From Alloyangia mangrovi (GTDB taxonomy: Bacteria > Pseudomonadota > Alphaproteobacteria > Rhodobacterales > Rhodobacteraceae): a DNA stretch of 38,170 nucleotides. The position numbers and the translations under genes are program-made. The stretch covers positions 1 to 38,170 of the forward strand of contig NZ_NTHN02000056.1 of NCBI RefSeq assembly GCF_002300555.2, given 5' to 3'. The notes beneath the pieces are model-generated. The model was not told the DNA's origin, did no database searches, and worked only from the letters and a program-made list of their open reading frames with translations. Shown piece by piece: positions 1 through 38,170 of this stretch (the stretch's first letter is position 1; each line of letters opens with the position of its first letter).

Positions 1-135
1 CGCCAGTGCCCCCGCGGCGATCGCCGCGCGCAGATCGGCGGGCGCGCCGGGCAGCGCGCCGAGATTGGCGACCTCGGATCCCTCGACGCGGCCCCAGGAG
101 GCGCGGCCGTCGTGTTCAAAGCTGATGAAACGCAT
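1..135 (-). CDS. Fumarylacetoacetate hydrolase (FAH) family protein, N-terminal fragment
   Basis: The first 45 codons of a gene that continues past the left edge. It opens MRFISFEHDGRASWGRVEG, the short beta-rich N-terminal module typical of FAH-family enzymes (fumarylpyruvate, fumarylacetoacetate or acylpyruvate hydrolases), which usually run about 280 residues. The catalytic core with its metal-binding Glu/Asp residues lies outside the window, so the substrate cannot be judged. It starts 28 bp after the hydroxylase stop and is probably the next gene of the same minus-strand catabolic operon. Together with the gene at 5499-6344, this operon contains two FAH-family members. Confidence 0.75.
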   Translation of the reverse strand, partial: MRFISFEHDGRASWGRVEGSEVANLGALPGAPADLRAAIAAGALA

Positions 136-162
136 GATGGATGTCCTTCCCTGTCCCTGCCG

Positions 163-1716
163 TCACGACGAGGCGGCCTGCGCCGCCGCGGGCTGCGTCA
201 GCCCCAGCGCCCGCCCGAGGCGGGTGATCTCGGCGCTCATCTGGGGCGCGCTTGCCGCCAGCGCCGCGGTGTAGAAATCGGGGCGCAGCAGGACGTGGGC
301 CGCATCCCTCGCGCCCAACCACGCAGCGAGATGCCCCTCGGGGTCGGCCACGTCGCGGCTCAATACGAGCTGCCTTGCGCCGAGCCGCGCCAGCACCGCG
401 CCTGCCTCGGCGCTCAGCGCCGCCTCGCCGCGTGACAGCAGCACCCAGCCGCCGCCGGTCACCGCGTCGAAGAGCCCGCCGTCCGCACGCACCACGGGGT
501 TGATGAAGCGCTCGCCCGCCCCGGCGCCGACAAGGTCGGAAGCAATCGGCGCGATGAGTTCGGCCGCGGTCCGGATGTCCTGTTGCGCCCGGACCCGCAC
601 GTCGCGCGCCCTGGCCTCCTCGGGGTCGAGCACGCAGATGTACTTGCCCGCCTCGATCGCCTTGCCGATCACGTGGCGCACCTGCGCGTCGCGCTCGGCC
701 TGGTAGCTGTCGAGCAGCGTGGCGTCAGCCTGTCCCGCCAGCACCAGCTCGAGCTTCCAGGCGAGGTTGGCGACGTCGCGCAGCCCGTGGCACATGCCCT
801 GGCCGAAGAAGGGCGGCGTCTGGTGCGCGGCATCCCCGGCGAGCAGCACCGGCCCGACGCGCCAGTCGGTCGCGACCAGCCCGTGGAAACGGTAGGTGGC
901 GGCGCGGATGATCCGGTGATTTGCCCCCTGCACCCAGGGTGCGACCAGCGCTGCGACGGTCTCGGGCCGCGACATTTGCGCGTCGTCCTCGCCCGGCAGC
1001 AGCATGAATTCCCAGCGGCGGTGGTTGCCCCGCCCCGGCACGATGGTCGCCGGGCGGGAGGGGTCGCACATCATCACCGACAGGCACTGCAGGTTCGCTC
1101 CCTCGGCGACGCCCGTCAGCGCGGGGAAGGAGATCGGCCCGTCGACCTCGGCATCGACCACCAGCCAGGGCTCCTCGAAATCGAGGTCGTCGAGCGTCAC
1201 GCCAAGCGCCTTGCGCACCGTGCTGCGCGCGCCGTCGGTGCCGAGCACCCAGCGCGTGTTGATGCTCTCGCCCCCGGTCAGCGCCAGCCGGGCCTGATCG
1301 CCCAGCACCTCGAGCCCGGTCACCTCGCAGCAGAGGCGCAGCGTCACGTTCGGATGGCGCGCGAGCCCGGCGCGCAGCACCGCTTCGAGCTCGGGCTGGT
1401 AGAAGAAGTAGTCGTTGGCATAGCCGAAGGGCCGCGGCTTGCCCGCCGCGCTCAGGTAACGGATGACGCCGTGGTCGGCCCCGATGTGCAGGTGCCCGTC
1501 GGCGGGCAGCAGCAGGCCTTCGAGCGGCGCCAGCAGGTCCGCGTCGGCAAGCAGGCGGAGCATCTCGTGGTCGACATGCACCGCGCGCGGCAGCGCGTAG
1601 GGCGCGGCGTCGCGGTCGAGCACCAGCACGCGCAGCCCGGCCCGACCGAGCAGGTTCGCGGCAAAGGCGCCGACGGGACCGCAGCCGACGATGGTCACAT
1701 CCCACTCGGGCGTCAT
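163..1716 (-). CDS. FAD-dependent aromatic hydroxylase (MhpA/PHBH-like flavoprotein monooxygenase)
   Basis: A 517-residue class A flavoprotein monooxygenase. The N-terminal Rossmann motif VGCGPVGAFAANLLGRAG binds the FAD ADP moiety. A GTDGARSTVR segment is the DG motif (FAD/NADPH), and LLAGDAAHQTPPFFGQGMCHG is the GD motif contacting FAD ribose. The length and C-terminal thioredoxin-like tail resemble 3-(3-hydroxyphenyl)propionate hydroxylases (MhpA) and related phenol or resorcinol hydroxylases. I start at 1716 because GGAGG lies six bases upstream; an in-frame extension to 1776 lacks a comparable site. It lies between the TRAP permease and an FAH-family gene, so it probably performs NAD(P)H-dependent hydroxylation of the imported aromatic acid. 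The exact substrate is not readable from the sequence. Confidence 0.88.
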   Translation of the reverse strand: MTPEWDVTIVGCGPVGAFAANLLGRAGLRVLVLDRDAAPYALPRAVHVDHEMLRLLADADLLAPLEGLLLPADGHLHIGADHGVIRYLSAAGKPRPFGYANDYFFYQPELEAVLRAGLARHPNVTLRLCCEVTGLEVLGDQARLALTGGESINTRWVLGTDGARSTVRKALGVTLDDLDFEEPWLVVDAEVDGPISFPALTGVAEGANLQCLSVMMCDPSRPATIVPGRGNHRRWEFMLLPGEDDAQMSRPETVAALVAPWVQGANHRIIRAATYRFHGLVATDWRVGPVLLAGDAAHQTPPFFGQGMCHGLRDVANLAWKLELVLAGQADATLLDSYQAERDAQVRHVIGKAIEAGKYICVLDPEEARARDVRVRAQQDIRTAAELIAPIASDLVGAGAGERFINPVVRADGGLFDAVTGGGWVLLSRGEAALSAEAGAVLARLGARQLVLSRDVADPEGHLAAWLGARDAAHVLLRPDFYTAALAASAPQMSAEITRLGRALGLTQPAAAQAASS

Positions 1717-1775
1717 GTCTATTCCTCCAAGTCTTTTGGGCAGGTTTTTCAGCGAGCGGCGAGGGCGGGCCGCCA

Positions 1776-3074
1776 TCAGTAGAGTAGCCCCGGCAGCCAG
1801 AGCGCGAGCTGCGGCACCGCGAAGAGCACCACCACCAGCACCACTGGCGCGATCAGGAAGGGCAGGATGCCCCGGTAGAGCGTTCCCATCGACAGTGACG
1901 CGCTCTGCGCCTTGATGATGAAGAGGTTCATTCCCACCGGCGGGGTGATCAGCCCCAGCTCGACCAGCACCGCCACCAGCACGCCGAACCAGATCGGGTC
2001 GAAGCCGAAGCCGGTGACGACCGGCAGGAAGACCGGGACGGTGATCAGCACCATGCCGATGCCCTCGAGGAAGCAGCCCATGACGATGTAGAGCAGGATG
2101 ATCAGCGCCATCACCAGCGCCGGCGACAGCTCGGCCGCCTGCGCCAGCGCCAGCAGCTTCTCGGGCAGGCGCGTCTGGACCACGAAGTTGGCGAACATGG
2201 TGGCGCCGATGATGATCATGAAGAGCGCGCAGGAGATGATGACCGTCGCCTGCACCGCGCGGGTGAAACCCTCAAGGCTGAGCGTGCGGCGCAAGAAGCC
2301 GATCACCACCGCGCCGAAGGCGCCGACCGAGGCGGCCTCGTTGGGGCTGAAGATCCCCGCATAGATGCCGCCGATCGAGACGAGGAACAGCAACATGAAC
2401 TGCCAGGGCCGCAACAGCGCCCGGAAGCGCTCGGCCGTGGTCACCGTCTCGGCCCCCGCCGCCGGGCCCGAGCGGCCAGCGAGCAGCACAGAGACCACGA
2501 CGTAGAGCAGCATCAGCACGATGCCGGGGATCAGCGAGGCGGCGAAGAGCCGGGCCACAGAGGCCTCGGCGATCGAGCCGTAGATCACCAGGATGATCGA
2601 GGGCGGGATGAGGATGCCGAGCGAGCCGCCGGCGGCGACCGAGGCGGCGGCATAGCCGTCCTCGTAGCCCGCCTTCTGCATCTCGGGCAGGGCGATGCGG
2701 GTCATGCTGGCGGCGGTCGCCACCGACGAGCCGCAGATCGCCCCGAAGGCGCCCGAGGCGGCAATCGAGGCGATCGAAAGCCCGCCGCGCACCCCTGTGG
2801 TGAAGACGCGCGCCGCGCCGAAGAGCTCGGACGACATGCGCGAGCCCGAGGCGACCTCGCCCATCAGCACGAAGAGCGGGATGACCGAGAGCCCGTAGCT
2901 CGAGGCGGTGTCGAAGGTGCCGGTCCCGGCGAGCAGCGCGGCAACGGAAAGATCGTTGAGCAGCAGGTTCCCGACGATGCCGACCAGCGCCAGCGCCAGC
3001 CACACGGGTTGCCGCAGGAAGAGCAGCAGGAACATCGAGCCGATGCCGGTGAGGCCGAGGGCGAAGGCGCTCAT
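1776..3074 (-). CDS. TRAP transporter large permease subunit (DctM family)
   Basis: A 432-residue, strongly hydrophobic protein of the DctM family: about a dozen membrane segments with the usual glycine/proline-rich loops (for example GGSLGILIPPSIILVIYG and GLITPPVGMNLFIIK). DctM carries substrate across the inner membrane, driven by a sodium or proton gradient. Its first codon overlaps the stop of the small permease gene (ATGA, 3071-3074), showing translational coupling. With the binding protein and DctQ-type subunit just upstream it forms a complete three-gene TRAP system. Its substrate is probably the organic or aromatic acid processed by the flanking enzymes; that is inferred from context only. 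Confidence 0.93.
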   Translation of the reverse strand: MSAFALGLTGIGSMFLLLFLRQPVWLALALVGIVGNLLLNDLSVAALLAGTGTFDTASSYGLSVIPLFVLMGEVASGSRMSSELFGAARVFTTGVRGGLSIASIAASGAFGAICGSSVATAASMTRIALPEMQKAGYEDGYAAASVAAGGSLGILIPPSIILVIYGSIAEASVARLFAASLIPGIVLMLLYVVVSVLLAGRSGPAAGAETVTTAERFRALLRPWQFMLLFLVSIGGIYAGIFSPNEAASVGAFGAVVIGFLRRTLSLEGFTRAVQATVIISCALFMIIIGATMFANFVVQTRLPEKLLALAQAAELSPALVMALIILLYIVMGCFLEGIGMVLITVPVFLPVVTGFGFDPIWFGVLVAVLVELGLITPPVGMNLFIIKAQSASLSMGTLYRGILPFLIAPVVLVVVLFAVPQLALWLPGLLY

Positions 3075-3562
3075 GACTCCACCTCCGCGGCATGGGCCGC
3101 GTCCGCCGCTTGCCCGAGCACCCGGCGCAGCGCCGCCCAGCCAGTGCCTGCGAGCCCGGCGAAGGCCACGGCCCAGAGCGTCCAGAGCGGCACGCCCAGC
3201 TCCAGCGAGCGGTCGCCGTAGACATAGGCATCATGCGCCGGGCCGAACATCGACCAGCCGAGGAAGACAAGGAAGACGAGCGTGCCCAATGAGGCGAGCA
3301 GCTTCAGCAGGCCCAGCATCGCCGCGGGCAGCATGTCGTCGACGATGTCGATGAGGATCTCCCCCTGCCGCGCCACCACCGGCGCCATGCCGAAGAACAC
3401 CATGACCAGCAGCCCGAAGCCGACCACGTCATAGGCGCCCCGCACGGGGATGTTGAAGACGAAGCGCAGCACCACGTCGGCGACCACGGTGAGCATCATC
3501 ACGACGACGGCCAGCGAGGCGATGACATGGAAAAAGCGCGTCAGGCGGTCCGGGGGCATCAT
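3071..3562 (-). CDS. TRAP transporter small permease subunit (DctQ family)
   Basis: A 163-residue inner-membrane protein with four predicted membrane helices. Typical DctQ features are an N-terminal helix followed by a loop with VLRFVFNIPVRGAYD and an RQGEILIDIVDD segment before helix three. It pairs with the DctM subunit encoded immediately downstream, with a 4-bp overlap. Two adjacent ATG codons (3562 and 3559) are possible starts and neither has a strong ribosome-binding site. A long in-frame extension upstream would run through the binding-protein gene in another frame and is a shadow. A GC hairpin lies between the binding-protein stop and this start. Confidence 0.88.
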   Translation of the reverse strand: MMPPDRLTRFFHVIASLAVVVMMLTVVADVVLRFVFNIPVRGAYDVVGFGLLVMVFFGMAPVVARQGEILIDIVDDMLPAAMLGLLKLLASLGTLVFLVFLGWSMFGPAHDAYVYGDRSLELGVPLWTLWAVAFAGLAGTGWAALRRVLGQAADAAHAAEVES

Positions 3563-3597
3563 GCTCGGTCCAGTTCCAGTGAAGTGAGGGGGTCGCT

Positions 3598-3626
3598 GCG
3601 CCCGGCCCCGCGCAGGGACCGGGCGC
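3598..3626 (-). terminator. GC-rich hairpin between TRAP binding-protein and permease genes
   Basis: Arms 3598-3605 and 3619-3626 form a perfect 8-bp stem (GCGCCCGG/CCGGGCGC) around a 13-nt loop. It lies just after the binding-protein stop, and no T-run follows. It most likely acts as a partial terminator or mRNA 3'-end stabiliser, letting the binding protein be made in excess over the permeases. That role is inferred from position. Confidence 0.45.
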
Positions 3627-3632
3627 GACGGA

Positions 3633-4625
3633 TCATTGCGTGTAGGCCGACAGGAATTCCGAGCCCGGCTTGCCCGCGTCATCGACCGCCTTGACCGTGG
3701 CCGTGACGATCGGGGCGACATCGGCGCGCAACGTGGCGAGCTGGTCGTCCGACAGCTTGACGATCTGCACGCCGCCCTCCGCCATGTAGGCGCGGCCCTC
3801 GGCCTCGCCCTCGTCGAACATCTTGCCGAAGGCCTCGGCGCGATCGGGGCCGGTGGTCTCGTCCACCAGCTTGCGCAGCTCGGGGCTGAGCCGGTCATAG
3901 GCCTTGTCGCCCATGACCACCGCGAAGGCGGCCGAGGCGAAGCCGGGCTCGATCGAGTAGCCGAGCACCGGGGCAAGGTCGAAGGACTTGGTCGCCTCGA
4001 AGGGGAAGGCGGTGCCGTCCACCACGCCCTTGGCCAGCGCGTCACCGGTCTCGGCGGGCTGCACCGGCACCGGCGAGGCGCCGAGCGCCTCGATCAGCTG
4101 CTGCCAGATCGCCCCGGCGTAGCGGATTCGCAGGCCCTTGAAGACCGACAGATCCGACGGATCGGCCGACTTGAGGTGCAGTTTCAGCGGCGGGGTGACC
4201 GCCATCCACAGGATATGCGTGCCGGCATGCTCATCGGCGAGGTATCCCGGCGCCAGCTCGGTCAGCCGGCGCGAGGTGATCGCGCTGTCGTTGCCCGCGG
4301 CCGGGTAGGTCAGCGGCAGGCCGGCGAGCTCGGCCATCGGGAAGCGCCCCGGGGTCGCGCCGCTCAGCACCACCGCCACGTCCGCGGCGCCGGTCCGTGC
4401 GAGGTCGAACTGCCGCGGCGCCGGGCCGAGCTGGCCCGAGGGGAAGAGCTCGACGGTCAGTTCGCCGTTGCTCTTCGCCGCCAGTTCCTCGCCCCATTGC
4501 GTGAGCATCCGGTTGAACGCGTGGTTGGGCGGCAAGAAGGTCGAGACCTTCAGCGTTTCCGCAAATGCTGCGGGGGCGAGCCCCAATGCCAGCGCCGCGG
4601 CGCACAGCGATCCTTTGATCTTCAT
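3633..4625 (-). CDS. TRAP transporter periplasmic substrate-binding protein (DctP family)
   Basis: A 330-residue secreted binding protein. Residues 1-22 form a signal peptide (MKIKGSLCAAALALGLAPAAFA, cleavage before ETLKVS). The mature part begins with the beta strand common to DctP proteins and contains the family stretch around FKGLRIRYAG, the region carrying the conserved Arg that binds a substrate carboxylate. The start at 4625 has GTGAGGAAC upstream. DctP captures a carboxylated ligand in the periplasm and delivers it to DctQM. The ligand is unknown. The neighbouring hydroxylase, isomerase and hydrolase suggest an aromatic or related organic acid. Confidence 0.92.
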   Translation of the reverse strand: MKIKGSLCAAALALGLAPAAFAETLKVSTFLPPNHAFNRMLTQWGEELAAKSNGELTVELFPSGQLGPAPRQFDLARTGAADVAVVLSGATPGRFPMAELAGLPLTYPAAGNDSAITSRRLTELAPGYLADEHAGTHILWMAVTPPLKLHLKSADPSDLSVFKGLRIRYAGAIWQQLIEALGASPVPVQPAETGDALAKGVVDGTAFPFEATKSFDLAPVLGYSIEPGFASAAFAVVMGDKAYDRLSPELRKLVDETTGPDRAEAFGKMFDEGEAEGRAYMAEGGVQIVKLSDDQLATLRADVAPIVTATVKAVDDAGKPGSEFLSAYTQ

Positions 4626-4678
4626 GTTCCTCACTCCCTGTTTTGATCTCGTGTCCTGCCGGTCCCCTCCCGGTCCGG

Positions 4679-5476
4679 TCAGCGCAGGTCCTCCCACTTG
4701 CGCGCGAGCCCGGGCCAATGCGCCGAGCCGCCCTGCCGCATCTTCTCGCTGCCCGCCGCGTCGGCAAAGGCGGCGATCCCCGCGGCATAGCTGGGCCGCG
4801 CCTGCATCGCGGCCAGCCATGTCCCGATGGCCGGAAACTCTTCCAGCCAGAGCCCGGCGAAGCCGAGCCGCGCGATCCGGTCGACATAGGCGACCAGCGC
4901 GACGTCGACCTTCGAAAAGGACTCGCCCATCATCCAGGGCCCCTGCCCCAGCGCCGCCTGCATGTCCCCGAAGGCGCGGCGCAGCTGGCGCAGCGCCTGC
5001 TCGACGAAGACGGCATCCAGCCCCTCGTCCAGCAGCGTCCGGCGTTTCATCCGGGCCACCGGGTCGGGCATCCGCGCCAGTATCTGCGCGATCTCCTCGG
5101 GCGTGCGGCTGGCGCGGATCGCGCCGCGCATCGCGGTCGAGAAGGAAAGCGTGTTGATCGCCGCGTGGATATCCAGCGTCCGCAGCAACCAGTGCGCCGA
5201 TGCCACCTCGGCGGTGCGGCCCTTCGGCGAGAGCCGTCCGCCGCCCTTCTCGCGGTCGAGGTAGTCGAGGATCAGGCTCGACTCGACCACCACCAGCCCG
5301 TCATCGACCAGCGTCGGCACCACGGCGGCGGGGTTGAGCAGCAGGTAGGCGGGCGCGAACTGGTCGCCCTTCTGCAGGTCGAGCAGCACACCCTCATAGG
5401 GCAGGTCGAGCTCGCCGAGACACACGCGGACCTTTTGCGAGCAGACGCTGGTCGGGCCGTGGTAGAGCGTGAGCAT
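4679..5476 (-). CDS. Glutathione S-transferase-like protein, candidate maleylpyruvate/maleylacetoacetate isomerase
   Basis: A 265-residue protein with an N-terminal thioredoxin-like GST domain (LTLYHGPTSVCSQKVR near the active-site loop, VPTLVDDG and the glutathione-gripping VVESSLILDYLD segment) and an all-helical C-terminal domain. The start at 5476 has a GGAGGAGG site immediately upstream. In aromatic catabolic operons, GSTs of this shape often isomerise maleylpyruvate or maleylacetoacetate using glutathione, feeding an FAH-family hydrolase. The FAH-family gene directly upstream (22 bp) fits that pairing. Detoxifying or etherase-type GST activity cannot be excluded. It is longer than a standard zeta GST (about 215 residues). 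Confidence 0.8.
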   Translation of the reverse strand: MLTLYHGPTSVCSQKVRVCLGELDLPYEGVLLDLQKGDQFAPAYLLLNPAAVVPTLVDDGLVVVESSLILDYLDREKGGGRLSPKGRTAEVASAHWLLRTLDIHAAINTLSFSTAMRGAIRASRTPEEIAQILARMPDPVARMKRRTLLDEGLDAVFVEQALRQLRRAFGDMQAALGQGPWMMGESFSKVDVALVAYVDRIARLGFAGLWLEEFPAIGTWLAAMQARPSYAAGIAAFADAAGSEKMRQGGSAHWPGLARKWEDLR

Positions 5477-5498
5477 GGGTCCTCCTCCCCGCCTGCGG

Positions 5499-6344
5499 TC
5501 AGGTCTCGGCGGCGACCGGGTTGCGCAGCGTGCCAAGACCCTCGATCTCGACCTCGACCACGTCGCCCGCGCGCATCCAGAGCGGCGGCGTGCGCTTGGC
5601 CCCGACCCCGCCGGGCGTGCCAGTCGCGATGACGTCGCCGACCTCGAGTTCGGTGAACTCCGAGCAGTATTCGACGATCCGCGCGAGATCGAAAATCATG
5701 TCCGAGAAACGCGCCTCCTGGACGATCTCGCCGTTGAGCCGGGTGCGGATCGCCTGCGGTCCGATCTCGCCCATCTCGTCCGGGGTCATCATCCAGGGAC
5801 CGAATGCGCCTGTGCCGGGGAAGTTCTTGCCCGGGGTGAACTGGTGGGTGTGGCGCTGGTAGTCGCGGATGCTGCCGTCGTTGTAGCAGGCGTAACCGGC
5901 GATGTGGCTCAGCGCCTCGGCGCGGGGGATGTAGCGGCCGGGCTTGCCGATGACGATGGCCAGCTCGCCCTCGAAGTCGAGGTTGTCCGACACTTTCGGC
6001 ACCGGGATCGTGGCAAGATGGCCGGTCTGGCTGTTGGCGTAGCGGGCAAAGATCGTCGGATGCGCGACCTCACTGCGCCCGGTCTCCTTGCGGTGGGTCT
6101 CGTAGTTGAGCCCGACGCAGAGGATCTTCGGCGGGTTCGGCAGCACCGGCAGCCACTCGACCTCGGCCAACGGATAGGCCTGCGCCCCGGCTTCAGCCTC
6201 GGCCACGCCGGCGAGCCCGCCCGCGATCGCTGTCCGAAGATCGGCATAGCGCGCCGTCAGCGCCGCGCCGACATCGACGAAGGCCTCCTCCGTCACGATC
6301 CCCCAGCTCTGCCGTCCGGCAATCTTCACCGTCGCAAGTTTCAC
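5499..6344 (-). CDS. Fumarylacetoacetate hydrolase family protein
   Basis: A 281-residue FAH-family enzyme. The start is a GTG at 6344, chosen because GGGAGA lies six bases upstream and the protein then begins MKLATVKIAGRQSWG, matching the family. The catalytic core shows LNYETHRKE, PTIFARYANS and FEGELAIVIGK (the metal-binding E-x-E), then GYACYNDGSIRDYQ and the conserved KNFPGTGAFGPW. These enzymes cleave C-C bonds of acylpyruvates or decarboxylate/isomerise ring-fission products using Mg2+. First gene of the minus-strand catabolic operon and divergent from the GntR gene, so probably controlled by it. Confidence 0.9.
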   Translation of the reverse strand: MKLATVKIAGRQSWGIVTEEAFVDVGAALTARYADLRTAIAGGLAGVAEAEAGAQAYPLAEVEWLPVLPNPPKILCVGLNYETHRKETGRSEVAHPTIFARYANSQTGHLATIPVPKVSDNLDFEGELAIVIGKPGRYIPRAEALSHIAGYACYNDGSIRDYQRHTHQFTPGKNFPGTGAFGPWMMTPDEMGEIGPQAIRTRLNGEIVQEARFSDMIFDLARIVEYCSEFTELEVGDVIATGTPGGVGAKRTPPLWMRAGDVVEVEIEGLGTLRNPVAAET

Positions 6345-6513
6345 ACCGTGTCTCCCGTCACGCCGCGCATCGCGGCCCCTCCTCCGGCGCATCCCGGAGG
6401 CCGCCGCTGATCCTTGGGTAATATACAAATTACGACTCATCAACATAATTTATATTTTTTCTTTTCGAGGTACATAATGTATGGAGACACCAAGGAAGAG
6501 AGACGGGGACCGG
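6345..6513. promoter_or_regulatory. Divergent FAH-operon/GntR promoter region with a TACATAATGTA palindrome
   Basis: The stretch between the FAH start and the GntR start is markedly AT-rich from about 6415 to 6480, unlike the surrounding DNA, as expected for a two-way promoter. TACATAATGTA at 6471-6481 is a palindrome around a single central base and resembles short GntR-type operators. The distal half also has a GC hairpin (arms 6381-6387 and 6394-6400). Operator assignment is inference. Confidence 0.5.
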
Positions 6514-7219
6514 ATGGACCACAGCACGCCAGACAGCACCAAGACCACCAGCCTTGCCGGATCGATCCACGACCGGCTGCGCACGGATATCCTGACCGGG
6601 CGACTCGAGCCGGGGCTGAAGCTGCAGATGAAGCTGCTGACCGAGCGCTACGACGCCGGGCAGACCCCCCCTGCGCGAGGCGCTGAACCGGCTGTCCTCC
6701 GAGGGGCTGGTCGAAAGCCGGGTGCAGCGGGGCTTCTACGTGAAGCCGGTGCACCTCGACGAGCTGCGCGAGCTGACCAAGACCCGCTGCTGGCTCGAGG
6801 CGCTGGCGCTGCGCGAGTCGATCGCCCATGCCACGCCCGACTGGGACGAGGAGCTGATCATCGCCCACCACCGGCTGACCCGCACGCCGCGCTCGCTCGA
6901 CCCCGAGCGTTTCGAGGACAACCCCGAGTGGGAGCGCCTGCACCGCGACTTCCACAAGGTGCTGATTTCGCGCTGCGGCTCGACGCCGCTGCTGGAGTTC
7001 TGCGAGCAGCTGGCCGACCGGCTCTACCGCTACCGGATGCTTTCGATCCGCAAGGTCTTCACCACACGGCACGTCAAGGACGAGCATGCCGAGATCCTGC
7101 AGCTGGTGCTCGACCGCGACAGCGAGAGGGCGACCGAGGCGCTGACCCACCATTACAAGCGCACCGCCGACGCGGTACTGAAGGACCTCGGCACGCCGGA
7201 CCCGCGGGAAGACGGCTGA
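6514..7219 (+). CDS. GntR-family regulator, FCD subfamily (apparent frameshift at a C7 run)
   Basis: The first part encodes a GntR winged-helix start (SIHDRLRTDILTGRLEPG, then LKLQMKLLTERYDAGQTP). At the run of seven C at 6665-6671 the frame shifts. Reading one C fewer continues as LREALNRLSSEGLVESRVQR, the recognition helix and wing, then the FCD effector domain (RCWLEALALRESIA, LHRDFHKVLIS, DEHAEILQLVLDRD). The repaired length is 234 residues, normal for FCD regulators. FCD proteins typically bind an organic acid through a metal and release DNA. Divergence from the FAH operon suggests local control. As written, the sequence gives no functional DNA-binding protein. The start could also be the ATG at 6481. 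Confidence 0.8.
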
Positions 7220-7243
7220 GCCCCTTCCCGCGCCCGTCACGCG

Positions 7244-8197
7244 TCAGCGCTCCTGCCCGGCCAGCAGCGCCTGCAGGGTGACAAAGCCCAGAAGGTCGCG
7301 GCCGAAGGTGTCGTCGGCGGTGCCGAAATGGCTGACGATCGAGATATGGTTGTGCCCCGGCGCCGAGGCGATCAGCGGCAGGCGGCCGTCGCGCTCGGCC
7401 AGCGCCTCGATCATCCGCCGGGTCTGGTCGATGATCACGTCGGGCTCGTTCTGGGCATAGGCGATCATCACCGGGATCTCGCGCCCAGCGACCGCGCCCA
7501 CGACCGATTGCGCCGCGCGGTCCCCCTTGGCACCGTAGTAGAGCAGGTCGCGCTCGGGATCGAGGTCTCGCCCCCGCAGGTCCGCCACCGGGGGCGAGAT
7601 CAGCACCGCGCCGATCACGCCGTCATCGGCGTGCTGCAGCTCCTCGCGGAAGACGTAGTCGGCCACGTGCATCGCCCCGGCGGAATCGCCGATGACCACG
7701 ATCTTCGACGGATCGCCGCCGTGTTCAGCCACGTGCGCCGACAGCCAGCCGAGCGCCGCGCCGACGTCCTCGGCCCCGGCGGGCCACTGCGCCGCGGGCG
7801 CGAGCCGGTAATTCATCGTCACCGCGACCACGCCCTGCCGTGCGAACCAGCGCGCCATGTTGACGATCTCGCCCTTGTCGCCGCGCACGAAGCCGCCGCC
7901 ATGGACCAGCAGCACCACCGGCAGCGCCTCGGCACCCGCGGGGGCGCGGAGGTCGAGCAGGTTGCGCGCGTCCGGCCCGTAGGGTTGGTCCGCGGCGACG
8001 GTAAGCCCGGCATCGTCCGCCCCTGCCAGCATCTGACCGTAGAGCTTCATCGTGGCGCCGACCATCTCGCGCGACATCTCGCGGCCAAGCCCCTGCAGCG
8101 TGGCCAGCGCCTCGGGCGTGTCGGTGATCTGCGCCGACGCGGGCAGCGCCAGCACCGCGGCCAGCATCAGTGCGGGCAGCGAAAGTCGTGTCGTCAT
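7244..8197 (-). CDS. Secreted alpha/beta hydrolase (HSL-type esterase)
   Basis: A 317-residue protein with an N-terminal signal peptide (hydrophobic segment ending ALPASAQ at about residue 23). The oxyanion-hole motif HGGGF is at residues 99-103. The nucleophile elbow GDSAG at 170-174 has Ser172, and a candidate catalytic His lies in APGHNHIS near residue 285. This is the hormone-sensitive-lipase/carboxylesterase layout for small acyl or aryl esters. It is predicted to act in the periplasm. It converges on the GntR gene and follows a second hydrolase gene with only about 30 bp between, so it may be the last gene of the bicupin operon. Confidence 0.87.
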   Translation of the reverse strand: MTTRLSLPALMLAAVLALPASAQITDTPEALATLQGLGREMSREMVGATMKLYGQMLAGADDAGLTVAADQPYGPDARNLLDLRAPAGAEALPVVLLVHGGGFVRGDKGEIVNMARWFARQGVVAVTMNYRLAPAAQWPAGAEDVGAALGWLSAHVAEHGGDPSKIVVIGDSAGAMHVADYVFREELQHADDGVIGAVLISPPVADLRGRDLDPERDLLYYGAKGDRAAQSVVGAVAGREIPVMIAYAQNEPDVIIDQTRRMIEALAERDGRLPLIASAPGHNHISIVSHFGTADDTFGRDLLGFVTLQALLAGQER

Positions 8198-8228
8198 CTC
8201 GGGTCCTCCTCCCCTCGTTGCGCCCTCC

Positions 8229-9185
8229 TCAGGCGCCGATCGTCCTATCCAGGAATGCGCGGATCGTCGGCCAGACCGGGGCCTGGACCGGCACCTCCGC
8301 CTCGCCGCCCGCCGCCGCGCTGCGCCAGCGCATCATCTCGCGCGGGCCCGCCGCGTCCATGTCGGTGCGGTTGAGAAAGCCGTGGCCCAGCCCCTCGATC
8401 CTCAGCAATTCGGCCCGCGCCCCCGCCGCGTCCAGCCCGTCGAAGAGGCCGCGGCTCTGCGCGAACGGGATCGCGCTGTCGTAGCTGCCGTGCAGGATCA
8501 GGAAGGGCGGCGCATCGGGCCGCGCCCGCGTCGAGGGATCGGCGGCGGCGGCGCGCTCCGGCAGCGCGGCGACCGTGCCGCCGAGGAACAGGCACTCCAG
8601 CGCCTCGGGATCGGTCATCGGGCGCGGCGGCGGCAGGTGCGCGGACTCGGGATCGGTTCCGGGCAGCGCCGCGGGATCGCGCTGCGCGTCGAGCAGGGCG
8701 AAGCTCACCGGCCCGTAGCCGTCGACCACCGCCGCCACCTCCGACGAGACGCCCGGCCACTCGTCCGAGATGAACTCCGCCGGGGCCAGCGCCGCGAGGC
8801 TCGCGAGGTGGCCACCCGCCGACGAGCCGAGCAAGGCGATGCGTCCGGGGTCGATGCCGTAGTCGTCCGCGTGGCTGCGCAGCCAGCGCACCGCGGTGGC
8901 CGTGTCGATCACCGCTGCCGGGAACGGCGCCTCGGTGCTCAGCCGGTAGTCGATCGAGACCATGGCGTAGCCGCTCTCGGCGAAGTGCCGCGACAGGTCC
9001 GGCGCCAGCCGCCGGTCGCCGAAGCGCCAGCCGCCGCCATGCAGGAAGATCACCGCCGGGTGCGGCCCGAGGCACTCGGGCAGGTAGACGTCCGCCAGTC
9101 GCGGGACGCCACCCGCGCGCGAGAAGACCTGGTCGGCCAGCAGCCGCACGCCGGGGCGCAGCGCGGGCAGTTCGGCGCGGCTCAT
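8229..9185 (-). CDS. Alpha/beta hydrolase (cytoplasmic esterase)
   Basis: A 318-residue HSL-type alpha/beta hydrolase without a signal peptide. It has the oxyanion motif HGGGW at about residues 49-53, the nucleophile elbow GSSAGG with Ser122, an acid-loop region HGSYDSAIPF, and a catalytic His in GLGHGFLNR near residue 276. The start at 9185 overlaps the stop of the bicupin gene (ATGA), so the two are translationally coupled. A much longer in-frame upstream extension is only a shadow across the bicupin gene. If the bicupin is a real flavonol dioxygenase, this enzyme is the natural candidate to hydrolyse the ester (depside) product; that is inference. Confidence 0.87.
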   Translation of the reverse strand: MSRAELPALRPGVRLLADQVFSRAGGVPRLADVYLPECLGPHPAVIFLHGGGWRFGDRRLAPDLSRHFAESGYAMVSIDYRLSTEAPFPAAVIDTATAVRWLRSHADDYGIDPGRIALLGSSAGGHLASLAALAPAEFISDEWPGVSSEVAAVVDGYGPVSFALLDAQRDPAALPGTDPESAHLPPPRPMTDPEALECLFLGGTVAALPERAAAADPSTRARPDAPPFLILHGSYDSAIPFAQSRGLFDGLDAAGARAELLRIEGLGHGFLNRTDMDAAGPREMMRWRSAAAGGEAEVPVQAPVWPTIRAFLDRTIGA

Positions 9186-10210
9186 GCGTCGGCCCCGGGT
9201 TTTGCCCCCTCGGGCCGTCCCAGCGGCACGATGTCGAGCGCGTCGAGCTTTGCCAGAACGCGGTCGAAGCGGAAGGGCGGCGGGTCCTGCGGATAGACGG
9301 TGCGGTCGGTGGGATCGCCGAGCGTGTAGAAGAATTCCTCGAAGACGCCGGGCACCAGCCAGCCGATGATCTTGGTGTAGGGCTCGAGGAACTGGAAGGC
9401 ATGCGGCGTGCCGCGCGGCACGAAGAGGAAGTCGCCCGGCGCCAGCTCGAGCTCCTCCTCCCCCGCGCGCATACGGATCCGGCCCGCGGCACAGAAGAAG
9501 GTCTCGTCGTGCCTGAGGTGCATGTGCGGCGGGATCATCGGACCCTGCGGCCCCTCGGTCAGCAGGGTGAGGAAGCGCCCGTCGCTCTGCGCATTGCCCC
9601 CGGCAAAAGTGAAGAGCTGGTCGGCCACCACCAGATGCGCGCCGCAGCCCGCCTCGAGCACGTAGGGCACGGCCGCGTCCGGCAACGCGCGCAGCGGCGC
9701 CCGGACCGGCAGACCCTCGGACAGCGCGCCGAGGATCTCGGTGTCGCAGCCGGGCGCGTTGGCCTCGGTCAGGTCCGCCCATGTCCCCGCGTCCCGGTCG
9801 GGTTGCACGTAGCCCGCGTATGGCGTGCCCAGCCCGGCGAGCAGCCCGCCCGCCTCGGCCCCGGTGTGGAAGAGCATCGCGCGGTTGCGCAGCCGCGTCA
9901 TGCGCAGGCCATAGTCCGTGCCCGCGGGGATCGAGGCGTAATCGCCCCCGACCAGCCGCCAGCAGGCGCCCTGCATGAAGAGCTCGATTTCGCCCTCGAG
10001 CACCTGCAGTGCCACGTGGCTCTGCGCATGGCGCAGCATCGGCAGCCCCGCGTCGCGCCCGCCGGTCAGCATCGACAGCGCGAAAGCCCCGCCTGTCTCG
10101 GCCGCACCCGCGTAGGCCGAGGTGACCATGCCGCCGACAAGATGACGCGGCCCCATGCCCGCGCGGATGCCGTAGGGCGCGGCCTCTCCGGGCAAATGGT
10201 TGAAACGCAT
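9182..10210 (-). CDS. Bicupin protein, quercetin 2,3-dioxygenase-like
   Basis: A 342-residue protein made of two cupin domains. The C-terminal cupin keeps a full metal site: PPHMHLRHDE gives His229, His231 and Glu236, and GTPHAFQ gives His270. The N-terminal cupin has lost most of its site: only His61 remains, with Leu, Val and Tyr100 where the other ligands should be. Overall order and spacing resemble bicupin quercetinases, which open flavonols with O2, releasing CO and a depside. GGAGG precedes the start at 10210. It is translationally coupled to an esterase gene and follows a NodD-like regulator. It could instead be an uncharacterised cupin dioxygenase or a pirin-like sensor. Confidence 0.8.
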   Translation of the reverse strand: MRFNHLPGEAAPYGIRAGMGPRHLVGGMVTSAYAGAAETGGAFALSMLTGGRDAGLPMLRHAQSHVALQVLEGEIELFMQGACWRLVGGDYASIPAGTDYGLRMTRLRNRAMLFHTGAEAGGLLAGLGTPYAGYVQPDRDAGTWADLTEANAPGCDTEILGALSEGLPVRAPLRALPDAAVPYVLEAGCGAHLVVADQLFTFAGGNAQSDGRFLTLLTEGPQGPMIPPHMHLRHDETFFCAAGRIRMRAGEEELELAPGDFLFVPRGTPHAFQFLEPYTKIIGWLVPGVFEEFFYTLGDPTDRTVYPQDPPPFRFDRVLAKLDALDIVPLGRPEGAKPGADA

Positions 10211-10292
10211 GAGCTGTCCTCCCGCCGTGGCGTCGTGGTCTCGTGACCCCGACTTATCCGGCAGAAGCGACCCAAGCGGAAATTGATTGTTT

Positions 10293-10312
10293 GGACCGTG
10301 ACCTATCGGTCC
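10293..10312. promoter_or_regulatory. Inverted repeat GGACCG-N8-CGGTCC between LysR and bicupin genes
   Basis: Perfect 6-bp arms (10293-10298 and 10307-10312) around 8 bases, overlapping the end of the LysR gene and about 85 bp upstream of the bicupin start. It could be an operator for the adjacent LysR protein or a weak termination hairpin. The sequence alone does not decide. Confidence 0.35.
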
Positions 10313-11241
10313 GGTGAATGTATCGCCCCGCCCTCTCCCGGCTCGCGCGCGAGGGTCATCATCAGATCGCAGAGCCAGCGCAGCCCAGTGTCACCCTCGG
10401 CATGACGGCCCCATTGCAGCACCAGTCGGTTCGCAGGAATGTCAAAGGGCAGCGGACGCACCGCCAGCGGCAGCACCTCCGCGAACTGCCGCGCGGTGCG
10501 GTCGGGCAGCGTGCCGAGCCGCTCGGTGCCGAGCACGTGCCAAGGCACCGCGGCATGACCCGAGACGGTGACGCTGCCCGAGAGCTGGCCGTGCAGCTGT
10601 TCGACGAGAATGCGGTCGATCGGCGTCTTGCGGTCGGGGCCAAGCTCGAGCAGCACGTGATCCGCGCCGACATAGGCCTCGGCGGTCAGCGGACGCGCGG
10701 CGATCTCGGCATCGCGCCAGCAGATCACCGAGTAGGGCTCATCGTAGAGTGGCGCCTGCGGATGGCCGCCCGCGGCATATTGCAGGGGGATGGCCAGCAG
10801 GTCGATCTCGCCCCGGTCGAGCTGCGCCTGCGGGTTGCCGCCGAGCGGGCGCACCACCAGCCGGATGCGCGGCGCGCGCGTCCGCACCTCGCGGCCGACG
10901 CAGGCAAGAAAGCCCAGCGAGACCGCCTCGGCCGCCATGATGGTCACCTGCCGGTCCTGCGCCGCGGGGTCGAAGGCGCCGGGCACCAGGACCCGCGCCT
11001 CGATCTGCCGCAGCACCGCCGCGACCTCACGGTGCAGCACCCGGCCGCGGTCGGTCTGCGCCATCTGCCGCCCGACCCGGACCAGCAGCTCGTCCTCGAA
11101 ATGATCGCGCAGGCGGGCCAGCGCGTTGCTGGTCGCCGCTTGGCTGAGGTTAAGCCGCCGCGCCGCCGCGCTGACGCTGCTTTCGTCGAGCAGCGCCTCA
11201 AGGGCGACCAACAAGTTCAGATCGAGTCCACGAAAGCGCAT
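10303..11241 (-). CDS. LysR-family regulator, NodD/NahR-like
   Basis: A 312-residue LysR protein. The opening MRFRGLDLNLLVALEALLDE is strikingly similar to rhizobial NodD proteins, and the winged helix follows (SAAARRLNLSQAATSNALARL). The C-terminal part is a periplasmic-binding-like effector domain (VTIMAAEAVSLGFL, then RLVVRPLGGNPQAQLDRGEIDLLAIP). Members of this subgroup answer to aromatic compounds: flavonoids for NodD, salicylate for NahR. It lies directly upstream of the bicupin/esterase genes on the same strand with about 90 bp between, so it probably controls them. Effector identity is inferred only. Confidence 0.9.
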   Translation of the reverse strand: MRFRGLDLNLLVALEALLDESSVSAAARRLNLSQAATSNALARLRDHFEDELLVRVGRQMAQTDRGRVLHREVAAVLRQIEARVLVPGAFDPAAQDRQVTIMAAEAVSLGFLACVGREVRTRAPRIRLVVRPLGGNPQAQLDRGEIDLLAIPLQYAAGGHPQAPLYDEPYSVICWRDAEIAARPLTAEAYVGADHVLLELGPDRKTPIDRILVEQLHGQLSGSVTVSGHAAVPWHVLGTERLGTLPDRTARQFAEVLPLAVRPLPFDIPANRLVLQWGRHAEGDTGLRWLCDLMMTLAREPGEGGAIHSPDR

Positions 11242-11423
11242 GGTGGGCCTGCCTCAAAAACTCTGTTGCACCAGGTGTGCAGCAATCCGAAAAAGTTCTC
11301 AGCCCGATTCTATAGATAAGCGTCGGCTGACTGAAAGCCTCGAACGGCGCGGCTTGAGAGCTAGCAGGATGCACTGATTTCTGTGGCCCTACATGCTTCA
11401 CGGCTGCGACAAAGAGGGGTGAC

Positions 11424-11643
11424 ATGAGCGATCTCTTCTGGCGAACCGACGCGCAGATGGCACGTTTGGCCCGTCCTTTCCCAAGTCACAAGGGAAATCC
11501 CGGGTTGACGGAAAGCGGGTGCTGAGCGCATCGAGATAACATTCGGCAGGATCAAGGAACGGAGGCGCGTCGCGACCGGTTATGACCGCTGCCCCAAGGA
11601 GATCCTCTCTGCCATCGCGCTCGCGGCTCTCGTCAACTATTGA
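11424..11643 (+). pseudogene. IS5-type transposase remnant (internal deletion)
   Basis: The left part starts ATG at 11424 and reads MSDLFWRTDAQMARLARPF, the characteristic N-terminus of IS5-group transposases. A frameshift follows near 11482, then after about 45 bases the sequence jumps to the far C-terminus (FGRIKERRRVATGYDRC, PKEILSAIALAALVNY) and stops at 11643. Roughly 200 internal residues, including the DDE catalytic acids, are gone. The sequence just after the stop (11644-11661) looks like the IS right end; I see no matching left inverted repeat. The element is dead and abuts the next LysR gene. Confidence 0.75.
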
Positions 11644-11677
11644 TTATGAATCCTGACCCCAAAATCGTATCGCGAGC

Positions 11678-12655
11678 ATGGCCATCGAAAACTCCAAACG
11701 CCTTCTGGCCCGGCTCCGCTTCCGCCAAGTCCGCTGCTTTCTTGAAGTCGCGCAGCGCGGCAGTTTCGTGGCCGCCGCAGATGTGCTGGCGCTGACCCAG
11801 CCCGCCGTCTCGCGCTCGATCCGCGAGCTTGAGACGACGCTTGATGTCACGCTCTTCGACCGCTCGCAGCGCGGCGCGGTGCTGACGGTGCATGGCCGCA
11901 AGCTATTCGACGCCGCTGAGGCCGCCATGGCGCTGCTGACCGAGGGGCTGCAAGCGACACAGGACATGGGCGGCAGCCGAGAACTCTTGCGCATCGGTGC
12001 CCTGCCCAACGTCTGCGGGCTGACGCTGCCGGGGATCATCGAGGATTTTCAGCGGCTCTACCCGCACAGCACCGTGCGCGTCGTCTCGGGCTCCAACTCG
12101 GAGCTGCTGGCGCGGCTGCGGCAGGGGGCGCTCGACGTGGTGATTGGGCGGCTGTCGGATTCTACCGCCATGCACGGGCTCAGCTTCCAGCACCTATACG
12201 ACGAGTCGATCGTCTTCGTGGTTGGCACCGAGCACCCGCTCGCGCAGCCCGGGGCGAGGGTCGATCTGGGCACGCTGCTTCAAGAGCCCATGCTGGCGCC
12301 AATCCCCGGCACAATCATTCGGCAGGAGCTAGAGCGCTTCTTGGTTAAGAGCGGCTTTGTCACCCCCGACTTCGCCATTGAGTCCATCGACGCGGGGTTC
12401 AATATCAAGACCATCCGCGCCGCAACCCACGTGGTGGTGACGGTCGAGGCGCTTGTTGCGGACGCCAGCGCAGCGGGCGAGGTGGTGATCCTGCCGATCT
12501 CGGACGAGACGCTAAAAGGGCCGGTCGGGCTGACGACGGTGCCCGGCACGCAGGAGGGCGCGGCGCTGCGGACCTTGCTGACCATGGTCCGCGAGCGCCT
12601 CTCCCGCGCACCAATTCATACCGAATTTGGTATGTATCGGGCCGAGAAGGAATAG
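11678..12655 (+). CDS. LysR-family regulator, PcaQ/GbpR-like
   Basis: A 325-residue LysR protein. The N-terminal helix-turn-helix reads LRFRQVRCFLEVAQRGSF followed by LTQPAVSRSIRELE, close to the PcaQ/GbpR group. The effector domain has GALPNVCGLTLPGIIEDF and the LRQGALDVVIGRL strand. It sits just upstream of, and co-directional with, the TAXI-TRAP/sulfatase operon, the usual place for its activator. The start at 11678 has no recognisable ribosome-binding site, and the dead IS5 remnant ends only about 20-35 bases before it, so its native leader may have been replaced. The C-terminal codons overlap a conspicuous palindrome. Confidence 0.88.
   Translation: MAIENSKRLLARLRFRQVRCFLEVAQRGSFVAAADVLALTQPAVSRSIRELETTLDVTLFDRSQRGAVLTVHGRKLFDAAEAAMALLTEGLQATQDMGGSRELLRIGALPNVCGLTLPGIIEDFQRLYPHSTVRVVSGSNSELLARLRQGALDVVIGRLSDSTAMHGLSFQHLYDESIVFVVGTEHPLAQPGARVDLGTLLQEPMLAPIPGTIIRQELERFLVKSGFVTPDFAIESIDAGFNIKTIRAATHVVVTVEALVADASAAGEVVILPISDETLKGPVGLTTVPGTQEGAALRTLLTMVRERLSRAPIHTEFGMYRAEKE
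12617..12634. promoter_or_regulatory. CATACC-N6-GGTATG palindrome upstream of the TAXI-TRAP operon
   Basis: A perfect 6+6 inverted repeat with an AT-rich spacer (GAATTT), inside the last codons of the LysR gene and about 87 bp before the binding-protein start. LysR proteins of the PcaQ group bind dyads of this build (short arms around a few bases), so it is a candidate operator for the adjacent regulator. No binding evidence is available. Confidence 0.45.
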
Positions 12656-12720
12656 GTCATTCCCTCATGCATGATATAGTCTCCCGCCGCAGAGGAGAAA
12701 TCCGAACTGGAGGAGAGCGG

Positions 12721-13731
12721 ATGTTCAAGACCCTGAAATTCATCACCGTGGCAGCGGTGCTTGCGGGCGCCAGCCTGCCCGTCAGCGCCGAGACGCTGGG
12801 TATTGAGGGCGGCGGCAGTGCCTCGCTCACCGGCATCGTGCCGCAAACCTGGGCGCAGTTCACCGCCGACGCAGGCTATGACCTGCAGGTCTCGCTCGGG
12901 CAGGTGCTGACCCGCTCGGTGATGAAAGTCGGCGCGGGCCAGCTGGATCTGGCCGTGGTCCCGCCGCCCGCCTATGCCGCCATGTCGCGCGGCGTCGGAC
13001 CCTACGAGAAAACGGCCAAGCAGGCCCAGGCCTTTGCGGGCAATATGCGCATGCTGTTCACTTTCCCGGGTGGCTCGTTCCATCCCATCGTCTGGGCCGA
13101 CAGCGGCATCGAGAGCTGGGACGACATCAAGGGCAAGCGCGTCTACGTCGGCCCGCCCGCCGGAGCGGCGGCCAACCAGGCCCGCGGCATGGTGCGCGAG
13201 GCCTCGGGGGGTATGCAGGACGGCACTGATTACGAAGGCATTCGCCTGCCCTGGGAAGCCTCGAGCCAGGCCTTTCAGGACGGCCAGTTCGACATGTACA
13301 TCATGTCCGCCGCCGTCGGTCAGCAATCGGTGCAGGAACTGAGCCTGCAGCGCGAGATCCGCATCCTAGGCGTGCCGGACGATGTGGTCGCGAGCGACGG
13401 TTGGGCCGACTACCTTGTCGACCAGGCGGTGCGCACCGATGTGGTTCCCGCAGGCACCTACCAAGGCCAGGTCAATGGCAACGCCGACCAGAATATCATG
13501 GTCACGGTCATGATGATGGGTGCGAACAAAGACCTTTCGGACGACGCGGCCTATGCGCTGACCAAATCCTTCTTCGACAACCTCGACAAGATGCAGGCTG
13601 CCAACGCGCTGCTTGCGGCGCTGAACACTGACGAGCCTTTCGCGGGTGCCAACATGCCGGTTCACCCCGGCGCTGCGCGCTACTACGAGGAACAGGGCAT
13701 CACCATCCCGGACGCACTGAAGGCAGAGTGA
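12721..13731 (+). CDS. TAXI-type TRAP transporter periplasmic binding protein
   Basis: A 336-residue secreted protein. The signal peptide is residues 1-23 (ending LPVSA before ETLGIEGG). The mature protein shows the TAXI pattern: GGGSASLTGIVPQTWAQF at the ligand-facing N-terminus, QLDLAVVPPPAYAAM, then WDDIKGKRVYVGPPAGAAA. TAXI proteins bind small organic ligands and work with fused permeases rather than DctQ+DctM. The start at 12721 follows GGAGGAGAG. The downstream gene is exactly such a fused permease. The following sulfatase and SulP transporter suggest that the ligand carries a sulfate ester; this is context-based. Confidence 0.9.
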   Translation: MFKTLKFITVAAVLAGASLPVSAETLGIEGGGSASLTGIVPQTWAQFTADAGYDLQVSLGQVLTRSVMKVGAGQLDLAVVPPPAYAAMSRGVGPYEKTAKQAQAFAGNMRMLFTFPGGSFHPIVWADSGIESWDDIKGKRVYVGPPAGAAANQARGMVREASGGMQDGTDYEGIRLPWEASSQAFQDGQFDMYIMSAAVGQQSVQELSLQREIRILGVPDDVVASDGWADYLVDQAVRTDVVPAGTYQGQVNGNADQNIMVTVMMMGANKDLSDDAAYALTKSFFDNLDKMQAANALLAALNTDEPFAGANMPVHPGAARYYEEQGITIPDALKAE

Positions 13732-13768
13732 TCCGGAGCCGGGCAGACCGCCGCACCAGTTGAACCTT

Positions 13769-13792
13769 CCCCGGCCCGCGCGAGGGCCGGGG
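13769..13792 (+). terminator. GC hairpin between TAXI binding-protein and permease genes
   Basis: A perfect 9-bp stem (CCCCGGCCC at 13769-13777, GGGCCGGGG at 13784-13792) with a six-base loop and no T-run. Placed between binding protein and permease, it probably limits read-through or protects the upstream mRNA, giving more binding protein than permease. Role inferred. Confidence 0.5.
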
Positions 13793-13841
13793 CACCGCCG
13801 AGCCACGGCGAAGAGCCCGTCCCGGGCCAGGAGGACACCCC

Positions 13842-15779
13842 ATGACAACTTCGATCGACCGCAGGGTGAAGACCTTGCACTGGGCAGGTCTTGCCGTTGG
13901 ACTTGTCATCGCCCTCGCCGGGCTGGCCAACGTGCTGCCGACCTACGGTGTGCTGCCCCGCGTCGGGCCGTTCGAGCTCGACTGGTTCCGGCCGCTGTTC
14001 TACTGGCTCTGCTTCCTGAGCTTCCTGATCTGGGACGCCCTGCGCCTAACGCGAGACGACAAGCTCACGGTCTTCCACCTGTTGGGCTATGCCATCGGTT
14101 TGGGTCTGATGACCTGGGTGTCCTGGGACTATTATCAGGTCTCAATGGTGCTGAAGGACAGCTTCATGTTCTTCTCGGCCCGCGAAGCATGGATGGCCGC
14201 GATCCCCGCCGTGCTGTCGATCATCGCCTGCTGGCGGCTCTGGGGCGCGCCCATCGCCATCCTCGGTGCCGTGGTCTTTGCCTATCTCGCCACCGGCCCA
14301 TACTGGCCGGGGGTGTTCCAGACCATCGTCGGCGACATGAACGAATTCATCGCCCAGAACATCTGGTACGATGCCAGCCAAGGCATCTTGGGCAATATCA
14401 TGGGCATCGTGCTCTCGACGGTGCTGCCCTTCATCATTCTCGGCGCGGTGCTCGAAGGCTGCGGCGCGGGCGGCTCGATGATCCGTATCTCGTTCCACCT
14501 GATGCGGCGCTTCCGCGGAGGACCGGCCTATGCGGCGATCTCCGCCTCGGCGCTGTTCGGCACCGTCTCGGGCAGCGCCGTCGCCAATGTCGTCGGCACC
14601 GGCGTGGTCACCATTCCGATGATCCGCCGCCGGGGTTTCTCGGGCAACTTTGCCGGCGCGGTCGAAGCCGCCGCCTCCACCGGCGGGCAGATCCTGCCGC
14701 CGATCATGGGCGCCGCCGCGCTGGTCATGGCCGACATCGTCGGTGTCAGCTACCTCGCGGTGATCCTTGCCGTGCTGATCCCCGCCGTCGCCTATTACGT
14801 GAGCCTCTTCCTCGCGGTCTTCTTCGAGGCCGAGAAGCTCGGCATCACCGCGCGCGAGGAAGACGAGGCTGTCGAGCCGCCCGCCGGACAGGACTGGATC
14901 AACCTCGCGCTGGTCTTCGGGCCGATCGCGCTGATCGTCTGGCTGCTTGTCTCGGGCCTGTCGCCCGCCGGTGCCTCGATCGCGGCGATCTTCCTGCTGA
15001 TCCCGATGAGCTTCATCAACCCCGAGATCCGCCGCGCGCCGTGGAAGCTGCTCGAGGCGCTGGCCGAGGGTGGCAAGACCGTCGCGCAGCTGGCCATCGC
15101 CATTGCCATTGTGGGTATCGTGGTCTCGACGCTGAACGCCACCGGCATCCCGACCAAATTCGCCGTGCTGCTGGCCAATGCCGCGAGCAGCTCGCTGATG
15201 GCCGCCCTGCTGATCGCTGCCGCCGGTTGCATCGTGCTTGGCATGGGGATGCCGACACTTCCGGCCTATATCGCCATCGTCGCCGTCATGGGGCCCACGC
15301 TCACCGGCTTCGGCGTCGAGCTGCTGACAGCGCATATGTTCGTCTTCTTCTTCGGCGTCGCCTCGGTGATCACCCCGCCGGTGGCCATTGCCGCCTATGC
15401 CGCTGCGTCAATCTCGAAGGGCAAGCCCATTGGCACCGCGGTCGAGGCGACACGGATCGGGGCGATGATCTTCCTCGTGCCCTTCGCCTTCGTCTACAAT
15501 CCGGCGCTGCTCCTCGGGACCGAGGCTGCGGCAAGTGCCTCGCTCGGCTTCGTCGCCTTCTCGCTGCTGACGCTGGCGGCCTCGCTCTATCTCGCCTCGA
15601 GCGCGCTCATCGGCTTTGACAAGCAGCGCCTGCCGGTTTGGGAGCGCCTGCTGCGCCTTGCCTGCGCCGCCACCCTTCTGTCGCCTTACGTGCTTGCCGG
15701 TGCTGCCGCGCTCGGCCTGGGCATCGTGCTCGCCGTCTGGCGCCGCACCGCGAAACTTCAACCTGCCGAGGCCCTCTGA
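13842..15779 (+). CDS. TRAP transporter fused permease (4TM-12TM, TAXI type)
   Basis: A 645-residue inner-membrane protein that fuses a DctQ-like small unit (first ~150 residues, four helices) to a DctM-like large unit (from about residue 160). Large-unit signatures include FGTVSGSAVANVVGTG, STGGQILPPIMGAAA and GVASVITPPVAIAAYAAA. AGGAGG lies upstream of the start at 13842. The length is usual for TAXI-associated permeases. It should carry the ligand delivered by the upstream binding protein. Its stop overlaps the sulfatase start (TGATG), so transport and sulfatase are coupled at the translation level. Confidence 0.93.
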   Translation: MTTSIDRRVKTLHWAGLAVGLVIALAGLANVLPTYGVLPRVGPFELDWFRPLFYWLCFLSFLIWDALRLTRDDKLTVFHLLGYAIGLGLMTWVSWDYYQVSMVLKDSFMFFSAREAWMAAIPAVLSIIACWRLWGAPIAILGAVVFAYLATGPYWPGVFQTIVGDMNEFIAQNIWYDASQGILGNIMGIVLSTVLPFIILGAVLEGCGAGGSMIRISFHLMRRFRGGPAYAAISASALFGTVSGSAVANVVGTGVVTIPMIRRRGFSGNFAGAVEAAASTGGQILPPIMGAAALVMADIVGVSYLAVILAVLIPAVAYYVSLFLAVFFEAEKLGITAREEDEAVEPPAGQDWINLALVFGPIALIVWLLVSGLSPAGASIAAIFLLIPMSFINPEIRRAPWKLLEALAEGGKTVAQLAIAIAIVGIVVSTLNATGIPTKFAVLLANAASSSLMAALLIAAAGCIVLGMGMPTLPAYIAIVAVMGPTLTGFGVELLTAHMFVFFFGVASVITPPVAIAAYAAASISKGKPIGTAVEATRIGAMIFLVPFAFVYNPALLLGTEAAASASLGFVAFSLLTLAASLYLASSALIGFDKQRLPVWERLLRLACAATLLSPYVLAGAAALGLGIVLAVWRRTAKLQPAEAL

Positions 15780-17356
15780 TGTCCGACCGTCCCAGCTTCA
15801 TCCTGTTCATCACGGATCAGCACCGCGCCGATTTCCTCGGCTGCTACGGCCACCCGATCGTGCGCACCCCGAACATCGACGCCATGGCCGCGCAGGGCAC
15901 CGCCTTCGACCGCTTCTATGTCGCCAGCCCCGTCTGCATGCCCAACCGCGCCAGCCTGATGACCGGGCGCATGCCCTCGGGCCACGGGGTGCGCTTCAAC
16001 GGCATCCCGCTGTCGCAGCGCAATGTCACCTTCGTCGAGCTGCTGCGCGATGCGGGCTATGACACGGCGCTGATCGGCAAGAGCCACCTGCAGACCTTCA
16101 CCGGCATCGCCCCGGTGCTGACCCCGCCCGAGGCACGCCCCGGCTACTACAAGGCCAACGGCCCGCTCAGCGAGGCGGTGCGCAACGATTTCGCCGCGCC
16201 GGGCTACCACGTCGAGGAGCCGGACTTCTGGTCGGGCGAGAGCCCCGCGGTGCCAACGCCCTTTTACGGGTTCGACCACGTGGAACTGGTGACCGGCCAC
16301 GGCGACCACATCGGCGGCGACTACGCCCGCTGGGCGCGGGAGCGGGACCCCGAGATCGGGAGCAAGATGGGGGCGCAGAACCAGTTGCCGCACGACTACA
16401 CCTGCCCGCAGGCGGTGCGCACCGCGGTGCCCTCCGAGCTTTATTCCACCTCCTATATCGCCGAGCGCGCCTGCGCCTGGCTGGAGGCGCGCAAAGATAG
16501 TGACAGGCCGTTCTTCCTGATGGTCAGCTGGCCCGACCCGCACCACCCGTTCAACCCGCCGGGCGAGTACTGGGACATGTACGACCCCGACGACATGCCG
16601 GTCCCCGCCGCCTTTACCGCGAACGACTGGGCGCCGCCGCCGCATGTGGCAGGGGTGCTGGGCGCGCGCGAGGCGGGCACGGCCAATCTCAAGGGGATGA
16701 ACGCCATTGGCTGCTCGGCCCGCGAGGCGCAGGAGGCGCAGGCGCTGACCTGCGGCATGATCACCATGATCGACGACGCGGTGGGCCGGGTGCAGGGCGC
16801 CTTGACCGAAAGTGGACGCGGCGGCGAGACCGTCACCATCTTCACCTCGGACCACGGCGACCACCTCGGCGACCACCGGCTGCTGTTCAAAGGCTCCGAG
16901 CAATACGAGCAGATCACCCGCGTGCCCTTCGTCTGGGCCGACCCGCAGGGCGAGACGGGCACCCGCAGCGACCGGCTCGGCCAGACGCTGGACATCGGCG
17001 CCACCATCCTCGAGCGGGCGAAGATCGAGCAGGCCTGGGGCATGCAGGGGCGCGACCTGCTGTCCGAGAAGACCGCGCCGGAGGGCGTGCTGATCCAATA
17101 CGCCCACCAGGCGCAGATGGACGGGCTGGGTGTCTGCCCCAACGTGCACAGCCTGCGCGACACGCGCTACCGCTTGTCGGTCTTCCAGGGGCTCGGCTGG
17201 GGCGAGCTCTACGATCTCGAAGCAGACCCGCACGAGTTGCGGAACCTTTGGGACGCACCAGAGGCGGCGCCGGTCAAGGCCCGGCTGCTCGAGCAGCTGA
17301 TGCAGGCCGAACTGGCGCATACTGAGACCGCACCCGCGCCCGTCGCGCGCGCCTGA
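15779..17356 (+). CDS. Sulfatase (type I, formylglycine-dependent)
   Basis: A 525-residue alkaline-phosphatase-superfamily sulfatase. The sulfatase signature C-x-P-x-R is present as SPVCMPNRASLMTGR, with Cys53 the residue to be matured to formylglycine. Metal-ligand regions are FITDQHRADF at the N-terminus and TSDHGDHLGDH near residue 358. No signal peptide is seen, so it acts in the cytoplasm on an imported substrate and needs a formylglycine-generating enzyme or anSME encoded elsewhere. The start overlaps the permease stop. It could be a choline- or aryl-sulfatase, or a phosphonate monoester hydrolase-like enzyme; the TAXI transporter and SulP neighbour favour a sulfate ester. Confidence 0.9.
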   Translation: MSDRPSFILFITDQHRADFLGCYGHPIVRTPNIDAMAAQGTAFDRFYVASPVCMPNRASLMTGRMPSGHGVRFNGIPLSQRNVTFVELLRDAGYDTALIGKSHLQTFTGIAPVLTPPEARPGYYKANGPLSEAVRNDFAAPGYHVEEPDFWSGESPAVPTPFYGFDHVELVTGHGDHIGGDYARWARERDPEIGSKMGAQNQLPHDYTCPQAVRTAVPSELYSTSYIAERACAWLEARKDSDRPFFLMVSWPDPHHPFNPPGEYWDMYDPDDMPVPAAFTANDWAPPPHVAGVLGAREAGTANLKGMNAIGCSAREAQEAQALTCGMITMIDDAVGRVQGALTESGRGGETVTIFTSDHGDHLGDHRLLFKGSEQYEQITRVPFVWADPQGETGTRSDRLGQTLDIGATILERAKIEQAWGMQGRDLLSEKTAPEGVLIQYAHQAQMDGLGVCPNVHSLRDTRYRLSVFQGLGWGELYDLEADPHELRNLWDAPEAAPVKARLLEQLMQAELAHTETAPAPVARA

Positions 17357-17360
17357 TCCG

Positions 17361-19161
17361 ATGACCGGCAAGGGCACCTCCCCGCGCGCCCTCCGGGCGC
17401 GCGTCTCCGCTTTGGTTCCCGACTGGCTCGGGCTGAGCTCGCGCGACACGCTGCGCGCAGACCTGATGGCCGGGCTCACCGGCGCGACGCTGGTACTGCC
17501 GCAGGGCGTGGCCTTTGCCGCCATCGCCGGGCTGCCGGCGGAGTACGGGTTCTACACCGCAATGGTTTCGACGTTGATCGCGGCGCTGCTCGGTTCGAGC
17601 TGGCACGCGGTCTCGGGGCCGACAACGGCCCTGTCGATCATGCTCTTCGCCACCCTATCCGGTCGCTACCTGCCGGGCTCGCCCGAGTACATCACGGCAG
17701 CAATCACCCTGTGCCTGATGGTCGGCATCATCCAGTTGGCGTTCGCCTTCGCGCGGCTTGGAGCGTTGGTGGATTTCGTCTCGCATTCCGTGATGACGGG
17801 CTTCGTGGCTGGCGCGGCGATCCTGATCGCACTCAGCCAGGTCCGCCACGTTCTGGGCGCGCCACTGCCCTCGACCAGCGATCTCGTGAGCTTCCTCTCG
17901 GCGATCCCCGAGGCTGCCACCGGGGCGGACTGGCGCGCGCTGGCCATCTCCGGCGCGGCCTTCGGCGTCGGGCTGGCGATCAAGCTCTGGCGGCCACTCT
18001 GGCCTAACTACCTCGCCGCGCTGGTGGTCGCCACCGGGCTCAGCCTCGCGCTCGGCGGCGCGGAGGCGGGCATCGCCACCATCGGTCCGCTGGGAGAGAT
18101 CGTGCCTAGCATGGCCATGCCCGAACTCTCGCTCGGCGACCTGCGCGAGTTCGGCGGCGGAGCCATGGCCATCGCCATCGTCGGACTGCTGGAGGCGCTT
18201 TCGGTCTCGCGCGCGCTGGCGCTGCGCTCGGGTCAGATGATCGACGGCAATCGCGAGTTCCTCGCGCAGGGCCTGTCCAACGTCATCGGCAGCCTGTTCC
18301 GCTGCTACCCCAGTTCGGCCTCCTTCACCCGCTCGGGGATCAACTACGACGCGGGCGCGCGCACGCCGCTCTCGGCGATGTTCTCGTCGGCCTTCCTCTT
18401 CGTGATCCTGCTGATGGTTGCCCCGGCCTTTGCGGTGGTGCCGATCCCGGGCATCGCCGGGGTGATCATGCTGGTCGCCTGGCGGCTGATCGACTTCCGC
18501 GAGATCCGGCATCTCGTAACCTCCTCCTCGACCGAGACGATCATCGCGGCGGTCACCTTCGTCACTGTGCTGCTGGTGGACTTGGAAACGGCGATCTACG
18601 TCGGCGTGCTGCTGTCTCTTGGCTTCTTCCTGCGCGGCGCGGCGCGGCCATTCCTTGGGCAGGGCGCGCCCGACCCGGGAACCCCAGGCCGCGTGTTCAA
18701 ACATGCCGCGCCGAATGGGCTGGAGGAATGCCCGCAGCTCATGGTCTGCCGCCTCGACGGGCCGCTCTTCTTCGGGTCCGTCGAGTTCCTGCGCCGCGAG
18801 TTCCGCCGTCTGGAGCGCGAGCGCCCGCTGCAGAAGACCATGCTCTTCATCGTCAAGGGCGGTGGCGACATTGACCTCGCCGGGGCCGACCTCATTCTTG
18901 ACGAGGCGCGCCGGCGGGAGACCATGGGGGGGTGCATTGCACCTTCAGGTGAAGACGCCCCGCACGCTGACCAAACTCGCCCGCTTCAAGGTGGTCCGCA
19001 CGTTGACCCGCGAGAGGCTGCACCTGTCGAAAGGGGACGCCATCGCCGAGATCGTGCCGAAGCTCGACGAGAGCATCTGCGCCACCTGCGAGAAACGCAT
19101 CTTCCTCGAATGCGCCGGTCGACCTGCGCCGGGAAGCGCTAGAAGCGACGGGATGTCATAA
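17361..19161 (+). CDS. SulP-family anion (sulfate) transporter, STAS domain frameshifted at a G7 run
   Basis: A SulP protein. The N-terminal membrane domain carries the family signature region (ADLMAGLTGATLVLPQGVAFAAIAGLPAEYGFYTAM), followed by about ten further helices and a C-terminal STAS domain beginning near residue 450. At seven G (18926-18932) the frame changes. As written the protein ends at 19142 with an alien Arg/Pro-rich tail. Removing one G gives ALHLQVKTPRTLTKLARF and a tail with a CATCEKRIFLEC cysteine pair, ending at 19161, 599 residues in total. It starts four bases after the sulfatase stop and belongs to the same operon. Likely role: moving sulfate released by, or supplied alongside, the sulfatase; direction unknown. 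Confidence 0.87.
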
Positions 19162-19783
19162 TCGAAGTAGGCGATAGGCGTCAGCAGCGCTACGACCGGA
19201 TGTGGGTCGCGCCGCCGAAGGCCCATGATGTGAAAGGGACAACCCCGGTGAATGTCATCGCGCGCAGGCACTCAGCGTCTCTCGTCACGATAACCGGAAC
19301 CTTGCTGCGCTAACTGCAGCTTTCAGGGTGTGCGCCAAGTTCTGCAACGTCCTGTTACTGCGCTTGGCAGCCTGTTCAGCAACTGGTCGTCTTTCTCGCC
19401 AACCACTCCACGTTCCCGCGGAAACGCATAAGCGCCACTTTGTTCGAGCTCGCCGCATCAGCACCTAGACACGTGCTGGGCGACACACCACTCGGATACC
19501 TCGACCGTTGCTGCCACGCCGCAAGTCCGCTCAGAGCACACGGTACAGGATGCTGCGCCGTGCGTGATTGGCGGTGCCCGCGGGAACTGCAAAGTCGGAC
19601 CTGCGAGCTGAAATACTCCACTGCACGCCCCAACAGTCATGGATCGCGGTGAGGGAGCGCCTTCTGGTTGATCCCCTTCCCACGCCGAGCTTGCGGGCCA
19701 AGACATCTTAGCTCCCGGATGCATCGAGCATGAGTTCGGTTTGATCGAAATGTGCGATCGATTTCTCCCCGTCATGGACAGGT
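19162..19783. other. Long intergenic stretch with no supportable gene
   Basis: About 620 bases with lower GC and irregular codon structure in every frame. Short open frames on the minus strand (for example 19458-19775) have no recognisable domain, no ribosome-binding site and skewed composition. It looks like decayed DNA, perhaps remains of an old insertion, and it marks the boundary between the sulfur operon and the surface-protein locus. Confidence 0.5.
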
Positions 19784-19795
19784 TACATACTTTGG
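19784..19795. promoter_or_regulatory. TACATACTTTGG box upstream of repeat-protein gene 1
   Basis: The same 12 bases recur at 29909-29920 near the glycosyltransferase start. The core ATACTWTNG also occurs twice in the 32.7-33.1 kb intergenic region. It sits in AT-rich DNA about 155 bp upstream of the first repeat-protein gene. It is a candidate binding site for the locus response regulator; shared 12-mers can also arise by chance in a window this size. Confidence 0.35.
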
Positions 19796-19837
19796 GTTAT
19801 AGACTTTGTGATGTTTTTTCCTGTAGTGTGGGGAAAT

Positions 19838-19868
19838 CGGGAGGGAGGCTCTCCCGCGCCAAAGGCGC
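19838..19868 (+). promoter_or_regulatory. Tandem hairpins in the leader of repeat-protein gene 1
   Basis: CGGGAG (19838-19843) pairs with CTCCCG (19851-19856) over a 7-nt loop. Directly after it, GCGCC (19856-19860) pairs with GGCGC (19864-19868) over AAA. The two stems share one base, so they could compete. They lie about 80 bp before the GTG start and could act in leader control or attenuation. Confidence 0.35.
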
Positions 19869-19949
19869 TTATCAGAGAATATCTGGTGCATTTTGAAGGC
19901 AAGCGGCACAGCAGACATCGCCGCAAGCCACACTTTAGGAGAGACCTTG

Positions 19950-21417
19950 GTGTCTGAAGTTAGAGGCAAGGACCGCAGAGGAGAGCAGCGACTGTCGACA
20001 GAGACAGCCGTCGAGCAACCTCTTGCGCCGCGGCACAACCAGACCCAGAACCTCCGTACCGACTTCGCACAGATCGCCACAGCGGCCAATGCGGCGGCTA
20101 TTGGGATGGGCCTCGCGGCACAGGCCGAGGCTGGCTCCCAGCATGACACCCTGGGCGAATCCGAAAACACGTCGCTTCAGGAGCCCGACAACGGCTCCGC
20201 GAGAAACCTCTTCGAGGCAGCGCAAGGGCAAGTCAGCCCTGAAATCGCGTCAGACACGCTGGCCGACGCGCCAGATGCAGGTGACTCCGCAAGCGTGTTC
20301 ACCGCCGCTCAGCCAGACGCTGATCGGACGAGCGGCACCGCCAGCGCCGCGGCGATTCCTTCGGACGCTTTCGCAACGCAGCCCGCGTCCTCTTCGACGC
20401 CCGTGGCAGGAGACGGTCCTGCCGAAGGAACTGCGACGGCGGATTCCGGCCCCGCGGCAACCGCCGGCGTCGCACCACCTCTCGCGCCGGCAACTGTACC
20501 GGGCGCGCAGCAGGCTTCCGAAAGTTCTCCCCCCCGTCGGCGGTTCTGCGGAGGTCGGCTCGCAGCTCGCCACAGCAGGGACCGACGACGACGCAACGGG
20601 CACCGACAGGGGCGCGGGCCCGGTTCACGACACGCTCACCGGCGACAGCGGCATCGTCACGGGTGCCCTCGACGCCGTCGCCGGGGAGGACGGGCTGCTC
20701 GACAGCACCCTCGATGTGGTCGCAGGCGACGAGGGCCTTCTCGACACGCTCACAGGCGACAGCGGCATCGTCACCGGCGCCCTCGGCACCGTCGCCGGAG
20801 AGGACGGCCTCCTCGACAGCACCCTCGATGTGGTCGCAGGCGACGAGGGGCTGCTGGGCGGCCTGCTGGGACTGTCCGGCGCGGCGGAAGATCAGACATC
20901 GGAGGACGATTTTCTCGCCTCGCTGCTCCTCCCCGAAGGAGACGATCAGCTGATGGGCAGCGTGCTCGACGGGCTCCTCGGCGAGGATGACCCTTTCGCG
21001 CTCTCGCCCGATGACGCGGACGCCAGCACCCTCGGCGACGGCACCAGCGCGCTGCTTGCCGGACTTGGCATTGAGGACGGTCTCAGCGGCACCCTCGTTG
21101 ACGAGGGTGTCGTCGACGCCGCGGCGATGGACGTGGAGGACAGCCCCGAGGTCGATGCCCTTCTGACCGAAATCCTTGGAAGCTCGGTCGATGGTGATCT
21201 CTTTTCCAGCTCCCAGGGAGCCTTCGACGCCCTGTTCAACTTTGGCGACAGCGAAGGCGACACGATGGAGCCGGTCGCGGAGGGCGACGACAGCCTTCTC
21301 GGCGAAACCGCGATCGACGGCACCCTGGCCGGGCTCTTCGAAAGCAGCAGCGGAGACGGCCTGCTTTCCGGCCTTCTAAGTGGCGACGGCGACGGGCTCG
21401 ACAGCGAGAACAGTTGA
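19950..21417 (+). CDS. Acidic Gly/Leu/Asp repeat protein 1 (apparent frameshift at a C7 run)
   Basis: I start at GTG 19950 because AGGAG lies eight bases upstream. The frame breaks at seven C (20529-20535). Dropping one C joins both halves into a 488-residue protein, reading ESSPPVGGSAEVGSQ across the join. Layout: a polar N-terminus with a short hydrophobic AANAAAIGMGLAAQAEAG stretch, an Ala/Ser/Thr/Pro-rich linker, then from about residue 220 an acidic repeat domain with a tandem 38-residue unit (GLLDTLTGDS plus two 14-residue units ending AGED/AGDE). There is no RTX calcium nonapeptide, and Cys is essentially absent. I recognise no named family. Its position beside a type I exporter and its likeness to the repeats at 33109-34602 suggest an exported matrix or surface protein. 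Confidence 0.75.
20629..20856 (+). repeat. Two tandem 114-bp units (38 residues each) in repeat protein 1
   Basis: Copy one is 20629-20742 and copy two 20743-20856. They are near-identical at DNA level, differing mainly at third positions plus a Gly-Thr for Asp-Ala change. This suggests a fairly recent in-frame duplication, then synonymous drift. Confidence 0.85.
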
Positions 21418-21753
21418 TCGAATTCCTGTGGCCACCCGCGGCTCAATAGCGCGCAACGCGCCAAATTTAAGTCAAACTTGTATGCCAAAATTCCACTAAC
21501 TGCCGAGGCATTCCGCAATCTGAATTCCTTACATTCGGCTTCCGAGAGTGCAAAAAGGCGTTGCACCCAGCGGTTGATTGCTGCAGAAATAAAGATGAAT
21601 AGCCAGTACATGTTTCCACATTGAGCAGTGCTTCACGACCCTGTCTCAATCAGAAAGCCTGGAATCATCGTGCTGACACCATTTCAAGGTGTCGTTCAAA
21701 TGAGGAGATTGTGGGGATAGACGCTGCCGTCCATTCGGTGAGGAGTGCGTGGT
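21418..21753 (+). promoter_or_regulatory. Intergenic region upstream of the secretion operon
   Basis: 336 bases without a supportable gene, AT-rich in 21460-21620, so it probably holds the promoter of the five-gene export operon. An inverted repeat GACACC (21675-21680)/GGTGTC (21688-21693) with a 7-nt spacer could be an operator. A GTATG half-site occurs at 21480-21484. No clear -35/-10 pair can be named. Confidence 0.4.
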
Positions 21754-22578
21754 ATGGCAATAGAAGTGTTGGCGCGCGCCCTGTCTGGAAATTCTGGGGC
21801 GTCGCGGGTTGTGACTTCGCACCTAACCCTGCGAGAATCCATGGAAATCAGCCTCACGGAAGAGAGTGGCGGCATTTCCCGATATCTGAAGTCCGGATCC
21901 GACCTGGAGATATATTTTCAGGACGGTCGAGCGTTGAATATAGAGAATTTCTTTGTCTCAGGGCCCGATGGGGAGTTCAGTTCTCTCGTCGGTGACGAGG
22001 GCACGACGCTGGTATCCGGCCTTCTCGTTCCCGAACCTGATGCCGAGTCATTGGGATTGGGTGATGCCGAAGCCGATATTCCTGACGCTACCACTGCAGA
22101 TTCAACGGCAATAGCTGATCTGGATCTTGAGAGTGGCTCCGCGCTTTCCTTTGCCGAGTCCATGGCTGGTGAGTCCGAAATAGACCCCGGCCCGCCATGG
22201 CCTCTCGGGCTTGGAATCGCGTCGGGACTCGGCGGCCTCTCGCTGCTCTCCGACGCCCCCGGATCAGACACCGGCTCCGCCTCCGACCAGCCCGCCGAAA
22301 CCCCGAACGCCGCGGTCGCAAGCTCAATGATCGACGACGAAGAGATCGCCAACCTGCTGGGGCCAAATCCCACTTATGCGGCGCTCGACGATGAGCTTGC
22401 GGAGTTGCTGCAACCGGCTGCCACATCTTCTGAAGGCGCCCCCGATACGGCACTGCCGGACGCAACCGAGGGTCTTATTCCCGTGGACGACATTCATCTC
22501 GACACGGAAGCGGACCTCACGGCTGTCGCCAGCGTACCGGAGCTCCTGCAAAACGATCCCATTGAAAGCGAGCTATGA
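21754..22578 (+). CDS. BapA-prefix-like domain protein, first gene of the export operon
   Basis: 274 residues. Residues about 40-85 (GGISRYLKSGSDLEIYFQDG, then LNIENFFV) match the prefix domain found at the N-terminus of BapA-type biofilm adhesins: a Y-x(5)-DL-x-I strand, a nucleophile-free G-R turn and an N-FF segment. After an acidic linker comes a Gly-rich hydrophobic stretch near 150-167 (GLGIASGLGGLSLL), as in large adhesins, but there are no repeats afterwards, only an acidic disordered tail. ATG 21754 has AGGAG eight bases upstream. Its stop overlaps the TolC-type gene start (ATGA). The 5' part is AT-richer than its neighbours. It may be a minimal adhesin, a plug/anchor, or an exporter accessory; function unknown. 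Confidence 0.75.
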   Translation: MAIEVLARALSGNSGASRVVTSHLTLRESMEISLTEESGGISRYLKSGSDLEIYFQDGRALNIENFFVSGPDGEFSSLVGDEGTTLVSGLLVPEPDAESLGLGDAEADIPDATTADSTAIADLDLESGSALSFAESMAGESEIDPGPPWPLGLGIASGLGGLSLLSDAPGSDTGSASDQPAETPNAAVASSMIDDEEIANLLGPNPTYAALDDELAELLQPAATSSEGAPDTALPDATEGLIPVDDIHLDTEADLTAVASVPELLQNDPIESEL

Positions 22579-23849
22579 AACTTCACCGACTTTCCGGCTG
22601 TCTCGGGCTGCTAAGCCATATCGCCGCCTGCGCAGCACTGGCCCTTTGCCTCGCGCCCAGCCCGGTCGCGGCGCAGATGAGCCTGACGCGGGCGCTGGGG
22701 CTCGCCACCGAGCTTGACCCGACGGTGACCGCGAAGCGCCAGGTGGTGGCGAGCCGGACACTGGGGATACAGGAAGCGCGCGACGCCTATTATCCCAGCG
22801 TCAATGTCTCCGCCGACAGCAACACTACCGACGCCAACGGCCCCGGGATCACCCTGACGATATCCCAGGTGCTCTACGACTGGGGGCTGATCCGCAGCCA
22901 GATCAAATCCGCGACCCAAGCCAGGGTACGCTCGATCTCCGACCTCAAGATGGCGGTCGAGGCGTTGACGCTCGATGTCGCCGAGGCCTTCCTTGATGTC
23001 GAGATCGCCGATCGCAAGATCGCGCTGACCAACGAATACGCCGACTACGCGGGGCGTCTCGCGCGGCAGGCCGAGGATCGCGCCCGCGCCGGGCTGGGGG
23101 ACAACGGCGAGGTCGCGCGGGCCCGGCTCGAAATCGCCCGCGCCGAAGATCGGCTCGCCACGCTGCGCTCGGACCGCGCGCTCAGCCTGTCGCAAATCGG
23201 CTTCTTGACCGGGCGCGACCCAAGAGGCGTTGCCGCGCCGCCGTCGCTCGGCTACGCCCGCCGCTACGGCAGCATGGAGCAGATCCGGCAAGCCGTGCGT
23301 ATCGCCCCAGATTACGTGGCAAGCCAGGCCAGCGCCGCCGAGGCCGAGGCCGAGGTGCAGCGCACCAAGGCCGCCCGGCTGCCGACGATCAGCCTGCAGG
23401 CCGAAGGTCGCACCGATCTCAACGGCGGACGCACCCGCACCGCGCTCGGCATTGCCGCCGGCGTCGACCTCAACGCTTCGACGGTCGGCGGACGCAGCCT
23501 GCAGATCTCGCAGCGCGACTTTGCCGCGGCGAAATACAATCTTCAGGGGGTCGAGCGCCAGCTCATCAATGTGGCGCAGACCTCGCTGCAACAGCTGAAC
23601 GCCCTGCGCGCGACCGAAGCCGCCCGCGCCGGGCAACTCGAGGAATCCCGCCGCGTGCTCGACACCTACGAGGAACAATTCACCGCCGGTCAGCGCGATC
23701 TGATCGACGTGCTGACCACCGGGCGCGATCTCTACGATGCACAGATCGAGCAGGTGGAGACCTATGAAGACCGCAAACGAACCGAATACGAGGCGGCGCA
23801 TGACCTCGGTGTGCTGGGCACGCTGATCCTCGAAGCCAGCCGGACCTAA
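22575..23849 (+). CDS. TolC-family outer-membrane channel (AggA/LapE type)
   Basis: 424 residues with a signal peptide (to about residue 34, ending SPVAAQ). Two TolC-type repeats are visible: the N-terminal one with ISQVLYDWGLIRSQIKSA and the second with a long helix region and YEEQFTAGQRDLIDVL, the family's conserved GQRxLxDVL-like motif. The protein would trimerise as an outer-membrane barrel with a periplasmic tunnel. It starts inside the stop of the prefix-protein gene and precedes the ABC exporter and adaptor genes, forming the outer part of a type I secretion system. Confidence 0.92.
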   Translation: MKLHRLSGCLGLLSHIAACAALALCLAPSPVAAQMSLTRALGLATELDPTVTAKRQVVASRTLGIQEARDAYYPSVNVSADSNTTDANGPGITLTISQVLYDWGLIRSQIKSATQARVRSISDLKMAVEALTLDVAEAFLDVEIADRKIALTNEYADYAGRLARQAEDRARAGLGDNGEVARARLEIARAEDRLATLRSDRALSLSQIGFLTGRDPRGVAAPPSLGYARRYGSMEQIRQAVRIAPDYVASQASAAEAEAEVQRTKAARLPTISLQAEGRTDLNGGRTRTALGIAAGVDLNASTVGGRSLQISQRDFAAAKYNLQGVERQLINVAQTSLQQLNALRATEAARAGQLEESRRVLDTYEEQFTAGQRDLIDVLTTGRDLYDAQIEQVETYEDRKRTEYEAAHDLGVLGTLILEASRT

Positions 23850-23885
23850 TGACGTGACCTGATTGACGAGTTCTGGAGAAGCCGC

Positions 23886-26018
23886 ATGTCCGATCGACCG
23901 CAGACCGACCCGCTTGTCACAGGCCTCATCGAGCTGTGCCGCAGCCAAGGGGTCTCGACCTCGGCGGTGCGGCTCACCGATGGGCTGCCCCTGCCCGAGG
24001 ATGGCACCATGTCGGTCGATACCGCGGCGGCGGCGCTGCGGCGCGTCAACATGAGCTGCCGGGTCAGCCGCGAGCCACTCTCCTCCTACCCCGCACACAG
24101 CCTGCCGGTGCTGCTTTTCCTGCGCTGCGGGCGCACCGTGGTGCTAGAGAAGCTGAGCAAGGTCAGCGCGACCGTGGTGCTGCCAGAGGCCGACGGCGGC
24201 CGCGCGGTCTGGGGCCGGCGCGAGCTCGAGGCGCTGCATGACGGGCGGGTGCTGGTGTCGAAGCCGATCGACATCACCTCGGACCGGCTCGACGAAAAGG
24301 CCGCGGACCGCAGCCACTGGATCCTCGGGCCGGTGCTGCGCAACTGGTGGGTCTATCGCGATGTCGTAGTCGCCTCTTTCGCCGCAAACCTTCTGGCCAT
24401 CGCCACCGCGCTCTTCTCGATGCAGGTCTACGACCGGGTCGTGCCGAGCAATGCCTTCGACACGCTGTGGATCCTCGCCTCGGGCGTCGGGCTCGCGATC
24501 GTGCTCGAACTGGTGCTGCGCATCACCCGCGCCGCTCTGGTCGATGTCTCGGGCCGCGACCTTGACCTGCGGCTCTCGGCACAGCTCTTCGACAAGGTCG
24601 CGAACATGCGGCTGGCGCATCAGCCAGCCTCGACCGGGGTGTTTGCCAACCAGGTCCGCGACTTCGCCACGGTCCGAGAATTCTTCACCTCGGGCACAGT
24701 CACCGCGCTCTGCGACATCCCCTTCGTTCTGATCTTCGTCGCGGTGATCTGGTTCATCGGCGGGCCGATCGCCCTCGTCACCCTCGCCGGAGTTGCGATG
24801 ACTGTGGTGCCCGGGCTGCTGATGCAATCCCGGCTCGCCCGCGCGTCGCGCGAGAACACCCGCGAGGCCGCGGCGCTGAACGGGCTGCTGCTCGAGACCA
24901 TCTCGAACCTCGAAACGGTCAAGGCCGCCCGCGCCGAGACCCGGCTGCAGCGCGCCCATGCGCAGCTCTCCGCGACCATGGCCAACACCTCGGTCAACAC
25001 CCGCCGCCTGACGACGCTGATGACCCAGATGGTCGGCGGAGTGCAGAAATTCGCCTACGCCGGGGTGATCATCACGGGCGTCTACCTGATCAGCGCCGGC
25101 GAGCTGACCGTCGGCAGCCTCATCGCCTGCACCATGCTGTCAAGCCGCACGTTGACCCCGATGAGCCAGGTTGCGGGGCTGCTGGCGCGCTGGCAGCAGG
25201 TCCGCGCCGCGCTCGAAGGGCTCGATCGCATCATGGCGCTGCCGGTCGAGCGCCCCGCCGACCGCCACTTCGTTCGCGCCAGCGACGTGCGGGGCACCTA
25301 TCGGGTCGAGGATGTCGCCTTCCGTCATGACCCCGCCGCGCCACCGATCCTGCAGATCCCCGAGTTGCGCATCGACGCGGGCGAGCGCATTGCGCTGCTC
25401 GGCGGCAATGGCGCGGGCAAATCCACCTTCCTGCGGCTCATGGCGGGCTACATCGACGCCCAGCAGGGCAGCATCCTGCTCGACGACCTGGCACTCGGGC
25501 AGATCGACCCGCTCGACCGGCGCCGGCAGATCGGCTACCTGCCGCAGTCGGTGGCGCTGTTCCAGGGCACGCTGCGCGACAACCTTCTGCTCGACCACGG
25601 TTTGCATAGCGATGACGAGCTTCTTGCCGCGCTGGATGCCGTGGGACTCGGCAGCTTCGTGCGACGCCACGTGCGCGGGCTCGACCTGCAGCTGAGCGGC
25701 AACGGCAACGTTTCTGGCGGGCAGCGCCAGTCGATCGGCCTTGCCCGCGTGTTGCTGCAGGATCCGCGCGTGGTGCTTCTCGACGAACCCACCGCGGCGC
25801 TCGATCACATCACCGAGGCGCGAGTGATCGCATACCTAAAGACCTGGCTCGAGGGGCGCACGGTGATCATCTCGACCCACAAGCGCGAGCTGCTGGCGCT
25901 GACCCAGCGCACGCTCGTGCTGAAGGACGGCAAGGTGGCGCGCGATGGTGATCTGGCGCAGATTCTCAACGCCGCCCGCGCCCGCACCGTACAGAATGCC
26001 AAGGTGAAGGCGGTCTGA
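23886..26018 (+). CDS. Type I secretion ABC exporter (LapB-like, with inactive C39-like N-terminal domain)
   Basis: 710 residues. Residues 1-140 resemble a C39-peptidase-like domain without the catalytic Cys, as in exporters of large adhesins and RTX proteins, where it binds the substrate. A six-helix membrane domain spans about 155-440. The nucleotide-binding domain has Walker A GGNGAGKST near 505, signature VSGGQRQS near 608 and Walker B VVLLDEPTAALD near 627. GGAGA precedes the start. The stop overlaps the adaptor start (TGATG). It energises export through the adaptor and TolC-type channel; likely cargo are the repeat/prefix proteins encoded on either side. Confidence 0.93.
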   Translation: MSDRPQTDPLVTGLIELCRSQGVSTSAVRLTDGLPLPEDGTMSVDTAAAALRRVNMSCRVSREPLSSYPAHSLPVLLFLRCGRTVVLEKLSKVSATVVLPEADGGRAVWGRRELEALHDGRVLVSKPIDITSDRLDEKAADRSHWILGPVLRNWWVYRDVVVASFAANLLAIATALFSMQVYDRVVPSNAFDTLWILASGVGLAIVLELVLRITRAALVDVSGRDLDLRLSAQLFDKVANMRLAHQPASTGVFANQVRDFATVREFFTSGTVTALCDIPFVLIFVAVIWFIGGPIALVTLAGVAMTVVPGLLMQSRLARASRENTREAAALNGLLLETISNLETVKAARAETRLQRAHAQLSATMANTSVNTRRLTTLMTQMVGGVQKFAYAGVIITGVYLISAGELTVGSLIACTMLSSRTLTPMSQVAGLLARWQQVRAALEGLDRIMALPVERPADRHFVRASDVRGTYRVEDVAFRHDPAAPPILQIPELRIDAGERIALLGGNGAGKSTFLRLMAGYIDAQQGSILLDDLALGQIDPLDRRRQIGYLPQSVALFQGTLRDNLLLDHGLHSDDELLAALDAVGLGSFVRRHVRGLDLQLSGNGNVSGGQRQSIGLARVLLQDPRVVLLDEPTAALDHITEARVIAYLKTWLEGRTVIISTHKRELLALTQRTLVLKDGKVARDGDLAQILNAARARTVQNAKVKAV

Positions 26019-27190
26019 TGAATTCTCCCGAGTATTTCGACCCGAGCCATGTCGACGGTAGCTTCCGTCGCCAGACCCTCGCGAAGTCGCGGCTCACCAT
26101 ACAGGTCGTCGTGCTCAGCGTGCTGGCGGCGATCGGCTGGTCGGCCGTGGCCCAGGTCAACGAGGTCACCCGCGGCGACGGCCGCGTGATCCCCGCGCGG
26201 CGCATGCAGACCATCCAGAGCCTCGAGGGGGGCATCCTCTCCGAGCTGACGGTGCGCGAGGGCGACATCGTCCAGCAAGGGCAGGTTCTGGCCCGGCTCG
26301 ACCCCACCCGTTCGCAATCGGCTTTCATGGCCACGCAATCGCAGATCACCGCGCTCACCGCCGAGGTCGCACGGCTCGAGGCCGAGGTGCTGGAACATCC
26401 CGAGCTGAATTTCGGAGACACCCCGAACGACGCCGAGCGCACCGAGCTTCGGCTGTTCAACGCGCGCCGTACAAAGCTCGAGGCGTCGCTCACCGCGCTC
26501 GAAAGCGAGCGCAACGCCATCGAGGAGCAGATCGCCATCACCGCCCCGCTCGCCGAGCGCGGCTCGGTCAGTCGCATCGATCTGCTGCAGCTGCAGCAGA
26601 AGAAAGCCGAGCTCGACGGCCGCATCGGCGAGGCGCGCAATGCCTATGTCCAGGACGCCTACAAGGACCTGGCGCAGCGCCGGGCCAAGCTCGCGACGCT
26701 GCAGGAGGAGGTGGTGCAGAAACGCGACGAGCTGCAGCGGACCGACGTGCGCTCGCCGGTCGAGGGCAGGGTCAACAACATCGCCATCACCACGCTCGGC
26801 GGCGTGGTGCAACCCGGCGAGCCGATCATGGAGATCACCCCGATCGATGATCAGCTGGTGATCGAGACAAAGGTGCTACCTCGCGACGTCGCCTTCGTGG
26901 CGCCCGGCATGGCGGCAAGCGTGAAGATCACCGCCTACGACTTTTCCACCTACGGGGATCTGCGTGGCACGGTGATGCAAATTTCCGAGGATACGGTGGA
27001 AGAAGAAACCAAACAGGGGCCGCAGGATTTCTACCGGGTCATGGTCGGCACCGATCAAAACTACCTCGAGCGCTACGGCGAGAAATTTTTCATCCGCCCC
27101 GGCATGGTGGCGCAGGTCGATATCGAGAGCGGCGACCGTTCGGTGCTCAGCTATCTGACTCGCCCGCTGCTGAACGCCCGGCTGCGCTGA
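26018..27190 (+). CDS. Type I secretion periplasmic adaptor (HlyD/LapC family)
   Basis: 390 residues. A short cytoplasmic N-terminus and one membrane helix (about 28-47) are followed by a biotinyl-lipoyl-like half (VIPARRMQTIQSLEGGILSE), a long coiled coil (about 100-245, Glu/Arg/Leu rich), the return lipoyl half (VRSPVEGRVNNIAI) and a beta-barrel domain. HlyD-family adaptors link the ABC exporter to the outer-membrane channel. Start and stop overlaps show it is made together with the exporter. Length and order are standard. Confidence 0.93.
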   Translation: MNSPEYFDPSHVDGSFRRQTLAKSRLTIQVVVLSVLAAIGWSAVAQVNEVTRGDGRVIPARRMQTIQSLEGGILSELTVREGDIVQQGQVLARLDPTRSQSAFMATQSQITALTAEVARLEAEVLEHPELNFGDTPNDAERTELRLFNARRTKLEASLTALESERNAIEEQIAITAPLAERGSVSRIDLLQLQQKKAELDGRIGEARNAYVQDAYKDLAQRRAKLATLQEEVVQKRDELQRTDVRSPVEGRVNNIAITTLGGVVQPGEPIMEITPIDDQLVIETKVLPRDVAFVAPGMAASVKITAYDFSTYGDLRGTVMQISEDTVEEETKQGPQDFYRVMVGTDQNYLERYGEKFFIRPGMVAQVDIESGDRSVLSYLTRPLLNARLR

Positions 27191-27203
27191 CAGAAGGCAA
27201 TCA

Positions 27204-28577
27204 ATGACCACTCCTCTGCAAGACGGCGTGCTGCGCGCGCCCCGGCGCCCTGCCCTTCCGCACGGCCTTGCCGCGCTGCGCCGCCATCGCCTGCTCTCCT
27301 GCGCCTCGGCGCTGGCTCTCGCGCTGCTCACCCTTGCCGCCCCCAGCCAGGCCCGCGTCTACCGCGAGGTCGAGGTGCGCGGGGCGCGCTTCATCCCCGA
27401 GGACGACATCCGCGCCACCTGCGGAGCCTTGCCCGGCGCCGATTACCAGGACTACGACCTGCGCGCGATCGAGGATTGCCTGATGCTTACCGGCGTGTTC
27501 GAGCGGGTGCAGCTGCGCGGCGAGGGCTCGACGCTGGTCATCGATGTGACCGAGATCGACACCCGCCCGGGACGGCTCGAGGGTGCGCTCTCCTACATCA
27601 TGCAGGACGGATTTCTCGCCGAGGCCTCCTACGAGCAATACGACCTGCTGCCCGGCACTTTCGGCTCGGTGCAGCTCTCATTCAACAAGCAGGTACGCGA
27701 GTTCCAGGGGCATCTCTATCGTGCGGACCAGTTCGGAGAGACGCTGGACCTCGGGCTCGACGCGATCTGGCGCGAGACCGATTACGACGACCGCAGCTAT
27801 TCGGACGGCGGCTACCGCATCGAACCCTACCTCGCCTGGACACCGACCGAGGACCTCCGGCTCGAGGCCGGGCTTGGTTGGCGCGACTACCGCATGTACG
27901 ACGTCGAGAGCGATGCCAGTCTGCTCCTGCTGCGCGAGGAGACCGATGGCATCTCGGCGCCCTACGCCCGGCTCGCGCTGACCTTCGGTGCCAGCGCGGA
28001 GTCAGTCCTTGGCGAGGACTGGGCACGCCCCGCCTATTCCATCGAGCTGCAGCAGTACCTGTGGAACCTCGGCACCGAGGATGTGATATCCGACAGCCGC
28101 GCAGAGTTGCGCGCGCGTTCGCCGCTGGCGCCCGAGCTTGCGTTGCTGACCACGCTGCGCGGCGGAAACGTGACCGGACTGAACGACAACAACACCCGTG
28201 CCACCGACCGATATTTCCCTGGCGCCGACACGTTCCGAGGCTTCGCGCCGCGCGGCATCGGCCCGCGCGACGGCGACGACATGCTGGGCGGCAACAGCTA
28301 TTTCGTCGCCTCGCTCGAGCTCCAGCGCAATTTCGGCACGGTCCTGTCGCTACCGCTGCGCGGCGGTGTCTTCGTCGAGACCGGCGCGGCCTGGGGACTG
28401 GACGACACGCTGGACGGGCAGATCGACGACGCCCGCCACCTGCGCAGCTCGGCCGGACTGTCGCTGACCTTCGACGTCGCCGAGATCCCCGTGTCACTGT
28501 ATCTGGCGCAGCCCCTGCGCAAGGAGCCCGGCGACAAGACTCAGGCCTTCGGCCTATCGTTCAGTGCCCGGTTCTAA
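27204..28577 (+). CDS. Omp85/BamA-family outer-membrane protein with a single POTRA domain
   Basis: 457 residues. A long n-region signal peptide ends near residue 50 (APSQA). Residues about 52-120 form one POTRA domain (VYREVEVRGARFIPEDDI, then VFERVQLRGEG). A beta-barrel follows, with the Omp85 loop-6 motif RGFAPRGIGPRDGDD near 345 and a C-terminal Phe (FSARF) as recognised by BAM. Canonical BamA has five POTRAs and TamA three. One POTRA resembles small FhaC/patatin-like or accessory Omp85 proteins. Start at ATG 27204 with AGAAGG upstream. As the last gene of the exporter operon it may insert or display the exported proteins; this link is novel to me and inferred. Confidence 0.87.
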   Translation: MTTPLQDGVLRAPRRPALPHGLAALRRHRLLSCASALALALLTLAAPSQARVYREVEVRGARFIPEDDIRATCGALPGADYQDYDLRAIEDCLMLTGVFERVQLRGEGSTLVIDVTEIDTRPGRLEGALSYIMQDGFLAEASYEQYDLLPGTFGSVQLSFNKQVREFQGHLYRADQFGETLDLGLDAIWRETDYDDRSYSDGGYRIEPYLAWTPTEDLRLEAGLGWRDYRMYDVESDASLLLLREETDGISAPYARLALTFGASAESVLGEDWARPAYSIELQQYLWNLGTEDVISDSRAELRARSPLAPELALLTTLRGGNVTGLNDNNTRATDRYFPGADTFRGFAPRGIGPRDGDDMLGGNSYFVASLELQRNFGTVLSLPLRGGVFVETGAAWGLDDTLDGQIDDARHLRSSAGLSLTFDVAEIPVSLYLAQPLRKEPGDKTQAFGLSFSARF

Positions 28578-28592
28578 GGCAGTTCAACAGCG

Positions 28593-29834
28593 CTAGCGCC
28601 CCGCGCCCCTGACCCGCGCGTCCCGGTTTTCCACGGCCTGCCGGAAGAGCCCCATGTAGCGCGGCGCGACCGCGGGCAGGCTGTAGTGCAGCCGCGCGAG
28701 ATATCGCGCCTTCTGGCCGTAGCGGAAGCGTCGCGCCGGGTCTTGGGCCAGCGCCTCGATCTCTGCGATCCAGGCGTCGTCGTCATCGGGCAGCAGCCGC
28801 CCGTTGATGTCGTCGAAGATCAGCTCGGCCGCATACCCCCGGTCGGGCGCCAGCACGCAGCCGCCGCGACCGAGGATCTCGACCAAACCCCAGTTGGCGA
28901 CGCCGAACTGCAGCGGGTAAAGAAAGAGGTCGATGTCCGAGAGCCGCTGCGCGAACGCCTCGTAGGGGAGTTTGCCGGGAAATTGGATCACCTCGGCGGC
29001 CCGCGGATAGACTTGCAGCAGGTGATCGCGGAAGCTGGCCACGGCACCACCATACTTGCGCGCCACCCATTGCTGCTCATAGCCGTAGGTGCTGCCTTCC
29101 GCGCCACCGAGCGCCACGAACTCGGCCTGCAAGCCGCGCGCCACCAACTTGTCGGCCAGCCGCACGAAGACCTCGAACCCCTTTGAGCTGGACAGGTCGC
29201 GCGCCGAGAACCCGATCGTGAAGGGCCCGGCTCCTTCTCGCGGGGGAGCGGTCTCATCCTCGAAGGCGAAGCCCTCGAGCTGCACCTCGATATTGGCTTG
29301 CAGCGCCTTAGGGAACATCCGCTTGGCGTGCTGGCTGGGGCAGATCACCAGATCGCTGCGCAGCGCCTGGTGGAAATTCAACATCTCGAGGTTCTTATCG
29401 CCCATGCGCTGCGACTGGTCCGGCGGGTAGTCGATGCTCCAGCCGTGGGCTTGGTAGCTCGGGAACTCGATGTAGCTGACGATCGCGGCACCGGTCTCGC
29501 CATAGAGAAAATGCGGCGCGCCCCAAAGCGAATGCGCGATGATCACATCGATCTTTTTCTTTTCCTCGAATTGCTGCACCGCGCGCAGCAGCCCTCGCCC
29601 GATCCGCGCCGAGCGCTCGAGCTTAGCGGTATAATAGTAGCTCTGCGGCCCCACCACGGGCCCGTCGGGCGCGAACTCCAGGATGTGCTCACCACGATGG
29701 GCGTTGCGCGCGCGGTGGCCGGGGGTGGTCAGGAAGTAGGTCTCCGCCAGCCCGGCTTGCCGCAGGTAGTCACACAGATGGCCGAACTGCCCCGGATAGA
29801 CCGCCCCGGCAAACACGATGACCGGCTTTCGCAT
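28593..29834 (-). CDS. Glycosyltransferase (GT-B fold, GT4-like)
   Basis: 413 residues of GT-B type. The N-terminal Rossmann half begins VIVFAGAVYPGQFGHL; the C-terminal half has IGFSARDLSSSKGFEVFVRL and the sugar-nucleotide site region DLFLYPLQFGVANWGLVEILGRGG, with the conserved E-x(7)-E-like spacing. There is no signal or membrane helix, so it is cytoplasmic. The start at 29834 is supported by GAGGTGA; a GTG nine bases earlier is possible. It converges on the export operon with 15 bp between, and could make a surface glycan or modify the acidic Ser/Thr-rich exported proteins; the target is unknown. Confidence 0.85.
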   Translation of the reverse strand: MRKPVIVFAGAVYPGQFGHLCDYLRQAGLAETYFLTTPGHRARNAHRGEHILEFAPDGPVVGPQSYYYTAKLERSARIGRGLLRAVQQFEEKKKIDVIIAHSLWGAPHFLYGETGAAIVSYIEFPSYQAHGWSIDYPPDQSQRMGDKNLEMLNFHQALRSDLVICPSQHAKRMFPKALQANIEVQLEGFAFEDETAPPREGAGPFTIGFSARDLSSSKGFEVFVRLADKLVARGLQAEFVALGGAEGSTYGYEQQWVARKYGGAVASFRDHLLQVYPRAAEVIQFPGKLPYEAFAQRLSDIDLFLYPLQFGVANWGLVEILGRGGCVLAPDRGYAAELIFDDINGRLLPDDDDAWIAEIEALAQDPARRFRYGQKARYLARLHYSLPAVAPRYMGLFRQAVENRDARVRGAGR

Positions 29835-29908
29835 GTACTTCACCTCGCCTCATCGCCCGGACAAAGCCTAGGCTCGAGCGTAGGTTAGAAGACCCCGCAG
29901 CCGAGAGA

Positions 29909-29920
29909 TACATACTTTGG
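29909..29920. promoter_or_regulatory. Second TACATACTTTGG box, upstream of the glycosyltransferase gene
   Basis: Identical in 12 bases to 19784-19795, about 75 bp upstream of the glycosyltransferase start on the minus strand, in the short gap after the response-regulator gene. Candidate regulator site. Confidence 0.35.
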
Positions 29921-29963
29921 AGAGTCGTGCGTGGGTTGCGGCAGTTCCGCCACGCCGCCGGGC

Positions 29964-30606
29964 TCAGATGATGTTCATATCGCGCGCGACGATCACCGCC
30001 TGCGTGCGGTTGCTCGCCTCAAGCTTCGAGCAGATGGATTTCACATGCATCTTGACCGTCGCCTCCTTCAGCCCCAGCGCTGCCCCGATGTCGCGGTTGG
30101 ACTTGCCCTCGGCCAGTTCGGCCAGCACATCGTTCTCGCGCTCCGACAGCTGCGCCGCCGCACGCGGCTCGCGCGGGGCAACGCGCTGCCTCTCGATCAA
30201 CTCGACCGGGATGTAGCGCCCGCCGGCCGCCATGAAGCGGATCTCGTTGGCAAAGGCCTTGAGCGAGGTGGTCTTGAGCACGAAGCCCGCACCCCCCCAG
30301 CGCCAGTACCTCGGGCACCAAGTGTGCCGGCGGATTGCTGGTCAGCAGCGCCACGGGCTTGCCGCCATTGCGGCTGATCGCGCGGCCCAGCCCTTCAAGC
30401 CCGTTCATGCCCGGCATGTTGAGATCAAGCAGGACCAGATCGTAGGGCCCGTCGCGGTCGATCGCCGACAACGCCGTATCGAGATCCGGCGCCGTCGACG
30501 CGCTCACGTCGTCGAGATTCTCGATGAACTGTGCAAACATCTCGAGGACCATGGCATGGTCGTCGGCGATGAGGATGCGAACCGGCTCCGCACTCTTGCT
30601 GGTCAT
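29964..30606 (-). CDS. NarL/FixJ-family response regulator (apparent frameshift at a C7 run)
   Basis: The receiver domain opens RILIADDHAMVLEMF (acidic pocket) with phospho-acceptor Asp61 in VLLDLNMPGMNG. At seven C on the plus strand (30292-30298) the frame breaks after about residue 103. With six, the protein continues GAGFVLKTTSLKAF and ends in a LuxR-type helix-turn-helix (LSERENDVLAELAEGKSNRD, then TVKMHVKSICSKL), 213 residues in total. As written, the DNA-binding half is lost. It lies downstream of the hybrid kinase gene on the same strand (115 bp gap), so the pair is the likely signal pathway for the surface locus. The gap has an inverted repeat CCATAT-N9-ATATGG (30662-30682). Confidence 0.85.
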
Positions 30607-30721
30607 GTCTCTCTATCCTTCGGGCACGGACTCTGCGGATGGCGCGGATCGCACCGCAAGTCCATATCGGGCCTCAATATGGCAAGGAACGCAGCGCTCC
30701 GCCAGCACCACTCCTCGCGCC

Positions 30722-32680
30722 TCAGAATGGCGGGTCACGAAGTGCCGCAGCGGTGCGCTCCAGCGCTTCGGCCAAGGCGGCCATCTCGGCCGCGGCGGCG
30801 CCCTGCCCCGCCTTCACCGCATCTTCGAGCCCTCGCAGCCGGCGCTCCGCCAGCGCAAGCCCGGTCAGGCCGCAGGCGCCGGTGGCGGCGTGCAGCGCGC
30901 ATCCCGATGCGGCGTTGAGCCCTCCGCGCAGCAACACCAAAGCCTGCTCGGCCTCGGCCAGCGCCCGCGCCATGAAGGCCAGTGCCCGGTCGCGGCCAAG
31001 CTCGCTCGCGAGCTCCGAGACCACCTCCAAAGCGATCACCGGTTCCTGCGGGTCCGCCGCGCTGTCCGTCCGGCCCGCCACTGGCGTATCGAGGGGATCG
31101 GAAACTGTGCCGCGCAGGGTCGCCAGTGCCGCGCAGAGCTGCCCGGGTCGGATCGGCTTTTCCAGCACCTCGACCATGCCCACCTTCAGGCAAGCCGCGC
31201 GGATCCGGGCATCCACATGCGCCGTGAGCCCGACGATCCGCAGCGCCGCCGGGAAGACGTTCTGCCTCACGCCCGCCATGATGCGCCGCGCCAGCTCGAC
31301 GCCATGGATCTCGGGCAAGGTGACATCCGAGAGCACGATATCGACCGCGCCGGCTTCGGCCAAGCGAAGCAACTCCAGCGCCTCTGCGCCGCTCCCTGCC
31401 TCCTGCACCTCTGCACCGGCATTGCGCAGAACCTGGCAGAGCCAGCTTCGACTTGCCGGACTGTCCTCTATCACCAAAATCCGCGCCCCGACCAGCGCCT
31501 GCTCCGCGTCGGCTTCGGGTTCCGGCTCGGGAATCTCGATCGCTGTCGGCAGACTGAAGCGCGCCCGCAATATTGTGCCGATGACCTCCAAGCCGTTTTC
31601 GGCCGTAGCGGGCCTGTCCTCGATCTCCAGCGTGCCGCCCAGTTGCCGCAACGCATGCGCGAGCACCTCGAGGCCGCCCGAGCGCCTTTGAGTCGGGCGT
31701 GCATCTGCCGGCGCGGCCGGAACCAGCGCTGGCACATTCCCAGCCGCCACGTGGCCAAGCGCCTCCTGCAGCCGCGCGCGCTGCGCGGGCGGCAGACCGC
31801 CGCCGAGGTCGCGCACCTCGAACCTGATCTCCAGCAACGGCTCCCCGTCCGGGCCAAGCTTCGGCAAAGGCGTCAGCCGCAGCTCTGCCTCGATCTTGGC
31901 GCCGCCGTGTTTCACCGCGTTGTCGAGCATGTTCTGGAACAGGGCCCGTACGAAGCGCACCGGCCCGTGGACCTGCTCCGGCCCGGCGGACCCGGCGTGT
32001 AGGCCAAGTTCTGCGCCGCGCTGCGCGGCCAGCGGCTGCAGCATCGCCACAAGCGCTTCCACCTCGGCCGCCGGAGAAAAGGGAGCGTCGGGCTGAAGCC
32101 CGCTGCCGCGTTGCTCGCCGCGCAGCACCGAGAGCACGTTGCTGACATGCGCCAACGACAGATCCGCCGCGCGGCGCAGGCCGGCCAGCGCCCCGGAACC
32201 GGCGGTCGCTCCGGTGACCAGCGCCTCCGCAGAGGCAAGCAGCGACTGGATCGGCGTTCGCAGGTCATGCGCCACGCGCAGCAGCGTCGCCGCCCGCGCG
32301 CGATTCCGCAGCCATGTCGCCTCGTCCTCGCTGTCCGACAGCCGCAGGAACAGGCCTGTCGCGGGGCCGACCGGCAGCGCGACAAGTTCCCCCTCCAGCT
32401 CCTGCCCCATCAGTGTCACCGCGACACGGGCGCTGCCGGCACGCCGCGCGCGCGCGCTGATCTCGGGCCAGTCAAGCACCGAACGAAGCCGCGCCGCGTC
32501 GATGCCGAGCGCCTTGGCCGGGGCATTGGCCAGCAGGATCTGCCCCTCCTCGCTCGCCAGCAACGCTGCACGGCGGTCGGTGGCGATGAGCCGGGCGATC
32601 ACCTGCACCACCGGCCGATAGACCGAGACATCCTCTCCCGCGCCGCTTTCCGGCGACGGCGCACGGCGTTCTCCTGTCAT
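30722..32680 (-). CDS. Hybrid histidine kinase (PAS-like, HisKA, HATPase, receiver, HPt)
   Basis: 652 residues with no membrane helix, so a cytoplasmic sensor. A PAS-like region lies at about 20-115. HisKA has phospho-acceptor His138 (RVAHDLRTPIQ). The ATPase N box is FQNMLDNAVKHGG (250-262), with DLGGGLPP as G box. A receiver at 400-525 has IEDSPAS and Asp452 (LSDVTLPEIHG) and Lys in LEKPI. The C-terminal helical HPt-like region has His597 (ALHAATGACGLTG). This gives an internal four-step phosphorelay that would end on a separate response regulator, presumably the FixJ-type protein encoded just downstream. The signal is unknown. Confidence 0.9.
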   Translation of the reverse strand: MTGERRAPSPESGAGEDVSVYRPVVQVIARLIATDRRAALLASEEGQILLANAPAKALGIDAARLRSVLDWPEISARARRAGSARVAVTLMGQELEGELVALPVGPATGLFLRLSDSEDEATWLRNRARAATLLRVAHDLRTPIQSLLASAEALVTGATAGSGALAGLRRAADLSLAHVSNVLSVLRGEQRGSGLQPDAPFSPAAEVEALVAMLQPLAAQRGAELGLHAGSAGPEQVHGPVRFVRALFQNMLDNAVKHGGAKIEAELRLTPLPKLGPDGEPLLEIRFEVRDLGGGLPPAQRARLQEALGHVAAGNVPALVPAAPADARPTQRRSGGLEVLAHALRQLGGTLEIEDRPATAENGLEVIGTILRARFSLPTAIEIPEPEPEADAEQALVGARILVIEDSPASRSWLCQVLRNAGAEVQEAGSGAEALELLRLAEAGAVDIVLSDVTLPEIHGVELARRIMAGVRQNVFPAALRIVGLTAHVDARIRAACLKVGMVEVLEKPIRPGQLCAALATLRGTVSDPLDTPVAGRTDSAADPQEPVIALEVVSELASELGRDRALAFMARALAEAEQALVLLRGGLNAASGCALHAATGACGLTGLALAERRLRGLEDAVKAGQGAAAAEMAALAEALERTAAALRDPPF

Positions 32681-33108
32681 CGCGGTCCCTCCTGCGGCCT
32701 GGCGGGCAAGTCGCGCCCAGGGTTTGATTATAGACAGTTGTGATGCGATTGCGCCCCGTCCGGTACAAAAGTCTCGGGTTCAAGCAGATGAATCACATAC
32801 TATAGTATGCATCACCCAGGGTCGCATGATTCCAGCGACCACCGACACCCAGAACGCGGCGATCCGAAAGTGGCATTTTTCCATACATTCGCCTTAATTT
32901 AAATGATTTTTGTTTCCAATTCCTCGCGCAATGACGCCCTGGAAGGGCAATAGACGCTAGAAACGCGGTGAAAGCTCTTCAACCCAACCAAACGACAATA
33001 GTATGTTGACGGACGATACTTTCGTATGTTTTGATACATACCAAATAGTGTACTTCTATTCTCACGACCCCGCACCGAATGCGCGGGTTATATTGCAAGG
33101 GTTGAAAG
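32681..33108. promoter_or_regulatory. Divergent intergenic region with CATAC/GTATG palindromes
   Basis: 428 bases, AT-rich, between the kinase gene (minus) and repeat protein 2 (plus); no gene seen. It holds a perfect 14-bp palindrome CATACTATAGTATG (32796-32809). Closer to repeat protein 2 is a cluster: ATACTTTCG at 33016-33024 and GTATG-N8-CATAC at 33024-33041. These share the core ATACTWTNG with boxes at 19787 and 29912. TAC-N4-GTA dyads are reminiscent of NarL/FixJ-type sites. Promoter function is strongly suggested by position; binding is inference. Confidence 0.5.
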
Positions 33109-34602
33109 ATGGCTGAAACGGTTATTCAGGCAGGTCAGGAAATCGGCATCCGCATCGATGCTGTCTCCGCAGACATTGCGCGCTACACGCGGCAAGGAAA
33201 GACGCTGATCGTCGACTTGAAGAACGGCGACCGGGTGATCATTAATGATTATTACACACCGGCAGAAAACAATTCTCTGCACAGCCTGATCCTTGGCGAT
33301 TCCGAAGAGGCGGCGGTCGAGGGCGAAGGGGCTGCCGGCCTCGGAATGAGCATGGAAGATCAGGCCGCGCTCGCCGCAGCGGGCATCGGCACCCTTGGCC
33401 TCGCTCTGGCGAGCGGCGGAGGCGGAGGCTCCAAGAAGGACCCAACCGACAGCACCGATCCGACTGATGGGACGGACGGCACCGACCCGACCGATGGAAC
33501 CGACGGTACCGATCCGACAGATGGAACCGACGGCACCGACCCGACCGACGGGACAGACGGCACCGATCCGACCGACGGAACGGATGGCACCAACCCGACC
33601 GACGGTACGGACCCAACGGATGGCACCGATGGGGTGGGCACGCAGGGCTTCCTCGACCCGCTGGTCGCCGACGAGGGCCTGCTTGGAGATGTCACCGGAA
33701 ATGACGGGGTACTCGGCGAGGTGACAGGGTCTGAGGGCCTGCTCGGCGAACTGCTCGGACCTCAATCCGAGCTCAGTGAGCCCTTCGAAACCCTGATCGG
33801 CCAGCCCCTGCTCGGCGACGGCACCATCAGCTCGGAAACCGGGATTGCCGACGGACTTGTCTCCGACGACGGGCTTCTGGGAGATGCCACCGGCAACAGC
33901 GGCGCCCTCGGCGAGGTCACAGGCTCGGAGGGCCTGCTGGGTGAGCTGGCCGGCAACGATGGCGCGCTTGCCGAGATCACCGGCAGCGACGGGCTTGTCG
34001 GCGAGCTGACCGGAACCGGATTGCTCGGCGACAGGGATGGCACATCCGACGGGACACCCGGCACCGGTGAGCTGCTTGACGGCATACTTGGCGAAGACGG
34101 GTTGCTCTCCGGCGTCCTCGACAGCGGCGAGGGCCTGCTCGACCCTGTGATCGCCGATGACGGCCTGCTTGGCGACCTCACCGGCAACACAGGCGCACTT
34201 GGAGAGGTCACTGGTTCCGACGGTCTGCTCGGCGAATTGGTCGGCAACGATGGCGCGCTCGGCGAGATCACCGGCGACGCCGGGCTTGTCGGTGAGCTGA
34301 CCGGAACGGGACTGCTCGGTGACGGCGACGGCAGCGATGGCGGCGGCGTGGATGAGCTCCTCGGCGAGCTCATCGATGGCAGCTCCACCGAAAGCCTCCT
34401 CGGCGGCGAGACCCCGCTCGACGGTATCCTCGGCGAGAACGGCCTGCTGGGTGACAGCGGACTTCTGGGCGACGAGGGCCTGCTCGGTAGCGGCGAGTCT
34501 CTGCTCGGAGGGCTGACGGATGGCCTGAGCGGCGAAGGATCGCTGCTTGGCGGTGACCTGCTCGGCGGCCTCTCCGGCCCCGGCGAAGAAGATTTCAGCT
34601 GA
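33109..34602 (+). CDS. BapA-prefix acidic repeat protein 2 (decapeptide Gly-Leu repeats)
   Basis: 497 residues. Residues about 8-66 form a BapA-prefix-like domain (ADIARYTRQGKTLIVDLKNG, then IINDYYTP and SLHSLILGD). A hydrophobic Ala/Gly segment (86-102) ends in five Gly (103-107). A DPTDGTDGT nonapeptide tract covers 111-175. The rest is built of ten-residue units with the pattern G-[LA]-[LV]-G-[DE]-[LVIA]-T-G-[NS]-[DSE], followed by a looser GLLGD-rich tail. There is no RTX nonapeptide, no Cys and a very acidic composition. AAGGG lies seven bases upstream of the start. Prefix domain and nearby type I exporter suggest a small adhesin or matrix protein; the exact role is unknown. Confidence 0.8.
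   Translation: MAETVIQAGQEIGIRIDAVSADIARYTRQGKTLIVDLKNGDRVIINDYYTPAENNSLHSLILGDSEEAAVEGEGAAGLGMSMEDQAALAAAGIGTLGLALASGGGGGSKKDPTDSTDPTDGTDGTDPTDGTDGTDPTDGTDGTDPTDGTDGTDPTDGTDGTNPTDGTDPTDGTDGVGTQGFLDPLVADEGLLGDVTGNDGVLGEVTGSEGLLGELLGPQSELSEPFETLIGQPLLGDGTISSETGIADGLVSDDGLLGDATGNSGALGEVTGSEGLLGELAGNDGALAEITGSDGLVGELTGTGLLGDRDGTSDGTPGTGELLDGILGEDGLLSGVLDSGEGLLDPVIADDGLLGDLTGNTGALGEVTGSDGLLGELVGNDGALGEITGDAGLVGELTGTGLLGDGDGSDGGGVDELLGELIDGSSTESLLGGETPLDGILGENGLLGDSGLLGDEGLLGSGESLLGGLTDGLSGEGSLLGGDLLGGLSGPGEEDFS
33439..33633 (+). repeat. DPTDGTDGT nonapeptide tract (27-bp units)
   Basis: Tandem Asp-Pro-Thr-Asp-Gly-Thr units, about seven, with many different synonymous codons, so the repeat is kept at protein level. 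It probably forms a stiff, highly charged linker or calcium-binding stalk between the prefix domain and the decapeptide region. Confidence 0.85.
33664..34323 (+). repeat. Decapeptide repeat array in repeat protein 2
   Basis: Three blocks begin at 33664, 33859 and 34150, each opening with [VI]-[AS]-D-[ED]-GLLGD. Blocks two and three each hold five ten-residue units (for example GALGEVTGSE, GLLGELAGND, GLVGELTGTG). The starts of blocks two and three are 97 codons apart. Block one has three units. Regular Leu and Gly spacing suggests a stacked beta-type solenoid. Confidence 0.8.
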
Positions 34603-34630
34603 CCCCACTCACGGAACAACAGCTGAAACC

Positions 34631-34669
34631 GGCCTGCCCCGCTCCCCACCCCCTTCAGCGGGGCAGGCC
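34631..34669 (+). terminator. Strong hairpin after repeat-protein gene 2
   Basis: GGCCTGCCCCGCT (34631-34643) pairs perfectly with AGCGGGGCAGGCC (34657-34669) over a 13-nt loop, 29 bp after the stop. C-rich, not T-rich, sequence follows. GGCCTGCCCC recurs at 34711-34720 just before the next start codon, so the right arm could alternatively pair there and hide that start. Confidence 0.65.
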
Positions 34670-34720
34670 CCCCCAAATCCCCAGTGATCCCCCCAAGTTT
34701 CCAACCGAGAGGCCTGCCCC

Positions 34721-35014
34721 ATGGACCAGCGCCCAAAGCCATCCCGGCCCTCACGGACCCTGGCCTATGTCGCTCGCGGCGGCTGCCGAACGAACTGGAC
34801 GCAATTGCCCTTGGGGCAGCGCAGCGCAGCGAACCGCTGCGCTGCCCCTGCAGCCGGTGACGAAGCCGCGGAGGATGCCAATTTCCGCTCCCACGCAGTG
34901 GACCTGTCCCACAACGACGGCGCCCCCCGCGTCTTCTGCTCCGGCTGGTGGATCGCTCCGGCAACCTGCGTTGGCACCTTGGGCTGGGTCGCGCTGATCG
35001 CAGCCGTGCTGTGA
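34721..35014 (+). CDS. Hypothetical small protein with a C-terminal membrane helix
   Basis: 97 residues with a polar, Arg/Ala-rich N-terminal two-thirds containing four Cys in the body and a C-terminal hydrophobic segment (WWIAPATCVGTLGWVALIAAVL) that could be a tail anchor. GAGAGG lies seven bases before the ATG. I recognise no family, and codon third positions are only moderately GC-biased, so it may not be real. It sits between repeat protein 2 and the receiver protein gene, same strand. Confidence 0.4.
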   Translation: MDQRPKPSRPSRTLAYVARGGCRTNWTQLPLGQRSAANRCAAPAAGDEAAEDANFRSHAVDLSHNDGAPRVFCSGWWIAPATCVGTLGWVALIAAVL

Positions 35015-35089
35015 TCCGGCCCGCCCGGTTGCGCCGCCACGAGCCCTCACGAGACCGTCTTGTCTCCACTGACCGAAGAGGACCATTTC

Positions 35090-36094
35090 ATGCGACTTCT
35101 AGCCGTCGACGACAGCCCGGTGATGCGCGATTTGATTCCGCTGCTCGTCGACAACGACATGGTGGTCAGAAGCGCGGCCTCCGGATCAGCGGCCCTGAGC
35201 ATTTTGCAGGGCTCTGAGCAGCCCTTTGACTGCCTGCTGCTCGACATCGAAATGCCGGGCATGGACGGGATCGAGCTGTGCCGTCATGTGCGCAGTCTGC
35301 CACGCTACACGCTGACCCCGGTCATCATGCTCACGGCACGCACTGACGGGGGCAGCATCGAGGCCGCGTTTGCCGCCGGCGCCAATGACTACATCACTAA
35401 GACCCTGAATACGCGCACGCTCAGGGGACGCCTGCGTGTCGCCGAACGGCTGCGCGATGCGTCCGGGATGTTCCGGTGCGACCGGCGCCGGCTGAGTACC
35501 TTCGGGAAGCCTCGCGGAGCGCATCCCTTTTGCGCATCACAGAGTGTCACCATCCTCGGCACCGGTCAGATGATCGACCCGTTCTCCCTTGGAAACTACC
35601 TCGCGCAGCTACCGCGCCGCGATATCGAACACAGCCGCATCTTCGGGGCCCGGCTCGAGAACTTCGAGAAGATTTATCGCAGCACCACCACGCCCGAATT
35701 CGGAGACCTCTTGGTGGAGGTGGCGGAGGGGTTACAGGCCTTGGTGAGAGCATCATCGGCACTGACCTGCTATGACGGCAACGGCACGTTCATATGCCTC
35801 GCTCGCAGCGCCGATTTGCCCGCGACCGACCAGATGGAGGCCGAATTGGCCGCCCACCTTCAAGCGACCTGGCAGCAGGGCGCGACCGCTGCGTTGCCAC
35901 CATTGACCATCACGCTCGGCACCCCGGTCACGCCCTTCGCGAACAAGACCCAAAGGGTGCGCAAATCCCTGCTGCGCGCGCAGGCCCGGCTCGAGGCGCG
36001 TTCAGCCCGAAAGGGCCTCGGTCCCGCGGGGACACGGCACCCGCGGGAGACGATCTCTATGCGTGCCGCGGGCCTCGACGTGCCCCGGAACTGA
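35090..36094 (+). CDS. Receiver protein with degenerate GGDEF domain
   Basis: 334 residues. The receiver domain (1-120) is intact: acidic pair in LLAVDDSPVMRD, Asp52 in LLLDIEMPGMDG, then MLTA and Lys in YITKTL. Residues about 155-315 follow the diguanylate-cyclase pattern (FSLGNYLAQLPRRDIEHSRI, FGDLLVEVAEGLQALVRASS), but the signature loop reads YDGNGTF where GGDEF is expected, so cyclase activity is almost certainly lost. It may instead bind a partner or GTP. Start at 35090 has GAGG upstream. It fits a c-di-GMP-themed biofilm locus and may be an extra output of the nearby kinase. Confidence 0.75.
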   Translation: MRLLAVDDSPVMRDLIPLLVDNDMVVRSAASGSAALSILQGSEQPFDCLLLDIEMPGMDGIELCRHVRSLPRYTLTPVIMLTARTDGGSIEAAFAAGANDYITKTLNTRTLRGRLRVAERLRDASGMFRCDRRRLSTFGKPRGAHPFCASQSVTILGTGQMIDPFSLGNYLAQLPRRDIEHSRIFGARLENFEKIYRSTTTPEFGDLLVEVAEGLQALVRASSALTCYDGNGTFICLARSADLPATDQMEAELAAHLQATWQQGATAALPPLTITLGTPVTPFANKTQRVRKSLLRAQARLEARSARKGLGPAGTRHPRETISMRAAGLDVPRN

Positions 36095-36274
36095 CGTCCG
36101 ACACCCCAGATGCCGGCAACATCCCGAGTGGCATGCCGCAGTGGTCCTCGAAGGGCGCGGTCTAGAGGGGACCGACCCCTACCCCGCCCTGGCTTCGCAT
36201 AAGCGCCAATTAGTTGAATATCATCAGAGTAGAAACGTCACCTTTTAAGCGCTCGTGCTCGGCGTGGGCAGTTC

Positions 36275-37123
36275 TCAGAAATCGAGGCCGAGATCCAGCG
36301 TGCGGGCCGAATGGGTCAGCGCTCCGGCGGAGATGTAGTCGACTCCCGTGGCCGCCACCTCGGCGATGCGCTCGAGCTTCATGTTGCCCGAGGCCTCGAG
36401 CACCAGCCGCCCCGCGGTCATCGCCACCGCCTCGCGCAGCGCTCCGCTGTCCATGTTGTCGAGCAGCACCACGTCCGCTCCGCCCTCGTCCAGCACCTCG
36501 GCGAGTTGCTCGAGCGTGTCGACCTCGATCTCGACACGCACCATGTGCGAGGCCTGCCCCTTGATCGCCTGCAGCACCGGGCGGATGCCCCCCGCCGCGG
36601 CGATGTGGTTGTCCTTCACTAGGATGGCGTCCGACAGCGAGAAACGATGGTTGAAGCCGCCGCCGTGCAGCACCGCCTGTTTCTCGACAAGCCGCAGGCC
36701 GGGCGTGGTCTTGCGGGTGCAGGTGATGCGCGCCTTGGTGCCCTTGGTCTCGGCGACGAAACCGGCAGTGATCGTCGCGATGCCCGAGAGGCGACCGGTG
36801 AAGTTCAGCGCCACGCGCTCGGCGGTGAGGATCGAGGCGGCCTCGCCCTCGATCTCCATCAGCACGTCGCCGGGGATGATGGCGCTGCCGTCGGGCTTGT
36901 GAAGGGTCAGCGCCAGCGCGGGATCGACCAAGTGGAAGGCCATGCGCGCGATCTGCATTCCCGAGACGACGCCGGCTTCCCGCGCCCGCAGCTGCGCGCG
37001 GTAGCGCGTGCCCGCCGGGATCACCGTGCGGGTGGTCAGGTCGCCATAGGTGCCGAGGTCCTCCATCAGCGCGCCCCGCACCAGCGGGTCGAGGATCATG
37101 TCGGGCAGAGGCGGCAGGGACAT
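36275..37123 (-). CDS. nadC: Nicotinate-nucleotide pyrophosphorylase (carboxylating), quinolinate phosphoribosyltransferase
   Basis: 282 residues, the normal length. It converts quinolinate and PRPP to nicotinate mononucleotide, CO2 and PPi in de novo NAD synthesis. Family motifs are RKTTPGLRLVEKQAVLHGGG, FNHRFSLSDAILVKDNHI and the barrel strand EIEVDTLEQL, with VLLDNM and LEASGNM near the end carrying the phosphoribosyl site. Start 37123 overlaps the nadB stop (TGATG). It converges on the receiver gene across about 180 bases with no strong terminator hairpin that I can see. Confidence 0.96.
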   Translation of the reverse strand: MSLPPLPDMILDPLVRGALMEDLGTYGDLTTRTVIPAGTRYRAQLRAREAGVVSGMQIARMAFHLVDPALALTLHKPDGSAIIPGDVLMEIEGEAASILTAERVALNFTGRLSGIATITAGFVAETKGTKARITCTRKTTPGLRLVEKQAVLHGGGFNHRFSLSDAILVKDNHIAAAGGIRPVLQAIKGQASHMVRVEIEVDTLEQLAEVLDEGGADVVLLDNMDSGALREAVAMTAGRLVLEASGNMKLERIAEVAATGVDYISAGALTHSARTLDLGLDF

Positions 37124-38170
37124 CAGGCGGGTTCCTTCTGGAGCGTGTCGCGGAGGGCAAGCGCCTCCGTCAGGGTCATGCGGCTGCGGTGGCCGGTCTC
37201 GGCGGTTGCCTCGTTGGCGTCGGAGCGGAAATGCGCGCCGCGGCTCTCGCAGCGGGTCAGCGCCGCGGCGGCGATCAGCGTCGCCGTGGCGGTCATGTTG
37301 GCGAGCGCCGCGCAATGCGGCTGCGCCGCCTCGACGGCGGCGATCTCGCGCAGGCAGGCCGTGAGCCCCCCGGCGCTGCGGATCACCCCAGCGCCTGCCG
37401 TCATGGCCTTGCGCAGGCGGGTGACAAGCGCCGGATCGGGCACTTCGGCGGGGCCAGTGCGCGGCAGCGAGATCTCGGGGGTCGCGGCGACCTCGCCAAG
37501 CGCCTGCGCGATGTCGGCGGCGCAGCGGCGGGCGTAAACCAGCGCCTCGAGGAGCCCGTTCGACGCCAGCCGGTTCGCGCCGTGGAGCCCGGTCGAAGCG
37601 ACCTCGCCGCAGGCCCAGAGCCCTGCGAGCGAGGCGCGCCCGGAGGCATCCGTGGCGATCCCGCCCATATGGTAATGCGCGGCGGCGGCGACGGGGATGG
37701 GCTGCGTGACGGGGTCGATCCCGGCGCGGTCGCAGGCGGCGGTAAGCCCCGGGAAGTCATCCCGGATCCGGGAGCCGAGCGCGGCTCGCGTGTCGAGCAT
37801 GGGGCGCAGGCCGGACTGGCTCTGCGCGTAGACGGCGCGGGCGACGACGTCGCGCGGCGCGAGCTCGAGGTCCGGGTGCTGGCCGTCCATGAAGCGATGC
37901 CCCAGCCGGTTGACCAGCACCGCCCCCTCTCCGCGCAGCGCCTCGGTGGCGAGCGGCGCGGGGTCGAGCCCGATGTCCATGGCGGTGGGGTGGAACTGCA
38001 CGAACTCCATGTCGGCCATCACCGCACCGACCCGTGCCGCCAGCCCCGCGACCTGCCCGCGGATGCGCGCGGGGTTAGTGGTCAGCGCGTAAAGCCCGCC
38101 CGAGCCGCCCCCCGCCAGCAACACCGCCGGGGCGGTCACGGCGACGGAGGCGCCGCCTTCGGCAGGTGCC
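37123..38170 (-). CDS. nadB: L-aspartate oxidase, C-terminal part (5' end outside the window)
   Basis: 349 codons open to the right edge; the FAD-binding N-terminus lies outside. It oxidises L-aspartate to iminoaspartate for quinolinate synthesis (with NadA). Visible signatures are FVQFHPTAMDI, the active-site region AAHYHMGGIATDASGRAS and the FAD-contacting WACGEVASTGLHGANRLASN, plus the helical C-terminal domain. It is translationally coupled to nadC. nadA would be expected upstream, beyond the edge. Confidence 0.95.
   Translation of the reverse strand, partial: APAEGGASVAVTAPAVLLAGGGSGGLYALTTNPARIRGQVAGLAARVGAVMADMEFVQFHPTAMDIGLDPAPLATEALRGEGAVLVNRLGHRFMDGQHPDLELAPRDVVARAVYAQSQSGLRPMLDTRAALGSRIRDDFPGLTAACDRAGIDPVTQPIPVAAAAHYHMGGIATDASGRASLAGLWACGEVASTGLHGANRLASNGLLEALVYARRCAADIAQALGEVAATPEISLPRTGPAEVPDPALVTRLRKAMTAGAGVIRSAGGLTACLREIAAVEAAQPHCAALANMTATATLIAAAALTRCESRGAHFRSDANEATAETGHRSRMTLTEALALRDTLQKEPA

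Follow-up and report, generated by a model that had tools for sequence, protein, structure and literature searches.

In the textbook view, type I secretion uses three parts and takes a single step, and Omp85 barrels are insertases or type V translocases. Type I export runs C-terminus first. In the LapA/LapBCE system with LapD/LapG, and in SiiE, an N-terminal module is thought to hold the type I adhesin at the surface, and giant adhesins of the SiiE or Salmonella BapA kind carry a large Ig-like repeat region. MorC, a TamB homologue, has been linked to leukotoxin export. In Paracoccus denitrificans, the gene of the acidic repeat protein BapA lies beside type I exporter genes, and, according to the accessible part of that study, BapA and the exporter are both needed for biofilm or attached growth (PMC5588039). 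For the Omp85 proteins, BamA-like members with one to three POTRA domains were hypothesised to be assembly factors, and TamA is given three POTRAs in the accessible part of the same article (Heinz and Lithgow, PMC4104836).

Gene content of the locus

We analysed a 38,170-nt stretch of DNA from Alloyangia mangrovi (contig NZ_NTHN02000056.1; hereafter the window), in which the following features were found:

19950..21417, +, acidic protein of the c1 family with repeats of period 38, frame interrupted near 20531
21745..22578, +, prefA, a small acidic prefix protein free of repeats, N-terminus BapA_N-like
22575..23849, +, TolC-type outer membrane channel (OEP/PF02321, 140.6 bits)
23886..26018, +, LssB/LapB-type type I ABC exporter (TIGR03375, 792.5 bits)
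26018..27190, +, HlyD-type periplasmic adaptor (TIGR01843, 320.7 bits)
27204..28577, +, one-POTRA Omp85, BamA-like (PF01103, 89.1 bits)
28593..29843, -, GT4-type glycosyltransferase (Glyco_trans_4_3, 93.9 bits), convergent with the Omp85 gene
29967..30606, -, LuxR-type response regulator, frame broken here, intact in the relative L038
30722..32680, -, hybrid sensor kinase with receiver (profile match)
33109..34602, +, prefB, a prefix protein combining BapA_N, a T/D/P-rich linker and repeats of 10/20 residues
35060..36094, +, receiver with degenerate GGDEF-like domain (weak GGDEF match)

The open reading frames lay where a preliminary description of this DNA had placed them, and a chance ORF artefact was ruled out by the profile matches and by a family of 44 loci. 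The genes from the small prefix protein through TolC, ABC and HlyD to Omp85 form a tight array, yet only two of its four junctions overlap (prefix/TolC overlap 4 nt, TolC/ABC gap 36, ABC/HlyD overlap 1, HlyD/Omp85 gap 13). The operon had been called translationally coupled; its tightness stood, whereas overlap was confined to those two junctions. The flanking glycosyltransferase and regulators, also foreseen, were recovered by profile matches. The response regulator is interrupted between 30286 and 30314 in this assembly and is 213 aa long in relatives. For the predicted receiver-GGDEF-like protein, whose starts in relatives map to 35060 and 35090, the receiver held, whereas the GGDEF match stayed weak at 15.6 bits against a cut-off of 23.8.

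The TolC, LapB-like ABC and HlyD proteins named beforehand were all confirmed by profile. The ABC protein exceeded the cut-off of the LssB family (693.1 bits) and was the sole match above it in its own genome; HlyD exceeded its cut-off of 208.65 bits, and TolC reached 126 bits with TIGR01844, under the cut-off of 225.15. These three parts in one locus make it an LssB/LapB-class type I secretion system, and the BapA_N domain on the 33109..34602 protein (38.5 bits, cut-off 27) makes it a BapA-type one. As in P. denitrificans BapA/BapBCD, an acidic repeat protein gene adjoins three exporter genes. However, the BapA repeat is Asp-Ala, unlike the window proteins, the order of the exporter parts by gene number is different, and in the accessible part of the paper the gene table comprises bapA, bapB, bapC and bapD and the word Omp85 is absent (PMC5588039).

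Acidic prefix and repeat proteins

The preliminary description had counted two acidic repeat proteins and spoken of decapeptide-repeat proteins in the plural. We found three acidic proteins (19950..21417, 21745..22578 and 33109..34602), and periods of 10 and 20 residues only in the last (z 6.8 and 8.6; 200 shuffles, last 317 residues); the other repeat protein has the period of 38 (z 5.9, last 289 residues), and its relatives are intact, with 602 aa (L038) and 749 aa (L085). The name of BapA-prefix proteins suited the three unequally: 33109..34602 scored over the BapA_N (PF22783) cut-off of 27 bits, 21745..22578 remained below it at 25.4 bits, and none was detectable by Pfam scan in 19950..21417. 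The claim that these neighbours are non-RTX and BapA-prefix in nature nevertheless agreed with the Pfam scan and with the motif and period analysis. The RTX nonapeptide motif GGxGxDx had no match in the three acidic proteins and no RTX Pfam was found in the window proteins, and an RTX adhesin was rejected; a giant Ig-repeat adhesin was likewise rejected, as no Ig-like Pfam occurred in the window proteins. Some Celeribacter homologues of 33109..34602 bear PF17963/PF17892. The predicted structure of 33109..34602 (pLDDT 65, pTM 0.29) is confident in the prefix part and, at low confidence, shows the repeats as short turns about every 10 residues. It had no Foldseek match at E 0.001 or below, and two PDB sequence matches, in linker and repeat, look low-complexity.

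In 24 of the 44 loci, TolC was preceded by a prefA match within 1.3 kb, and in 32 the best match was of the prefB type; we use these two figures because first counts of c1, prefA and prefB cross-match one another. Any BapA_N-type protein was present in 37/44. In the available sequence of the other seven (L052, L053, L068, L072, L074, L077 and L079), some of them cut by contig ends, no such match was found; L074 has two elsewhere on the same contig, and L052 and L077 have complete 10-kb flanks.

Properties of the Omp85 protein

The expected one-POTRA Omp85 was corroborated by its PF01103 match (cut-off 24) and by the structure model, in which an N-terminal helix (residues 23-43), read as signal, precedes one POTRA (55-117) and a 16-strand barrel (124-456). 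The POTRA rests on model and fold, as Pfam POTRA_1 gave only 12.2 bits against a cut-off of 23. Its cysteines C73 and C92 are invariant, the RGF motif at 345-347 is kept in 87/87 sequences, and F-x-D/E-x-G has D or E in 79/87. Barrel, RGF, 16 strands and POTRA together place the protein in the Omp85 superfamily, and the confidently modelled fold equals POTRA5 plus barrel of BamA. PF01103 matched three times in this genome: here, in an 831-aa frame and in a 609-aa frame. BamA proper was rejected in view of the single POTRA, TIGR03303 at 121.1 bits (cut-off 297.15) and the separate 831-aa frame. TamA was rejected as well (one POTRA instead of three; NF047950 23.9 bits, cut-off 625), and a plain copy of either disagrees with the separate clade that this Omp85 forms in trees. 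The TamA-TamB pair resembles the present case in having an Omp85 besides BamA and differs in the three POTRAs of TamA (PMC4104836); no TamB family match was found among ten window proteins scanned. The genome also carries the separate 609-aa PF01103 frame.

TpsB was rejected because POTRA_2 (PF08479) was unmatched at E 1 and the model has a single POTRA. The same missing POTRA_2 match, together with acidic proteins on which no signal peptide was apparent by eye, makes it very improbable that the Omp85 is a second translocation route, a TpsB-like pore for some substrates such as the prefix-less upstream repeat protein, even though Omp85-superfamily translocases such as FhaC and PlpD exist (PMC4104836). 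The window protein shares with the BamA-like proteins of Heinz and Lithgow a POTRA plus barrel, presence in addition to BamA and a position apart from BamA in the tree; the accessible text of that article lacks the term type I secretion, whereas members of the present family go with a single exporter clade (PMC4104836).

Linkage of Omp85 with one exporter clade

Among 394 genomes of the family, the Omp85 gene was on the same contig in 6/6 that have this ABC clade and occurred in 1/388 without it, that one being a 73%-complete MAG. In the set of 44 public loci, the ABC gene was seen in 41, was 17 kb away in one, and two loci were cut by contig ends. Alloyangia pacifica (L085) and Paracoccus versutus (L059) are among the carriers of the gene set. 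The preliminary description had called for such a neighbourhood search and had set non-conservation of Omp85 with the exporter as a reason to give up its idea; in relatives the two were found conserved together. This Omp85 was absent from 51/56 genomes having BapA_N, which indicates that a prefix protein does not in itself call for it, and from the sister exporter lineage (75 genomes, ABC identity at most 46%). The sister lineage is alike in keeping a BapA_N gene 4.8-6.8 kb from the ABC gene on the same contig (six examples, L106-L111). It differs in an ABC 41-46% identical to that of the window, in BapA_N frames that span 1053-1736 aa across the six examples, and in the lack of a one-POTRA Omp85 match in those genomes. 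Since Omp85 is constant with this ABC clade and absent from the sister lineage and most BapA_N genomes, the locus represents a variant of its own among BapA-type type I systems, and Omp85 very probably works with this exporter.

The locus is patchy (7/394 family genomes), is missing from G088 of the same genus and is plasmid-borne in nine PLSDB records (H1-H9 of 22 records matched); the query P0112 matched two genomes among 292 of the order. Such mobility, and the recurrence of Tad loci inside or beside the locus, would fit an Omp85 that hitch-hikes in a mobile surface island and serves the Tad pilus or a GT4-made glycan instead of the exporter. We consider this improbable: the glycosyltransferase matched in only 18/44 loci, which also ended its candidacy as an obligatory member, and at least two Tad genes were present in 10/44 (10-kb flanks), whereas no other neighbour accompanies Omp85 as constantly as the exporter, which stays with it on three plasmids where the remaining genes are displaced. 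The sensor kinase matched in 34/44.

Tad-pilus genes were found between HlyD and Omp85, or adjoining the locus, in about fourteen relatives, a linkage that was unforeseen and not visible from the window alone. The count of at least 10/44 loci with two or more of CpaC, CpaD, TadE and TadG is a lower bound, because 10-kb flanks miss more distant loci, e.g. in pSMR1-2; Tad labels for L068, L074, L075 and L086 were assigned by hand. In nine loci Tad genes including CpaC split HlyD from Omp85, so adjacency is not strict. Tad loci lie at the base of the Omp85 trees and are nested in the ABC tree with far outgroups. With six nearer outgroups, the loci without Tad insertion form one clade in the ABC tree (SH-aLRT 100) and the Tad loci as one clade are not rejected (AU p 0.81), which suggests one switch between the Tad and non-Tad states, in either direction. 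An ancestral Tad state lost in the clade of the window was dropped, as the Omp85 and ABC trees disagree on the root. All trees were made without L045 (a copy of L044) and L079, the last-named ABC tree also without L072; a length and motif filter retained only three rows from the BamA loci L009-L033 and removed the organism's own BamA.

The CpaC secretin also bears on another explanation, namely that the Omp85 serves as a reduced BamA dedicated to this locus, which inserts TolC, plus CpaC where Tad shares the locus, and never touches the substrates. The BamA-like fold, the retained RGF and F-x-D/E-x-G signatures, the hypothesised assembly role of BamA-like proteins with few POTRAs (PMC4104836) and the nine loci with CpaC between HlyD and Omp85 agree with it. 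Nevertheless, the 51 BapA_N genomes and 75 sister-ABC genomes manage without such a factor, and Omp85 is kept in loci where no secretin gene is seen in the available flanks. As far as is known, the assembly of TolC and of secretins normally proceeds with no dedicated Omp85. We regard this explanation as unlikely and prefer a role in anchoring or assembling exported proteins to one in assembling TolC or the Tad secretin.

Proposed role of the Omp85 partner

Taken as a whole, our best explanation, held tentatively at somewhat below even odds, is a BapA-type lineage in which Omp85 acts as a fourth envelope part that anchors exported repeat proteins. In a single step, ABC, HlyD and TolC would export the acidic non-RTX repeat proteins, and the N-terminal BapA_N prefix would exit last and be retained at the periplasmic side. 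The POTRA of Omp85 may bind or receive the prefix, its barrel may anchor the exported protein in the outer membrane, and TolC would thereby be freed to take on another of these proteins, of which a locus has up to four. By analogy with P. denitrificans, in which bapA lies next to the type I exporter genes and both are required for biofilm (PMC5588039), this exporter may plausibly secrete the repeat proteins. An Omp85 gene that constantly accompanies the exporter hints at an additional step in which exported surface proteins would be assembled or anchored; the anchoring by Omp85, taken alone, is possible but somewhat doubtful. Type I export bypasses the periplasm, so that Omp85 would meet only a retained part of the substrate, BapA_N is undetected in the upstream repeat protein, most BapA_N genomes do without this Omp85, nine loci have Tad genes between HlyD and Omp85, and seven loci, some cut by contig ends, miss a BapA_N-type match; all five speak against it. 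The proposed N-terminal hold resembles those of LapA/LapG and SiiE, while retention and release of the LapA/LapG kind was rejected, as the LapG-type protease PF06035 had no match in the organism's genome and the control search, among 14 genomes, matched Caulobacter. A more specific version, in which an obligate Omp85 subunit docks BapA_N via a putative disulfide-stapled POTRA as a permanent anchor, with the Tad-fused branch as a composite pilus/coat island, is rather unlikely.

An exporter lineage with Omp85 as a constant gene neighbour occurs in some Rhodobacterales. A lineage that pairs a type I exporter with Omp85 would connect the two fields and would allow the retention of type I surface proteins in the absence of LapG to be studied in a small, defined system. 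It would also hint at the function of one group of BamA-like orphans with a single POTRA. Furthermore, the Tad-pilus linkage suggests modular surface functions on Rhodobacterales plasmids, built around an exporter-Omp85 core.

Conservation of the Omp85 gene with the exporter

The following genes of the window were compared with those of relatives.

19950-21417, acidic repeat protein (c1)
21745-22578, forward strand, acidic protein (prefA)
22575-23849, forward strand, TolC
23886-26018, forward strand, exporter ABC
26018-27190, forward strand, HlyD
27204-28577, forward strand, one-POTRA Omp85
28593-29843, glycosyltransferase (GT)
29967-30606, LuxR-type regulator
30722-32680, kinase
33109-34602, acidic protein (prefB)

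The preliminary description had joined the Omp85 protein to the exporter, and this pairing held in relatives. Omp85 was found in 7/394 family genomes (E 1e-60 or better) and the exporter ABC in 6/394 (E 1e-200 or better, two ABC candidates scored per genome), and all six carried both on the same contig. The seventh Omp85 genome (G273) is a MAG of 73% completeness; the contig with Omp85 ends within the adjoining Tad genes. When five candidates were scored at a looser cut-off, 80 of 198 family genomes gave an ABC match: five were 64-100% identical to the window ABC while the other 75 reached 46% at best, and Omp85 was detected in none of these 75. Judged by identity, the boundary between the Omp85-bearing exporter ABC and other ABCs is sharp. 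BapA_N, the N-terminal prefix domain of BapA-type proteins, occurred in 56/198 family genomes, only five of them with Omp85, and six of the next-best ABC genes (41-46% identical to the window ABC), chosen as outgroup, had a BapA_N gene on the same contig, 4.8-6.8 kb away. Therefore, the window exporter is a separate lineage next to a commoner one, with Omp85 as its marker. The parts are known, and what is new is their combination in a conserved lineage; no prior description of such a lineage was found among the open-licence PMC papers listed, which does not by itself establish absence in print.

The window is a contig of 38,170 bases. The nearest relatives of its locus, going by Omp85 identity, are Salipiger mangrovisoli (96%) and Alloyangia pacifica (91-92%). 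Searches of the whole own genome returned the window exporter as the only LssB-class ABC over the family cut-off, and two BapA_N matches, both inside the locus. Compared with intact relatives, the upstream repeat gene (near 20531) and the LuxR-type regulator (30286-30314) are frame-broken, which may reflect assembly error or real decay. By eye, the C-terminal end of a SulP-type transporter frame (17361-19142) also seems out of frame, perhaps a third indel of the contig.

Gene content of the public loci

The 47 public loci comprised 44 Omp85 family members (L038-L081) and three non-members (L082-L084). Among the 44 were found ABC and HlyD (41 each), TolC (40), a BapA_N-type protein (37), the regulator (36), the kinase (34), a c1-like match (34, cross-matches counted in) and GT (18). 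These are not 44 independent cases, because the rows include several near copies (L044/L045, L042/L080, L050/L076 and L066/L069). Of the three loci lacking ABC, L068 and L075 are truncated by the ends of their contigs, and L074 has its ABC elsewhere on the contig, 17 kb off, with Tad genes in the interval and alongside. Of the 42 loci scored, 32 had HlyD and Omp85 less than 200 nt apart and nine had them more than 2 kb apart, all nine with Tad genes between. On three Sulfitobacter plasmids, two of which belong to a single strain and are near copies, 13-17 kb of toxin-antitoxin, IS or metabolic genes had pushed GT and regulators away, yet HlyD and Omp85 were still 145 nt apart; behind these, BapA_N genes were seen on two, and on the third the stretch ends sooner.

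In Sulfitobacter sp. DSM 110093 the locus occurs twice in near-identical form, on two plasmids (L121, L122), with the same protein accessions for TolC, ABC, HlyD and Omp85. A full Rhodobacterales-type locus (L039) stands under the record title Enemella evansiae, an actinomycete, seemingly through mislabelling or contamination of the assembly. Small receiver-like proteins of 151-232 aa (e.g., L056:13212-13787, L047:11407-11886) formed one cluster in 14 loci, mostly between Omp85 and regulator; one was searched and had no Pfam match.

Two other arrangements were seen. L097:10156-11496 and L101 (genome G063) encode a different one-POTRA-sized Omp85 (446 aa), which at this length was found in G063 only among 198 family genomes. 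Its gene is oriented divergently to a TolC-like gene and to a frame of 3357 aa beginning with a LEDRIVLDG motif; here an Omp85 and a giant surface protein may have become paired independently. Roseicyclus (L082:1-10450) has in a row a 2295-aa giant protein with a LEPRIML motif, TolC (TIGR01844, 79.6 bits), an RND/HlyD-type adaptor (TIGR01730, 85 bits) and an Omp85 frame of 376 aa, apparently too short for full POTRA and barrel.

Candidate exported proteins

In the protein at 33109-34602, BapA_N (about residues 3-65) was confident in the structure model, followed by a low-confidence linker and repeats with period 10/20. One AAAG stretch after the prefix resembles the LapG cleavage site; a genome search found no LapG gene in the own genome. 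Lysine and arginine were scarce in all three acidic proteins, which contained no RTX motif. Close homologues of 33109-34602 in Celeribacter combine BapA_N with Ig-like domains, which links the prefix to adhesin-type proteins. In P. denitrificans, bapA directly precedes its exporter genes, and attached growth is severely impaired when either BapA or the exporter is lost (PMC5588039). From this analogy and their position, the acidic proteins are plausible exporter substrates.

Linkage to Tad pili and possible mechanism

Genes for secretin CpaC, CpaD and TadE lie between HlyD and Omp85 in nine loci (L056, L064, L065, L067, L070-L073 and L078; for L064, PF00263, PF09476, PF07811 and PF13400), six of them with TadG as well. 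L068 has the same set of genes as far as its contig end, and in L075 TadG adjoins Omp85. CpaF, CpaE-like and F-type (TadB/C) genes occur in addition on Thioclava plasmid pTElox9 and in Sinirhodobacter L098; for L098, the genes were assigned by eye and similarity. In a composite Thioclava locus (L086:14724-18080), TadE and TadG are separated by two inserted genes, one of the Mur-ligase family and one hypothetical. In Pseudosulfitobacter pSMR1-2 the locus has the window's gene order, and directly after it comes a Tad locus that includes Flp pilin and is apparently complete. Oceanicola S124 (L043) carries CpaC beside c1, with genes resembling CpaB and Flp pilin by eye. No Tad genes were annotated in the viewed stretches of the plasmids of A. 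pacifica, Qingshengfaniella, P. sp. DSM 107133 and Sulfitobacter (all three), PLSDB annotation being incomplete, and none was among the window genes read; TadE-type genes occur on other contigs of the own genome.

Type I substrates do not pass through the periplasm, and both readings of the Omp85 protein allow for this. If no prefix stays behind, Omp85 most likely serves TolC in channel assembly and, in the Tad loci, the secretin, a role that we regard as somewhat less likely than the anchoring described next. In LapA-like adhesins, the N-terminal prefix is reported to stay behind. Our tentative preference is that Omp85 anchors the exported protein by such a retained prefix: the periplasmic POTRA would be a natural receptor and the barrel a natural anchor. 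A disulfide within the POTRA, a transfer step to the barrel and TolC reuse are conjecture. With the prefix anchored by Omp85, several surface proteins could share a single exporter.
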